Shown piece after piece: positions 1 through 64,000 of a stretch of DNA of 64,000 nucleotides. The DNA is taken from NCBI GenBank assembly GCA_022606425.2, contig JAHDVF020001505.1, positions 124,001-188,000 of the forward strand, read 5' to 3'. The notes beneath the pieces were generated by a model that was not told where the DNA came from, ran no database searches, and saw only the letters and a program-made list of their open reading frames with translations. This stretch comes from Lepidostoma basale (taxonomy: Eukaryota > Arthropoda > Insecta > Trichoptera > Lepidostomatidae). The first letter of the stretch is position 1. Each line of letters opens with the position of its first letter. The position numbers were made by a program, and so were the translations under genes.

Positions 1-65
1 GTGATTTAAAGTTTGGGGAACAGGGTCACGTGAAATGTACAAAAAGTGTTTAGTTGTCCATGTAT

Positions 66-357
66 TTCTAACAGTACCGTCGCACCGTTTCAGGAGAGAC
101 AATGGACCGCCACACTTTTCTATTCTGTCACATCTCTTTTAGCTTCTATCATATTCATACAACGAGTCAGACACCTACGCCGGTTATCTCGGCTTCTAAC
201 GTGGCCAAGCTTTAAAATTGTATTATTTTCTTAATGCCTTATTCATTTCATCGGTTTCTCTCGAATAAGTAATCCATTCACATCGTTAACGTATACTTTT
301 TGAACCATTCTTTTTTAATTCATACATTCGTTTCATATGTCCAAACCTATGAACATT
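66..357 (-). mobile_element. LINE family 1, 3' fragment
   Basis: Read on the minus strand this matches the C-terminal and 3' end of LINE family 1, the commonest LINE here. The family is recognised by a C-terminal segment like ACMTRCMNVEEAREICQE, then a short GC-richer 3' end (GGCGTGATGG) and a (GTTA)n tail. This copy is full of frame breaks and lacks the terminal tail. It abuts the AT-rich hammerhead palindrome at about 367. Confidence 0.7.
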
Positions 358-410
358 TCATTATTTGTTAAATTAAAAAACTTTGTTTTATATATCACAA
401 TTGTATTTTA

Positions 411-460
411 TTTTACGCGACAGCTGTTTCGTCAACTTATGTTGACATCATCAGGTGTTA
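411..460 (-). ncRNA. Hammerhead ribozyme motif, family A
   Basis: On the minus strand CTGATGA (454-448) is followed by a perfect 6-bp stem II (GTCAAC/GTTGAC), then GAAAC, a palindromic CAGCTG stem III with no loop, and the cleavage triplet GTC (421-419). All conserved core bases of the hammerhead are present. Stem I (before CTGATGA with GCGTAAAA after GTC) pairs with A-C and A-A mismatches. Stem III is too short for a stable monomer, as in retrozyme and Penelope-like hammerheads, which work better as dimers. Activity is inferred, not shown. Confidence 0.75.
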
Positions 461-473
461 CTGTTACTAGTTA

Positions 474-527
474 GGTTTAACACCTGATGATGTCAACATA
501 GGTTGACGAAACAGCTGTCGCGTAAAA
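474..527 (+). ncRNA. Hammerhead ribozyme motif, family A
   Basis: CTGATGA (484-490), stem II GTCAAC-ATAG-GTTGAC, GAAAC (508-512), CAGCTG stem III and GTC (517-519) occur in order. Predicted cleavage is after C519. Flanking GTTTAACAC and GCGTAAAAT give stem I with an internal A-C and A-A mismatch, like the internal loops of natural hammerheads. It is the mirror copy of the motif at 411-460. Confidence 0.78.
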
Positions 528-639
528 TAAAATACAATTGTGATACATAAAACAAAGTTTTTTTTAATTTAACAGTTTATAATGTTAAAGTATCATAGTG
601 TTTCGGCCAAAACAATGGACTATTTAATTTCATAACGGA

Positions 640-728
640 GACGAAAAGAGAAGGATGGAGTGGCGCATCGGTTAAAGTGTGGCAGTCCATTATTTCTGCC
701 TACCCCTTCAGAGAGACGGCGTGATGTT
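640..728 (+). mobile_element. SINE-C fragment (LINE-family-1-like tail)
   Basis: This piece matches the 3' half of SINE-C (better preserved at 14318-14505): AAAAGAGAAGG, TGGAGTGGCGCATCGGTTAAAG, then the LINE-family-1 3' end down to GGCGTGATG. The 5' SINE head is missing. It ends directly at the poly-T of the next SINE. Confidence 0.6.
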
Positions 729-862
729 TTTTTTTTTTTTAAAGACTAACATCAAGGATTTATGTCAATGATATTTGAATTTGTTTTACAATCTTAAATG
801 TGAGCATGCCCCCTGGATCAAGAGCCAAGCGTTCTATCCCCTAGACCACCACCCGGTTATTT
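728..862 (-). mobile_element. SINE-B, tRNA-derived
   Basis: The minus strand reads GGGTGGTGGTCTAGGGGATA then GAACGCTTGGCTC, which is tRNA-like with an A-box resembling TGGTCTAGGGG, followed by a region matching the copy at 3250-3433 and a poly-A (plus-strand T run 729-742). The B-box region is damaged. Length and A-rich tail fit a SINE rather than a tRNA gene. Confidence 0.65.
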
Positions 863-2284
863 AATTAGTTACTTACTTACTTTCTTCCGCTATGTATTCT
901 TCCTGATATCAGAAGGCTACATATGATTAACAACTGTCTCATTAAATTAAAATTCTCATCATTAAATGTTTTATATATAAAAAAATGCATTAATAAAAAA
1001 TGTAAACACATTTTTAATATTGAAATATCAGAAGATCGGGTTTACGTTTTTATTTTTATTTTTATTTTTTATTTTTTTTATTTTAATTTTATTTTACATG
1101 TTTTATTTTACAATTTGCCAAAAAAGTTTATATTAATTTTGGGATTCGACCATATCTATAAAATAATTAATTCGTACGTTAGTACCAAATTATAACAAGT
1201 TGGCTACATTTCGTGTACAGTTGTCTGAATAAATTTAAATTCCCGTAAATTTTAATTTTTTGTATAAAAATATGATCTCACAATTAATAATCAAATTTAA
1301 ACGCACCAAAATACCGAATTATCTTAAGTTTTATCAAGTACGTAGTAGCTTTTTATCTTTACAGCTTTATTAAAAATGTTTTCAAAAAAATTTTCTCATT
1401 ATTTACAAAACAAAATTACAAATCTTTACAGCAGACTTGTGAAATTATATTTCCGAACGTTAAAAAAACATCCCCTAAAAATAATTCAATAGAGTTGGCA
1501 TCAAAGAGTAACGAAACCTACTAATTTGTATGATAACTAATTGAGAATATGAACTCAATAAAATTTCTTAGAATTTCAGATTACAAACCCCAAAACACTT
1601 AATCACAAAATCAGAAAGATTTTTTTAATAAAATATTTTTAATAATGTATAAAATGTTATTCATTTTTCTCTGGTATATCTAACAAGATGTAAATAATCA
1701 CAAAAAAGAACAGAAAAGTTTCTGCTCGTATAATGTTTAATGTAGGCTTTTAGTAAAATGTTTTATCATCTGCTCCATTTTGATGAGAATGATGATATGG
1801 TATACATATTTTAGTAAAAGCCTATATTAGGTTATCAAATTAGGTCATATGTACAATAGAAGACGTCCACATTTCTCTCCATATCTTTGGTGATCATCCT
1901 GGTGTTCGACAGCCCTTTGGATTCTAGCACATCACGATATTTGGAATCCTCTATATGTACATGAATGTTTATATTATATGAAACAATCATTTATATTTAT
2001 ATAAATGTTTATATTGTATTATAATCGTATAATAATTTCTGATCTAATAGTTATTAAAAGTTATAAAATTAGGTTGTGTACATTTTTTATTAAATAATAT
2101 AAAAAATATCAATGGTGGATTAGTTGAAATTATATAATAAAGTGTATATTATATATAGAACATCTGTTATATAAACGTTTATTAGAAATGCATTTCTTTC
2201 ATTGGTGAGCAAAGGTTAAATATACTCGTATATTGTATGAGAATACTTACAGTTACTTTTCTTTTTGTAAATATCAAACTAACA
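863..2284. other. AT-rich region without recognised genes
   Basis: About 1.4 kb of very AT-rich sequence. The only open frames are low-complexity. There is one imperfect inverted repeat: TAGGCTTTTAGTAAAATG at about 1743 and its complement ending near 1829, enclosing a TGATGAGAATGATGATATGG segment. This could be a small MITE remnant. I see no host exon. Confidence 0.5.
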
Positions 2285-2410
2285 AAACATCACGATCCTA
2301 GATGCGAGGAAAAGAAGATGGACCGCCACACTGCTCTATCCTGACACAACTCTCGCGCCTCTTATTCACACATTGTGACATGCACGCTCGTCGATGGTTC
2401 CTACTTCGAA
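2285..2410 (-). mobile_element. LINE family 1, 3' fragment
   Basis: Minus-strand sequence matches the last about 120 bp of family 1 (the region coding MTRCMNVEEARE..C.DR.VWRS in better copies), including GGCGGTCCATCTT. It is truncated at both ends and has frame breaks. Confidence 0.6.
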
Positions 2411-2454
2411 TGTATTTAGAAGAATTACTTTTTGCTATCTGCAATGTAAATCAT

Positions 2455-2885
2455 TATGAGCTATATGTTTACCGGTAGTCACCTACGGCTGAGACATGGT
2501 CTCTAACGCAGAGAGAGAGGAAGGCAGGCTGGCAGTTTTTGAATGGAAAATTCTAAGAAAAATGTTTGCACCCACGCTGGAGAATGGGACTTACAGAATT
2601 AAAATAAACCTTTAACTTGTAATTAACCAGGAAACAGTAGTGAGATTCTGTAAGTCTCAACGGCTACGATGGGCTGGCCATGTGGAAAGAATGCCAGAGG
2701 GTAGAACACCACAAATTATATCCAGATGGGTGCCACGCGAAAAGAGATCAAGAGGCAGACCGAGGAAAAGATGGGCGGATTGCGTGAAACAAGATTGGGA
2801 GAAAATGGAAGGAGCTGGGGAATAGAGAGAGATGGCGTGGAGGAGGCCAAGTCCCACACCGGGATGTAGCGCCGAGAAATGAATG
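2455..2885 (+). mobile_element. LINE family 12, 3' part
   Basis: Decayed C-terminal reverse-transcriptase-element sequence. VTYGAETWSLTQRE is read near 2475-2515; a later frame gives LRWAGHVERMPEGRTPQ and RGRPRKRWADCVKQDWEKM (2650-2810), typical of the region after the RT domain in RTE-like insect LINEs. Frame changes separate the pieces. The last segment is shared with the short TSD-flanked copy at 19048-19198. Confidence 0.8.
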
Positions 2886-2984
2886 TTTTCCTATCCATGT
2901 ATATAAAACATTTTATTTAAACTTGACGGTTTTTTTATTTCACTTATTATATATTTATGTAAGACTTTTTGATCGAATAAGAAA

Positions 2985-3240
2985 TTGAGACTCGTAGAAT
3001 GTCGAAAGTAACAGATGTTGTCGAAAGAGTGGCTGAGCGTAAATGACCATTTGTGGGACATGTTGTCAGACTGATAGACCAATGATAGACTAAAGATGGA
3101 CCAGAATGACAGTGCAGTGAGGAAAATGTGACACGGTCAAATTGTCGGCCACGTGAGGAATAGGAGAAAATAACATGTCACGGTGTTAGTATGTAAGGGA
3201 GGGGGATAAGTATATCAGGAAATAACAGTGAGAGACGACG
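2985..3240 (+). mobile_element. Decayed LINE fragment, family uncertain
   Basis: A frame reads VVERVAERKWPFVGHVVRL, resembling the conserved KxxWAGHVxR segment of LINE C-termini. The downstream part resembles the family 1 3' end (TATATCAGGAAATAACAG, ACGACGTGATG). Too eroded to assign firmly. Confidence 0.45.
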
Positions 3241-3249
3241 TGATGTTAA

Positions 3250-3433
3250 TCGGGTGGTGGTCTAGGGGATAGAACGCTTGGCTCCTAATCCAGGGGACAT
3301 GGGTTCAAGCCTGGACACGACCAGATTCCTTCTTCATAATAATGAGCTATTTTCTGCTCACATCGAAGATTGTAAAATAAATTCTAATATCATTGATTTA
3401 AATCCTTGATATTAGTCCTTTTTTAAAAAAAAA
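3250..3433 (+). mobile_element. SINE-B, tRNA-derived
   Basis: Starts with GGGTGGTGGTCTAGGGGATA (A-box-like) and has GGGTTCAAGCC (B-box, 3300-3310), matching the RNA polymerase III internal promoter of tRNAs. It is followed by a tRNA-unrelated body ending in ATATTAGTCCTTTTTT and poly-A. The clearest SINE-B copy in the window. Confidence 0.75.
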
Positions 3434-3439
3434 ATTGTG

Positions 3440-4287
3440 AAATTTTGACGTGTGTGAAAAAAAAGATATATAATACATTAAAAGTAACAATCTATTACTG
3501 ATAACGATAGTATAGAGAACAAGGTAATTAAAGGTAAGAAAATCTTTGCTTTCGTAAATATTTCACGGGTTGTAACCGTATTTCATAAACGACATTTAAG
3601 TATATAATTTCAATTTAATATAACAGATTGTTCTGTTGTATGTGAATTTTATATCATTAGAGAAGTTTATATGTTACGCCTAATGTAAAAAATAATCCTT
3701 CCACCCAATCCCTAGGAATCAGAGGCATATCGGCTGACCCCTCGGGGGCCATTATGTTCGACCTAATACCCCACTAATAGCATATAAATCTCTCCATCTC
3801 TAAGTTACTCTGTGTTTGTTAGCTGCCCAATGTATTTCCTTACAAGTAGTTTGCAAACAATGGAGTGATACGTTTTAGATTCTACGATATTTTTATTTTA
3901 ATAATCAAAATAGATTTTACTATTATATACTAATTGTATTTTTGCGCAATAATCTCTTTTAGTATTTACTACCACATTTAAATAGTTATTACGAATGAAA
4001 ACGTCTCTTTTCTAGAAGTTTTATTATCCCTTAACAAATGCATTAGAATTATGAAACATGTCATTCCCTTAAAAAATAATAAACTTCTAAAAAAACAGTC
4101 GTAATCATTCGCATTAATTATTAAATATGGAGTTTTACATCATTTTGTTATCTATCTATCTATTTCGTTAGTATAAAACTGCATAAATATTAAAATATTG
4201 TTGTACTCCGAAGAACAAAAATTCGTTGCCTTTTTACAACACAGATATTCAATCAAAATTTTTATTTTTTAACTAATTAACAAACCA
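3440..4287. other. AT-rich region with degraded HHR-C palindrome
   Basis: No exon is apparent. At 3985-4145 an inverted repeat carries TTTTCTAGAAGTTTTATTA and its complement around GAAACATGTCATTCCC, the flanks of HHR family C, but the stem II and core bases are gone. A GC-richer patch (3695-3790, CCCTAGGAATCAGAGGCATA) is unassigned. Confidence 0.45.
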
Positions 4288-4600
4288 ACCATCACGCCGC
4301 TTCTCCGGAGAGATAGGCAGAGAGTATGGACTGCCACACTGTTCTATCCTGACTCTCACGGCTTTTCTACATTCACGTACCCTGACGCTCGTCGATTGTG
4401 CCGACTTCTAACATGGCCTTTAAGTAATTGATTAAATTGGTCATGCCATGTCTTATTTGGTGTTTCTTGACTTATTTCTTCATTCACCCTGCTGGTATAA
4501 ACTTTTTACCCTTCTTCTTACATCCATAAATCCAAACCATGTTGGTGACCCTTTTTTGATCTTATTTAGGACGCAATCATCCGCCTTTCTTTTCATACTT
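4288..4600 (-). mobile_element. LINE family 1, 3' part
   Basis: Minus-strand match to the family 1 C-terminal region, from the RMxxxY..DVNG-like segment (about 4500) to the 3' end CGGCGTGATGG at 4288-4300. Reading frame is disrupted. Its 5' side ends at a GT microsatellite. Confidence 0.7.
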
Positions 4601-4604
4601 GTTC

Positions 4605-4656
4605 GTTCGGTGTGTGTATGTGCGTGTGTGTGTGTGTGTCTGTGTGTGTGTGTGTA
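4605..4656. repeat. (GT)n microsatellite
   Basis: About 50 bp of GT/TG dinucleotides with a few interruptions (GTATGTGC, GTCTGTG). Confidence 0.9.
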
Positions 4657-5174
4657 ATACTGCTGCAAATTCGAATGTTTACAAAATGATTCCTTGTTAA
4701 TTTTATTTTATTTAAACAAAAATATATAATTTATTTATTTAAAAATGTATGTCCGCAACCTTCATAATACAGATTTAAAAAACGTCCTTCTCATATGCCG
4801 GTACATAAAAAATGAAACATCTAAAGTTTCTTACGAAACAACTTGGATAAACTTTAACCGGATATTTTACATCACCGTATGGTGAAAATCTCATAAGACA
4901 AACTTTCTTGATATTTTTTAGTAGTGTTATTTACCGTAGAAAAAGTCCGTTATAAATATACGAATATGTTTTTTATTGTGTAGATTTTCACGGTTGGTAG
5001 CTATATGTCTTTTGGAATCTTGAGAAAATCATAACAATTGTACATAAATAAAATACATTTAAAAAATGTAAAAAAAAAAGTACAGCTCTAACTTTTTGTC
5101 AAAACATAAAGTGTGCAAAAATAATACTCATGGTTTATTTAACTCAATTTCACAAAAAACGCATCCGGGACCTT

Positions 5175-5187
5175 TTGCCAAATAAGT
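5175..5187. repeat. Target-site duplication, left copy (LINE family 2)
   Basis: TTGCCAAATAAGT occurs here and again exactly at 5824-5836. The pair brackets the LINE insertion 5188-5823 and shows that it inserted in one event. Confidence 0.9.
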
Positions 5188-5823
5188 CTTCTTCTTCTTC
5201 GATGGCCCTACAGCCCATATCGAGCCTTAGCCTCCAGTATTCTTCGCCTCCAACTCCTCCTGTCCTCCGCTTCGACCCTCCAATCTGACCCTCTTAACAA
5301 TCTTGCTCCATCTCTCCCAACTTCATCCTCCCATCGCAGCCTTGGTCGTCCAATTAGTCTTCTACTACCTGGGTGCCACTCCAGCAATCTTTTTGGGGTT
5401 CGCGATGACGGCATCCTCTGCACGTGACCGGCCCATCTCAGTCTATTCAGTCTGACCTGTGTGGAGAGACTGGGAGCTTTGTAAATATTGTACAGCTCGT
5501 CATTATGCCGCACTCTCCAGCCTTCACCGTCATTCACAGGCCCCAGAATTCTGCGCAGCACCCTTCTCTCAAAAGTATCCAGTCGCTCTGCAGATTTCGC
5601 TGTCATTGTCCACGCCTCACACCCATAGGTCACTACTGTTTGGATGATTGTTTTATACAGGGTGATTTTGGTTTTCCAGTGTACGTTTCTTGATTTGAGC
5701 GCTGGTAGTAGAGAGAAGAATGTTTTGTTACCAATTGTGATTCTTCTTTCGATTTCCTTGTGATCTTCGTTTTCTTTTGTTATAGACGAACCCAGGTAAG
5801 TGAAGTCCTCCACCATCTTAAAG
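5188..5823 (-). mobile_element. LINE family 2, 5'-truncated, intact TSD
   Basis: A 636-bp insertion flanked by a perfect 13-bp duplication. On the minus strand it carries one open frame of about 200 codons (5816-5208) encoding only the segment after the RT catalytic core: DFTYLGSSITK, TYGCEAWTMTAKSAERL, LRWAGHVQRMPSSRTP and RPRLRWEDEVGRDGARLL. The 3' end is a short (GAA)n tract instead of poly-A, which fits RTE-like LINEs. No RT palm motif is present, so the copy is dead on arrival. The uninterrupted frame and perfect TSD indicate a young insertion. A close relative is at 51466-52011. Confidence 0.92.
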
Positions 5824-5928
5824 TTGCCAAATAAGTACCGAAATAATAACTCGTTGAAACAAACATATAATTTTGATATTCATTTAATTAAAACACAATA
5901 TTTTTATACGCTACTGATACCTGTATAC

Positions 5929-6098
5929 CTGTACGAAATTCAAAATGCGTAGTATGTTCGTGGGTAGGTAGAGTTTCTTCAAACTCCCATAGGTAAAGGA
6001 ATCTCGGATCTTCTTTAGTACCCTTTGCACCAACTCTCTTAAACCTGTACACACATATATTATGTATGGGGTCGCTTTGAGTAGTCCACGTCTTGAAA
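5929..6098 (-). CDS. Candidate host exon, unknown gene
   Basis: The minus strand is open across this interval and reads like real protein (TWTTQSDPIHNICVYRFKRV, later DPRFLYLWEFEETLPTHEH). Acceptor-like sequence TTCTCCCGTTTGTAG ends at 6099, and a donor-like CAG|GTATAC sits at 5928-5927. The codon phase at the acceptor is 2. The frame has no stop from about 6140 to 5888. It matches no repeat in this window and lies just downstream of a recent LINE insertion. The protein family is not recognised. It may instead be a fragment of a transposase or a non-coding conserved block. Confidence 0.4.
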
Positions 6099-6289
6099 CT
6101 ACAAACGGGAGAATACTTTACAGGGAAAATGAGTCCTAACGTAATCAACGACTAATGAAAAAAATTGTTTAAATTTGGCTTATGGAACCATATAACATTT
6201 TGAAATCAGAATAAAACGCTTACGTGACAACTGTTTTTAATAAAATTCTTTAACAGCGATGTCAAACTCTACATTAAATATTGATTCAA

Positions 6290-6560
6290 TATTCATTTAT
6301 TGTTTCTTGAACAATGATGTAAAACTCCATATTAAATTATTAATATGTATGAAAAAACGATAGTTTTCAAGGAGTTTTACTATAATATTTATGTATGACA
6401 TGTTTTGTCCTTCTAAGGCATTATCAAATGTTTGATAATGATTTGATAATGCAAGGATAATAAACATTTGATAATGCCATAGAAGCGCGAAGCATGTCAT
6501 ACATAAATATTGTAATAAAACTCATTGAAAACTATCGTTTTTTCATACATATTAATTATT
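6290..6560. repeat. HHR family C inverted pair
   Basis: Left arm, motif on the minus strand: ATTATCAA...GTCC..ACATGTCA near 6398-6428. Right arm, motif on the plus strand: TTTGATAATGCC then GCGAAGCATGTCAT near 6468-6502. Both have UUGAUAA where CUGAUGA is expected. Outer arms (TGTTTCTTGAACAATGATG, and ACTATCGTTTTTTCATACAT in complement) are shared with the 158-bp tandem units at 51 kb. The GAAA is mutated in both copies (AAAA, GAAG), so neither is likely to be active. Confidence 0.65.
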
Positions 6561-6599
6561 AAATGGTCGATTGTTTTGGCCGAAACTCTATGATACTTC

Positions 6600-6830
6600 A
6601 ACATTATTATTGTTAAAATTCAAAACGCTGTTATAATATCACAATTTCTTTTTATTCACTGAGAGTGTCGCGACAGCTGTTTCACCAACATCATCATCAT
6701 CAGTTTATTAGTTTATTGTAACACCTAATCAGTTTATTAGTTTATTGTAACACCTAATGATGCCAACATCGTTTGGTGAAACAGCTGTCGCGACACTCTC
6801 CGTTAATAAAAAGAAATTGTGATAATAATA
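6600..6830. repeat. HHR family A inverted pair, decayed
   Basis: Arms 6620-6703 and 6746-6828 are reverse complements (AGAGTGTCGCGACAGCTG and its mirror). The plus motif has CTAATGA in place of CTGATGA (6754-6760), an imperfect stem II (GCCAAC/GTTTGGT) and intact GAAAC-AGCTGTC. The minus motif has lost its stem II (repeated ATC units). A duplicated TTATTAGTTTATTGTAACACC lies between the arms. Confidence 0.7.
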
Positions 6831-6949
6831 TCACAAACTGTTATAAAACAGTGTTTAAAATTTTAACAGTAATAATTAAATATTACTGGAAACTCCTGTC
6901 ATCTCTTCATTAAATATTTATAAAATCGTTAAGGACAAAGTGAGATCAA

Positions 6950-7435
6950 GTGAAATTTTTGTCGGATATCCTGTGTGATCAAAAAATTCTAATCAGGACT
7001 AAGGGCAAAGTCTACAAGACTGCAGTGAGGCTTGCCATGCTATATGGAGCAGAGTACTAACCAACAAAAAAGTCCACGAACATCGAGTCCATGCTACCGA
7101 GATAAGAATGCTGAGGTGGGCCAGAGGCGTCACAAGGTTGGACCACGTAAGGAACGAATACGTGAGGGGTAAGTTTAAGGTTGCCCCAATAACGGAAATA
7201 TTAAGAGAATCTCGACTGCAGTGGAACCATCATGTGATGCGAAGAGACAGCGAACACAAAGAGGAAGAGGCCACCCAATGGTTACATGGTGGGCCAACAT
7301 GGAAAAGGAGCTGCAACACGTGAACCTGACAGTGGAGATGAGCCAGAATAGAAAAGTTTGGGGTCTTTGTTCAAGGAGGACCGACCCCATATGAAAGGAT
7401 ATGGCAAAGGGAAAGAAGAAGAAGAAGAAGAAAAC
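6950..7435 (+). mobile_element. LINE family 6 (RTE-like), 3' part
   Basis: Frames give LIRTKGKVYKTAVR..MLYGAE (about 6990-7060), RWARGVTRLDHVRNEYVRG (7113-7170) and SRLQWNHHVMRRDSEHKEEE (7213-7272), in the order seen in the C-terminal part of RTE-like insect LINEs. Several stops and shifts break it up. The 3' end is (GAA)n at 7416-7434. No TSD was found. Confidence 0.8.
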
Positions 7436-8344
7436 GTATATTTTCTAGAAGGTTTATTGAATTGTATTGAAATAAAATATTTATTATATTTATTTCGCCG
7501 TGCTTGGGCATCTGAATGCATTAAAAAACTTTTGATTGTGGGTGAGAAAGCAGAAACATGTCGTTCCCATATAACATAAATAAATGTTGTGTCGTCAATA
7601 GAATAATTTGTATTTTAATCAATCTATTAAAATTATTTTTTATGATACCATGCAATCATTTCAATATAACCAAAGAGTGAAATGCAGATACTTCGATTGT
7701 ACAGTTTTTTAAAAACCAATTTTAAAATAATTCTAACCACATTATTATGTAATATTGTAAATGTGGAGATATTGTTTATATGTTTTTAGTTTATGGTTAG
7801 AATTATGTATATTAAATCCAATCAAATTGTGGTGTTCAATTATTGCACATACATTTACGTATACAATATAATACATACGAGTAAAGACAGAGAGTAATAC
7901 TCGTGGACTTGGGTAAAACAATTTAAACCAATTAGAAAACGGTAATATAATTCATGTTTATAGTGACAGCTTTCCAGTTCTAGCCAAAATCACTCTGAAA
8001 CTTGCTATCGACCGTGTACGTGAGAATGAAGAGCATACCATACGGGGTTTGGAGAGCACTCTAACTCACTCTCTTAACTTGTGAATATACACACGTGCAT
8101 ATGTAGATGATATTGTATTCGTCTGGGCAAAGGGGTATCACGCCACCAGCTGCTACAAACTAAACACGGGGAAAAGGTTCTGATAATTGACCATTTAAAA
8201 ATTAGACAATATTATTAAAAACTATTTTTTCACATGTTCCTATTACAACAAGGTGACGAAAATATTGCACCAGCTTCAACAAACTATCGCGAAACAAACT
8301 ATGTAAAGAACTTAATTCTATTTTCTAATATTCAAATAATTTAG
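7436..8344. other. Unassigned AT-rich sequence
   Basis: No repeat family or exon recognised. The stretch 7980-8150 (TGCTATCGACCGTGTACGTG, GGGGTATCACGCCACCAGC) is slightly GC-richer, but has no sustained open frame. Confidence 0.4.
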
Positions 8345-8905
8345 TGGATTTAAATTAAAATCTTTTGGCTTTTGGAAGAGGAGTTCAAGTCAAGGAGAAT
8401 ACAGCCCGGTTGGTCTGCTTTCGGAAGGCGGGGCAACATGTTCAAGTCAGACATGTCTCAAATTTTAAAAACAAAAGTGCTGGAGCAATGTATATTGCCT
8501 ATGAATGCGAGACATGGACGTTAACTAAAGAAGCAATTCACAAAATAAAGTTGCACAACGCCCCATGGAAAGATCCATTTTGGGTACCTCGCTTAGAGAC
8601 CATATACTCAACGTGGAGAATAGAAGACGCACCAGGGTCACCGATATAAGGATACGCATTACGAAAATGAAATGGCAATGGGCTGAACATGTGTGCCGAC
8701 AGGATGATGGAAGATGGAGCTAGAGGGTTTAAAATGGAGGCCAAGTTTGGGCCGGAGAAGTGTGGGAGACAGCCTACTAGCTGGAGGTATGACATTGTGC
8801 CGACGGCGGGAAAGGCCTGGAGAACACTGGCGAGAGACCGAGAGGGATGGCGTGGGGGTGGAGAGGCTTCGTCCAGCAATGGATAGTGACAAGCTGACGA
8901 AGAAG
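8345..8905 (+). mobile_element. LINE family 3, 3' part, decayed
   Basis: Fragments in different frames: YECETWTLTKEAIHKIKL (about 8495-8550), then ITKMKWQWAEHVCRQDDGRW (8652-8710), then ENTGERPRGMA and a (GAAGAA) 3' end at about 8897-8910. Order and motifs match LINE family 3 elsewhere in the window. Several indels. Confidence 0.75.
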
Positions 8906-8909
8906 AAAA

Positions 8910-9665
8910 TATTTTTTTAAATGCTGCACATATTTTATATTTTTCTATAATATTTCAGGGTATTAAAACTACATATGATAATTATATCTATTAATTATCA
9001 GTTTTTACCATATAATAAAGTTTAACTGTATAAATATTATATTGTGCGAGAATTGTCAATATAGAGGTAGAAATATTAATAAGTATAAATGTCGAAAGCG
9101 ATACAGCAAAGACTGTCTTTTAAAAATGCCATATACTAGTTAACTTTCCCTATTTACGAGAAAGAAAAAGGCAATATATGTTAGAATGTATTCGTTTTTA
9201 TATACTCATATATTCTGCAGGATCTATGTTATATTTGTTTTACGTAAAAATGTAACTTACGTAATATAACGATGTTTTCGTCTTTTTTTGTTAAACCACG
9301 GTGATTTTTGATTCACAATTAGGGCAAAATCTATGTACTTCTTAAAAAAACATTTCTCTGAAGTTACGAACTAAGAAATGAATGAACATCTTTATTAAAA
9401 TTTTGCAAATGAAATAACATCGTTTTTGACTCTATACTATATGTAATTGTTCCTTCTATTTACTGTTTTATTATTATTATAGTTATCTTATTATTATATT
9501 TTCCACCTTTAATATTTTCTCCCATGAATAGTAACTAACCGTTCTTTTAATTAAAATATTTAGGTACCTAACTCAATTTCAGCAAGAACTTCAAAATTAT
9601 TTCAATTGACATAGGAAAAAATACACATAAAGATTCGAAAAATCACGAAAATTTGACATTTTATA
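8910..9665. other. Unassigned AT-rich sequence
   Basis: Nothing recognised: no repeat shared with the rest of the window and no open frame of note. Confidence 0.4.
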
Positions 9666-9669
9666 TATT

Positions 9670-9765
9670 ATTGTAACACCTGATGATGTCAAAATAGGTT
9701 GATAAAACAGCTGTCGCGTAAAATAAAATACGATTGTGAACAAAAACAAAATTATTTAATTTAAC
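9670..9765 (+). ncRNA. Hammerhead-like motif, family A, decayed
   Basis: AACACCTGATGATGTC then AGGTTGATAAAACAGCTGTC: CTGATGA (9680-9686) and GTC (9712-9714) are intact, but GAAA has become AAAA and one stem II pair is lost. The usual family A tail (GCGTAAAATAAAATACGATTG) follows. A solitary copy without an inverted partner nearby. Confidence 0.6.
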
Positions 9766-10195
9766 AGTTTGAAATAACATTTTATTAAAAGTGCATATTT
9801 TATATTTTTTTCATATACATTAAAATATTTGGCTGCTACAAAGGTTACTGCATTTTGGTTTTAAGATAAGATGTTACTAAGTCCAGACATTTTCTTTAAT
9901 GAAAAGAAAAAAGCATGGAAAACCTTTTCCGCCTCGCAAAGAACGAGATATATAAGGAAACATTTGAGTCCAAATTTTTGTACTGTGAAAAATTTTGTCT
10001 AAAATACTGCCGCAGAAAAAATATTTAAATTATAAAAAGGTGTTCTCATTGAAATAGCCGGGTAGAACAAAGAGAGCGGTATTATTTGAATGTTTGAAGT
10101 CGGAATGAAATGTTCCTAAAAGAAACATGTAAAAAATATTTGTTAATTAAATATAATATTGGATTAAAAATAATATAAAATGTATTACTACCAAA
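9766..10195. other. Unassigned AT-rich sequence
   Basis: No gene or repeat recognised between the family A motif and the next SINE-C. It holds a poly-A run just before 10203. Confidence 0.4.
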
Positions 10196-10199
10196 AAAA

Positions 10200-10310
10200 A
10201 AAAACTAACTATCACGCCGTCTCCCCAAAAGGGTAGGCAGAAAGAATGGACTGTCACACTTTAACCGATGCGGCACTCCATCCTTCTCTTTTCACGTTTT
10301 GCATTTTTAC
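10200..10310 (-). mobile_element. SINE-C, partial
   Basis: Minus strand: AAAAGAGAAGGATGGAGTGC then CGCATCGGTTAAAGTGTGAC and the LINE-family-1-like 3' end (GGCGTGATAGTTAGTT). The 5' head found at 14400-14505 is absent. Confidence 0.65.
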
Positions 10311-10404
10311 ACGTTTTTTTATTTGATTTTGTTCAACGGAGAGATTTATTTATTAAAATATAAGTTGTTAACAATATGAAATTATTATATTGCATATTGA
10401 AATA

Positions 10405-10635
10405 AAATTAACAACACTGTTTTTATTCCACATTCATTTTTTTATAGTATAAAAATATTAAACACAACATATTTCGGAGGCGACATCTAAACTCAGGTGT
10501 AAATATATAGCTTATTTATAAAAGTTATATATTTGCAACTGAGAATGGAGGTCACCAGTCACACATGTGTTTAATATTTTAATTTTTAAAAATATATTTA
10601 ACAAATAAAAGTGGAATAAAAACAGTGTTGTTAAT
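10405..10635. repeat. HHR family B inverted pair, decayed
   Basis: Outer arms (AACAACACTGTTTTTATTCC and its complement ending near 10630) are reverse complements. The inner minus motif keeps ACACCTGA and TCCGAAATATGTTGTGTT (10500-10460). The plus motif keeps ACTGAGAATGGAGGTCACC and ACATGTGTTTAAT. Core bases are changed in both. Confidence 0.55.
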
Positions 10636-11744
10636 TCGTTAGTTAGAAAGATTTAACTTTTCAATAATATTTTTTGTCATGTTTAAAACTGTTTCATAAA
10701 TAAGGAGTCCATCCATTTGTCATCTTATTTCAAAAACTTTATATAATTTAATTACTGCATATTTTCACAAAGATTAAAATGATAAACTTTTTACACTAAG
10801 CAAAGACGCCTACAGTTCGACACATTTGAAATTAAGCAGTACAAAAAAACGTGAAAAAAGTACGTTTTTATAAGTTGAATTCCCAAGGCAAAGTGAAAAC
10901 AAGTAAAAAAGAGAATCTTTTTTAATGTTCCAAAAATTGTGATTGGTAGAATTATGGCGACATTCCACTGTCATATTTAAAGTAATTACTTAAGAAGAAA
11001 TTTTAAAAAATAACCGCTTCCGCCGGTATACAAAAAACTCAATGAAACTCCAAGGGATTCTCGTTTTTTGTTGCCTATTCAACTGTGCTGAAAAAGTACT
11101 TAAGTTATCTAGCCATAAAGGCTAATTCATAGAAACTTGAATGTAAATGGCATTAAAAATAGCACGGTTTAGTTTAGTTTGATTTTAGTTTAGTTAAATC
11201 TCGTTTCATAAGTCTATATTGTTAACTCTGTTCATTAATTTATATTTGTGGAAACATGTAATTGGCATTATTTGAGTACTTCTTTGTGTATTTTTATATA
11301 TATATACTTATTCGCTGTTTGTTACCCTAAAATAAATAAAATAAAATAAAAACAAAAAAAGAGTAACTTAAAATACAATATTGTGGAAGTAAAGAAATAC
11401 TCCCTCCAGAAAAGTCCTGCTGACGTAAGGTGAGGTCTAATAGAACATTTAGGCTTTGTACTTGTTTATGTGCAATATTCCTACGTCCATAAATTCGAAG
11501 GAAAAGAACCAACATAAAATGTTTTTCTTACAACGACCACATTTTAGTCCTCCGACATTTACCGTGTCGTTTTACAATGCTTTTAGAATATCGGATATCC
11601 TGTTACTTGTACTATAAATCTATTGTCATACGCTAAAAACGGTCTTCCAAATTTGCAACCCCAATGTAATTAAGACATTTTTGTAGTGTAAGTTTTATGA
11701 CAGGAAAATCATTAAAACCTTTTAAGGAAATATAAACTGAGATT
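10636..11744. other. Unassigned AT-rich sequence
   Basis: About 1.1 kb with no recognised element. A short motif TTTAGTTTAGTTTGATTTTAG (11170-11195) is low-complexity. The open frames are short and not protein-like. Confidence 0.4.
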
Positions 11745-12515
11745 ACCTCTACTTCTTCTTCTGCTTTATTTAGGAATGTGTCCTGTTATTTCTCGGAGCC
11801 TGTTCCTAGGATGCAGATGTCCAACAGTCTCGCGATCTTTTAGGTGGTCTTCCTGCAGGTCGATTTCCAGTTGGTACTTTATTTGCGGCTATATTTATCA
11901 TTCTTTCAGAACATGCTCTTTCCACGTGATCTCTCCAGTAGCGTCTTCTCAGTCATCCCCATCGCACGACATTTTCTACGTTGTAGATCTTTCTTATTTC
12001 AGAATTTTTTATTCTGTATCGGAGTGTCGTTCCCGCAACGGATCGGAGAGTCTTCATATCTGTGGTTCTTAGGAGACTTTTTGTTCTGATGGTGTCAGCT
12101 CTCGTTTCTATTCCATATGTCATTATAGGACGTACACATGTCTTGTAGATTCGAATTTTGCTCTCCTTTAGCATATTTTTATTTTTCCAAACAGCATTCG
12201 TCAAGCAGCCAGCCACAACGGCGGCCCTGTTTGTTAGTTCACTTACTTCTCCGTAGAGGTCACAGCTGCTTGACACATCAACACCTAAGTACTTGAAATA
12301 CATCACTTGTTCTATTATTGTATTATCTAATGCAAGCTTGCAATCGTACTGGTTGTCTTGATGTAACCATGCTCATTGTTTTGCCTATGGAGATTTTCAT
12401 GTTAAATCTTTGAGATGATATGTGAAATTTGTACAGTAGCCTTTTTAGATCAACTTCAGAGTTTGTTATGAGCACCGCATCATCTGCATAGCATATAATG
12501 TAAATTTTTTTCATT
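11745..12515 (-). mobile_element. LINE family 4, RT fragment with YADD box
   Basis: The only copy here that reaches the RT catalytic centre. Minus-strand frame 12514-12323 begins IICYADDAVLITNSEVDLKR, the YxDD palm motif with the usual downstream hydrophobic and N-S residues. It continues after a frameshift as FKYLGVDVSSSCDLYGEVSE, RPIMTYGIETRADT and IRKIYNVENVVRW (12306-11953), then a (GAA)-rich 3' end at about 11750. Everything 5' of the YADD box (endonuclease, fingers) is missing. Close copies: 13085-13322 and 22045-22780. Confidence 0.9.
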
Positions 12516-13084
12516 TTCTTTTAATATATACATAGCATATCATGGCCAAGCAACCAGCCAAAACGGCTTAGATTACCACAGTTACGAATACTCATTGTTC
12601 CATTTTTTCTTTTAAAAACCTGGTATTAGATATATAGTATTTTTCATGGGCATTAAGTGATATCCCATCACTCAACCTATAATAAGCTTACACACGAGAA
12701 CCAAGTTATTGTTCGAGTATTATATTATAATATTAATGGACAATAATTTCGTTTTATTTCTCTTCAGTGAATAGTCACTGGCAATAAATTGAATCCACAC
12801 ACATACGAATAGAAGAAAATTACAGTCTTTGCAAATACATATCATTTAATAGAAATATATAGGTATGAATTATCTAAAAGAATAATTTGCGGGATTATAG
12901 TTATTCTTTTGTTTTGGCTTTTGTTTCGCGAAGACATCAACAATTTGTTTCAGATAATAAAATATTACAATCGTTAGTACAGGATTCAATAAAAAATCTG
13001 TTTGTTGGGTATTTATCTACTTTTTTGTACAACAGGCCGTTAAAACGTTTTTTTTTATTTTTTTTTATTATTACTTGTATAATT
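12516..13084. other. Unassigned AT-rich sequence
   Basis: No repeat family or exon recognised. Confidence 0.4.
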
Positions 13085-13322
13085 TCGTCCTATAATGACA
13101 TATGGAATAGAAACGAGAGCTGACATCATCAGAACAAAAAGTCTCCTAAGAACCACAGATATGAAGACTCTCCGATCCGTTGCGGGAACGACACTCCGAT
13201 ACAGAATAAGAAATTCTGAAATAAGAAAGATCTGCAATATAGACGATGTCGTGCGATGGGGAAGACTGAAAAGACGCTACTATAGAGATCACGTGGAAAG
13301 AGCATGCTCTGAAAGAGTTTTA
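13085..13322 (+). mobile_element. LINE family 4 internal fragment
   Basis: An uninterrupted frame reads MTYGIETRADIIRTKSLLR through RRYYRDHVERACSERV, matching the central part of the 11745-12515 element at high identity. It lacks the 3' end, so the copy was cut by a later rearrangement and is not a simple 5' truncation. Confidence 0.85.
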
Positions 13323-13349
13323 TTGTCACGTGAATTTTACAATAGTCCA

Positions 13350-13455
13350 CAACACAGTGTGATATTCATACAGCCATCGCCGGGAATTGAACCGGTACCT
13401 TCTTTATGGCAGTCAGACCTCTTGGCACTCTGTCATGTAGGTCGGGTAAAGGAAT
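13350..13455 (-). mobile_element. SINE-A, partial
   Basis: Minus strand contains GGTTCAATTCCCGGCGATGG (degenerate B-box) and a leucine/serine-tRNA-like upstream region, as in SINE-A at 38880-39048. The hairpin following the tRNA head is eroded. Confidence 0.6.
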
Positions 13456-13876
13456 ATTTCAATTAATTGATATAGCAATTACGGGCCATAAGCAAAATTA
13501 AAAATATATTGGAGTATTTCTGATTTAAAATAATGTTAAAATAAAACACTTAATAACAACATTATATGAAAATATGGAGAATAGTAGTATACTTATAGTG
13601 GAAAATGAAAATATGGAGAGAAGAAAATAATGTGGATTTTTATAATACTTACATCTAGGATTTTTTTGTTGTTCAAAAAACAATAAATAAATATAATGAA
13701 GTTAACAGCGTCTTATAAATCATTTTATTGAAAATATTATACATTAGTCAGATTTTTTTTTTAAATATATAAAATAAATAATTTAGCTTTGTATTTAACC
13801 ACGGTATGGTTATTATAATTGATGCCAACTAGTTTCGCTTGGACCCAAGCTTATATGTTTTTTTATGATGTATGTA

Positions 13877-13915
13877 AATGACATGTTTCGCCTAGTAAAG
13901 ATATTATCAAACATT
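13877..13915 (-). ncRNA. Hammerhead-like motif, family C
   Basis: Minus strand: TTTGATAATATC, TTTACTAGGCGAAACATGTCA. GAAAC and GTC are intact, UUGAUAA replaces CUGAUGA, and stem II is weak (GATAT/..GGC). The sequence to 13980 (ATCATTGTTCAAGAAACAAT) belongs to the same family. Confidence 0.5.
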
Positions 13916-14317
13916 TTATTGAGATGAATATCATTGTTCAAGAAACAATTTATAATATTGTTTTGTTCCAAAATACTCTTGTGTAGAAAAATGTTAATTA
14001 TCTTTATATTCGATTTAAATTCCTTTTATTTTACAAATATCATTTTCGTGACTTGAAATAACAAATGTTTAATTAGTACATTCCTTTCACTATTAATCAA
14101 ATCTTACTTTCGAACGGTCTCATTAAATATCCATCAATCAATCGTTCCATTTCGTAACGGGAAATTGGGTCGAATAATTAGCATTCAAAATTCCATTTGA
14201 ATAAAGGACACATCCCAAATAAAAAAATATACTTATTGGTTCTAAAATATTATTATACACCATTTTATTTCTGAACTTCTATTTTTATCCGTTTTTATTT
14301 ATTACTATATTAACTAA

Positions 14318-14505
14318 CTAACTAACCATCACGCCGTCTCCCCGAAAGTGTAGACAGAAAGAATGGACTGTCACACTTTTACTGATGCGGCACTCCAACC
14401 TTCTCTTTTCGCTCCGCGGGAGACGCGGTGTGATGGGTTGCGAACCTCATCGCCACTAATAGGCATCTCCCGCGCACACTTCGATCGTCCAACACCCACA
14501 AAATA
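14318..14505 (-). mobile_element. SINE-C, best copy
   Basis: Minus strand: a GC-rich head (GATCGAAGTGTGCGCGGGAG, AGGTTCGCAACCC resembling a B-box), a middle TCTCCCGCGGAGCGAAAAG, and a 3' part that is the same as the LINE family 1 terminus (TTTCTGTCTACAC..., GGCGTGATGGTTAGTTAG). This is the usual plan of a SINE that borrows the 3' end of its partner LINE. Confidence 0.7.
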
Positions 14506-14509
14506 AATC

Positions 14510-15300
14510 TAAAACAAATAATATAAAATACAATGATATAAAATAAAATAACAAAATAAAAATAATTTAACACAAAATGTTATTTTTAGATGGTGCACAT
14601 ATTGTCTATTTAATTTATGTTTTTTTTTCGATGTTGCACATGTTGACATGGACGATCCGTCATTTTGGGTTTATTTAATTTAAGTTATACGTATCCACCG
14701 TTTTTTTAAACATAAAAAATATATTATAAAGTAATAATTTTACTACATCATATTTTAGACGTATAAAAATGTATATACGAGTACATAACAATTCATATCA
14801 GAATATTTTGTATTGCTATCAGTAGGTACTCTATAAATTTAAATTTGGCAGCATATAGCATTAGAACGTTTGTAACTGCAATAAAATTTATGAAACCTTT
14901 AAATATAAATGTTCAAAGGAAATGCTTAAAAGTTTCCGTCGTAATGAAAAAACAAAATTGGATTTTATGCTTTGGAATAGCTGTGCGTTATATGGGAATA
15001 AAAAACAAACTGGAATCTAGTGGATACGATATGTACAGCATTTTTAATACATTCCAAATTTAATAAATTAATAAATATTGTCCCAACGAGTTTGGTAATG
15101 AAAATTGATTTTCCGTTGAAATGATCAATCGGTTATTAAATTTCAAAAACAGAAAACAAAAACTTAAACGGCTTTACAATGCTCAATTATTACAATACAA
15201 TAACCTTATATTTGAATTCATTGGAAGAAAAATGTTAAATGTGTATATAACATACCATATATAGCGATCAAAGTATTTTTAAGAAAAACATATTGTTTTT
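14510..15300. other. Unassigned AT-rich sequence
   Basis: A 72-codon open frame (14845-15063) exists but is AT-driven and not recognised. No repeat family found. Confidence 0.4.
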
Positions 15301-15302
15301 TA

Positions 15303-15925
15303 TGGGCGAGTGGAGAGGGATACTGAAAGGAGGGTTGGGGCAGGCAACAAAGTTAATGGTGCACTTAAAGTTGTCATCGCAAACAAAAACCTATCCAAAA
15401 AAGCTAGAATGGCAGTGCACAATGGTGTTTTCTACCGACCCTTATGTATGGAAGCGAAGCATGGAACTGGCAAAAGAAGGATGAAAGTAGAATAAATGCA
15501 GTAGAAATTAGATCTCTCAGACGAATCTATGGATACTGTGTATGATAGAGTGTCGAATGAAAATATAAGAAGTTAATGCGGTGCGAATGATGGTGTTATG
15601 AACAAAATAATGAAAGGATCATTAAGATGGTTTGGACATATGGAAAGAATGAATGAAGAAAGAATGGTAAAAAAAGTATAATATATTTTAATGATGTTAA
15701 TGGAACCAGAAATAGAGGAAGACCGAGGAAAACGTGACACGATCAAATAAATCAAATATTGAATGTCGGCCATGTGAGGAGTCAGCGCGTGTATGACACG
15801 ATGTATGAATGTTGAGGAAGCGAGAGAAATATTTCAGGAAAGAAAAGTGTGGCACTCCGTTCTTCTTCTGTCTACCCCTTCGAAGAGACGGCGTGATGGT
15901 TAGTTGGTTAGTAAACAGATGTTCG
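15303..15925 (+). mobile_element. LINE family 1, 3' part
   Basis: Successive frames give ERRVGAGNKVNGALKVV (about 15320-15370), TVYDRVSNENIRS (15535-15575), MKGSLRWFGHMERMNEER (15610-15663) and ACMTRCMNVEEAREIFQERK (15787-15846). The 3' end is GGCGTGATGGTTAGTTGGTTAG. At least three frame changes. Confidence 0.85.
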
Positions 15926-16321
15926 TGTTAATTATTTAACATCTTTGTTTAAATACCATAAAATTGCGATTGGTTATTTCAAAACACCATGTATGTATAT
16001 AAACAGTAACACGTATATAGGTTTTACGTGTACTCTGATTCCGTGTATTTGAGATGTGAGAGCTTATCTGGAATTTAGGGCAGCATTTTCAGAAAAATTT
16101 TCTCGTGGTTCGCTTTCGCAGTACCTATACACATTTCTTTGAACTGTATGGTAAAATAAACGCAATATCATCGCGGAACTAGAGACTCCATATTTGCTTA
16201 AATTTCCTCACCGGTACGGAATGTTTTCCGCTTCTTTTGTGAAACGGCTTCGTATAATATCAGTTTACAATCATTCATTATAACACTTTTTTGTGTATAC
16301 GATTATACAGGTATTCTATTA

Positions 16322-16540
16322 TACAGGGTGCGGCAGCATAACTTCCTTTTTTAAATGCGCGCCATTCAGTCGGTTGATGTCGTAGCGGAGCGCTTGTGGT
16401 TTCGTTTGAGAGGCGAAACTAAAAAAAATTGTCCCGACATAGTTTAGTCGGTATCATGCGTTGGAACTGTGAGGAGCGTGCGTTTGCCGTTGAGGTTTAC
16501 TTTTCGAACGGATGTTCAAGTTAGTGCAATATAGGGGAGT
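16322..16540 (+). mobile_element. Tc1/mariner-like transposon 5' fragment
   Basis: After a TA dinucleotide the sequence starts CAGGGTGCGGCAGCATAACT, a terminal-repeat-like end. From 16456 a frame reads MRWNCEERAFAVEVYFSNG, like the start of the helix-turn-helix N-terminal domain common in Tc1/mariner-type transposases. It stops after about 25 codons. The rest of the transposase and the other terminal repeat are missing. Confidence 0.65.
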
Positions 16541-17484
16541 CTCGTGGTTATCCATTCTTTGACTATGACCGTCTATATTAAAAAAATTTTATTAATATTT
16601 TAAAATAAAAATATGATTTTATTTGAAGTTATTTGATATTATAAGGGCAAAAGAATCCATTTCAACTTTCTTAACTAACACAAAATTTTCTTACGTACAT
16701 TTTACCTGACTCTTGATCACCTATATCGTAGTCTCAAGAAAAATCTAGGACTTTAGAATAAACCCTATATCCTCCATAGCCCTCTTTGGAGGAGCACTCC
16801 GGGCCACACATCTAGCCCCCGCATAAAACAACTATCAAATCACATTTCCAACAATGTTTTCATGTAAGAGGAATATCCATTAGACCTGAACCTCTGTAAG
16901 CCAGAAGATCTAAGTCCAAGTCCTAGTCCATTGCATTTTTATTGATAACAATAATTGACATAAATCTAAGATCATTTTCATACAAAAACAGTAAAAAATA
17001 AAAACCTTAGACAAGTTAAGACAACATTAATGTTAAAAATATTTAGATTATTAAAAAAGGAAGGATTAATTAACAAATGTACTGATGAGCAATAACACGA
17101 CTAGCAATTAGCGAGCGACGTATTTTATTATATTGTGGTAGGGTTACAAGGTACAAGTGTCAACAAATAGTATAAATTTGAGCTGTTTTGCAGAAATTAT
17201 AGGTTTGGTAGAGGTCTATACATACATTTTATCTGACTCCTGATCACCTATATCGTAGTTTCCCTAAGCCCCCCTACTTCCTCAGAGAGAGCATGCCCCC
17301 TTTATACTCTAAAGTGCCCCTAGGAGACCTAATGGGTCCACTCAGAGAACCTGTGATCTACATGCATGACCCAAACAGCACAACCTGCAGATTAGAATTG
17401 AATGACTACATAAGCCCCGATTAAATTCATACAACTTCGCATTTGACTGCTTTTTTTTACTGAATTTATATACTTTGTTATAAA
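16541..17484. repeat. Region with 36-bp direct repeats, unassigned
   Basis: ACATTTTACCTGACTCTTGA followed by TCACCTATATCGTAGT at 16697-16733 recurs with two changes at 17222-17258, about 525 bp apart. Each copy is followed by CCC-rich sequence. It may be an unrecognised nested or tandem element. The intervening stretch has no sustained frame. Confidence 0.45.
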
Positions 17485-17533
17485 CTGTTAAATTAAAAAC
17501 CTTTTTTTATCTATAACAATTGTATTTTATTTT

Positions 17534-17578
17534 ACGCGACAGCTGTTTCGTCAACCTATGTTGACATCATCAGTAACC
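17534..17578 (-). ncRNA. Hammerhead ribozyme motif, family A
   Basis: Minus strand CTGATGA (17573-17567), stem II GTCAAC-ATAG-GTTGAC, GAAAC, CAGCTG, GTC (17540-17538) then GCGTAAAA. All core bases are kept. The 5' half of stem I was removed when a LINE inserted immediately upstream. Confidence 0.7.
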
Positions 17579-17813
17579 TTCTTTTTCTTCTTCTTCCTAG
17601 CCTTCCCTCAACTGCTGTATGTAGGCTTCTTCAATCTGTCACCATTTTTCTCTATCCTGTGCTGCTTCAATCCACTTTTTCCCGGCGACCACAACAATAT
17701 CGTCAGCCCATCTCTTCTGTGGCCGACCGACACCCCTTTAGTTTTCCCATGGCCTCCACTTTAAGACTTTGGGAGTCCATCTTGAACTTGGCTGTCTGGC
17801 TACGTGTCCTGCC
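17579..17813 (-). mobile_element. LINE family 3, 5'-truncated, TSD-flanked
   Basis: Flanked by CATCAGTAACC (17568-17578) and CATCAGTCACC (17814-17824), an 11-bp duplication with one change. Minus strand encodes the C-terminal piece GRPQKRWADDIVVVAGKKW and DRKKW in frame with family 3. The 3' end is (GAA)-rich. It landed exactly at the 5' edge of a hammerhead motif. Confidence 0.85.
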
Positions 17814-17854
17814 CATCAGTCACCTATGTTGACGAAATGCAGTTGACGTTACCT

Positions 17855-17905
17855 ATGTTGATGATGTCAACATAGGTTGACGAAACAGCTGTCGTGTAAA
17901 ATGAA
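17855..17905 (+). ncRNA. Hammerhead-like motif, family A, one core change
   Basis: TTGATGA (17858-17864; C3 changed to T), stem II GTCAAC-ATAG-GTTGAC, GAAAC, AGCTGTC, then GTGTAAAAT. Only the first core base departs from the consensus. Confidence 0.6.
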
Positions 17906-18239
17906 ATACAATTGTAATACATAAAACAAAGTAATTTAATTCAAAAGTTTAAACTTTGAAGGTATCATAGTGTTTCGGCCAAATCAATGGACTCTATTTT
18001 GTTATCAGAACAAATCATAACGCCGCTTCCCCGGAATGGTTGGCAAAGATAATGGACCGCCACACTACTCTACCCTAACACCCCCTCCGGATTCTTGCAC
18101 ATTTATACAGTGAATCAAACAGACACGTCGATTCTTCCGACTGCTAACAAAGCTAATCATATAATTGCGTAGGTTTTCAACGTTGCAGCAATATGTTTTG
18201 TGTGATTTTGGGTAACAACGTGTGATTCCTCCTTCTCGA

Positions 18240-18278
18240 CCGACGTTTCGGAGATCATTGCAGTCACCATCTTTAGGG
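18240..18278 (-). ncRNA. Hammerhead-like motif, family F
   Basis: Minus strand: CTAAAGA (one change from CTGAAGA), imperfect stem II (GGTGA.../TCTCC), GAAAC and GTC (18244-18242). One core change and a stem mismatch suggest weak or no activity. Confidence 0.55.
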
Positions 18279-18317
18279 TTATGTGGTAACTCATCCCACA
18301 CTTATTACATCCACTAC

Positions 18318-18372
18318 ATTAACCTGATGACGGAGACTGTAATGATCTCCGAAACGTCGGTCGAGAAGGAGA
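18318..18372 (+). ncRNA. Hammerhead ribozyme motif, family F
   Basis: CTGATGA (18324-18330), stem II GGAGA-CTGTAATGA-TCTCC (5 bp with 9-nt loop), GAAAC (18351-18355) and GTC (18356-18358). Stem III is reduced to a single C-G step, as in some short-stem-III hammerheads. Stem I (TTAAC / GGTCG) is poorly paired, which weakens the call. Confidence 0.6.
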
Positions 18373-19047
18373 AATCACACGTTGTTACCCAAAATCACAC
18401 AAAACATAAAGTTTATCATTAAAATTGTATTAATTTTGGGATGTTATGTTTTCTTCGGTCTTCACGTAAAGATTCTTAACCATTCTTTCTTTATCCATGC
18501 GTACGTCCAAACCAACGCATTGAAACTTTCATACCCTTTTTCAAAATACCCCTTACATTTAACGCACATTCCTCTACGTGATCTCATTACTCCCACATTT
18601 ATTCTGCTCTGATCCTTCTTCTGCCAATTCTATATTTTACTTCCGTACGTATGGGTTGAAAAGTTGTTTTCAATGTTGTTTAAATTATTTGATTTAATTA
18701 TACATTTAAAAAAAATACATCCTTTCATTATCCGTTAATATTTGTTATCATGAATGACCACAAATTGCAGAACCTTTGTTGTGTGGATATGGGAATAATT
18801 AATCAAATGTGTATATTTACAAGTTTGGCCGCACGGGGGCAGTTAAATTGTTTGCATACGGAAATTTTCACAGCAGTGGTTACCCATTTTGAAAAAAATA
18901 AGCATTAGTCAACTCATGACACTGGAAGCTCATAACAAACATTTCAAATTTAACCTTAATTGTTCGACTGACCTCATTTGCAGTAAGAAAAATTGAACCC
19001 AACCTGCGGTTGACTATATTTTCAAACAGATAGTTCCAATCGTTTTT

Positions 19048-19198
19048 GGCAGACCAAGGAAAAAATGGGCGGATTGTGTGGAAGAAGCTTGGGAGAAAAT
19101 GGAAGGAGCTGGGGAATGGAGAGAGTTGGCCAGAGATAGAAGTCAGTGGAAGACCGTTGTGGAGGAAGCCAAGTCCCACACCAGTGAATGAATGAATG
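19048..19198 (+). mobile_element. LINE family 12 3' end with TSD
   Basis: A 151-bp insertion between AGTTCCAATCGTTTTT (19032-19047) and AGTTCCAATTGTTTTT (19199-19214), a 16-bp duplication with one change. It encodes GRPRKKWADCVEEAWEKMEG and ends in (GAAT)n. Confidence 0.88.
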
Positions 19199-19214
19199 AG
19201 TTCCAATTGTTTTT

Positions 19215-19815
19215 TACCTTGTTTGTTTACCTGGGGAACAGCATTACGTGGGATGGTCGATCAAAGAAAGACGTCGATAGTCGTATCCACCAGGCGAAAC
19301 ATGCTCTCAACAAGAAAGCTAAAATATTCGAATCCAACAACATAGACCTAAACCTCAGAAAACAACTGATAAAAACATTGGTGTGGAGTGTTTTACCATA
19401 CGGCTGCGACACTTGGTGCCTGGGCGAAAGAAAGCGCAAAAGCTGGAGGCGTTTGAAATGTGGACCTACCGACGAATCGCCCATGTCTCATGAAGGAACC
19501 ACGTTACAAGTGAGATGGTTCTCAACAGAGTTGAAGATAATAGGCACATGTTGAAAACCATAGCGGAGAGCGCGTGAGATGGATTGGTCATGTGTTGCGA
19601 CACGAATGTTTCCTGCATGATGTATTGGAGGGAATAGTCGAGGGATCGATTGGCAGAAGACGACCTCGCCATGAGTACCTAAACCAGATATGCCGAGATA
19701 TGGGCTGCACCTTTTACGCGGAGTTGAAGAGAGTTGCCGAGGACCGAGTGGAATGGAAGAGGAGATGCGTCGCCTTGCTGCAGACCAATCTTTAGATTGA
19801 GACCGGAGAAGAAGT
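19215..19815 (+). mobile_element. LINE family 5 (RTE/BovB-like), 3' part
   Basis: Frames in order: YLGNSITWDGRSKKDVDSRI, IHQAKHALNKKAK, NIDLNLRKQLIKTLVWSVLP, YGCDTWCLGE (19229-19430), then RWIGHVLRHECFLHDVLEG and GRRRPRHEYLNQI (19577-19695). This is the C-terminal region typical of RTE-class elements in insects. One indel separates the two halves (about 19450-19570). Only one copy of this family is present. Confidence 0.9.
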
Positions 19816-19879
19816 TATAATTCATCATAAAATTACATACAACCAACTTTAGACAGATAATCTCAGTTCATCATAATAT

Positions 19880-20440
19880 TACGTACAACATGCGGGAAAA
19901 CATTATATGACAGAATATCTAATGATGAAGTAAGAAAGAAATGTAATGCGGATGAATTCGTGATAAATAAAATTAAGAAATAGTCGCTTAGATTAATTAA
20001 TAATGAAAACAAAAAAAAAACTGATAATTTTATTTTTTTATTTTTTATTATTGTATATTTAGTTAGCAAGCTGCCAAAACTGGTCGACGTTAAATACAAG
20101 TGAAAGCACACTAAATATACCATATTAAAGAAATTTTATATCTTTTTTTTGTTTTCATTAGTCACTAAGCTTGTTTGGACATATGGAACGAACGGATGGG
20201 GGAAGAATGGTGAAAATATATATGTAATTTGTATGAATTGAGAAAGAAGTAGATGAAGACCGAATTACTGAAAGGTAGCTATGCTTGAAGTAGGAACAAT
20301 CGACGAGCGTACATGTCACGATGTGTGAATGTAGAAGAGGCGCGAGAGTTATGTCAGGATAGAAAAATGTGGCGATCAATTTTCTTTGCCTACCCCTCCG
20401 GAGAAACGGAGTGATGGTAAGTTAGTTAGTTAGTTAATAA
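19880..20440 (+). mobile_element. LINE family 1, interrupted 3' part
   Basis: The 5' segment (19885-19985, REN..YDRISNDEVRKKCNADE) and 3' segment (20165-20430, LFGHMERTDGGRMVK then the 3' end to CGGAGTGATGGTAAGTTAG) are family 1. About 180 bp of unrelated AT-rich sequence separates them, suggesting a later insertion. Confidence 0.75.
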
Positions 20441-20559
20441 GTTAGTTTATCTCGTAGTAAGAAACTAAACTAAATATTATTAAAACGTATATAAGATACA
20501 CTTGAGCCTGTGGACACTTTTTGCTGTAAGAGTTAGTTACAGAAATCAGAAGCCGCACC

Positions 20560-20840
20560 AGGGTTGTTGACGTCATGGACCGAGTGGCAAAATTGAAATG
20601 GCAATGGGCTGGACACTTGGCTAGACAGGGTGGCAACAGATGGGCACCCAGGATACTCAGTTGGAGACCATGGGAAAATAGACGAAATGTCGGGAGGCCA
20701 CCGATGAGATGATATTATCAAAAGGGTTGGAAAATCTTGGATGCAAAAGGGGCAGGATAGAGACGAGTGGAAGAAATTGGAAGCGGCCTATATCCAGCAG
20801 TGGAGGGAAGAAGGCTAGCAAAGAAGAAGAAGAAGATATA
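20560..20840 (+). mobile_element. LINE family 3, 3' part
   Basis: Reads VMDRVAKLKWQWAGHLARQ, NRWAPRILSWRPWENRR and then GLYPAVEGRRLAKKK with a (GAA)n end at 20820-20836. One in-frame stop. Confidence 0.85.
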
Positions 20841-20849
20841 AGATACATT

Positions 20850-21420
20850 TAAATATGAGCTACAAATGGAGTACGCCATTTTTAGGACCGCAAATGTAAC
20901 CAACCGCACTTCAGGGGTTGAACCAATGAATGCATTGTGTTGCAGATTCATAATTTAACAATATATTTAACTTTGGAATATCACACTTTGTTTTTTCTTT
21001 GTCTCGTGCTATTGTTTTTTATACCTACCTGATTTGTATGTTTGTTCTATGCCCTTTGCTATAGCCTTGTTTAACTAAATTTGTATGTCTCTATATCTTA
21101 AATTGATGTCATGTTTTGCCTGACGGTTCTTTACACCGAAGGGTGGTACAAGATAGTTGAACTTCCAATGTTATGTTCTTGGTGTGCACATCTAACTAAG
21201 GCATTTAATCCGTTTTAATATATATTTTTTATTACTCATCACTACTGTATATTAGATTCATAGATGAATAAATTTATTTTTATTTATTTACATTTATTTC
21301 ACACATTATTTTGCAAACTCCTAGTTTCACACTGTTGACGGTACATTTTGGAGATTTAGCACCTCCCAATACACATATTTCGGTCCATTTTTATGACTTC
21401 CCCTCGGAGAGATGGTTATT
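20850..21420. other. Unassigned AT-rich sequence
   Basis: No repeat or exon recognised. A short GC-richer patch at 21340-21410 (AGCACCTCCCAATACAC) is unassigned. Confidence 0.4.
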
Positions 21421-21560
21421 TATTTATTTATTGTTTCGTGAACAATGATGTATTTATAACTACATGTAAAATTTTCTAGAAGTTTTATTGTATTTTATGG
21501 GAATGAAATGTTCTACCTTGACTATGTGATTTATCTTTTATAAAAGATTCACAAAATAAT
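21421..21560 (-). repeat. HHR family C relic
   Basis: The flanks of family C are present (TTTCGTGAACAATGATG, TTTTCTAGAAGTTTTATTG, ATTTTATGGGAATG), but the ribozyme core is degraded (GAAATGTTCTACCTTG). Confidence 0.45.
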
Positions 21561-21867
21561 AAATAAAGGAAATTATTTTGTAGGCTAAACCTTCCAAGAT
21601 AATGGAAATGGCCTTCCAAATGATTAATTCATTAATTATGGTCCGCACAAGTAAAACCTTATTCAAATAAATAATATTTAGTTAGGTTCATTCAAATAGT
21701 TTATGAATATAAACGGAGAGAGTATTCATATATTATAATTATATAAGTGAAGCCATAAGGGTAGCCACAGTATATTATTTAAAGATCGTTCCGCAAATAA
21801 CACGTTTCTGAGTTATTTTAAATATTATTTTTTTCAAACACAACACCTTGATTGAACTGTTGAAAAC

Positions 21868-22008
21868 TTTTTTTTCTTCTTCTTCTACTTTTAGACCTTT
21901 GGTCTGTTCCTGTAATTAGGCTGGCCTCTCTTGGGAGGTCGACTCCCAGCTATCTCTACATCTCTTTGGTGGTCTCCCGGAGACGGTAGCCGGCAGGAAT
22001 CTGATCCG
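21868..22008 (-). mobile_element. LINE family 4b, 3' fragment
   Basis: Minus strand encodes GRPPRRPPKRCRDSWESTS-like sequence (AGACCACCAAAGAGATGTAG) and ends in GGTCTAAAAGTAGAAGAAG. It matches the copies at 29655, 54439 and 60180. Confidence 0.75.
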
Positions 22009-22044
22009 TTTTTTTTAATATATTTAACAAGATTGTTTTATCAA

Positions 22045-22780
22045 ACAATTCCTTCTCTTCTTCTTTCTTCTTCTGCTTTATATAGGACTGAGTCCTGTTA
22101 TTTCTCGGAGCCTGTTCCTGGGATCTAGATATCTAACTGTCTCGCCATCTTCTGAGTGGTCTTCCTGGAGGCCGTTTTTCCTTTTGGTACTTTATTTGTG
22201 GCTATATTTTTCACTCTTTCAGAACGTGCTCTTTCCACATCCAGTAGCGTGTTCTTAGTCTTCCCCATCGTACGACATCTTCCACAGTGCAGATCTTTCT
22301 AATTTCAGATTTTCTTATTCTGTCTCGGAGAGTCTTCATTTCGGTGGTTCTAAGGAGTATTTTTGTTCTGATGGTGTCAGCTGTCGTTTCAATCCATACG
22401 TCATTATAGGACGTACGCATGTCTTATAGATTCGTGTTTTGCTCTCCTTTAAGCATATTTTTTGTTTTTTCAAAACAAAAAATTCACAGCGGTGTTTGTT
22501 AGTTCACTTACTTCTCCGTAGAGGTCACTGTTGCTTGATACATCAACACCTAAGTACTTGAAATGCATCACTTGTTTTATTATTTTATTATCTAATGCAA
22601 GCTTGCATCGTACTGTTTGTCTTGATGTAACCATGCTCTTTGTCTTGTCTATGGAGATTTTCATGTTGAATCTTTGAGATGATATGTGGAATTTGTACAG
22701 TAGCCTTTTTATATCATCTTCAGATTTGCTATTAGCTCCGTATCATCTGCATAGCATATTATGTCTATTTTTTTTTGCTT
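22045..22780 (-). mobile_element. LINE family 4, 3' part
   Basis: Minus strand: ADDTELI.. (degraded YADD region near 22740), MKISIDKTKSMVTSRQTVR, FKYLGVDVSSNSDLYGEVSE, TADTIRTKILLRTTEMKTLR and IRKICTVEDVVRWGRL. Several frame changes. It is parallel in structure to 11745-12515. Confidence 0.88.
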
Positions 22781-22789
22781 CCCATTGTG

Positions 22790-23763
22790 TAACCTAGGTC
22801 CATTGATTTGACTTCTTCATCTTACAAAATCAAACATTTTCATATTACAAAAGTTGAAAATATACTTGCACTCGATAACAATCTTAAATATTATTGTGAA
22901 TTAATAAGTGACCTATTTTATGAAAAAACATAAGAGTAAAAATATATTTGGTAGACATATTTTACAAAATGCATGACGATTGCCAGGGAAAAACAACAGT
23001 GACAATCAATAATGTTGCAATAGAGTCCAATGTGACCAATAACAGGTTATCAGACCTATTAGAAGAAGAATAAGTAGGTTTTTATTTTTATTTTTCATAA
23101 TAACCTTCCTCACAAAGGAGTAGTAATCTCAATTTTACCAGAAATGGGGCAATAAAAGACAAAACAAATCTTCCCACCAGAAGTGTTTTCCCTCTAGTAC
23201 AAAGTCCTAATTATTAACCCCACACGTTAACTAAAATCGGGGACATCATTGTATTTATTATTGGAATAATATATGAGTAGTTACGTTCGTGACGGTATTC
23301 TGGCTGATTGACCAGTATCTTATTGTAAGTGATGATGTAAGCCAATGAATCATTTCCACTTGTCCTTCGTTACGCGCCTTAATGAAACGCTTATTGTTTG
23401 ACGCGACAAAGGGCCAGAGATTCAAACAATATGAGAGAAAATATCAAAGACAATGTTTTTAATGTGTTGGGATATCATTTCACAAAATAAACGCCGCCTT
23501 AATAGTTAAGTTTTGTCGTGAAAATGAAAAAAATATAAATTACGAGTATTTTGTTAATATTTTTCAAAATTTCATTATATTTAAAAAAATGTATAAATAT
23601 ATTATTTTATTTATATAATGGAAATCACTCACCAAAATATGCCGAAACGATCGAAATAAAAAATGAATAAGTGGAATAAAACAAAATACGTATTATAAAA
23701 TACATTTTTTGGCATTATTTAAAATGAACTATAATGAAAAATTTCGCTTACAAACATTATTAG

Positions 23764-23831
<68 letters not shown>

Positions 23832-24535
23832 CATGTCCTTTCACGGGGAAACATGTTTCAATTTGCTAAAGCATCAAATCATCTATCTTCAATGTAAATT
23901 TTTTAAAATTTTTACACTGAAGAAGAACGAGTACCATCGGAATAATAGTTGTGAAAAGTTTAATTAAACTACTGAAAAAATACATTGTTTTTAAAAAATC
24001 GAAAAAAAAAGTGATAGCTATATAGTGCGGTTATTTGTTTGCGAATATATCTTTGCTTGTTGAATTGTTTCAATTCGGCAGTCGTATGATTTTTATTAAC
24101 CACTGACATTGGTTTCCCACCCCTTTTTTTTTGTTGAACTTGATTTAAGACTTTATGAACATAATTTTTTTTTTAAATTAACCTATATGGAAGAAAGTTG
24201 AAACGAACTGACGCGAACAATAGGATAATGGTATATTCTGCAATAGAAAATGTCGATATCATAAGAAAGTTATGTGAGGATAGTTTATTTCTAGTCGAAC
24301 GATAAGTCCTATATTTTCATATTGAAAGAACATTCGTGGTTGCTGATATCAAAAATATTAGGTACCGAAATCGGTATTGACAGTGTTTCTAGAAAGGAAC
24401 TCCACAAGTCTTATCTTTATACAGAAAATAAAGGATTGTAAAGTTTAAAACATTCTCGCAAAGTGAGGAAATAATCTTATTTAAAACTTTTCGAATTTTC
24501 ATTTGTGCTGAGATTAGTTGATAGTGTACAATATG
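22790..24535. other. Unassigned AT-rich sequence around a microsatellite
   Basis: No mobile element or exon recognised in about 1.7 kb besides the CT repeat listed separately. Stretches at 23270-23420 are nearer to average composition and could be single-copy sequence. Confidence 0.4.
23764..23828. repeat. (CT)n microsatellite
   Basis: About 32 uninterrupted CT units after TAGTCTCTCTTT. Likely length-variable between individuals. Confidence 0.95.
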
Positions 24536-24539
24536 ATAA

Positions 24540-25080
24540 CAAGAGAAGAATTGGACTTAGCTGGGCAGCTTTCGGAAAAATGAGTTACATTCTTTAAAAA
24601 ATGGAAAATACCGATCAACCTAAAACGAAAAGTTTATGAAGCCTGTGTTCTGCCAGTTTGTACTTATAGTCTTGAAACTATAACATTGTCCAAACAAAGT
24701 GCTGAGAAACTACGAGTGACCCAAAGAGCCATGTTAGGAATAAGCCTAAGAGACAGAGTCAGAAACGATACGATGAGAGAAAAAACAACGGTCAATGACA
24801 TCATCCACCAGGTAGCGACTCTAAAATGGAAATGGGCAGATCACGTAGCCAGAAGCTCAGACGAAAAATGAACAAGAAGATTGCTGACCTGGAGACCGTG
24901 GACGGCAAAGAGAAGTGCAGGGCGAGGATTGCTGTGGAAGGTGCTGTGGAAGGATGATCTGAACAGACATGTCGGAATAACCTGGATGCAGTCTGCACAA
25001 GACAGAGTGACATAGAAGCGAAAGTAGCAGGGGAGGGCGGGAATAGGCTGAGGAAGAAGGAGAAGAAGAAGTACAATATA
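24540..25080 (+). mobile_element. LINE family 3, 3' part
   Basis: Reads INLKRKVYEACVLPVCTYSL, TLSKQSAEKLRVTQRAMLG, ISLRDRVRNDTMREKT and VATLKWKWADHVARSSDEK, then LTWRPWTAKRSAGR in the same region. The 3' end is (GAAGAA) at 25058-25070. One stop inside; otherwise well preserved. Confidence 0.88.
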
Positions 25081-25084
25081 ATAA

Positions 25085-25232
25085 AAGAGGAAAAAGGAGA
25101 GACCGTCGGGAGATAGTGACGGCTCCACTGCCAACGCCTTACCCTGCCCTAGGGTCCTCATAAAATTGAACTTTTTATGAGGACCCACAACCGTGGAGGA
25201 GAGACTTCCTCGGATACGAGGAACAGCCGATG
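25085..25232 (+). mobile_element. LINE family 10, 3' end
   Basis: Shares GGAGAGACCGTCGGGAGATA, then TTACCCTGCCC and CGGATACGAGGAACAGCCGATG with the copy at 26205-26420. The zinc-finger codons have been replaced by a small inverted repeat (CCTCATAAAATTGAACTTTT/TATGAGG). Confidence 0.65.
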
Positions 25233-25234
25233 AT

Positions 25235-25515
25235 GATCAAATCAAATCAAATCAGTTTATTAACCCAAAAGACTGTTTAAGGCAGTTGAGTACAGGTAAA
25301 ATATTATAAAAATACAAGGAACGCATTAAAGATGGCTCGACATTAGGAAGACAAGGTACTTTCTAAAGTCAAGATTATTTGTCCCCTGAATGTACCTTCA
25401 CTAATATGAAAGACGTCGATCTCCGAGGAGACCTGTTTAGCAGACTAATTGCTCTTCCCACCGGTGTCACCAGAGGCAGATTGATTGTAGTGGCCGCGTG
25501 ATGAGTTTATCATAC
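25235..25515 (-). mobile_element. LINE family 8 (CR1/Jockey-like) 3' UTR
   Basis: Minus strand is the 3' end of family 8: TAGTCTGCTAAACAGGTCTC..., ACGTCTTTCATATTAGTGAA, CTCAACTGCC..TTAAACAGTC and a terminal (TTTGA)n at 25235-25250. No protein-coding part is left. Confidence 0.75.
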
Positions 25516-25519
25516 CGTT

Positions 25520-26200
25520 CTTCTTCTAATAAATATAATATAGAAATAAAGCATAGAACTGTCAAAAAAGAAGGAGAATACATGCTCCAGAAATGTGATC
25601 GTTAAGACTAAAGTGTGAAAAATCTCTATATGATAGAGTAACTAAATGCTAATAGATTATAATATGTAGGACAAATATTAATTCAAACAAGATTTTGATC
25701 CAAGTAATTGAAATACGTAACAAAATTCTAAGAAATCTAAAAGAAACGTAACAGCTGAAGAGATTACTCAAAACCCTATAAAAAAAAATTTCAAGTTCAA
25801 GTTTCAAACTTTGCTTTTCATATTTCTTCTACTTCTCCAGTATCACACAATGTCCAAAAATAATCCGACCCTCAAAGAGGAAACAAATAATTATTATTAG
25901 ATCACTATTATAGAATAACGAGTTATCAATATTTTCCTTCGATTCAACACACAATAAGTCAATTTCGTTGTATCAAAACAAGTGTCACTAACAGGCGGAT
26001 TTCTTGGATACATTCCAAGTTTCATTTTATTCTTTCGAAAGTTACGTTCAGTAATATTGATATAAAAATGTACCGAAATATCTTCTGATTTATAAATTTA
26101 TCGAATAAATCATTTTCTTTTCAAACAGACACATAAAAGTGTATGTGTAAACAGACACTTAGTAATATCGTTTATGAATCGTCATTTAACTATTCTGTAC
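25520..26200. other. Unassigned AT-rich sequence
   Basis: No element or exon recognised. Confidence 0.4.
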
Positions 26201-26204
26201 TGTC

Positions 26205-26420
26205 TGCAGAGAGGAAGAGGAGGAGAAAGGAGAGACCACTGGGAGACGGTGACGGCTCCATTACAAGCGCCTTCCCCTGCCCCAGATGCCCCAGAATATG
26301 TGGGTCCAGGATCGGGCTCTTCAGTCACATGCAGACCCACAACCGTGAAGGACAGTCTTCCTCGGACACGAGGGACAGCCGATGATGATGACTGTCTGTA
26401 CATCTTTATTGAGATAAAAG
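26205..26420 (+). mobile_element. LINE family 10, C-terminal zinc knuckle
   Basis: One frame (26205-26385) ends with CPRCPRICGSRIGLFSHMQT and H, a C2H2-type finger (C-x2-C, then H-x3-H) followed by a stop shortly after. LINEs of several animal groups end their RT protein with a similar CPxCGRxCxSRIGLxSHxRTH finger. Followed by ACGAGGGACAGCCGATGATG. Only the extreme 3' end is present. Confidence 0.75.
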
Positions 26421-26439
26421 CACTGATAGCTTAGCTTAA

Positions 26440-26687
26440 CACAGATAACTCCTAGATGGTTTTAACGTGTTTTCAAATATTTATTTAAAATAAGATTTTA
26501 TATAAAGAACGTTTATATTTTATTTTGAACAATGTTATAAAACTAGACATATTTTTTTAATATTGATTAAAACGTAAATTTTCTCTAAGTTTTATTATAT
26601 GATATGTTTTATTATATATTATCTAAGTTTGTAGCAAAGTGTAACATGTATAATGAAAACGCGATCACTTTCTCGGTTTGCATCTGC
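26440..26687. other. Unassigned AT-rich sequence
   Basis: Nothing recognised between the LINE end and the CRE array. Confidence 0.4.
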
Positions 26688-26745
26688 GTCACGTGACGTC
26701 ACTTGTACATCATGTGACGTCACATTTATGTCATGTGACGTCATA
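26688..26745. promoter_or_regulatory. Three 21-bp repeats with E-box + CRE
   Basis: The palindrome TGACGTCA occurs at 26694-26701, 26715-26722 and 26736-26743, exactly 21 bp apart. Each is preceded by CACGTG or CATGTG overlapping its first bases (CAYGTGACGTCA). TGACGTCA is the CREB/ATF consensus and CACGTG is the canonical E-box. Spacing of two helical turns would put three sites on the same face of DNA. It lies about 600 bp downstream of the candidate terminal exon of a minus-strand gene. An enhancer role is inference; a short satellite is the alternative. Confidence 0.5.
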
Positions 26746-27282
26746 AGCAGCTTAGAAAATAATTTCCTTGTTTAGAATATAATACGAATTGCGAATACAA
26801 AAACGCATCTAACACAGAAAGACAGTGTCTCACTTATCTAAGAGAATTTTAATAAAAAGTTCAAAATGGAATGTCGATAGATGAATTTTTAAATACCTAA
26901 CTTGTAATTTAATTATCTAGTGCGGTAATACAATGATTTTTAATATTAAAATTATAACAAGTGAAATTAATGGCAATTATAACATGTAGGTAAACATAAC
27001 TTCAACATTTTGAAACGTACTGTTGAAAGTGTAATCAAAATAAAAAATATATATCTAATATGTTTTTTTTTTCATTTAATTTATTTAAGAATATTTTTCA
27101 ATGTTATTCCGACAACGTAAATGAGAACACAACGTGCTATTGCTGGCAGATTCTTCGTGATCGCCTAAGGATTACCACAATCCGATAGATCTGCAATACC
27201 AATATGTGGTCAGCTGGGGGCGACATACGGGCGGTACCAGTATGTCCAGAGAATCAATATATTATTATAATAATTCCATAAA
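26746..27282. other. Unassigned sequence, possible 3' UTR (minus)
   Basis: Lies downstream of the candidate stop codon at 27283 on the minus strand. Contains AATAAA-like signals in complement (for example TTTATT near 27080). 27120-27260 is nearer to balanced composition and may be part of a 3' UTR. Confidence 0.35.
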
Positions 27283-27376
27283 TTACTCTGCATGCAATAC
27301 CAGATGGACGACGGTCACCAGGATGATTCCTAAAATAATGGTGAGATAGATGGAGTTCAGCACATCACTGTGCTTC
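27283..27376 (-). CDS. Candidate terminal exon: tail-anchor transmembrane segment
   Basis: Minus strand: pyrimidine-containing acceptor TCTCCTGTTATTACAG ends at 27377, then 94 bases open to TAA (27285-27283). They encode KHSDVLN, the helix SIYLTIILGIILVTVVHLVL and HAE-stop. A single hydrophobic helix three residues from the C-terminus suggests a tail-anchored or single-pass membrane protein. The acceptor is phase 2 (first base completes a codon). The donor of the exon at 45923 is also phase 2; joining gives LEER-KHSDV. No repeat copy of this segment exists in the window, and GC is above its surroundings. Protein family unknown. Confidence 0.5.
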
Positions 27377-27541
27377 CTGTAATAACAGGAGAATCTTATA
27401 GTAACAGGTTCTTAAGTCTACAATGAGATAAAGAAGAATAAAAAGAAATAATATTGTATACTTTCCTACATATTTACACACAAAGAAAATAAATGAAACA
27501 GCATGAATCAAAATTACTTTGAGAGAAACGAATTCATCATC

Positions 27542-28165
27542 AGCCGTCTGTCATCCACTGCTGAATATAGGCCTATCCCAAAGCCCGCCACCGCCCTATA
27601 TTCATTGCCGCTCCCATCCATCCATGTCCAACAATCCTATTCAGATCATCGGTCCAGCGGACAGGGGGACGTTCAACTCTACGGAATCCTGTACGCGGTC
27701 TCCACTCCAGAACCCGTATTCCCCATCGGCTGTCGGTTCTCCGACAGATATGGCCAGCCCACCGCCACTTCAGTCCGCCTATCCGTAGAGCCACCTCAGT
27801 CGTGGTTTGTTGTCGAATAAATTCGTTTCTAAATCTGTCACTCAAGGTTATTCCAAGCATGGCTCTTTCCATGGCGCGCTGGGCGACCTTGAATCTGTAG
27901 ACTAGACCTTTTGTCAGTGTCCACGTCTCGGCTTCGTACGTCATGACTGGCAAAACGCACTGGTTGAAGACTTTAGTCTTGAGGCATTGTGGTATTTTGG
28001 AAGTGAGAACATGACATAATTTCCCAAAGGCCCAACGCCCAACCCAACTGAATTCTTCGGTCGGCTTCTTTCTCGAAATTGTTTCGTCCTAATTGTATGA
28101 TTTGGCCAAGATATGCGTATTCTTGTACCACTTCGAGAGCCGACCCATCGACGGTTACTGATCTT
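27542..28165 (-). mobile_element. LINE family 3, long 3' part
   Basis: Minus strand from about 28160: VDGSALEVVQEYAYLGQII, then after an indel KIPQCLKTKVFNQC, VMTYEAETWTLTKGLVYRF, AMLGITLSDRFRNEFIRQQT, LKWRWAGHICRRTDSRWG and WTDDLNRIVGHGWMGAAMN (27953-27573). The final 127-codon frame is intact. It ends with the ISSAVDDRRLMMN-like tail (GGATGACAGACGGCTGATGA). No clear TSD. Confidence 0.9.
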
Positions 28166-28169
28166 ATGA

Positions 28170-28545
28170 AATTTATTTAAACAATAATAATTAGGTTGGG
28201 GAATCCCTACCTCTTAAAATGTAAGACATTTCTGACACGCGCAAGTACACACAATGTAAGCCGTGACTAACTGGAGAAGACCCTTAATAATGGTAATATT
28301 TTATCTAGAGACAGGTCGAGTCCTGCTGAGGCTCGCAAATAAATTATTCTTAAGGAAAATACCTGATGTTTTATTTCAATACTCGGCTCTGATTGCGCCC
28401 CGAAGCAATCGGCTTACAACAACATATATCGTTTTTCATATACGGAATAAGGAAAGTTTCATAAACGAGATATCACGTGCCATTTGTAGCAACAACAAAA
28501 ATACATTTTTGCCCCAATTGAAATGTATTAGTTCTGAATATTATA
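28170..28545. other. Unassigned sequence
   Basis: A 114-codon frame (28263-28607, plus) includes GRVLLRLANKLFLRKI and SALIAPRSNRLTTTYIVFHI. Not recognised and with AT-driven codon use in its second half. It runs into a repeat shared with 38750 and 63340 (TTCTATGTTCGCCATACTTT). Confidence 0.35.
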
Positions 28546-28714
28546 TTTATTGTTTCTTGAACAACGATGTAAAATTTCTTCTATGTTCGCCATACTTTGT
28601 GCTGTAGATGTTTTTTCATATTTCTTTTTTATATAATTTGTATACAATACAAACTTTTTAAACAAATTAAAATTAAATATCAAACATGACTCCACCACCT
28701 CCTTCAACTGATAT

Positions 28715-28892
28715 TAATGGGTAAAGTGGAAGGACGTCGGGGAGTTGGTTGGAGGCAGCTGGCTGCGGAACATCAAATAGTGGACAGGAATAACAAGAGT
28801 TCAGAACCTGTTCCAAGTGGCGCAGGATAGAAAAGCCTTTGCTGCAGTGATCGCTAACGTTGGGGGGACCTGATACGGCACCGAAAGAAAAA
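28715..28892 (+). mobile_element. LINE family 7, 3' end
   Basis: GKVEGRRGVGWRQLAAEHQI then frames giving FQVAQDRKAFAAVIANVGGT and a stop. This is the extreme C-terminus of an RTE-like family also present at 33885-35028 and 59085-59335. Confidence 0.8.
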
Positions 28893-28938
28893 GATTAAAC
28901 ATGTTTCGGACTACCGAGTCCATTCTCAGTGATATTAT
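28893..28938 (-). ncRNA. Hammerhead-like motif, family E
   Basis: Minus strand: ATCACTGAGAATGGACTCGG then TAGTCCGAAACATGT. GAAAC is intact and stem II (GGACT-CGGT-AGTCC) is perfect. The core is CTGAGAA instead of CTGANGA, and cleavage would follow GTT. Partly decayed relative of the 63228 motif. Confidence 0.5.
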
Positions 28939-28974
28939 ATAAATATTTGAAATATTATAAAATTTAAATTTTTA

Positions 28975-29345
28975 ATTGTATCTCAATAGAGACGAAGAAA
29001 CAAACTGGAAACTGAATATGGATGATCAAGGTGTTTACAGGACTTATGACCTGTCATTGGTTGGGTTAAGCGCACGCTTTATGTAATTACAACATTCCCC
29101 ATTCCACCATTGTTATTATGATCATGTATGATACATTTTTGGAAGTTGTATATATACTCCAAATTCATACTTATCTTCACGTGGCAGTTCCAGTTAGCCA
29201 TCTATGTAGATTTGGAATGTTGTAATTACATAAAGCGTGCGCTTAACCCAACCAATGACAGGTCATAAGTCCTGTAAACACCTTGATCATCCATATTCAG
29301 TTTCCAGTTTGTTTCTTCGTCTCTATTGAGATACAATTAAAAATT
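28975..29345. repeat. Family G palindrome
   Basis: Arms 28977-29108 and 29214-29340 are near-perfect reverse complements, from TTGTATCTCAATAGAGACGA to ATGTAATTACAACATTCC, with a 105-bp centre. The same unit occurs at 36790-37005 (paired) and 42255-42400 (single). Long arms and lack of coding potential fit a foldback or MITE-type element, but no TSD was identified. Confidence 0.8.
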
Positions 29346-29351
29346 TAAATT

Positions 29352-29430
29352 AACCACCCACAGGTGAAAATCCAGGATTCGTATACAGATATAAGTATAC
29401 ATTTCACAAATATTATAAAATTGTTTACAA
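29352..29430 (+). repeat. Family H repeat unit
   Basis: AACCACCCACAGGTGAAAAT, CCAGGATTCGTATACAGATA and TAAGTATACATTTCACAAAT recur at 37005-37080, 37285-37350 and as a palindrome at 42700-42880. Usually adjacent to family G, so G and H may be parts of one element. Confidence 0.6.
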
Positions 29431-29514
29431 ATATGGTCAGTTTTAACATTTAATTTTAATTTGTTTAAAAAGTTATTGATGATGTATACAAAGTATATAA
29501 AAACGATCTGTCAA

Positions 29515-29610
29515 TGTCTTGTATCATTCGATAATGCCTTAGAAGGGCGAAACACATCATTTCCATAAAATATGATAAAACTTCTAGAAAACTAACGTTT
29601 TCATTCGTAT
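29515..29610 (+). ncRNA. Hammerhead-like motif, family C, decayed
   Basis: TTCGATAATGCCTTAGAAGG then GCGAAACACATCATTTCC. Stem II and GAAAC are intact; the core and cleavage triplet (ATC for GTC) are altered. Typical family C downstream sequence (AAACTTCTAGAAAACTAACG) follows. Confidence 0.5.
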
Positions 29611-29654
29611 AAATTATCTGAATATTTAAGTCCATTGTTATGACCGAAACACTA

Positions 29655-29835
29655 TGATACACACACGTGAGGAGAATGGATCCATCCAGAATCCCCTTCA
29701 TTGTGTTACACGGCCAGCACCAAGATAGATGACCCCCGGGCAGACCACCAAAGAGATGGATCGACAGCTGGGAGTCGACTTCGCAGGAGGCCAATTCCTC
29801 TTAAGAAACAGGCCACTAGGCCAACCAAGAATAAG
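29655..29835 (+). mobile_element. LINE family 4b, 3' fragment
   Basis: MDPSRIPFI.., PPGRPPKRWIDSWESTSQEA in a broken frame, then AAACAGGCCACTAGGCCAAC. Same 3' region as 54439-54733 and 60180-60455. Confidence 0.75.
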
Positions 29836-29911
29836 AGCATACTTCTGGATTTCAATCGCATAATACAGCTAACTGTATTATTTATTATATTATGATATAG
29901 AATACATAATT

Positions 29912-30165
29912 GACGACCTTAGTGGCCGAGTGGTAAGTGCATTGACTGCCACCCCGAAGTTCCGGGTTCGATTTCCGGCGAGGGCAGTGTGATTGTCACA
30001 CTGTCTTTGGTCTGATGTAGAATTCACGTGACGATAAAATGGCGATAGATTAGCTACCTATCACATGTCATGAGAATCACTAAGATAGCTTTAATACCCT
30101 TTACATAGATTTGGATCATGCTGTCATGATTTAAAGAGCGATTCAACAAAATAATAATAATTAAA
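29912..30165 (+). mobile_element. SINE-A, tRNA-derived
   Basis: Head GACGACCTTAGTGGCCGAGT with A-box TGGCCGAGTGG (29923-29933) and B-box GGTTCGATTTC (29966-29976), like leucine/serine tRNA. It is followed by a perfect hairpin CAGTGTGA-TTG-TCACACTG (29985-30003) and a body starting TCTTTGGTCTGATGTAGAAT. Ends near an A-rich run. Not a tRNA gene: no acceptor stem closure and the copy number is high. Confidence 0.85.
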
Positions 30166-30189
30166 ATAAACAAAAAAAAAACAAAAACA

Positions 30190-30790
30190 AACCATCACGC
30201 CGTTTCCCCGCAGGGGTAGGCAGAGAGAATGGACCGCCATACTACTCTATCCTGGCAAACCTCTCTAGCTTCCTCCACATTCATACAACGAGTCATACAC
30301 GCACGTCGATTCCTCCGATTTCTCACATGAACAACCTTTAAAATTAGATTAATTTGGTCATGCCATGTTTTCCTCGGTCTGCCTCGACTTCGTACCCCAT
30401 TTACATCATTAACGTATACTTTCTTAACCATTCTTTCTCCATCCATCCGTTCCATATGTCCGAACCAACGCAGCAATCCTTTCATTATTTTGTTCATAAT
30501 ACCTTCTTCCGCTCTACATTCCTTTCTTGTATCAGCATTTGAGATTCTGTCGTATTTCGTTCTATCACACATACGTCTTAGGGACCTTATCTCTACCGCA
30601 TTTATTCTACTCTCATCCTTCTTCTGCCAGTTCCATGCTTCGCTTCCATACATTAGGGTTGGGACCAGAACTCCATTGTGAACGGCCGTTTTCGCTTTTA
30701 TTGATAATTTTTTTTTCCAATAACTATTATTAAAGCTCCATTCACTTTGTTACCCGCACCAACCCTTCTTTCGACGTCACTATCCGTTAA
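30190..30790 (-). mobile_element. LINE family 1, 3' part with long open frame
   Basis: Minus strand open for about 152 codons (30653-30195): GSEAWNWQKKDESRINAVEI, RSLRRMC, MKGLLRWFGHMERMDGERM, RGRPRKTWHDQINLIL, ACMTRCMNVEEAREVCQDR. Upstream, after a frame shift at a T-run (30707-30716), SDVERRVGAGNKVNGAL continues to 30785. The 3' end GGCGTGATGG is at 30193-30202. A TAA trinucleotide repeat borders its 5' side. Confidence 0.92.
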
Positions 30791-30799
30791 TAATAATAA

Positions 30800-31545
30800 T
30801 AATAATAATAGTGTTCGCAGATATTTTATATAAATTACATTCTGATGTACCTACCACTGTTGCCGGTGTGAATAATTTTCTAAACAAACATAATTCCTAC
30901 AGGCATCAAGCTTTAGCGTGTTCATCCATTGTGATTTAGCCATACTAAACTTGAGTTAAGCGCTTTTAACCGTAAACAGGTTGGAACAACCCAAAATGGA
31001 GGGATTTCCGGCGTCGGTACATAAATTGAAACCCGTAACTTCAGAAATCCACCGCGGCAAAGCCCTGAATATGACGTTTCATTCGTATTCATACCCATCT
31101 AATTCATCGGGTCCGACTGGCGTTCATAACAAAATTCATTGCCTTAATTTACAAAATCGTTATTTGTATGTTTTTTTAATTGTGTTGAAACGCAACCATT
31201 ATTATCCATTAACTGTAATTGCATCATTTTACCAAGGAAGTTACGTTCATTTAGATATTTGTTACATGATAAATAAAAGTTCTTAATGGTGATGTATATC
31301 TCCATTATGTTCATTCTAATTATCTAGGAAAAAATATACAATCAGAACAAAAGCAGCGTTTCGTATTTTTACCTCAAAATACATTACAATATTTATGAAT
31401 ACAAATTTAGAGCCAGTTCAGCTATTTCCGAATTCAATGGGTATTTCAATATAATCTTTATCTAACTTTATCAGGAAATTGTATTCTAGGATATTAACTT
31501 AATTTTTATAAACATTTTATCCATTAATTATTTTAAACATATTAA
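30800..31545. other. Mostly single-copy sequence, possible conserved block
   Basis: 30960-31150 stands out by balanced composition and an open frame on plus (VEQPKMEGFPASVHKLKPV, EIHRGKALNMTFHSY) after an acceptor-like TTAACCGTAAACAG. It matches no repeat here. Exon or conserved non-coding element cannot be told apart from this sequence alone. The rest is AT-rich. Confidence 0.35.
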
Positions 31546-31547
31546 AA

Positions 31548-31592
31548 AACACGACGTGTTTCGGAGGATACATCCATCTTCAGGTGTAAAAA
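31548..31592 (-). ncRNA. Hammerhead ribozyme motif, family B
   Basis: Minus strand: ACAC-CTGAAGA, stem II GGATG-TAT-CCTCC with one mismatch, GAAAC, ACGTC. Cleavage would follow GTC (31555-31553). Stem I ACAC/GTGT is perfect over 4 bp. Stem III is a single C-G. Confidence 0.7.
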
Positions 31593-31819
31593 TATAATAA
31601 AAACTAATATAAAAACGCATTTAAAATTCGAAACAATAATTCAAATTTAAAAATTAACCTGGGCTTTTTGTTATAAGTACTAATAATTATTATTAACACT
31701 AAGAACTAATAAATAATAATAATACGTGATGATAATTTTTAAAAATGTTATTACAAATGTTTTGTATTTTTTGTAAATAATTTTTTTTACAAATTTAAAG
31801 CGGAATTTTATTATATTTT

Positions 31820-31862
31820 TACACCTGAAGATGGAGGTATCCTCCGAAACATGTCGTGTTTT
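31820..31862 (+). ncRNA. Hammerhead ribozyme motif, family B, consensus copy
   Basis: ACAC-CTGAAGA (31825-31831), stem II GGAGG-TAT-CCTCC (perfect), GAAAC (31846-31850), ATGTC with GTC at 31853-31855, then GTGT closing stem I. Stem III is the 4-nt palindrome CATG, too short for a monomer hairpin. Every conserved core base is present. Confidence 0.82.
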
Positions 31863-31989
31863 TAAGATTTTTTTAATAATTAGTGGATTAAACAAAGTTA
31901 TTATCAATTTCCCAAGTATATTACTTTGGAATTCCACAGTGTTAATGCCTTAGCGTTCAATAAGTTAATTAATCAATCTTATTATTCGA

Positions 31990-32175
31990 GGTAGAGTAGT
32001 GGTAAGAGCTCTGTCCGCCACGCTGATGGCCCCGGGTTCGATTTCTGGGGATGGCAGTGTGATTGACACACTTTCTTTGGTCTGGGTAGAATTCACGATA
32101 CAATAAAATTGCTAAAAAAATGTATTCAGTAATTGGGTTCTAACGATCTGTTTGGATACCAATAATAATAATATA
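31990..32175 (+). mobile_element. SINE-A, tRNA-derived
   Basis: GTAGAGTAGTGGTAAGAGCT (A-box region), GGGTTCGATTTCTGGGGATG (B-box), GCAGTGTGATTGACACACTT hairpin with one change, then CTTTGGTCTGGGTAGAATTC. Ends before an AATAAT-rich stretch. Confidence 0.8.
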
Positions 32176-32389
32176 ATAATTTTATTATTCTACAATAATT
32201 ATAATATTGGTGGTGCCTATTTCTGAATATTATTTCTGAAATAAAGCATGTTTGATCAAGAATGAAGTCGAGTATATAAACAGTGGTGTGATACATACTT
32301 TATTTTTAATTAATTATATAAATAATAATTAATGTAGACTAATTATAATTAAAGTCGTAAATGTTAATAATTTCCCAGTTTTCCCAGAA

Positions 32390-32990
32390 GAGTAAGCTAC
32401 ATAGTAGACCACCAAACTACTCGAAAAACATCCTAGCAAACCTTTTCTTGTTCCATTAGGACACATTAAGACACGCACATAATTTTACCGATTTCTAATG
32501 TAGGGTATGACCAAGGGGACAAACTCTAGGGGACGCCCAAGAGTATCTGGAGGACCTGTTGGTGGACGTGCGCTGCTCATCATATGCAGATTTCAAAAGA
32601 GCCGCACAAGACAGGGAAGAATGGAAGAGAAGAATAGAAGAAATTTCTCCAAACCAATCCCAGGATTGAAACTTTCTAACTAACTAATGTGGAAAAATAA
32701 ATATTTCTAGTTAGGTCAATGCATACTTTGCTCCTTCTTTTTTGATACAACACTCCATTCATATCGTTGAAAAGAACACTTACTTAATCATTTTTTATTC
32801 ATCCATGCATAACTTTATATCACATCCGCCTTAAAAATCTAATCTTTACACCATTAATTTTTCTTCTCTCTCTGGTCTCTGCCTGTTCTAAGCATTACTT
32901 CACTTCCATACTTCGTTTTTCTTTGGTTGGGAACTAGAACTTACTTGAGAACGGTAATTTTCGCTTTCATTGTAGATTATTTTTGCCATT
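32390..32990 (-). mobile_element. LINE family 1, split by another LINE
   Basis: Decayed family 1 sequence on the minus strand lies at 32390-32512 and resumes at 32695-32990. The plus-strand LINE at 32515-32690 sits between. Continuity of family 1 across the gap shows the order of insertion. Confidence 0.65.
32515..32690 (+). mobile_element. LINE family 13, 3' end, nested
   Basis: Reads LEDLLVDVRCSSYADFKRAA, QDREEWKRRIEEISPNQSQD then a stop and CTAACTAA. Probable duplication CTAATGTAGG (32501-32510) / CTAATGTGG (32693-32701). Confidence 0.7.
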
Positions 32991-32999
32991 TTCTCCAGC

Positions 33000-33884
33000 C
33001 AGTCAAAATATTTTTTTGTAATTGTCCATCTAAACAAGAATGTGTAAAACCAAAATGTCTAAATAATTAAAATGAGATATAATTTTGAATGTAATTATTA
33101 CAAAATGCATGACTAATTAATACAAGTACGCTGTAAAAAACTAATTTGAATTCGTTTTTAGAATGTATACAAATACTTCTAGACAAATACTGGATTTTAC
33201 CCATTAATAGATGGTGCTAGTGTAGATTGACCTAAAAAATGTGAAGTGTTTCTGAATATAGTAGCATATATACATCTTTCAAAAAAATCAGACGTGGTGG
33301 TCGTAAGAAGGGCGGAATGGGGAATGCTGTTAACATTAAGCGATCGCTTAACCCAATCAATGACAGGTCATAAGTCCTGTAAACGCTTCGACTACCATAT
33401 TCTGTTTCCAAAAAAAAAATAATTTACATCTTCGTCTCTATTGAGATAAAATTAATCCTTAATTTGAATTCGTTAGTCGTATTTAAAACCCCATTATTTC
33501 TATGACAACCCAAGTACTCGTATACCCTGGGAATTCTCTAAATATGACATATTTATGTAAATCTTCTTTCCGTTAAGGCTCTTTTGTTATTGAAAACCAC
33601 AACAAAGCTCTGAACGAAGCTTCCACAATTGTTTTCGGGTCCGAGTGGGAAGGTTGCCAAGGGGGTGGTGCTGCTAACGGCGCCAAATGTAGAATCAACA
33701 GCGCCATTGAAATGTCTACGAAAAGTTATGACAATACATCACTCATTATCGAAAAACTTCCACTCATCATAAGTATTTATATTTGTACGGAATGGCTTAT
33801 TTAAATATGCTTATGTATAAAAGGTATATTCGTAAATATTTTGATAAAAAAGGTTTACCGCTTTATAAAACGATTGACATTCAA
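33000..33884. other. Mixed sequence with family G/H relics
   Basis: 33340-33455 is a decayed family G arm on the minus strand (AACCCAATCAATGACAGGTC, CTTCGTCTCTATTGAGATA). 33175-33205 is a family H relic. 33560-33730 is GC-richer (AGTGGGAAGGTTGCCAAGG, CTAACGGCGCCAAATGTAG), unmatched in the window and without a long frame; it might be conserved non-coding DNA. Confidence 0.45.
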
Positions 33885-34194
33885 TCAATATTCTTCTTTT
33901 TCTGATGTCTCTCAGGTCTTCCCGACGTTGCCTATCACCCGAGAGTAGGCAACTCTATCTCTGACAGCTCGAAACAGCTCCTCGACGCTCCTCAAGCCAG
34001 TCCAGTCCGTTATGTTGGGGAGCCAAAAGATTCGCTACCTGCCAACACCTCGTTGACCCTCTATTTTTCCCACAATGATCGGGTGCACCAATTCAATTTT
34101 TTCTTCACTAATCACATGATCCAAATACGCCACCTTTCGGGCTTCAATATTACCCAACTCTATCAGACAATGATAGCGTAATATCGCGTATTAA

Positions 34195-34845
34195 ATTAGA
34201 ATGAGTGAAGAATATAGGAATATCTCATATACATTCTATACATCTCACTCTTTACTTATGTTATTCTTCTTCTTGTTCTTCCTAGCCTTCCCTCCCGTGC
34301 TGGATGTATCCCTCTTCCATCTGTCTCCATTTCTCTGTATCCTGTGCCGCTTCAATACATTTTTTCCCAGCGACCACAACAATATCGTCGGTTCATCTCT
34401 TCTGTGGCCGACCGACACCCCTTTTGTTTTCCCATGGCCTGCACTTTAAGACTTTGGGAGTCCATCTTGAACTTGGCTCTCTGGCTACGTATCCTGCCCA
34501 TTGCCATTTCAATTTTGCGATCCGATCCATGATATCGGCGACTTTTGTTCGACGTCTGATTTCTGTATTTGTAATTCTATCACTCAGACTTATGCCCAAC
34601 ATTTGCCGCTCCATGGATCGTTGCGCGCATTTCAATTTGTGGACAGTATTTATGGTTGGACAGTACTTATGTTATTGTTATTGTTAAATCAATTTGATTC
34701 TTGGTCTTAGATAGCATGTCAGACCTCCCTTTGAATGGTTTTTCAAACGTTGTGAGCGCTTAACGATTTTTTTATTGTTTTTAGAAATTAGGTAAAGAAA
34801 AATATCGCTCTTGACTCTAACTGTTGATAATTGGATAAATATCCA
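34195..34845. repeat. Repeat X, inside LINE family 7
   Basis: An AT-rich non-coding repeat whose reverse complement lies at 35957-36210 (GATAATTGGATAAATATCC side to GAAGAATATAGGAATATCTC side). This copy is about 400 bp longer because it holds a LINE at 34266-34663. No terminal repeats were recognised. Confidence 0.7.
34266..34663 (-). mobile_element. LINE family 3 with TSD and empty-site paralogue
   Basis: Flanked by TACTTATGTTATT at 34253-34265 and 34664-34676. The second copy of repeat X has this 13-mer once (36127-36139, complement), so it is the unoccupied site. The minus strand encodes AQRSMERQMLGISLSDRITN, LKWQWAGYVAREPSSRWTP and RPWENKRGVGRPQKR, with a (GAA)-rich 3' end. Confidence 0.92.
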
Positions 34846-35032
34846 ATAAATATTACATTTCCGACTGTATCTCTATCAGCTCTAGCTCTCTTCAATTTGC
34901 TGATCATATCGGTCCAAGGGATGTGCAACATTTTGCGATGCAGCCACATTTCAAATGCCTCCAGCTGGTTCATGAGGGCAGTTTTTAAGGTCCATGATTC
35001 AACACACCGCACCGGTGGGAAAAGCAATTAGT

Positions 35033-35275
35033 TTGCTGCTCCTCGGAGATCGACGTCTTTCATATTAGTGAAGGTACGTTCAGGGGACAAATACTCTTGA
35101 CTTTAGAAAGTATCATCTCTCCCTGATGTCGAACCATCTCTCATGCGTTCCTGCTATTATGTTGTATTTTTATAATATTTTACCTGTACTCAATAGATGC
35201 CTTAAACATTTTGCTGTTTGTAATGTCTTTTGAGTTAATCAACTGATTTGATTTTATTTGATTTGAACACGATTT
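35033..35275 (+). mobile_element. LINE family 8, 3' UTR
   Basis: GCAATTAGTTTGCTGCTCCT, GACGTCTTTCATATTAGTG, ACCTGTACTCAATAGATGCC and a (TTTGA)n end at 35248-35272. It abuts the nested family 7 LINE. Confidence 0.78.
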
Positions 35276-35439
35276 AAACTTATGGACCAGACGTAGTATT
35301 TGACCATTCCAAACAATTTAATCAATAATGTTATATATACCATTTCATAGAATGGCTCTAGCTTATAAATTGGAACTCCATATTACTGAGAACCTGAATA
35401 CAAGGCTGTCAACAATACAATGAGCATTGGATTCTGCGG

Positions 35440-35640
35440 TGGGCAGTTGTCTGACCCGTATCGCTGTCTTCGCACAAACTAGAGCGACCGAGCCTTTGCA
35501 GTAGCCGGCCTGTCAGCCTGGAACAATCTTCCTGCGGATCTGAAGTGCATTGAGTAAGAGTTCAGGTCCAGACTCAAAACACAATTATTGTATTTTATGT
35601 ACCATTAATGTTGATCAGTAGAATCAGGCGCAACATTAAT
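35440..35640 (+). mobile_element. LINE family 11, C-terminal fragment
   Basis: Frames give RAFAVAGLSAWNNLPADLKC and FRSRLKTQLLYF, the xxSVAGPxxWNxLPxxLRxxxSxxxFKxxLKTxLF signature near the end of many CR1/RTE/I-type LINE proteins. Only about 60 codons. Confidence 0.8.
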
Positions 35641-35956
35641 AAAAAATATATAAATATAGTTTTTCACTATGTGCAACATGGAGAAATTTGTACATTGCCT
35701 TAGAAATGTTTTGACAATTTTTTTAACCAAAATATTTATTTTTATCTATATGTACGAGTATATACGAGTATATAATTATTTATGAATATAAAAAACAGCT
35801 CTTGAAAGTACTCAAATACATAAAATATTTCAAACGAATATTCTGTTATAAAATACAAGATTAACCTTTTCCTTGTTTTACTTTAAAGATACGCTCGTCA
35901 CGGTGCTGTGCAATCAATGCACATTTCAAAATGGAAGATCAAACTCGAAAATTTAA
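35641..35956. other. Unassigned AT-rich sequence
   Basis: Nothing recognised. Confidence 0.4.
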
Positions 35957-36210
35957 CATTTATAGGATATTTTTCCAATTATCAACAGTTAGAGTCAAGA
36001 GCGACAATATTCTTTATCTAATTTCTAAAAACAAAAAATACGTTAAGCGCTCACAATGTTTGGAAAACCCAGAGGGAGGTATGACAATCTATCTAAGACC
36101 AAGAATCAAATTGACTTAACAATAGCAATAACATAAGTATAGAGTATGAGATGTATGGAATATATATGAGATATTCCTATATTCTTCACATTTTCTAATT
36201 TAATACTAAT
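35957..36210. repeat. Repeat X, uninterrupted copy
   Basis: Reverse complement of 34195-34845 without the LINE: TTAGAGTCAAGAGCGACAAT, AAGACCAAGAATCAAATTGA, AATAACATAAGTATAGAGTA. Holds the empty LINE target (36127-36139). Confidence 0.75.
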
Positions 36211-36789
36211 TTAATTACGCTACCAGTGTCTCGCGAACGAAATCGTTTGAATGTATTGGTATATTATTTCCGATTTTCGATAAAATATTTGTCGACAATA
36301 AGAATCTATAAAGTAATAAAGAATCTATTCAAATGTTACTTTAAAATGTAACAAAAGAATATTGAAAATCTTAACCCAGAATTTGTTATATTTAAAGATA
36401 TATTAATGTTATGAAAAGGAAAATGAACTAGCTACACAGATTTGAATATTATTGAAATCGTGGTTAATGCAAAATAATACTAAAATAATAACTTACAAAA
36501 TAATAACTTTTAAAATAATAACTTACAATGAAAAAAGAAAGTGGCCGTCCTCAGAACCAAACCCATGTCACAAGAACTGTCTAAATCGTGAGACAGGCGT
36601 TCTATCACCTAGACTACCACCTGAACTAGTTCACTTAACTAGATTCAAAGGGGCTTCGTAATTATTTTAACTGATTATTGTTCACTTCATGATTTCGAAA
36701 CATTTGTTTTGATAATACGAAATTTTAAAACACTTTGATATGCATATATTACGTTTGAATTTACCATTTCAAGAACCAACAAAGATTTT
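36211..36789. other. Mostly unassigned; SINE-B relic at 36560-36630
   Basis: Minus strand of 36560-36630 reads GGTGGTAGTCTAGGTGATAG, AACGCCTGTCTCACGATTTA, GACATGGGTTTGG, a decayed SINE-B head. The remainder has AATAATAACTTA-type tandem repeats (36478-36530) and no exon. Confidence 0.5.
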
Positions 36790-37005
36790 AGTTGTATCTC
36801 AATAGAGACGAAGACGCAAACTGGAAACTGAACATGGATGATCAAGGTGTTTACAGGACTTATGACCTGTCATTGGTTGGGTTGTAATTACATAAAGCGT
36901 GCGCTTAACCCAACCAATGACAGGTCATAAGTCCTGTAAACACCTTGATCATCCGTATTCAGTTTCCAGTTTGCTTCTTCGTCTCTATTGAGATACAATT
37001 AAATT
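36790..37005. repeat. Family G palindrome, short centre
   Basis: Arms 36793-36890 and 36900-37003 are reverse complements with about 10 bp between them (TTGTATCTCAATAGAGACGA outside, GTCATTGGTTGGGTT inside). A family H unit follows (37005-37080). A further single minus arm is at 37225-37280, again followed by H. Confidence 0.85.
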
Positions 37006-37436
37006 TGAATTAACCTCCCACCATGGGTGAAAATCCAGAATTCGTATACCAGTATAAGTATACATTCACAAAAAATATAAATAATATTTTATTGCATCGA
37101 TACGATTAAATTTATTGGAAATATTTATGACTCGAGGCTATACGCGACGTGATTGAATTGCAACCTAAGAGCTTGCGTACGTATCGAATGAACTTCTCGG
37201 AAGAAAAGCTCCGCAGCGGCTTGATCATCCATGTTCAGTTTCCAGTTTGCGTCTTCGTCTCTATTGAGATACAACTAAAATTTGAATTAACCACCCTTTG
37301 GTGTAAATCCAGGATTTCGTATACAGGTATAAGTATACATTCACAAATATTTGTTGACCAACAAAGATGTTAAATACTGAGGAAATTGAAAATAACTTTT
37401 TTGAATCCTCTATTTATTCATAAAAAATATTTAAAA

Positions 37437-37480
37437 ACATGACATGTTTCGGAGGATACCTCCATCTTCAGGTGTAAAAA
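37437..37480 (-). ncRNA. Hammerhead ribozyme motif, family B
   Basis: Minus strand: ACAC-CTGAAGA (37471-37465), GGAGG-TAT-CCTCC, GAAAC, ATGTC, then ATGT. The full core is intact; the first stem I pair is C-A instead of C-G. Confidence 0.72.
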
Positions 37481-37814
37481 TATAATAAAGACTAAACAAA
37501 CAAAGACTAATAAAAAACGCATTTTAAATTCGACACAATAATTCAAATTAACCTTGGCTATTTGTTATAAGTGCTTACCATTATTTTTTAACAGTAAGAA
37601 CTAATAAATAATATTAAATAATAATAATATATGATGATAATATAAAAAATAATAATATAGAAAAAACATTTGATAAGACATAATTTATATAGAAATTACT
37701 CAATGATTAATTTGCATTTGATTGGGACAGGGAGCTTGGGAGATTGAATATAGACAAAGTATTTAAGGAAAAGGAGTAAAATGAGAAATCTGATTTTTAA
37801 TTAAGTTTCATGAT

Positions 37815-37862
37815 TGTTAAGATGGAGGTATCTTCCACAACATGTCGTGTTTTTTTAATATT
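37815..37862 (+). ncRNA. Hammerhead-like motif, family B, decayed
   Basis: TGTTAAGATGGAGGTATCTT then CCACAACATGTCGTGTTTTT. The inverted partner of 37437-37480, with CTGAAGA reduced to GTTAAGA and GAAA changed to ACAA. Not expected to cleave. Confidence 0.6.
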
Positions 37863-37929
37863 TTTTAAATAAATAGTGTATTAAACAAAGTTATTTTCAA
37901 TTTACAAAGTATATTACTATGGAATTCTA

Positions 37930-38284
37930 CAGTGTTAATGCCTTAGCGTTCAATAAGTCAAAGATGTTAGATTTTCTAGTATTGAAATATGTATAAAAAT
38001 GCATTTAAACAGCAATGGAATATTTTTTTATCAAATAAAAGAAAAATCATGTGTATGGTTATAATTTATTACGTTTGTTTTTTTTATTCATAGATTCATA
38101 TGACAGGAACTCTATTTTGAATATTGACTATTTATAAAAACTTATGTTTTATGGAGGTTTTAAGATACTTGAATAGTGGTTTAATTAACTGGGCATTTTA
38201 ATTATCATTAATATGAATTTGTTTCACCTTGCAGAACGTCTGCACTAATTATTATTTTTTAATTAAATTTAAAATATAACCTCG
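37930..38284. other. Unassigned AT-rich sequence
   Basis: Nothing recognised. Confidence 0.4.
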
Positions 38285-38428
38285 GAAAATCGACACGCGT
38301 ACGTGACACGATGTATCAATGTTGAGAAATCCAGAGAATTATGTCAGGAAAGATAGTGTGGCAGTCCATTCTTTCTTCTACCCCTTCGGGTAGACGGCAT
38401 GGTGGTTAGTTAGTTAGTTTTCTTGAAA
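38285..38428 (+). mobile_element. LINE family 1, 3' end
   Basis: AATCGACACGCGTACGTGAC, GATGTATCAATGTTGAGAAA, TTATGTCAGGAAAGATAGTG and the GGCATGGTGGTTAGTTAGTT tail. Confidence 0.75.
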
Positions 38429-38469
38429 ATTTATTTAAATCTCCCTAATAAAATTTTCATTTTGATTGA

Positions 38470-38620
38470 GACGTCTGATTATTAAAAGTTTTATTTCATT
38501 TCATGGAAATGACATATTTTGCCTTGCTTATCAATTTTTTTAAATTGATTTCAAATGTCAAACATGTCACTCATCATTATGAACAAGAAAAGTTCTAGAA
38601 AACATAATTTTTTTAAAACA
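38470..38620. repeat. HHR family C inverted pair, heavily decayed
   Basis: AAAGTTTTATTTCATTTCAT, GGAAATGACATATTTTGCC on one side and CAAACATGTCACTCATC, AAAAGTTCTAGAAAAC on the other. No complete core. Confidence 0.4.
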
Positions 38621-38879
38621 TTATAAATTAAATTATCAGATCCCAAATCACTTTTAGATATAAAATACGTATTTAGTTATAAAAAGTATTAATAAATATA
38701 TTTAAAAACATCTTATCTTATTTAAACAAAGAAAAAAAAATATTTCTTCTATGTTCGCCATACTTTGTGTTGTAGATGTTTTATTTGTTTTTTTTTTCTT
38801 TTTCTTTTTAATTTTTTTTATGCATATAACAGATTGTTTGAACCCAATTACTGTAGACAATTTTTATTTTTGAGCTATT

Positions 38880-39048
38880 ATATTGATTCTCTTGACATTT
38901 GATAGGTACCAAATCTGTCGCCATTTTATGTTATTTAGTTACGCTATATTAAAGACAGTGTGACAATCACACTGCCATCGCCGGGAATCGAACCCGGGAC
39001 CTTCGGTTAGGAAGTCAGAGCTCTAAGCACTCTGCCACGAAGGTCGTC
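38880..39048 (-). mobile_element. SINE-A, well preserved head
   Basis: Minus strand: GACGACCTTCGTGGCAGAGT, GCTTAGAGCTCTGACTTCC, CCCGGGTTCGATTCCCGGCG (perfect B-box GGTTCGATTCC), then hairpin CAGTGTGATTGTCACACTG. The tRNA-like part is the best conserved in the window. Confidence 0.85.
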
Positions 39049-39155
39049 GACGAATACTTTGTATATAAAACACAAACTTAAAAAAAAAAAAATTAAATAC
39101 ACTCAAACCTGCTCATATATGTAAACAATTTTATAATATTTTAAATATCTTTATT

Positions 39156-39200
39156 ATATCATGGAGGAAGGACCGGGTTGTCCAAAACATGTCTGATATT
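39156..39200 (+). ncRNA. Hammerhead-like motif, family E, decayed
   Basis: ATATCA then TGGAGGA in place of CTGAAGA, stem II GGAC/GTCC, AAAAC for GAAAC, ATGTC and TGATAT. Stem I (ATATCA/TGATAT) is a perfect 6 bp, which supports the alignment although two core positions have mutated. Confidence 0.55.
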
Positions 39201-39229
39201 TTTTTTCAACGTTAGTTTGTATATACGAA

Positions 39230-39556
39230 TTATAAAAAATAAGAAAAAGACAAATAAAAAAATATGTATTTAAGAAATAATAATAATTTTCGAAAAGTTT
39301 TTAAAGATGAATCGAACCGAAAAGAATATAAGTACAAATCTGTAAATATACTTATGTATCGCATAAATTTCTCTAAAATGCTTTTAGGTTCTCTGCTTCG
39401 TAAATAATTACGGTTCATGAAATTGAAATGAGGCTGTTTGAACCAGATCTCATCTACCATCACTCCATTGAGGGAGATTTTAAATGCACGACTTAAAAGT
39501 TTCGTAATGTCACAGGGCACGACCTTTGCGCCTAAGAGATTAATATCAAAAGTCAT
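39230..39556 (-). CDS. Unrecognised open frame, 108 codons
   Basis: Minus strand, protein-like in its first 65 residues (LLGAKVVPCDITKLLSRAF, SLNGVMVDEIWFKQPHFNF), then low-complexity and hydrophobic. No family recognised, no repeat partner in the window and no evident splice sites. It could be a worn mobile-element gene or chance. Confidence 0.2.
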   Translation of the reverse strand: MTFDINLLGAKVVPCDITKLLSRAFKISLNGVMVDEIWFKQPHFNFMNRNYLRSREPKSILEKFMRYISIFTDLYLYSFRFDSSLKTFRKLLLFLKYIFFYLSFSYFL

Positions 39557-39925
39557 CTCAAATTTTCAAAGCTGATGTTTATCCGGAGAATTTTTCATCT
39601 CAAAGCATTGAATTTTGGAATCGATACCCTTTTTCTTTTGAGTCACGGTAAAAAGGATGGGGATATCTCCCATAATCTCTAAAAGCCGCCATTATTATAA
39701 ATCGGTATCCATTTCGAAGCATGTTGATCTCAAAATAGTTCGTGTTTTACCTTATGGAATTTGATACAGGTGAAGTTTCTTTACCCTGTCGGAAAAACAA
39801 TTTTGTCGCAGATTTTATCATAAAAACCAGTTTTGTCACAGTTTCGAATAACCGATTTCGTCACGGAATACTTTATACATCAGATTTGATTTTCTTTAAA
39901 TGTTGATAGATTTTTTTTATTATTG
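39557..39925. other. Unassigned sequence
   Basis: Contains short imperfect repeats of the type CAATTTTGTCGCAG / CAGTTTTGTCACAG / CGATTTCGTCACGG (39805-39865). No exon recognised. Confidence 0.4.
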
Positions 39926-40428
39926 TTATTTTTTTTTAATTTATTTATTTATGTAAGGGCAGCATATAACGATATTAATAAATAAATAAAGAAACATTAA
40001 GAAAAATAATAAATAAAGCCAATTACATGCTACCACAAATACAATAAACAGTTAATTGAATTTAAGCTAAGGCAAAATATGACCAAACAAAATGATTGAG
40101 AGTTAAACATAATAATAGTAGTAGAAATAAGAACGAAATTAAAAGTAAAAATAAAAATAACATATTATAATATCATGTAACATTATGGTCTCATCCACGC
40201 CGAAAGGTTCCTCTTATCGTTTTTTTTAAGTTTCGTTGGTTCAAATGGAAAACATCAATGTCTCCAAACTACTTGTTGTAGTTGTCACAAATCCTTTACA
40301 TTGCCGCGCTTTGAGCGTAGTTAGTGCAATAAACAGGGAGATGGAAAACTTGGCTTGCGGTGAGTCTTGTGCGAGATGTAGGGGTATTAAGTGTCAATTT
40401 GCAAAGAAGTTCAGAGTTATCAATTTTA

Positions 40429-40442
40429 TAGTGAATGATTTT
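40429..40442. repeat. Target-site duplication, left copy
   Basis: TAGTGAATGATTTT, repeated exactly at 40899-40912 on the other side of the family 1 LINE. Confidence 0.9.
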
Positions 40443-40898
40443 ATAGTGAAAGAAGGATGAAAGTAGAATAAATGCTGTTGAAATGAGATCTCTTAGAAGA
40501 ATGTGTGGATACTCTGTGTATGATAGAGTGCCGAATGAAAATATAAGAAGTGAATGCGGTGCGAATGATGGTGTCATGAACAAAATAATGATAGGATCAT
40601 TAAGATGGTTTGGACATATTGAAAGAATGAATAAAGAAAGAATGGTAAAAAAATTATATGTTAATGATGTAAATGGAACCAGGAATAGAGGAAGACCGAG
40701 GAAAACGTGGCACGATCAAATAAATCAAATATTGAATGTCGGCCATGTGAGGAGCCAGAGAAATCGACGCGCGTGCATGACACGATGTATGAATGTTGAG
40801 GAAGCGAGAGAAATATGTCAGGAAAGAAAAGTGTGCCAGTCCATTCTTTCTGCCTACCCCTTCGGGGAGACGGCGTGATGGTTAGTTAGTTAGTTAGT
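40443..40898 (+). mobile_element. LINE family 1, 5'-truncated, perfect 14-bp TSD
   Basis: A 456-bp insertion opposite in strand to its host LINE. Open frame 40483-40878 reads MRSLRRMCGYSVYDRVPNEN, MIGSLRWFGHIERMNKERMV, RGRPRKTWHDQINQILNV, ACMTRCMNVEEAREICQERK and stops in the 3' end (GGCGTGATGGTTAGTTAG). The tail is (TTAG)n. The intact 131-codon frame and perfect duplication make it one of the youngest insertions here. Confidence 0.95.
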
Positions 40899-41370
40899 TA
40901 GTGAATGATTTTGTGAAGCAGCATCATATCATTAAGCGTACGTCTATTTACGAGAGAGTCCAAGAAATGAAATATTAGGCCAGATTGGTAATCCAAGAAC
41001 GAATCGAACATTTTAAAATGAATGTCTTTTATAAAAAATTTTTGGACTCTTTCAATGCGTTGGATATGTGCTGCGTAATAAGTAGACCAAATGGGAGATA
41101 CATATTCAAGGCGTGAGCCAAGGCGTGAGTGCGATTATTAAACATATAATTGCATTTGAAAAAGCAAAGACATATATATACGTGACATAAACTATAATAG
41201 TTTTAAAAGCAATGTTCTACATCCTAAATATCAAACCATTCTAGAGGAATATTACTATTTAAGACATTATTAGAAACACACATTAGTACGGTGAGGCGCG
41301 AGGAATGATCTGACGTTGAACATAATTCCTAATATTTCAGTACTCGGAGCGTTTGCCTCTTAATTGTATA

Positions 41371-41995
41371 AACAGACAAATAAACCATCACTCCGTTTCC
41401 CCGCAAGGGTAGGCAGAGAGAATGGACCGCCACACTACTATATCCTGCACACCTCTCTAGATTCCTCCACATTCATACAACGAAGCATACACCACGTCGA
41501 TTCTTCCGACTTCTAACATGACCAACTCGACTCCGTAATCCATTTACATCATTAACGTATACTTTCTTAACCATTTTTTCTCCATCATTGCGCTCCATAT
41601 ACTCGTACACCAGTCCGAACCAACGCAGAGATCCTTTCATAATTCTGTTCATAATGCCTTCTTCCGCTCTACATTCCTTTCTTATATCAGCATTTGAGAT
41701 TCTGTCGTATACTGTTCTACGAAACATACGTCTTATGGACTTTATCTCTACCGCATTTATTCTGCTCTTATCCTTCTTCTGCCAGTTCCATGCTTTGCTT
41801 CCATACATTAGGGATGGGACCAGAACTCCATTGTGAACAGCCGTTTTCGCTTTCATTGACAAATTATTGTTTCCAAAAACTATTTTTAAAGCTCCATTCA
41901 TTTTGTTACCCGCACCAACCCTTCTTTCGACGTCACTATCCGTTCGGCCAACCGCTGTGAACATGCTACCTATATACACAACTTCACTCACCTTA
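41371..41995 (-). mobile_element. LINE family 1, longest 5' extent
   Basis: Minus strand frame 41991-41473 (172 codons): VVYIGSMFTAVGRTDSDVER, RVGAGNKMNGALKIVFGN, SKAWNWQKKDKSRINAVEI, MKGSLRWFG, VKKVYVNDVNG. The 3' part to 41371 is frame-shifted. It shows that the family's protein continues upstream with a YxGSxF..DSDVERRVGAG segment following the RT thumb. Confidence 0.9.
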
Positions 41996-42254
41996 ATTTT
42001 AATCCACTAAAACGAGCACATCTCGGATAATAACATGTTAACGATTAAATTCAAATTATTTATTTTCGCGAATGGACTTTACGAACATGTATATATTTAA
42101 ATCGTCTATTTTGAAAATGAATAAACGCAGAAAGGAATGAACAAGTACGACCCTCTGGAGGCCAAATACTCAATCTCATGAGAATTTTTCTCTTCAACAT
42201 TTGTTTCGTCGATATGAAAAAAAAAATCTCTAATGATTTCATGTTCTACATTTT

Positions 42255-42420
42255 ATGATTTAATTTTATCTCAATAAAGACGAAGATGCAAATTGGAAAC
42301 TGAATATGGTTGATCAAAGTGTTTACAGGACTTATGACCTGTCATTGGTTGGGCTAAGCGCACGCTTTATGTAATTACAACATTCCCCATTCCACCTTTT
42401 TCTTTATGACCATGTAAGAC
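42255..42420 (+). repeat. Family G, single arm
   Basis: TTTATCTCAATAAAGACGAA, GTGTTTACAGGACTTATGAC, CTGTCATTGGTTGGGCTAAG, ATTACAACATTCCCCATTCC. No inverted partner follows within 400 bp. Confidence 0.7.
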
Positions 42421-42699
42421 AAATTTTTGGAAGTTGTATATACTCGTATGTTACAAATCTATGCCTAATTTCACATGTCAGTTTCAACATGCCATCTATG
42501 AGATTTTGATAACATATGTTAATATTTTTAAGATTACTCTATATAATCCACATACTAACGCCATCTATGGAGATTAATTTTTAGCATTTAGCAGAACTAC
42601 TTTATTAACACAATGTGAAAGGCTGTCGCCATTAGCGCATTGTTAGAAGCCGCCTGGAGATGTCACTCCTATCTATATGCCAAAGAATTTGACCAGTAT

Positions 42700-42880
42700 G
42701 ATTACAATATTTTTTGTGAATGTATATTTATACTTGTATACGAATACTGGATTTCACCCACCGTGGGTTATTAATTCATGATTTAATTGTATTCAATTAA
42801 ATCATGAATTAATAACCCACGGTGGGTGAAATCCAGTATTCGTTTACAAGTATAAGTATACATTCACAAAAAATATTCTA
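42700..42880. repeat. Family H palindrome
   Basis: Arms 42707-42785 and 42797-42876 are near-perfect reverse complements (AATGTATATTTATACTTGTA outside, AATTCATGATTTAATTG at the centre). It could extrude a cruciform. No TSD identified. Confidence 0.85.
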
Positions 42881-42894
42881 CATTTTAATTACTA

Positions 42895-43080
42895 TCCCCA
42901 CTAGCATCACCAAAGGCAGATTATTTCTGTGTGTTATGAGATAAAACAGTAGATGCTGACACTATCGAAGATACTCATCTAGTACGTTAAAAATCAATAC
43001 TCTCCAATTTCGTGGAGTTCTCAAAGGACCCCAAATTAGTCTAATGAAATGGATCTGTATAAACTCATTCCTTTTTGTAT
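42895..43080 (-). mobile_element. LINE family 8, decayed
   Basis: CCACTAGCATCACCAAAGGC, TAGTCTAATGAAATGG and the intervening region resemble 44160-44240 and 25445-25490. Strongly eroded. Confidence 0.5.
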
Positions 43081-43399
43081 GGTCACTTAGATAGACACCA
43101 AACTATAAAATGATGATACCTCGAATGATATAATGATAATGATATTCAAATTGTTTTTTTTATATGTATCTAAATCAGCAGGATGGTTCTGCAAGTCGAA
43201 TTATAATACCAATAAAAAAATATCTGGTGCGATCTGTGGTTTCCGAAATTTTTAATTTTTAAAAATAAATACAAATATTAATAAATTCCATTAATAAAAT
43301 AACATCTATATATATTAAATCTTTATAACATGTGTCAAAATTGATCATATTTGTAAACAATTTTATAATATTATAATAAAAAAAAAAAAATGTTTTATT

Positions 43400-43455
43400 T
43401 TATTTTATAGGAATAACATATTTCGCTTTCCAAAGGCATTATCAAATGTTGATAA
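43400..43455 (-). ncRNA. Hammerhead-like motif, family C, decayed
   Basis: Minus strand: CATTTGATAATGCCTTTGGA then AAGCGAAATATGTTATTCC. UUGAUAA as elsewhere; stem II GCCTT/AAAGC is weakened and the cleavage triplet is GTT. Confidence 0.45.
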
Positions 43456-43469
43456 TGATAAGGACTTAC

Positions 43470-43785
43470 GATGAGGTTTACTAACTAACTAACCATCAAC
43501 CATCGTCTCCCCGCAGGGGTAGGCAGAAAGAATGGACCATCACACTGTTCTGTCCTGACATACTTCTCCGCTTCCTCTACATTCATACATCTTGTCATGC
43601 ACGTACGCCAATTTCTCCGGCTCCTCACGCGACCGACATTAAATATTTGATTGATTTGATTGTGCCACGTTTTCCTCGGCCTTCCTCTATTTCTAGCTCC
43701 ATTCGCGTCGTTTATATATACCTTCTTCACTTGTCTGTCTTCACTCATTCTTTCCATGTGTCCAAACCCTCTTAACGATCTCAGT
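43470..43785 (-). mobile_element. LINE family 1, 3' part
   Basis: Minus strand: MERMSEDRQVKKVYINDANG, RGRPRKTWHNQINQIFNVGR, RTCMTRCMNVEEAEKYV, then the 3' end. The frame is open for 90 codons. Confidence 0.88.
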
Positions 43786-43989
43786 CTAATTTATTATATG
43801 TTACTCACAAAAAATTAAGTAAAGTTTCTAAAATTCGGTATAAATATAACATTATATTTACACCTAATGATGAAGTTTACCTCCGAAACATGATATTATA
43901 TATCTTTGTTTATACAAATATTCAAAAATGAACAACCAAAAATTTATCAAGTTTTACCTTAGTTTTATAATATTACATGTACTTGGATA

Positions 43990-44430
43990 TACGAGTAGTA
44001 TATCAAATCAGTTTATTTCATCAACAGATATTACAAAATTAATTTTTAAGGCATCTATTGAGAACAGGTAAAATAATATATTGTGTATAGTGTACTACCA
44101 GAAACGCATGAGAGATGGTTTAACATTAGGAAGACAGGATACTCTCCTGAATTAAGAGTATCTGTCGGGAACAAAAAGACCTACACCCTCCAGCACGGCT
44201 GAGTTTTCAAAATATCCCCTAATTAGTCTAAAGAAATGGGTTATGAGAAACTCGTCTCTTCGAAGCTGCAGAGAATTAGACCCCAACATTCCTAAAAGAA
44301 ACACCGTGGGATAGAGCCACGGATAGCTACCATACTCCCTCATGTAGAGATACCTCAGAAATTTTTTCTGAACCCTCTCCAGCATAAGGGAATATTTCGC
44401 CTCTTGCGGACTTCATATCACAGAACCATT
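43990..44430 (-). mobile_element. LINE family 8 (CR1/Jockey-like), C-terminus and 3' UTR
   Basis: Minus strand frame 44385-44152: MLERVQKKFLRYLYMREYG, YPTVFLLGMLGSNSLQLRR, LITHFFRLIRGYFENS. The 3' UTR goes left to TAAACTGATTTGATA at 43997. The coding part is still open for 77 codons. Confidence 0.88.
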
Positions 44431-44864
44431 TTCGAGTATAAGGATATGTTTACTATTTAAAACAAATACACTCGTTACTTAGGGCTTCTTAGATACATAA
44501 AGTATAACAAAAAATACAACATATTAGAATCAAAACGTTTCTATTAGAAACGTTGAATCATCTATGGATACAAATTTTATATAAAAAAAGCTCTGACGAG
44601 GGTCGGGTGCCTCTTTAGGTTCACTCTCCTAAACTTATTTAAGGACCGTAACAATTTGAATAACCAAAGCAAGGATGTCACGCTCCTTGTAAATTGATGT
44701 TACACTTATTCAACTCAATTCAGGACATTACTTCAATAAAACCAGTTAGTTCGATGATATTTGAATGTTTAAAAAATATGTACAGAAATATGTTTTAAGC
44801 AATTTAGAAATTGAAAAATATAGACTGGTCTGAAATTGAAAAAAATATTTGATATTGAAAAATA

Positions 44865-44874
44865 TAGACTGATC
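44865..44874. repeat. Target-site duplication, left copy
   Basis: TAGACTGATC, repeated at 45198-45207 after the family 1 LINE. Confidence 0.8.
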
Positions 44875-45197
44875 CCTAAGACGTATGTGTGGAAGAACGA
44901 TATAGGACAGAATCTCAAATGCTGATATAAGAAAGGAATGTAGAGCGGAAGAAGGTATTATGAACAAAATTTTGAAAGGATCGCTGCGATGATTCGGACA
45001 TATGGAACGCATGGATGGAGAAATAATGGTTAAGAAAGTATAGGTTAATGATGTAAATGCGTGAATCGACGTGCGTGTATGACTCGTTATATGAATGTAG
45101 AGGAAGCTAGAGAGGTTTGTCAGGATAGAGTAGTATGGCGGTCCATTCTCTCTGCCTACCCCTGCGGGGTAACGGCGTGATGGTTTGTTTGTTTGTT
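44875..45197 (+). mobile_element. LINE family 1 with 10-bp TSD
   Basis: SLRRMCGRTI, DRISNADIRKECRAEEGIM, LKGSLR.FGHMERMDGEIM, VNDVNA with stops and a short internal deletion. The 3' tail is (GTTT)n. It interrupts a family D hammerhead-type repeat, whose sequence resumes at 45208. Confidence 0.85.
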
Positions 45198-45207
45198 TAG
45201 ACTGATC

Positions 45208-45330
45208 TGTTGATGTCAGCAAGCATGGCGAAAGCGGTCGCTGTCCAAATAAAGACAAAAGTGGAAGTAGTATTTAATATTTATTTATACTGAACTTCCA
45301 TCAAGAGATTTCAGTAAAATCATTTGAATC
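45208..45330 (+). repeat. HHR family D-like unit
   Basis: TGTTGATGTCAGCAAGCATG then GCGAAAGCGGTCGCTGTCC and AATAAAGACAAAAGTGGAAG, the same sequence as 62881-62995. GAAAG and weak stem II make it unlikely to be active. Confidence 0.5.
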
Positions 45331-45339
45331 ATCTTAAAA

Positions 45340-45922
45340 TGAAGACTTTTATAAAACAGTATGAAATTATTATTGTCGGCCAATGAATAGATATCCCTTT
45401 GTATTTACCAAAAGCGTATATGTATTTTTTTCGTACATTTTTTAAATATATTTATCATATTACATGAGAGTATTTTTGAAATTTAAAGAAATTCCACAAA
45501 TCCGAGTATGAAAATAGGACAATGTTATGTTATTTTTTTATTAAAAAACAACAAATAAATCATAAACATTTATTTTAAAAAGATATTGCATTTTTTTCCA
45601 TTTATAAAGCTTTTAATGGCATACAGAGTTTTGCAGACCTTTGACACATCATTCACGTTGGCATGTTTAAGTTTAATGTCATGTGTTATTTTTCCAATTT
45701 TTTTTTAGTTAATCTTTAAGTTTTAGAAATATAAGCTTTTCCCATTATATGCAGTTAGATAGATATGTATTGTATATTTATTTAACGACATATTGGCATT
45801 ACAGTTCCAAAATCGTCAAGAACCGACATATGTGCTGCATGCGTAAATATAAACGTAAATAAGTAGGTAAGGATAAGAAAATAGAGGTAAAGAAAAGTGA
45901 AGAAGAAAAATAAAATAGCAAC
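45340..45922. other. AT-rich sequence, inferred intron
   Basis: No repeat recognised from about 45340 onward. It lies downstream (minus) of the donor at 45922-45921, so it would be intron. Confidence 0.4.
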
Positions 45923-46716
45923 CTTTCTTCTAATTTGAAGCTGGATCTGCTGATGTCGCTCCAGGCACTCATGGATCGCGGCCGCATGCGGTTCCGGAAC
46001 ATGAGCGTGGTCTTGCTGGCTCGGCGCGGCGCGTGCGTCTCGGGCGGGAAGTTGACCCTAGCGCCGGCGATGCGAGGTCGAGGTCCACCCTCAGCCACCA
46101 GATTGTCGCAATCACCGCCTTCCGATTCCATGCCCCCGAACTCGGTTTCCGCCGGTCTCTCCAGGGAAAATGACGAGTCTGCTGCAAGCGCATCGGAGTT
46201 GCTCTGGTACGCATCCGAATTGATGCGAAAAGCTTCCGAGCTGTCGCGGTACGTATCTGATTCAGCTTGGAAGGTGTCGGAGTTCTCGCGGTAGGCGTCG
46301 GAGCTTCCGCCACCACCGCGAAATGAGTCTGAATTTACCCTGAATCCATCGTTATTCATCCTGTTGGAGTCTGAGCTGGTCCTGTATGGATCAGCGCTCC
46401 TGCCATAACCGTCGTAATGGCGATACCCGTCTGGATTAGCCCGGTAGGTCTCGCGGTAGGTGTCCGAGCTCCCGCGGTAGGAGTCCGTGCTGCCGCGGTA
46501 GGCCTCGCCAGCCCGGTAGGGGTCGTCCTCCTCTCCGGGAGGCGCGTCCCCGCCGTCGGGGAGCATCTCGTAGCTCCAGCTAGGGGCGCGCCTGGGGCCG
46601 CGCGCGCGCGCCTGGCCCGCCCCCTCGCTGCGCGCCCACTTTCGCGACCGCCTCAGCTTGCTAGGGAAACTTCCAACTCCACGACTGCCGTGGCAGTCAT
46701 CTGGACGCCGCGGCAA
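45923..46716 (-). CDS. Host coding exon: S/N-x-D-x-Y/F-R repeat protein
   Basis: The strongest host-gene signal. The minus strand is open from a stop at 46734-46732 to beyond 45923, with high GC and GC-rich third positions. It has no ATG at its left limit; the first in-frame ATG is at 46566-46564 (context GAG-ATG, G at -3), giving MLPDGGDAPPGEEDD. Otherwise the exon is internal and enters by an acceptor near 46725. About 13 degenerate repeats follow (TDSYR, SDTYR, PDGYR, SDSFR, SDAYR, SDTYRDSS), then a basic segment SKTTLMFRNRMRPRSMSAW and SDISRSSFKLEE. The frame leaves at a GT (AAAG|GTTGCT, phase 2); this donor is weak. The part after 45923 is AT-rich and hydrophobic, consistent with intron. 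Family not recognised. Confidence 0.7.
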
Positions 46717-46734
46717 AGAGGTCCTCTCACGTTA

Positions 46735-48239
46735 TAGCAAATGACATGGTACAAAGCATGAGATATTAGGTTTTTATAGTTTTTTTTTTCACTTCAGAGT
46801 CATTTGATTTTTTGTATCGTTTAACTAGCGCATTTTAGATTTCATCTTTTTCTATTGAAAACCAATATAAAATTATGCAAACCTCATTTTAAACACACTT
46901 CGCCGGAAAGTTTTCAATTCAAAGAATGTTTTCAACATTCCATTTCAAATACAGTAATATTAATCTACAATAATCAAATTCATATTTAAAATGTACATTT
47001 TCTTTCGAAATATTAATCTAAAATAAACTTCCAAACTTCCTTTTGATGTATAATTATAGCCAACCGACATCTATTTGACGAAAAATAGCTTAAAACTTTT
47101 ATGAAAATAAGTATTCTATTATGACAATTCTACAGACATTTACAATACCTTTGCATGAACGAAATGAATGAGATATGCGTTAATTTTTTTTTATAGTATT
47201 TATTTATTTAATTATTTTTACGTCCATATATAAACCGTTAAAAATGATAATCATAACAAATGAGACGGTAATTTATTGTAAGATAGAAATTTAATTCAGG
47301 AAATTTAATAACCTGTATTAAAATTTTACGTAACGATTAACGTTTATTTCCATTAACCACGATTTTGAATTGCTGATATATGTATATTTTATAAATGTTA
47401 TTAAATGGCTGATAAAAAAAAATTCTGTCCTTGTTGGTATATTCGTATATTTAAAATGTTTTTCTATAAAACTGTTTTTCAATAATATCAAAACAATTTA
47501 TAAAATCTGGTATTTTCGTAAATTGCGTGTTTGAATTAATAAAATTAAAAGCAGATGCTTAAAAATATTTTTATTTTTATTATATTTATATGTGATCATT
47601 TTAAAAAAAAATAATAATAAAAGACTAAAACATTTGACAAAAAAAGATAAAGTATTTACAATTAAACGTTAATATTTAAATATATTTATATTAATATAGT
47701 TTAAGTTAGTATTTCCAATGAACGCCAATATTCGTGTAGTATGACAACCTCAACTTGGGTAATATTGCGAGGGTTGAGTGCGAGCAAAACAAATGACAGT
47801 GCAAGGACAAACTGTTCTGTGGCGGGTTGTTTGTTTTGTGAACCAACTCCCTCTCCGGCTCCCGCGTGCAGCCTGTTAGATATGCCCCCTGTCACGGGTA
47901 CACTTCCATGCCCTTCACTTCGTCCATGTTCAACTTTATTGTTCACTAGTTTCAAACGTTATTTCAAATTTAACTGTCAAATTTCAAAATTATTCTAAAA
48001 AAAACTTTTTTATCGCTCTTGAAAATTTCTATTTATTTATATGTTTTGAACGTGTGTTAAAATGAAATTTACATAATTTTATGAATGAACTTGTATTTTT
48101 AATCTGTTTATTTTCACCCAGATTTCCGCAAATTTACGTTAAATCTTTCCAGCATTCTTTTTGCTTTTAAACCAACGTAATATTTTAATAATTTTACGAC
48201 GATTTTTTAATATTTGTTCACCAAAATAGCATCAGAATG
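46735..48239. other. Repeat-poor sequence upstream of the 46 kb exon
   Basis: No mobile elements recognised. 47740-47940 is GC-richer, with open frames on both strands (minus: VPVTGGISNRLHAGAGEGVG; plus: LSASKTNDSARTNCSVAG); neither is recognised. Likely intron or upstream region. Confidence 0.4.
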
Positions 48240-48560
48240 CATCGTCAACGTAGAGCATTCCCCAGATACGACGGCCGGCAGTGTTTATCCCCGATCCGCG
48301 ATTCGTAAACTTTCACCCTCTCGAAGGGATGAAGAACACAACACAAAGACCAGCTAAAAAGACAACGCGGGCGCGAGTGCCGCGGTGGAGTGCGCACGGC
48401 GCCGGCGCGGCGCGGAGCGGGGCCCGCGAAAGTGTTGCGTAACGGGCCAAACTTTATTGCGGCATTCATGGCCCCTGCTTCGCCCGAGGATACTCGGGCT
48501 CCCGCGGCGCCGGCCGGAGACGTGCCGTCAGCTGCTCGCTCTCGTCACAGCTATCCTTCA
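48240..48560. promoter_or_regulatory. CpG-rich block, possible promoter/5' exon
   Basis: GCGGGCGCGAGTGCCGCGG, CACGGCGCCGGCGCGGCGCG and GCGGCGCCGGCCGGAGACG are dense in CpG within otherwise AT-rich DNA. It is about 1.6 kb upstream of the minus-strand coding exon. Open frames exist on both strands, as expected from GC content, without a recognised product. Function is inferred from composition and position only. Confidence 0.4.
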
Positions 48561-48719
48561 TTCCTTCGTTTATCGAAGAGCCATTGTGCATTTTAATTTT
48601 CGGTGCTTTGTAAACACGTGTGAAGTTATGTATTTGTTTTTAAAACTAGTATAAGCGAACATATTATAAAGCTATGTAAAATACGTCGATCGATATCGTT
48701 CTGAGTTATCACCTGCCAT

Positions 48720-49110
48720 CTCAGGGGCGGCAAGTGCCATCTATCACCGTTGCTTTAAAAAAGCACTCCGTCGAGCACTCGAGTTGTCATATTGACAGTA
48801 ATCAGCCGGGCACGTGGGCGGCGCGCTGTCAGAGGGAGAGAGGAGATGGGAAAGTGGGTCTCGGATCCAGCGGGTCCGCTGCCGCATTGTATCGGTAGTG
48901 GGTCACATGGGCTGGAGGGGGTAGTGAGCAAGGGACAATCGATCCGCTCCAAGCCCGCCTTTGGAATGTAAGCCACGCGCCGAGAAAGCGATGAAAGTTT
49001 ACCCCCGAATCGCTGTGCTAGCCTCGGCGGTACCTCCGGCCGGCCCCCGCTACGTGCCTTCGGCGTATTTTCCGTGCACCGCTAATGACTACTCGGGGGC
49101 CACAATTATC
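48720..49110. promoter_or_regulatory. Second GC-rich block
   Basis: AGCCGGGCACGTGGGCGGCG (contains an E-box CACGTG), GGCGGTACCTCCGGCCGGCC and CCGCTACGTGCCTTCGGCG. It also contains CCATCTATCACCGTTGC. No repeat copy elsewhere in the window. Could be a promoter, enhancer or non-coding exon of the same locus. Confidence 0.35.
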
Positions 49111-50435
49111 TGTCTGCGAGAGTAATTGAAACGAAAAGTTATGAACGTTTTATTTTCGTATAAAAAGTTCATTATAAGCATACTTTATACGGTACCAGCT
49201 GTTTCGGTCAATTAGCGTTTGCGTACGAATCTAGATATCGACTGACTTATGTGTTGATTTCCGGACCCCGGATCTTGACCACTTAACCCCTGAAAGCTCA
49301 TCTGTCAACATGAATAATAAAATAACTCTACGGGTCAGCGTGGATCTAGACCTTGTGGGAGAATAGGGTAACCCAGTCCTACATAGGAATAACCCGACTG
49401 ATATTTTGTTTAATTTATGAACTAACCTTTACACACTCGTAACATATAAAGTACAACTCAAACAACCTACAAAACTTTTTTGACGTAAATTATAGTTTTC
49501 ACTATATGAAATGTGTATTTGTAACGATGTGCAATTGAATAATATTAATGTATAAAATTATTAACGACACCTTATAATATGATATTTACAACACCAATCC
49601 AATTTTTCTTATTGTTTGCCATAAATACTTTTTTTTTTAAATCTGTAAACATTTTTTTTTTTTGATAATATTTTTACTTTCTTTGGTCAAATGCGCACAA
49701 TTTAATTAAAAATTTTAAGAGATATACACCTATTATTTTACACAAGTTCTATCACTTGAAATGTTCCTTGAAATATATTTTTATTATGAAAATTTTCCCT
49801 CGTTTTTTGGTTTGGAAATGTCAGCGATTTCCCTGGGGAACAAAACAAGGCGACTATCTCCAACGGGGATGCCGGAGAATTAAGGACAAGTCACATCTGA
49901 CTTGTGGACTGCGACGTGGAGACTGCGTCGCGTCGTTTTGTGTCGTATGACAAATAATAACACAAATTGGATTTCTTGACCGCCATACGTACATTACTTA
50001 TCTGAATTTCAACCCATTTTATAAACTAGTTGCAACTCGTGAAATATTTACAGAAATAAAGATTTTCTACCCTCTGAACTTGATTCACTGTACAATCTTA
50101 ATAAGTAATATGTTTTAACTTTTAATATATTTTTTGTTATCACACACGTTACAATTTTCACAATTAAACATACCAAATTGTTCGCCGATTATTTTCTACA
50201 CAACTGTCTTACAACAATAATCAGAAGAAAAAAAATTCAACATAATCCAGAACATTTTCGGACGTGCGCATCGAGTGAATTTCGAACTACTTCCGGAGAG
50301 AATCGAAGTATTCCTCCCTCGCTCTCTTAAATACAAAACATTGTCGTACACTTTCTTGATGACATACGCTTTTTGCCTATTTATATTATGATATGTTTTG
50401 AAATAGAGAAAATAAATTTTAGTTTGTAATTGATT
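49111..50435. other. Repeat-poor AT-rich sequence
   Basis: No mobile element recognised until about 50440. 49795-49950 has a plus open frame (FPWGTKQGDYLQRGCRRIKD) of balanced composition, not recognised. Confidence 0.4.
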
Positions 50436-50439
50436 ATTC

Positions 50440-50765
50440 TTCTATTTCTTCTCCTTGCCTCTTCCCGTTACTCGAATTCCAATTTTTTATCACTTGGCGT
50501 CAGGTATTGCGTTGGTCAGCATCTTCTTTCTTTAGTTATAAATGTATATCCCTCTACACGTTCATCAGCCAGGTGATTTTATGGTCTTCCTCTCCCTCTC
50601 TTCTTACTCACTATGAAAATACAATTTTTCACGACATGGTTGTGGAGTCTCCTCATCGCGTGACTGTACCATCGGAGCCTTGATTCTGATAACTTTTCAT
50701 TTATGGGTGTAACCTAGAAACTTCTCCCATATTTATGACGTATCTTGTCATTTAATGTGAGCTTA
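50440..50765 (-). mobile_element. Decayed RTE-like LINE 3' end
   Basis: The minus strand ends in a GAAGAA-type tail (50440-50460) and contains EERERKTIKSPG-like and SRDEETPQPC-like pieces in shifting frames. Base order resembles other LINE C-termini here, but no confident family. Confidence 0.4.
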
Positions 50766-50904
50766 TGCTCTAACTTCTAATTATGTGATTTTACGTAAAT
50801 AAAGTAAAATTTATCTTATTCTGAATTAAATAAATACGTTTAGCTATATGATCAATTTATTATATCAAAACAAACATGGGAAGCTAACCTATACTGAATG
50901 CATT

Positions 50905-51378
50905 TTTATTTATTGTGTCTTGAACAATGGTGTAAAACTCCATATAAAATAATTAATACGAAGGAAAACGTCAGTTTTCTAGAAGTTTTATTATATTTTA
51001 TGGGAATGACATGTTTTGCCCTTCTAAGACATTATCAAATGTAAATTATATACATCTAAATGTTTATTTATTGTGTCTTGAACAATGGTGTAAAACTCCA
51101 TATTTAATAATTAATACGAAGGAAAACGTCAGTTTTCTAGAAGTTTTATTATATTTTATGGAAATGACATGTTTTGCCCTTCTAAGACATTATCAAATGT
51201 AAATTATATACATCTAAATGTTTATTTATTGTGTCTTGAACAATGGTGTAAAACTCCATATTAAATAATTAATACGAAGGAAAACGTCAGTTTTCTAGAA
51301 GTTTTATTATATTTAATGGGAATGACATGTTTCGCCCTTCTAAGGCATTATCAAATGTAAATCCATACATCTAAATCC
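50905..51378 (-). repeat. Three 158-bp tandem units carrying HHR-C motifs
   Basis: TTGTGTCTTG occurs at 50913, 51071 and 51229, and the motif GAC at 51008, 51166 and 51324: exactly 158 bp each time. Each unit, on the minus strand, reads TTTGATAATG, stem II, (G/A)AAAC-ATGTC-ATT, AAACTTCTAGAAAACTGACG, GGAGTTTTACACCATTGTTC. Units 1 and 2 have AAAA, unit 3 has GAAA. Tandem small units with one short-stem-III hammerhead per unit are the arrangement of animal retrozymes. Confidence 0.88.
51320..51362 (-). ncRNA. Hammerhead variant, family C, best tandem copy
   Basis: Minus strand: CATTTGATAATGCC, TTAGAAGGGCGAAACATGTC, ATTCCC. UUGAUAA core, stem II GCCTT-AGA-AGGGC (5 bp with one G-U), GAAAC, CATG stem III, GTC. 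The two deviations (C3 to U, G8 to A) are at positions that pair with each other in the hammerhead fold. Confidence 0.6.
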
Positions 51379-51395
51379 ATCATAAAACCAATCAC

Positions 51396-51465
51396 ATTTA
51401 ATAATGCCGTAGAAGGGCGAAACATGTCACTCCCATAAAATATAATAAAACTTCTAGAAAACTGA
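51396..51465 (+). ncRNA. Hammerhead variant, family C, inverted unit
   Basis: ACATTTAATAATGCCGTAGA then AGGGCGAAACATGTCACTCC: GAAAC and GTC intact, UUAAUAA core. It faces the tandem array head to head and is cut after AAAACTGA by a LINE; the unit resumes at 52022 (CGTTTTCATTCATATG). Confidence 0.55.
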
Positions 51466-52011
51466 AAACATTCTTCATTCTTCTCTCTACTACCAGCGCT
51501 CAAATCAAGAAACGTATACTGGAAAACCAAAATCATCCTATATAAAACAATCATCCGAACAGTAGTGACATATGGATGTGAGGCGTGGACAATGACAGCG
51601 AAATCCGCAGAGCGACTGGATACTTTTGAGAGAAGGGTGCTGCGCAGAATTCTAGGACCTGTGAATGACGGTAAAGGCTGGAGAGTGCGACATAATGACG
51701 AGCTGTACCATATTTACAAAGCTCCCAGTCTCCCCAACCAGGTTAGACTGAATAGACTGAGATGGGCCGGTCATATGCAGAGGATGCCGTCATCGCAAAC
51801 CCCAAAAAGATTGCTGGAGTGGCACCCAGGTAGTAGAAGACCAATTGAACGACCAAGGCTGCGATGGGAGGATGAAATTAGGAGAGATGGGGCGAAATTG
51901 TTACAAGTGTCAGATTGGAGGGTCGAAGCGGAGGACAGGAGGAGTTGGAGGCGAAGAATACTGGAGGTTAAGGCTCGATATGGGCTGTAGGGCCATCGAA
52001 GAAGAAGAAGA
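51466..52011 (+). mobile_element. LINE family 2 inserted in an HHR-C unit, 10-bp TSD
   Basis: AGAAAACTGA flanks it at 51456-51465 and 52012-52021. Open frame 51565-51990: MTYGCEAWTMTAKSAERLD, TFERRVLRRILGPVNDGKGW, LRWAGHMQRMPSSQTPKRLL, WEDEIRRDGAKLLQVSDWRV. The 3' end is (GAA)n. Nearly identical in protein to 5188-5823. Confidence 0.93.
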
Positions 52012-52059
52012 AGAAAACTGACGTTTTCATTCATATGAAGCATTTTTATTGTTCACACT

Positions 52060-52950
52060 ATATGATCCAGGGAAAGATATTTATTCCAAGTAATAACTTA
52101 GAAATACTCGTAGTCGTTTTTATCTGAAAATTATAAGTTTTTTAGAATTAAGTCGTAAAGTTTTAAGAAATTTATTAAGTATATTACAAAATTCCTTTAA
52201 TGTTACAAGCTGTTGCTGTGATACGGAGAAACCCGCCGTGTTAGCTGTAAGATGACCTTTATGTCGAGATCTCCACACATACAGCTATACACATACACAT
52301 TTTCTCCCACATAAAACCAATCAGATTTCAATTCAAAATATTGTTTCGCTACCATCGCAAGACCCCTACAAGTATTTTATACGAAAGAAACAATTGCAAA
52401 GACAAAAACAATCTACATTCGTTCCGTGTACGAAGTTCGATTGACTTTTCTTATTTAGAACATTCGATTACAAATCCAGCCAGTCCAAAATAATACAAGT
52501 TGCCGTTCGATAATAAACTATAGGTACCAAAAGTTAACGTTCAGCCGAGGGTGCGTAAATATATGTGTTGGTGTATAAATATTGTTTGATATTAATCTAG
52601 ATGTATTCTATTCCCGGCAAAGGCGTTTCTTAAACAATCTTGTTAATGCTAGTTATAGAATTATAAGGGGTTATAGGGGGTTTAAAGGGGTAGTAGGGCT
52701 ACGATGGGGTATGATTTGCTGGAAAGCATGCCTCTACAAAATGTCGTAAGGCGCCATGTTGCATTTACAACAGCAACATTACTATCAAGTCCAACTCTCT
52801 AGCGTACATGAGAGGTATTTTAAAGACCCCGCGAACCCCGGGCAATGTGGCACATATTACTTGGTGCCATAGCAGATAGAAAGAGGACGAATGGCGAGCT
52901 TCCAGCGCCATAAAACTGGATACACCCAGCTAAGGGAAGGTAACCCGACA
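52060..52950. other. Unassigned sequence
   Basis: 52060-52640 shows no repeat and no clear exon. 52660-52950 is GC-richer (GGGCTACGATGGGGTATGAT, CCCGCGAACCCCGGGCAATG), with no long frame. Confidence 0.4.
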
Positions 52951-52954
52951 GAAA

Positions 52955-53070
52955 ATCCTCCAGAGAAGGCAAGGGGATACGACTCTGGATATTTTTCCAC
53001 GGGTCATCACTTGGTGATAATCAACGTTAGGGAGACCTGACGGGACACAGAGAGAAGAAATAGAATTATA
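52955..53070 (+). mobile_element. LINE 3' end relic, family 7-like
   Basis: GAAAATCCTCCAGAGAAGGC..., then ATAATCAACGTTAGGGAGAC and CTGACGGGACACAGAGAGAA parallel the ANVGGT-stop-YGTEK 3' end at 28855-28890. Confidence 0.5.
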
Positions 53071-53114
53071 GTAAAAATATACGGAAAAATTTTAAGTTAA
53101 AAATTACGTTGGTT

Positions 53115-53545
53115 ATACTTAATGTTAACTAACTAACTAACCAACAATCACGCCGTCCCTCCAAAGGGGTAGGCAAAAAAAAAGGACTGCCACACTTTTC
53201 TTTCCTGGCATATTTCACTCGCTTCCTCAATCGTGTCATGCACGCGCGTCTATTTCTCTGACTCCTCACATGGCCGATATTTAATATTTGATTTATTTGA
53301 TCGTGCCACGTTTTCCTCGGTCTTCCTCTATTTCTTGTTCCATTTGCATCGTTAACATATATATTTGTTACCATACTTTCTTCATTCATTCTTTCTATGT
53401 GTCCAAAACATCTTAATGATCCTTTCATTATTTTGTTCATAACACCATCATTCGAGACTCTATCATACACAGAGTATCCACACATTCGTCTAAGAGAACT
53501 CATTTCTACTGCATTTATTCTACTTTCGTCCTTCTTTTGCCAGTT
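53115..53545 (-). mobile_element. LINE family 1, 3' part
   Basis: Minus strand: MSSLRRMCGYSVYDRVSN, GVMNKIMKGSLRCFGHIERM, RGRPRKTWHDQINQILNIGH, RRACMTR, 3' end GGCGTGATTGTTGGTTAG. An internal 12-codon deletion relative to the 40443 copy. Confidence 0.9.
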
Positions 53546-53576
53546 TATTTATATAAATGTATTTTTAGATACATAC

Positions 53577-53845
53577 ACATCGCACCGTGAGTGTAAAACC
53601 GAGATAAGTGCAAATATACATTTTGGAGATATGGGAGTTTAAAGACTTCGTATTGCTTTGAAAAACTGTTTTTTTTTTAATAAACCAATGATTTTCGGTT
53701 TATAAGTATATTACTACAAACCGAAAATCATTGGTTTATTTAAAAAAAAACAGTTTTTCCAAACAATATGAAGTCTTTAAACTCCCATATCTCCAAAATA
53801 TATATATTTGCAGTTATCTCCGTTTTACACTCACGGTGCGACATG
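53577..53845. repeat. Large foldback element (129-bp arms)
   Basis: Arms 53577-53705 and 53717-53845 are near-perfect reverse complements, from TCGCACCGTGAGTGTAAAAC at the outer end to CAATGATTTTCGGTTT at the centre, with an 11-bp loop. No hammerhead core and no other copy in the window. It may be a foldback MITE; the flanks (ACACA / CATGT) do not give an unambiguous TSD. Confidence 0.88.
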
Positions 53846-53859
53846 TAAAAAAATATTTT

Positions 53860-54425
53860 AATCATAACATATAGAAGTAAAGGTTTTAGAATTGTAGAAT
53901 TTATTATTCGTGTTCTTGATATTCCTGGAAAGAGCTAGAGTTCAGCATCATAGGAGGAGAATACTGTAACGACCAACTCTCGAGTCTACAGCAAGTTGAA
54001 GAATAATAATAATTATAATACATTGAATTTATAATTATTTAACATTACTGTTTCATTTTTTATCTTCAAATTTAGTTTAATTTTTACTTTTTTATCTTTA
54101 AATTTAGTTTAATCCAATTGATAGATGTTTTTTTTATAAATTCAATTTATACAAAAGCAAAAATCTTGTGAACTCATCCGAAAAGGTCACTGATTAAATT
54201 ACGTTTTAATATCTCTCGAATTCCTTTCATTCAGCACGTTTTATATAAAGAGTTAGATTCGAGCGATTTCACATAGAAATAAATCAATTTTTGTTAAGAG
54301 TATTCTATGTATTCATTTAAATATTATAATTAAGTAAGGTTTTTACAATTGCTCAAATTTAAATTATTAAAGCCATTAAACCTTCATTCTTCTTAATTTT
54401 ATTATTATTATCATTATTATTATTA
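53860..54425. other. Unassigned AT-rich sequence
   Basis: Contains a short tandem duplication TTTTTATCTTYAAATTTAGT (54057-54112). Nothing else recognised. Confidence 0.4.
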
Positions 54426-54438
54426 GGTTTATGAAAAA

Positions 54439-54733
54439 AAGCAGGCAAGACACTGAGGGATCGCGTGAGGAACACCAGAATAAGAGATATATGTGAGGTT
54501 GAGGATATTATAAGATGGAGCAGACAGCGAAAAAGGGATTAATACGGTCATGTTCAAATAATGGACACTACCAGGTTCTTCTATATTGCATTGCATAATC
54601 AACCTCATGGGATTCGTCCTCGTGGAAGACCTCCTAAAAGATGGAAAGACAGCTGGGAATCTATCTCACAGGAGGAGCAACACTCTGGTAAACAGACCAC
54701 ATAGGTCTACAAAAAGGAAAAAAAGAAGAAGAA
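54439..54733 (+). mobile_element. LINE family 4b with perfect 13-bp TSD
   Basis: GGTTTATGAAAAA flanks it at 54426-54438 and 54734-54746. Encodes KTLRDRVRNTRIRDICEVED, IIRWSRQRKRD, then after a stop HNQPHGIRPRGRPPKRWKDS and WESISQEE. The 3' end is (GAA)n. Confidence 0.93.
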
Positions 54734-54749
54734 GGTTTATGAAAAACAT

Positions 54750-55153
54750 TAATTTACCGTCGTATTTATACAATTTCCAAATTCCAAATATTGAGGACAA
54801 CTTGTAGAACATTTTGCGCCTTCTAAAATATGATTATATTGACCTTTAAAAATATTATAATTCACTGAGATTATACAATAGCATAATTATGTAGACTCTG
54901 CTATTATTTGTTTTTAATAACAACATTTTTTTTCTTCGATTTGTCCATTTAAAAAATATTTTTTAGGTTTTTTATATAAAAAAAATTTGTTACATTTAGT
55001 ATATACGAGTATATGAGCCTATTATTATATTTCTAAACTTTTCAGTATTTCCAATATAGCCACATTATCAATAATTCTTAAGTTTGAATTGATTTCACGA
55101 ATGAAGAATTTCTCATTCATTTCATGATAATTTTAAATTTATAAGTTTTTGAC
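54750..55153. other. Unassigned AT-rich sequence
   Basis: Nothing recognised. Confidence 0.4.
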
Positions 55154-55156
55154 TAA

Positions 55157-56295
55157 GAGCGAGTACACATTAGGCGCTCGGCGTTGCGTTCGGCGCGCGT
55201 AAGTAGCGTACATACAGCGAGCTTAGCACGGCTTTTATCGAGCATTACCAAGGTGTACATACTACTAGCTCAGTTCGAAAATGGACGTCAAAGTGATTTT
55301 ATTTTTATAATCAGGACATTCCATGTCCCATATAGATATTCCGTTATGCTGGAGAGAGTTCAGAAAGAAATTCTGAGGTATCTCTACATGAGGGAGTATG
55401 GTAGTTATCCGTGGCTCTATCCCACGGCATTTCTTTTGGGAATGTTAAAATTAAACACGTCTTAATGCGCCCTTGGGGTGATTACATCACAAAAACGGCG
55501 CTTTAAAAGTTAGCATATTATTATTATTATTATTAATGCTTGGAACCAATTCTTTACAGCTTCGAAGAGATAGGCATCTCATAACCCATTTCTTTAAATT
55601 AATCAGGGGGACATTTCGAGAACTCGGCCGTGCTAGAGGGTGTTGGGCTTTTTGTCCCTGATAGATTTCTCCGACAGCGATAGCACAGATTGTTTTACCT
55701 ACCGGCCACCAGAACCAATCTGCCTCTGGTGACACCAGTGGGATGAGCAATTAGTCTGCTGAACGCGGTCTCCTCAGAGATGGATGTATTTCATATTAGT
55801 GAAGTGAAGGTACGTTCAGGAGACAAATACTTTTGACTTTAGAAAGTTTCTTGTCTTCCTAATGTCGAACCATCTCTAATGCGTTCCTGGTACTATGTTG
55901 TATTTTTTTAATATTTTACCTGTACTCAATAGATGCCTTAAACATTTTCCGGTTTGTAATATCTTTTGGGTTAATAAATTGATTTGATTTGATTTGTTAT
56001 AGCTGGACGCTTTTGAATTTCATCAATAAATAAGTCTGTATCGAAGTGCTCGATCTCCATTTTGATGAATATATGAGTCCACCCTCACGAAAGCGCGCGA
56101 TCAAATGTACGGCAAAATGGCGGCGAATGTATCTACAAGCGCGCAGCTGTAGCCCGCGCAACGCGCGTTCGAACGAAAATCTGACAGCGTGCGTCTGACG
56201 CGCGCTTGTATGTGTACACCTTTGACCGACCTCTTTATTCTTAAAACGCGCGTTACCAAAGGGCGCGCTTAAAAACGCCTAATGTGTACTCGCTC
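55157..56295. mobile_element. PIF/Harbinger-type non-autonomous element
   Basis: Terminal inverted repeats GAGCGAGTACACATTAGGCG (55157-55176) and its exact complement (56276-56295) are flanked by the trinucleotide TAA on both sides (55154-55156 and 56296-56298). A 3-bp TWA duplication is the hallmark of PIF/Harbinger transposition. The element interior is GC- and CpG-rich (GCGCGCGTAAG, CGCGCGTTCGAACG). It holds no transposase, and a LINE (about 55300-55998) occupies its middle. Confidence 0.9.
55300..55998 (+). mobile_element. LINE family 8 inside the Harbinger element
   Basis: Frame 55320-55465: RTFHVPYRYSVMLERVQKEI, LRYLYMREYGSYPWLYPT, FLLGML. Then LQLRRDRHLITHFFKLIR, NSAVLEGVGLFV (55555-55660) and the 3' UTR to (GATTT)n at 55978-55996. 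A short unrelated stretch with an ATT repeat (55465-55535) interrupts the coding part. Confidence 0.88.
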
Positions 56296-56299
56296 TAAG

Positions 56300-56875
56300 T
56301 CACAAACTCAACATACATAGAAATAAAACAAATAATTGAACGGTTTCTTTAAAATACAATATATAGTGTATCCATCGTTTGATATATCTTTATCATCAGC
56401 CACGTTTGGTAAACTGCTTGATCAGGCCTCTTTCAAGGATTTAAACTTTTCTTGATCCTGAGCACATGCTATGTAACCTCCACTGTCTTTGCGTATATCA
56501 TCCAACAGCCTTTAAGAGAATCTCCCGCCGTTCTCTATTAAATTATTGGACTCTATGCCATATCTCCATTTCAAGTTCGCAATATCCTTCTTTAATATTA
56601 TAGTTTATGGTTTCATAATTTCATTCCATTACAAAAAACTTTGAAACTCTTTCAGACTACAAGACTGTCTAATGCCTTTTTACTACTCAACTTTTTAAAA
56701 TTAATTCCTCTCAATCTCAACTCAGAGAGTGCGTTTCAATTAGTGATCTCCAACAATTAACCACAATAAAAAATACCATCGGTAGGTAAGTCGTGATTAT
56801 TTGTACCTTGATTCATTGAATATTTTTAGCTGACAACTTTATCAATAAACTTTTAAGTAAACTTTTGACTTGCCT
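56300..56875. other. Unassigned sequence
   Basis: No element or exon recognised. 56380-56560 (TCATCAGCCACGTTTGGTAA, CTTTAAGAGAATCTCCCGCC) is mildly GC-richer. Confidence 0.4.
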
Positions 56876-57015
56876 TTAAAACATTTGATAATGCCTTAGC
56901 AGGGCGAAACATGTCATTCCCATAAAATATAATAAAACTTCTAGAAAACTGACGTTTTTATTCGTATCATTTTTTTAATATGGAGTTTTACATCATTGTT
57001 CAAGAAACAATAAAT
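56876..57015 (+). ncRNA. Hammerhead variant, family C, with unit flank
   Basis: ACATTTGATAATGCCTTAGC then AGGGCGAAACATGTCATTCC: GCCTT-AGC-AGGGC stem II, GAAAC, CATG, GTC, and UUGAUAA. The rest of the 158-bp-type unit follows (CTTCTAGAAAACTGACGTTT, TTTACATCATTGTTCAAGAA) to about 57012. A complete solitary unit. Confidence 0.6.
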
Positions 57016-57239
57016 ATTTTGAAAAGTGTTTTAACATGATATTTGTGAATATTCCAAACAAAAACATATATTCTGCAGGACAGAAAATATTGTAGTTAAA
57101 GCTATTTGTGTTCATGGTTGACAATTGAAAATTGTAGTAATATAACAAAAGTAGATGAAATTAGAATAATTGCAGTAAAAATATTATAGCAAACCAGAAT
57201 GTTCGGAAAAACGATGTTGCTAGAATACCAAAACATTGT

Positions 57240-57520
57240 CAAGATAAAAACAATGTGGCGGTTCATTTTCTAAACCAACGTAATTTTTTTTTACTATTCT
57301 TTCTTCATTCAGTCTTTCTATATTTCCAAACCATCCTAATGATCCTTTCATTATTTTTTTCATAACACCATCATTCGCACCGCATTCACTTCTTATATTT
57401 TCATTTGACACTCTATCATACACAGTGTATCCACACATTCGTCTAAGAGATCTCATTTCTACTGCATTTATTCTACTTTCATCCTTCTTTTACCAGTTCC
57501 ATGCTTCGTTTCCATATATA
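57240..57520 (-). mobile_element. LINE family 1, internal/3' fragment
   Basis: Minus strand: MRSLRRMCGYTVYDRVSNEN, IRSECGANDGVMKKIMKGS, GWFGNIERLNEERIVKK. It then passes to DKNVAVHFL-like remnants of the 3' part, with a large deletion between. Confidence 0.85.
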
Positions 57521-57529
57521 ATGTAAATA

Positions 57530-58565
57530 CACATGTATTGTAAAACTCGTAAGATTAATATTGTATACATTTAACTGTTATGATATTTTTGGTAAATTAT
57601 TGAGGACTGACCGCCATTTTGAATGAACCATATGAAAATGCCTGTGTTGTGGAAACAATCGCTTAAAGTGTGATGAGAAAACATCTTCCGATGCGTATGA
57701 CTAAATAAAAATATATTCACAAATAGCTTCGTTCGAAATTTTAGCTAAAAGATTCCTCTTGGCAAAACCATGCCGGTTTTATCACAGACCAAATTTGCGT
57801 TCAAATTGTTTAAAAAAAATTTAACACTGAAATACCACGAAACTTTACAAATTTTATAAGAAACGAATTGTTTAATCAAGATTTAGACTACGCGATGAAT
57901 AAATAAGTTTTTCTTCACTTTACTAAGCAGAAAATGTCTAAATTTCGCTTGTAAGAAATCGCTCTTGACAGGCGTTCCTTAGAGTTTTTTTTTATTGGAA
58001 CTGACAGTCTAAAGCGGAGAGCATTCAATAATTAATGGAACTTATGCCACTGACAAAAGAAAGTGTTTTTATCATTAGTTGTTCTCAAAGTTGGCCCTAA
58101 TAAATCGAAAATTAATGGTTAACCCAACAAGATAAATGCAAAATTGATTGGTATAATATTTATCCGTTATTTGATTATTTAGTATAAAAAAAAAATTGGT
58201 TCTGATTTTGAAAATTTGGTTTGGTTCATGTGGTGCTTCCGTAAATTTTGAGATATTTCGTGTAGATGTAAATATTTAATTAGTTAATTGTGACACGTAA
58301 TACGTTTGTACTGTTTTGATGTTAAAATTATATAAATTTTATCGTTTATATATAATAAATAATTTTGACAGGTGTTAAAATAATTTTTTCATTTGTTTCA
58401 ATGACAATTTGAATAATTTCTTCAATAATATTTTTAAATTCTTGCTGGTGTTGCATTGTTTTAAGTGCCTAATTACAGTTAATTAAAAAAACGGTGGATT
58501 CGCGCAGTAATAAATAATAATTCATTTAATTCAAAATTCGAAACTACGTTTATTTAGTTTTTATT
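57530..58565. other. Unassigned AT-rich sequence
   Basis: 57720-57800 (AATTTTAGCTAAAAGATTCC, CATGCCGGTTTTATCACAG) has some resemblance to 39790-39850. No exon recognised. Confidence 0.4.
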
Positions 58566-58569
58566 TATT

Positions 58570-58617
58570 TTTACACCTGAAGATGGAGGTATCCTCCGAA
58601 GCATGTCGTGTTTTTTT
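58570..58617 (+). ncRNA. Hammerhead-like motif, family B, one core change
   Basis: ACAC-CTGAAGA (58577-58583), GGAGG-TAT-CCTCC, GAAGC in place of GAAAC, ATGTC, GTGT. A single A to G in the GAAA box; otherwise the same as the consensus copy. Confidence 0.65.
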
Positions 58618-58619
58618 AA

Positions 58620-59080
58620 TAATTTTTTTTATTAAATAGTGAATTAAACAAAGTTTTTCAATTTCCTAAGTAAAAATTATTTATTTTTTTAGCATTTCAA
58701 TTTGTATTTCTATTTTATATATTTTATTATAGTGGGATGTAAGATGATATATCTATATATATATATTCATAAGTCGAAATTGTTTGTGGCATATTACTTA
58801 CTCTTAACTATATCATTTATTTCAATTCTACTTACGTATACGAGTATGTACATTAGCTGACACTTGGCTCTATCGATTTAAATATACATACATCTACGTT
58901 CTACTACATGCATATATCAATTCACATTTAACTGTGGTAGTCAGCTTAATTGTGTAGGTTACAAAATTACTTTATGCCTCTATTGTTGCGTTGTTCTCCG
59001 GGGATCGTAACTCTTAGAAAGTGTCAAGTTACTAATGTCTATGGTAATTTATCTCCATCTCATCTATTCCGGGTTATCTT
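58620..59080. other. Unassigned AT-rich sequence
   Basis: Nothing recognised; contains an (AT)n stretch at 58750-58770. Confidence 0.4.
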
Positions 59081-59084
59081 CCTT

Positions 59085-59335
59085 ACAAAAGTATTCTAAA
59101 CAAAAAGTCACTCCAATTCCTCAGCCAGGAAACCTGCCTTTTCCCAACACCTCGTCGACCCTCAATCTTACCCTCCAAGATCAGGTGTAACAGTGCGTAC
59201 TTTTCGCCTCTCAGAACATGGCCCAAGTAGGACATCTTACGGACTTTGATGTTGGTCAGCAACTCTCTGTCAACTCTGGCTCTATGGAGAACGTTTGTGT
59301 TGCTGACCATGTCAGTCGTATAAATGAATATGTCT
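59085..59335 (-). mobile_element. LINE family 7, internal fragment
   Basis: Minus strand: VSNTNVLHRARVDRELLTNI, KVRKMSYLGHVLRGEKYALL, HLILEGKIEGRRGVGKRQVS, WLRNWS, open for 75 codons. The downstream 3' end is missing. Confidence 0.9.
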
Positions 59336-59399
59336 GTTTTCCAGGATTAGTTAAATGCGAATAATAATTATCACTTTGCTAAGAAACTTTCAATTGTCT

Positions 59400-59470
59400 A
59401 GACATTTGATAATGCCCTAGAATGGAAAAACATATAATTCCCATAAAATAAAATAAAACTTCTAAAAAAT
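59400..59470 (+). ncRNA. Hammerhead-like motif, family C, decayed
   Basis: ACATTTGATAATGCCCTAGA, ATGGAAAAACATATAATTCC. UUGAUAA kept; GAAA and the cleavage triplet are lost. Confidence 0.4.
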
Positions 59471-59821
59471 AGACGTGAGAAAGACATATGTAATATTATA
59501 TAGGATTAGAATAAGCTAATAATTATCTAAACCTATTTACCGTTCGTATGCACAACAGAGATAATTCTATAATGTAACCAAATTTAATTTGTTTATTCGT
59601 CAACAGGAATCGATTCACTGGGTAGCTAAAAGGTTTCCAATAGCAAACAGCGGATATTTTTAACTCTAATAGCTTACTGAAATAACGGGGTGAAATATTA
59701 CTATTTTATTTGTTCTACACATGAACGGCTAACATCGATTTGTTTCGTATTTTTACAGAAATAACGTTTAAAACGTATTGGCCCATAACAAACTACGTTA
59801 GAATTTAATAGTTTTGAATTC

Positions 59822-59885
59822 TTATGGACAACATTCGGCAGCTCGCTGCCATCTTCCGAGCTGCCGAAACCGGTAGAAGACACAA
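59822..59885. repeat. Small palindrome, HHR family D-like
   Basis: ATTCGGCAGCTCGCTGCCAT then CTTCCGAGCTGCCGAAACCG and GTAGAAGAC. The plus arm has GAAAC-CGGTA, as in family D, and the minus arm has GGAAGATGGCAGCGAGCTGC, resembling CTGAAGA plus stem II. Neither arm has a full core. Confidence 0.4.
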
Positions 59886-59954
59886 ACATTAGTAGATTTT
59901 AACTTAATATATTGTACATTAAAAATAAATAGTAATAATAATTATTAATTTAAG

Positions 59955-60115
59955 AGGATAGGCAACAGACGATGAGGGGGTTCCGTTTCTTAAGTGGAAA
60001 CCGCGCGATTGCTGGACGTGGATGGATGAGAGTGGCCATGGATTAGGGACGGTGGCAAATTTCTGAGAAGCCTATATTCAGCAGTAGACAGACGGCTGAT
60101 AAGTAAGCTTCAAAC
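59955..60115 (+). mobile_element. LINE family 3, 3' end
   Basis: RAIAGRGWMRVAMD, GRWQISEKPIFSS and the GACGGCTGATAAG end, matching the tail of 27542-28165. Confidence 0.75.
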
Positions 60116-60179
60116 TTGTTCGTGTGATTCTATTTCGACGTGTTGTATCAAATTAACTATTCACATTTAAAGTAACGGC

Positions 60180-60455
60180 TATCCGCAATCGGCTACGACT
60201 ATCCGCGAAATATGCAAGGTGGAGGATGTCGGGGCAGACAACGCAGAAGATACTGGAATGCGCACGTGCAGAGGATGGATCCCATTAGAATCCCACACGC
60301 TATGGCGCATCAGATTCTTGCCGGCTGCCGTCCCCCCGGAAGACCACCGAAGAGATAGATGGAAGTCAACCTCCCAAGAGAGGCCAGCTTGATTTCAGGA
60401 ACAGACCAAAGGTCTATAAGGAGAAGAAGAAGAAGAAGAAGAAGATTTAAAGTAT
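60180..60455 (+). mobile_element. LINE family 4b, 3' part
   Basis: TIREICKVEDVGADNAEDTG, then HVQRMDPIRIPHAMAHQILA, GCRPPGRPPKR and a long (GAA)n tract at 60420-60446. Confidence 0.85.
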
Positions 60456-60639
60456 ATTTTAATTTATTTTTCTATTAATATTCTTGAAGTCAGCAATCCA
60501 TCATAATAATTTTATAAATAAACTGTAACATTAGTTATATCGTGTCTTCGGCAAGGTATCATTATACTTTACGTACGCATCTAAAATATTAAAGAATAAA
60601 TCATAACAATACTTGATTTTGCAGGTTCGTTTATTTTAA

Positions 60640-60840
60640 TAATAACACTACCGTGAGTACGAATATAATTTATTTTAATAACAACGAAGGGATGCCCCGG
60701 TAATGACTTGGCCGCGGTGACGCGACGCGACGGTGGCGAAATGGGAAATTGGTTTCTGCTCCATGTATCCGCTTTAGGCGGTACGGTGACCCGCATACTT
60801 GCGGACGTCACAACTAAGTAAGTTCCACAAAATAAAATCA
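60640..60840. other. GC-rich island with open frames on both strands
   Basis: GACTTGGCCGCGGTGACGCG, GACGCGACGGTGGCGAAATG. The minus frame reads WFMILFCGTYLVVTSAS (signal-peptide-like), then MRVTVPPKADTWSRNQFPIS. The plus frame reads NDLAAVTRRDGGEMGNWFLL, HVSALGGTVTRILADVTT and ends at a strong donor GTAAGT (60818). No repeat copy in the window. At most one frame is real; I cannot choose. Confidence 0.35.
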
Positions 60841-60884
60841 TAAACCACTTCGTTACATACGAGTACATCATTATATCATTATTA

Positions 60885-61015
60885 TTCTTCGTCTATTCAG
60901 CCTTCTTCCCTCTACTGCTGGATATATGTCTCTTCAATTTTTCTCCACTCGTCACTGTCTTGTCCCTTCCGCATCCAGGTCGCTTCAGGTATTCAGGTGA
61001 TCAGTCCGTATTTGA
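60885..61015 (-). mobile_element. LINE family 3, 3' end
   Basis: Minus strand: RDIYPAVEGRRLNRRRI at its end, with SDLDAEGTRQ upstream, as in 20790-20830. Confidence 0.75.
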
Positions 61016-61105
61016 TGTGTCCTTCCGATATATCTTTATACTACAATATTTTGCTGTTACATAATCCATTGACAAATGCCAACGACGATTGTTGTTGCCT
61101 TAGAT

Positions 61106-61409
61106 CATAGGTTTCCAATCTTTTCTGGGCCACCGCCCCCTTTACTAAAAAAATAAATGTTCAACGCCCACCTCCCATGAAAATTATTCCGAAAAAGGAA
61201 AAATGATTACATTACATTCAATAACAAAATAAACCAATATTTAAGTTTAATTTGCTTTATTAGTATCTATGTGATTATCGTTTTTTTTTGTATTTTTAGA
61301 CTATATTTTTTTATCTGCCCACGCTTTTTTTTTCCGGGTCTTCTACTGCCCCCCTGAAAGTCTCAAACGTCCTCAAGGGGGTCGTTATCACCCACTTTGA
61401 GAACCTAGG
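61106..61409. mobile_element. hAT-type MITE
   Basis: Ends CATAGGTTTCCAA (61106-61118) and, in complement, CCTAGGTTCTCAA (61409-61397) with 10 of 13 matches, flanked by CCTTAGAT (61098-61105) and TCTTAGAT (61410-61417), an 8-bp duplication with one change. Sub-terminal TGGGCCACCGCCCCCTTTAC and CCACTTTGAGAACC are typical of hAT MITEs. Length about 304 bp, no coding capacity. Confidence 0.85.
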
Positions 61410-61419
61410 TCTTAGATAA

Positions 61420-62795
61420 AACCCTAAAATACTCGATTTATATTATATATTCCTAAATGTTTTAATTTTGAAACACTATAAAGTTTGGAAAAATTATATT
61501 TTCGCATTTTTCACTTTGCAACAAACATGTTTTAGGCCGCAAACGAACTTTCTCAGTGTAAAGCCAAGAAAGAGCCAAATAGAGCCAAATCAATTGATAT
61601 GTTTCCATTAATATAAAACAATTCACTCACAATTAATAAACAGCACTCTAAAAGGAGATTCTACGGTTACTTTAAAGGGGTTTCTAAATAGTTTTCAATT
61701 TGTGTTCAATGTGTAAATACAAAGTTGTTGCATAAAAATATATTTACTCTATTAACAAACGAAATCATGAATTCTTCTCTTTTCAAAATAAATAAATTCC
61801 AAATAAAAGTGTGAAGAATAAAATATAAGAAATCTCCGAATACTTAATTTCTTCCAGTTCAGTAGTACCCTGATTCTATTATCTGAGAAAAAAATGTAAC
61901 GTTTTCCAAGGAATTTCTCCACAGAAATAAGATGTTATTGACACATGTGCTGAAATCGGGTCTGAGAATCTTTTTCCAAAAATACACAATTCCCGAGCAA
62001 AACGCACCTACCTAAAACAGAACAATTGCGTGTCGTTTTGCTGAAACATAAAACGCAGGGTCTTGGGGTTTAAACGAATTTCAGTCAAGTTGAGTATGCT
62101 GAATCTAAAGCGTCCGGACTTGAAAGTAAAGTTGGTATGAAACACGTATTTACCGAACATGGAAAATGAATAAGTTAGCTACTCGTTTTGGGTACATATT
62201 CTCAGCTCACATACGGAAATGTGAAATCGAGTTTAAACTCAACATGTTGTTTCTGTGATATGTAATATTTACATCGTAGAAAACGTTCAACTTGATTAAA
62301 CACTGGAATACGTTTGAAAAATATATAAACGTAATCAATATTCAGTAAAACGGGTGTATTTTATTTTCAAAATACATATGGAGGAACGATTTAAAGAAAT
62401 TACGATATTTCTAGGGACGCATCAGCATCTGTGACAAAGCGTTTTTGCCCTTCCGCCAAACAAAGAACCGCAATAAAAATGACCCATTTATATTATAAAA
62501 TATGTATCATATATTTTTTATGTAGATTTCTCTATTGTGTCAGCTCTTTTTTGACTCGAGTCAAATTTCGAGATCAGCGCTATTAAAAACACAAACTATT
62601 TGACTGAATAGTTGAGGTGACCCCATTTGAGTTAACTGCAAAGTTTGGTATTTAAAATTTTAAATAACAAATATATATATTTTTTTATATTTCATACATA
62701 TTAAAAACTACCGATACGATCACGTAACAACAAATAAACACTATCAAAAAGAAAAAAATATAAATTATAAATAATGAAATAAATTTAATTAATAA
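61420..62795. other. Unassigned, probably single-copy sequence
   Basis: About 1.4 kb with no repeat match in the window. 61920-62250 and 62395-62480 have balanced composition (GAGCAAAACGCACCTACCTA, GGGACGCATCAGCATCTGTG), without a long frame. Confidence 0.4.
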
Positions 62796-62797
62796 TG

Positions 62798-62970
62798 AAA
62801 TAAAACGATGTTTTTAACTACTTCCACTTTTGTCATTATTTCGACAGCGACCGGTTTCGCCAGGCTCGCTGGCATCGACAGATTGGTAAGATCGCGAGCC
62901 TGGCGAAACCGGTCGCTGTCGAAATAAAGACAAAAGTGGAAGTAGTTAAAAAACATCGTTTTATTTGATT
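62798..62970. repeat. HHR family D inverted pair
   Basis: Arms 62800-62868 and 62892-62962 are reverse complements (AAACGATGTTTTTAACTACT outside, GCGACCGGTTTCGCCAGGC inside). The minus copy reads CTGTCGA (A6-N7 altered to TC), stem II GCCAG-CGAGC-CTGGC, GAAAC, CGGTC, GCTG. The plus copy keeps GAGCC-TGGC-GAAAC-CGGTC but has lost the CTGANGA side. Best read as a hammerhead relative with one core defect. Confidence 0.6.
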
Positions 62971-63169
62971 ATTATTTAAAATGAACTTCCATCAAGAGTC
63001 ATTCGATTATCTTAAAATAAATTTAACGTCAAGTCCAATCTTTGATTTATTTCCTTTGTTGTAAGTAATTACCTGAACCCCAATAAGAACTTTAAATTAT
63101 TATTTTAAATTGAATCATAATATTTTTTATAATAAAGCATAAACGTTCCAAAATAAATCTTTATAACAT

Positions 63170-63400
63170 CTGTCAGATCATGTAAACAATTTTATAATAT
63201 TTTAAATATGTATCTTTATAATATGTATCACTGAAGAAGGACTGGTTGTCCGAAACATGTCTATGTAATTTAAAAAAATTTAATGTAAGTGTTGTATAAA
63301 CAAAGTGTATAAAAAAGAAAAAGAGAAATAAAGCAATTACAACACAAAGTATGGCGAATACAGAAGAAAGACGATCATATTTAATGAAGAATTTAATGGG
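63170..63400 (+). repeat. HHR family E unit
   Basis: From ATCTGTCAGATCATGTAAAC through the ribozyme (63228-63270) to AACACAAAGTATGGCGAATA. The last part recurs at 28575-28640 and 38745-38790 (complement), and the first part at 39110-39160, so a repeat of at least 230 bp is indicated. Confidence 0.65.
63225..63270 (+). ncRNA. Hammerhead ribozyme motif, family E
   Basis: CTGAAGA (63231-63237), stem II GGAC-TGGTT-GTCC, GAAAC (63252-63256), CATG stem III, GTC (63259-63261). All core positions are intact. Stem I (ATGTATCA / TATGTAAT) pairs only at the first position; the 39156 relative shows that the ancestral stem (ATATCA/TGATAT) was complete. Confidence 0.68.
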
Positions 63401-63499
63401 AATCATCCCAAGATGGCTATTTCCATAGCTCTTTGGACAATAAAAACTAATAATTGAATAAAACAACATTGTTTATTAACAACTTATTAACTTTATATT

Positions 63500-63640
63500 C
63501 TCGTTTGCATCGACTGAATGCCACCGAGCCTTACGAAACCGGTCACTGTCAAAATAAAGACAAAAAGCGGAAGGTGTTCAATAAAAAATGTATTTTTATT
63601 TTATTATTATTTAAAATGATACACCATCAAAACATTTAGT
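63500..63640 (+). repeat. HHR family D unit, single
   Basis: CATCGACTGAATGCCACCGA then GCCTTACGAAACCGGTCACT and GTCAAAATAAAGAC. CTGA-A has a 2-nt gap relative to CTGANGA; GAAAC and GTC are intact. The tail matches 62925-62995 (TTTTATTATTATTTAAAATG). Confidence 0.5.
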
Positions 63641-63644
63641 AAAA

Positions 63645-64000
63645 TCATAAATGATTTATCAAAATTAAAATTATGTTTATAACATTGTTATTATAATTAT
63701 CAAAATAGTGAGTTTTATAAGAAACCCGTAGATTATATTAATAGGTATTTAAGTACACTTAAGACTCTTTTAGTTTAAAAATACAGAGTCAATTTTTAAA
63801 CGAACATTCTCTAACGTCGGTTTCGCTCCAGAACTGAAATTTACAGGCAATAATTTGGAACTTATAGCTTTTTTTTCATATTTCATCCTGGCAAAAGAAA
63901 ACACGTGCCACCTTTACAGTGAATTAAACACTTAGAATATTTTTTATTAACATTTATTTGAAGGTTGGGATAAGACAAATCCAAAGGAAAATAAATCAGC
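63645..64000. other. Unassigned AT-rich sequence
   Basis: Nothing recognised to the end of the window. Confidence 0.4.

Follow-up and report, generated by a model that had tools for sequence, protein, structure and literature searches.

Hammerhead motifs in probable relics of short PLE-like elements in a 64-kb stretch of the Lepidostoma basale genome

The 64,000-nt stretch of Lepidostoma basale DNA analysed here (the window) appears, with a probability of roughly two in three, to hold the remains of about six short-retroelement families that resemble Penelope-like elements (PLEs), lack a coding gene and have pLTR-like arms carrying a minimal type I hammerhead motif. Six families were counted (A, B, C, D, E and G), in keeping with the minimum of five proposed by a first-pass annotation of the sequence, and most of the copies are probably inert now. 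The occurrence of six families in 64 kb, with half of the element regions bearing PLE-type inverted arms, suggests that non-autonomous PLE relatives spread minimal hammerheads. The PLE hammerhead kind is already known; the paired core change found in family G is unusual.

Hammerhead motifs and chance expectation

Both strands of the window were scanned with a loose descriptor (CTGANGA-N8..40-GAAAC-N0..6-NTC), which gave nine matches (484+, 18324+, 31825+, 63231+, 37471-, 31583-, 17573-, 6703- and 454-) vs a mean of 0.35 in 200 dinucleotide shuffles. Requiring a stem II of at least 4 bp left seven matches vs a shuffle mean of 0.02; given that arms and copies are not independent, these seven were counted as four families (A three times, B twice, C and D). 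The ordered hammerhead pattern noted at first pass is thus real, and its figure of eight places for the full pattern agrees with the eight of nine loose matches in which stem II reaches at least 3 bp. At 6703- the motif letters are present and stem II is absent. An exact core combined with a palindromic stem III was also found seven times, every time with a stem II of at least 4 bp; the same strict descriptor gave no match on either strand of the reversed window and a mean of 0.15 (maximum 3) in 150 shuffles. When one core mismatch was tolerated, the window yielded 13 matches and the shuffles a mean of 2.0 (maximum 7); individually, the weakest partial matches are thus unsafe. With this caveat for the one-mismatch matches, a chance origin of the motifs is ruled out by the shuffles and the reversed-window control.

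The elements and motifs are as follows; "scans" denotes the descriptor scans and R2 a covariance model built from the window.

366..621, element A1: arms 366-460/478-574, one-sided tail to ~621, in a LINE-like repeat (inverted-repeat search, blast)
419..454, minus strand, family A motif of A1: CTGATGA T GTCAAC..GTTGAC GAAAC AGCT GTC (scans)
484..519, plus strand, family A motif in the other arm of A1: predicted cleavage after C519 (scans; covariance model E=0.013, untrained)
6278..6564, element G2: family G motif in each arm
6565..6869, element A3: tail on the left, adjoining G2
6754..6789, plus strand, family A motif of A3: one core change, CTAATGA (scans; missed by R2)
9680..9715, plus strand, family A copy A4: AAAAC for GAAAC, without inverted arm
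17482..17994, element A2: inverted arms that enclose a LINE-like fragment, captured or nested
17538..17573, minus strand, family A motif of A2: intact core (scans; missed by R2)
17858..17893, plus strand, family A motif of A2: TTGATGA core (scans; missed by R2)
18163..18412, element C1: arms 18192-18287/18313-18408, left tail of ~28 nt
18324..18358, plus strand, family C motif: CTGATGA C GGAGA..TCTCC GAAACGTC, palindrome ACGT (scans; missed by R2)
28898..28929, minus strand, family D copy D3: core CTGAGAA (covariance model E=0.0004)
31515..31968, element B1: arms 31515-31602/31806-31892, one-sided tail to ~31968
31553..31583, minus strand, family B motif in the other arm of B1 (scan, covariance model)
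31825..31855, plus strand, family B motif of B1, the best in the window: stem I ACAC/GTGT, stem II GGAGG/CCTCC, palindrome ACATGT
37373..37958, element B2: between an exact 11-bp target duplication, CAAAGATGTTA
37441..37471, minus strand, family B motif of B2 (scans, covariance model)
39162..39193, plus strand, family D copy D2: decayed, with TATCA/TGATA of stem I retained (covariance model E=0.17)
50902..51465, minus strand, element G1: three tandem 158-bp units and an inverted single arm
51324..51354, minus strand, family G motif: TTGATAA T GCC..GGC GAAAC AT GTC (U3/A8 replacing C3/G8)
56885..56915, plus strand, family G motif, single-arm copy G3
58577..58607, plus strand, family B motif, single-arm copy B3: GAAGC for GAAAC
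62789..63014, element E1: an exact 12-bp repeat, AAATAAATTTAA, on either side, one-sided tail after 62980
62849..62881, minus strand, family E motif: CTGTCGA (A6 to U) T GCCAG..CTGGC GAAAC CG GTC, palindrome ACCGGT (missed by R2)
63231..63261, plus strand, family D motif: CTGAAGA A GGAC..GTCC GAAAC AT GTC (scans, covariance model); no inverted arm was found

Core, stems and covariance

Families A, B, C and D each include one or more copies with the exact ordered core CUGANGA...GAAA...UH, which is altered in families E (A6 to U) and G (U3, A8). Scans across the families bear out the earlier statement that stem II varies, and still pairs, beside a conserved core, and show that the letters of the stem III palindromes differ between families too. 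Across families A, B, C, D and E, stem III takes four sequences, ACATGT, ACAGCTGT, ACGT and ACCGGT, each a self-complementary palindrome capable of forming a dimer; ACATGT occurs again in family G. The family C motif as first described had to be corrected, its best reading being the one listed above. In all families, CTGANGA and stem II are separated by a single unpaired nucleotide that the earlier description left unmentioned, and A9-N-G10.1 reads ATG in 17 of the 20 tabulated copies. Insertions of one or two nucleotides beside CUGAnGA appear in published hammerhead alignments (PMC10085705). Since this common extra nucleotide, usually giving ATG, fits a single PLE-type ancestry, the earlier exclusion of common descent was too strong a claim. 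Considering the changed cores of families G and E and of copies D2, D3, A2R and A3R, the word ribozymes should be replaced by "ribozyme motifs, many probably dead".

Covariation was assessed on eight rows (families B, D and G) with 500 shuffles. In these rows, 93.8% of the stem II cells are paired, with changes on both sides in three of four pairs, and the first pair of stem I is found as CG, UA and AU, stem I being paired in just 65.6% of cells. The covariation score was 0.418 vs a shuffled mean of 0.155, a value reached by none of the 500 shuffles, and two of the five measures, both-side-change pairs (257/500) and pair types (243/500), did not exceed the shuffles. A MAFFT alignment of all families was set aside because unequal stem II lengths led it to misplace GAAAC.

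The covariance-model check against Rfam named at first pass was negative: no hammerhead family was detected in the window to E=10, in a search run without a known PLE hammerhead as positive control. Matches to Rfam microRNA families, all under the gathering threshold and all on hairpin elements, were rejected as hairpin artefacts. Model R2, trained on eight rows drawn from families B, D and G, gave 45 matches up to E=10, of which 27 were below E=0.5, including the eight training rows; the earlier estimate of about fifteen partial sites is therefore fair. R2 recovered three of the six family A copies, on which it was untrained (E 0.013, 0.037 and 0.46), and missed the other three (including A2L, with its intact core) as well as families C and E. 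Minimum-energy dimer folds combined stem II with an intermolecular palindrome duplex in only two of nine motifs (B1R and D1); the folding was mostly uninformative and speaks in part against the PLE-like reading.

Element anatomy and likeness to Penelope-like elements

Inverted arms of at least 50 nt were found in 11 of 22 element regions, the rest being single-arm or decayed. In the hairpin elements the motifs read outward, and several have a tail on one side; the combination of head-to-head arms and one-sided tail was found in A1, A2, B1, B2, C1, E1 and G1. Exact target duplications (at least 9 bp) flank two of the nine elements tested, B2 (11 bp; 37362-37372/37959-37969; p=0.001) and E1 (12 bp; 62777-62788/63015-63026; p=0.0003), and the flanking repeats of A2 (TACTTTGTTAT/TATTTTGTTAT, p=0.013) and A3 (TAATTATTAAAT, 12 bp with one mismatch, p=0.04) are weak, all of these p-values being optimistic because the end windows were picked after the duplication search had been seen. 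C1 and G1 have no exact flanking repeat of even 7 bp. A LINE-like copy at 30265-30400 corresponds to the site without C1 (ends approximate, by eye), and the LINE-like fragment inside A2 (17579-17816) is 90% identical to 34264-34501. When 11 regions were compared with the window by blast (E<1e-4), the families proved mutually dissimilar, except where parts of two families are adjacent (A/G, D/G) or have a LINE-like flank in common.

A coarse six-frame motif search of the window yielded four polymerase-like sites, of which 22753- is probably a LINE, and no GIY-YIG; no Pfam family was found among 10 of the 31 listed ORFs. Given that no reverse transcriptase (RT) or GIY-YIG gene was found in the window, the elements are named PLE-like rather than PLEs.

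Cervera and de la Pena (2014) and Lunse et al. (2017) reportedly treated the minimal type I hammerheads found in Penelope-like elements. Like these, the motifs described here combine the core with a short stem I, a stem II and a reduced or missing stem III, are dispersed in non-coding animal DNA and have a start codon at stem II. They are unlike them in U3/A8 of family G, in A6 to U of family E and perhaps also in the extra nucleotide that every family here shows ahead of stem II. PLE hammerheads are described as minimal and probably dimeric (PMC11167929, PMC7761336), with thousands of minimal type I motifs dispersed in animal DNA, some of them inside PLE pLTRs; a review places most in non-coding DNA and calls their role in PLEs unknown (PMC7761336). 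In the account of a PLE tested in vitro, the open reading frame begins at stem II, with the cut 26 bp further downstream, insertion proceeds without need of the hammerhead and no reads end at the cut site (PMC11167929). The B1 motif at 31825..31855 has 40 open codons from its ATG, which lies 25 nt from the predicted cut.

A comparable anatomy is known from Penelope of Adineta vaga, with head-to-head inverted pLTRs, a 31-bp tail, duplications of 8-10 bp in some copies and foreign sequence captured between pLTRs (PMC3846280). Head-to-head arms, one-sided tail, short duplication and captured foreign sequence are all seen here; unlike A. vaga Penelope, the window elements have no RT/GIY-YIG frame and their hairpins span only ~226-586 bp. 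The main text of that paper leaves hammerheads unmentioned (PMC3846280). The initial lead towards Penelope-like elements was right; element anatomy and minimal motifs both resemble those of published PLEs.

The motif and its excess, the stem pairing, the arms and tails and the duplications at two elements are observed in the sequence; for cleavage, dimer action, the PLE enzyme and self-priming, we infer the following course. The unit would be a pLTR-like arm in which stem I is short and partly decayed, stem II has 3-6 bp and stem III is no more than a palindrome of 4-8 nt, about half of the regions comprising two head-to-head arms and G1 having tandem units as well. A read-through transcript would carry two or more motifs, which the palindromic stem III could join into a double hammerhead; this would cut 3' of GUC and free RNA of unit length. 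Supplied in trans, a PLE-type reverse transcriptase may then start at the tail and copy the RNA into a staggered break, which would leave the one-sided tail and the 11-12 bp target duplication, and self-priming could produce the head-to-head arms.

Rival readings, family G and loci outside the window

MITE-like DNA transposons, with the motif in their terminal inverted repeats and a hammerhead look that is accidental or transposase-bound, are an unlikely source of these elements. Inverted arms are indeed common in the window (69 pairs, up to 231 nt), and several palindromic elements, such as 28961-29351 and 53614-53805, have no hammerhead motif in the scans, but the motif lies inside the arms, away from the ends, which are asymmetric with a one-sided tail, and pairing of stem II within the arm together with a palindromic stem III, both with family-specific letters, is unexpected for a protein site.

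It is still less probable that the elements are metazoan retrozymes, that is, small non-coding tandem repeats propagated via circular RNA from a canonical type I hammerhead. The window elements share with non-LTR retrozymes the small non-coding units and the type I hammerhead motif, and the tandem units of G1, near the 170-400 nt given for retrozymes (PMC7229834), point the same way. Taking tandem non-coding units of 150-450 bp with a canonical type I hammerhead as the criterion, G1 has three units of 158 bp with a motif that is minimal and carries U3/A8. Against this origin, the motifs lack a stem III loop, tandem arrangement is found in G1 only, the hairpin elements in families A, B, C and E have an inverted instead of a tandem layout, and the word "inverted" is absent from the text of the retrozyme paper (PMC7229834).

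That the motif opens a PLE reading frame (M....SETCR) and is kept as a peptide, with no ribozyme, is very improbable: the frequent ATG, the frames of 40 (B1R), 37 (C1L) and 26-28 (E) codons after it and the placeable GAAAC in frame 0 for A, B, C, D1 and G fit such a frame, but stops occur after 2-3 codons, before GAAAC, in A (5/6 tabulated copies) and G (3/3), GAAAC falls in frame 1 (D2, D3) or frame 2 (E), and the upstream CTGANGA and stem II pairing are left unexplained.

Within the PLE-like reading, family G stands apart. Each tandem unit of G1 has one motif on the minus strand (51354-51324, 51196-51166 and 51038-51008), the inverted arm has another on the plus strand (51398-51428), and U3/A8 replaces C3/G8 in all 11 readable family G copies. 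This double change could preserve the core pair. Our literature search, whose reach stopped short of key primary papers, found no U3/A8 hammerheads in print, and no novelty is claimed. It is doubtful that family G represents a natural hammerhead lineage that spread with U3-A8, active through the compensatory pair, its 158-nt tandem unit joining retrozyme-like tandem and PLE-like inverted arms; if true, it would bridge the two kinds, and if U3/A8 hammerheads cleave, the C3-G8 requirement could be tested on a natural double change.

A pattern derived from family B was also searched in genome contigs, giving three loci, two of them with the motif. The third (L001) was dismissed as chance, lying inside a bacterial reading frame with no 4-bp stem II, and three scans of viral contigs gave 0, 1 and 0 loci, the single one (L004) being set aside, with no stem II in the stretch read. 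Since the search pattern came from family B, model E-values for the external loci are not independent proof. The locus labelled Prevotellaceae (L003), which lies at the AT-rich end of its contig, shows the core together with a stem I of CCTT/AGGG and a weak stem II. The other (L002), in a bin labelled Zoogloeaceae, has the complete motif (stem I CCCC/GGGG, stem II GGCGT/ACGCC); considering that the GC content of its contig drops from ~0.6 to ~0.37, it is probably animal DNA in a bacterial bin.

Hammerhead motifs and their structural evidence

The hammerhead-bearing elements of the window are most likely relics of several non-autonomous Penelope-like element (PLE) families with putative minimal dimeric hammerheads, and they belong to an already known kind. 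The first-pass annotation had proposed an ordered pattern of CTGANGA core, stem II, GAAAC, palindromic stem III and GTC, which was borne out by two descriptors, both written independently of Rfam. The simple descriptor gave 9 full-letter matches in the window (shuffle mean 0.35), or 7 (shuffle mean 0.02) once a stem II of at least 4 bp was demanded. The stricter descriptor, in which the palindromic stem III is obligatory, gave 7 matches from four families only, among which arms and copies duplicate one another; all 7 have a stem II of at least 4 bp and exactly one extra nucleotide 3' of CTGANGA. Its count was 0 in the reversed window, a control that preserves hairpin content, and averaged 0.15 (maximum 3) over 150 shuffles. 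We regard the motif pattern as real. The Rfam check suggested by the same annotation returned no hammerhead match in the window, in a run that had no known PLE hammerhead as positive control.

Six families, A to E and G, were distinguished.

Stems and palindromes of the hammerhead families
Family A: stem II GTCAAC/GTTGAC; palindrome ACAGCTGT
Family B: stem II GGAGG/CCTCC; palindrome ACATGT; stem I ACAC/GTGT
Family C: stem II GGAGA/TCTCC; palindrome ACGT
Family D: stem II GGAC/GTCC; palindrome ACATGT
Family E: stem II GCCAG/CTGGC; palindrome ACCGGT; core CTGTYGA in 2 of 3 copies
Family G: stem II GCC/GGC; palindrome ACATGT; core TTGATAA

The letters of the family D stem I, ATATCA/TGATAT, are preserved across copies D3 and D2 taken together. 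When 11 element regions were compared with the window by blast, no between-family similarity below 1e-4 was found except in LINE-like flanks and inter-family junctions.

Covariation was tested on eight ungapped rows from families B, D and G, in which stem II had 93.8% of cells paired, with three of its four pairs altered on both sides, and stem I had 65.6%, its first pair being seen as CG, UA and AU. The covariation score (0.418 vs a shuffled mean of 0.155), the paired cells (83.8% vs 67.6%) and the cells changed on both sides (13 vs 5.5) were each equalled in 0 of 500 shuffles, and sliding the partners lowered the score to 0.150 or less. The number of pairs with both-side change (4) and of pair types (7) showed no excess, 257 and 243 of the 500 shuffles being as high. 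This evidence is supportive rather than conclusive, since all eight rows derive from three families whose copies are related. A covariance model built from eight rows of families B, D and G, run unfiltered over the window, found three copies of family A, which was absent from its training (E 0.013, 0.037 and 0.46), and missed both arms of A2, the right arm of A3, and families C and E. Energy folding supported the predicted dimer in only 2 of 9 motifs.

It is quite improbable that the motif letters were maintained as a peptide at the start of a PLE open frame. Most tabulated copies have T as the extra nucleotide, which creates an ATG in 17 of 20, as expected if the pseudo-LTR arms (pLTRs) formerly opened a reading frame. 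However, in all 3 tabulated G copies and in 5 of 6 A copies the frame stops upstream of GAAAC, and in D2, D3 and E GAAAC is out of frame, which indicates that the letters are not preserved as peptide.

Element anatomy and likeness to Penelope-like elements

Inverted arms of at least 50 nt occur in 11 of the 22 element regions (A1, A2, A3, B1, B2, B4, C1, E1, G1, G2 and G5), the other 11 being single-arm, short or decayed. Hairpins with readable motifs carry a motif or its remnant in both arms, reading outward. Tails are one-sided, the element running on past one end.

One-sided tails
A1: right side, to about 621
B1: about 76 nt past the shorter arm
C1: left side, about 28 nt
E1: 34 nt past 62980

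Exact 11-mer copies flank B2 (p=0.001 vs random window pairs) and exact 12-mer copies composed of A and T only flank E1 (p=0.0003), with weaker flank repeats at A2 (p=0.013), A3 (p=0.04) and A1 (a 7-mer, p=0.056); these p-values are optimistic, the end windows having been chosen after the first duplication results were known. The same end-window search found no flank repeat at C1 or G1. C1 sits within a LINE-like repeat of which another copy (30265-30400) is without it, a LINE-like fragment lies between the arms of A2, and G1 consists of a 158-bp unit three times in tandem plus one inverted arm. At two loci, 6564-6601 and 29625-29660, a reversed A tail is fused to G (at 6564 and about 29625) at a nearly identical G position, which would reflect either a composite element or a repeated template jump. 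Elsewhere a G tail fragment (28533-28574) lies immediately next to a piece of family D (28575-28650) at its end, giving another type of inter-family junction.

The window elements agree with published PLE features apart from coding sequence (PMC3846280, PMC11167929, PMC7761336); neither a coarse six-frame motif search nor Pfam on 10 of the 31 listed ORFs showed a PLE reverse transcriptase or GIY-YIG coding sequence in the window. In the Penelope elements described so far as a comparison, the pLTRs are inverted head to head, one with an optional tail; some copies have duplications of 8-10 bp and others have none, palindromes occur where the inverted pLTRs meet, and foreign sequence is found trapped between pLTRs (PMC3846280). 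A further published PLE has a hammerhead with stems I and II, stem II starting at the ORF start; its tail is linked to reverse-transcription start sites, and its ribozyme cleaved only with protein present and was dispensable for insertion (PMC11167929). Animal genomes contain thousands of dispersed minimal type I motifs, some of them in PLE pLTRs, with a role described as unknown (PMC7761336).

The core variant of family G

All 11 family G copies with a readable core have T at position 3 and A at position 8; four more G-like matches (4026, 7520, 38499 and 21493), with cores too decayed to read, are excluded from this count. In the standard ribozyme these positions form the C3-G8 pair. With U3/A8 at that pair, the core of the G lineage would, judging by its sequence, be either compensated or dead and spread in trans. 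That a second change hit the partner and restored the pair by chance is unlikely, a few percent by our own estimate. In published work, C3G or G8C singly abolished cleavage and the C3G/G8C double change partially restored it, a different exchange from that of family G (PMC11167929). The variant is possibly new.

Related records and other features of the window

A family-B-like pattern matched three records in the genome collection. Records L002 and L003, from bins labelled Zoogloeaceae and Prevotellaceae, look like animal DNA inside bacterial bins, by GC shift or AT-rich end. L002 has a new, perfectly paired stem I (4 bp) and stem II (5 bp). This contig, labelled as a bacterial MAG contig, changes from a GC of about 0.6 (1-2000) to about 0.37 (2001-6691), the motif lies in its AT-rich part, and it is probably chimeric or contaminated.

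Further long palindromic elements, whose arms measure 87-138 nt, lie at 28961-29351, 36785-37003, 42703-42880 and 53614-53805; none of them has a hammerhead motif listed by the motif scans. By blast, the first three are related to one another and have relatives at 42259-42509 and 33253-33455.

Other features
5208-5879, minus: retrotransposon-like frame
27573-28088, minus: retrotransposon-like frame
30195-30749, minus: retrotransposon-like frame
40450-40878, plus: retrotransposon-like frame
41473-42006, minus: retrotransposon-like frame
51466-51990, plus: retrotransposon-like frame
38973-39044, minus: tRNA-Gln-like gene (ARAGORN; Rfam tRNA 25.5 bits, under the 29-bit threshold)
45799-46731, minus: 310-aa open frame carrying repeated DxYR-like motifs
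26689-26743: tandem repeat of a 21-bp unit, including TGTGACGTCACA

The six retrotransposon-like frames presumably resemble decayed retrotransposon C-terminal parts; Pfam gave no family in the five scanned (all except 51466-51990), nor for the 310-aa frame, which is perhaps a host exon. The retrotransposon ORFs may point to an arthropod source. The tRNA-Gln-like gene lies close to family D copy D2.
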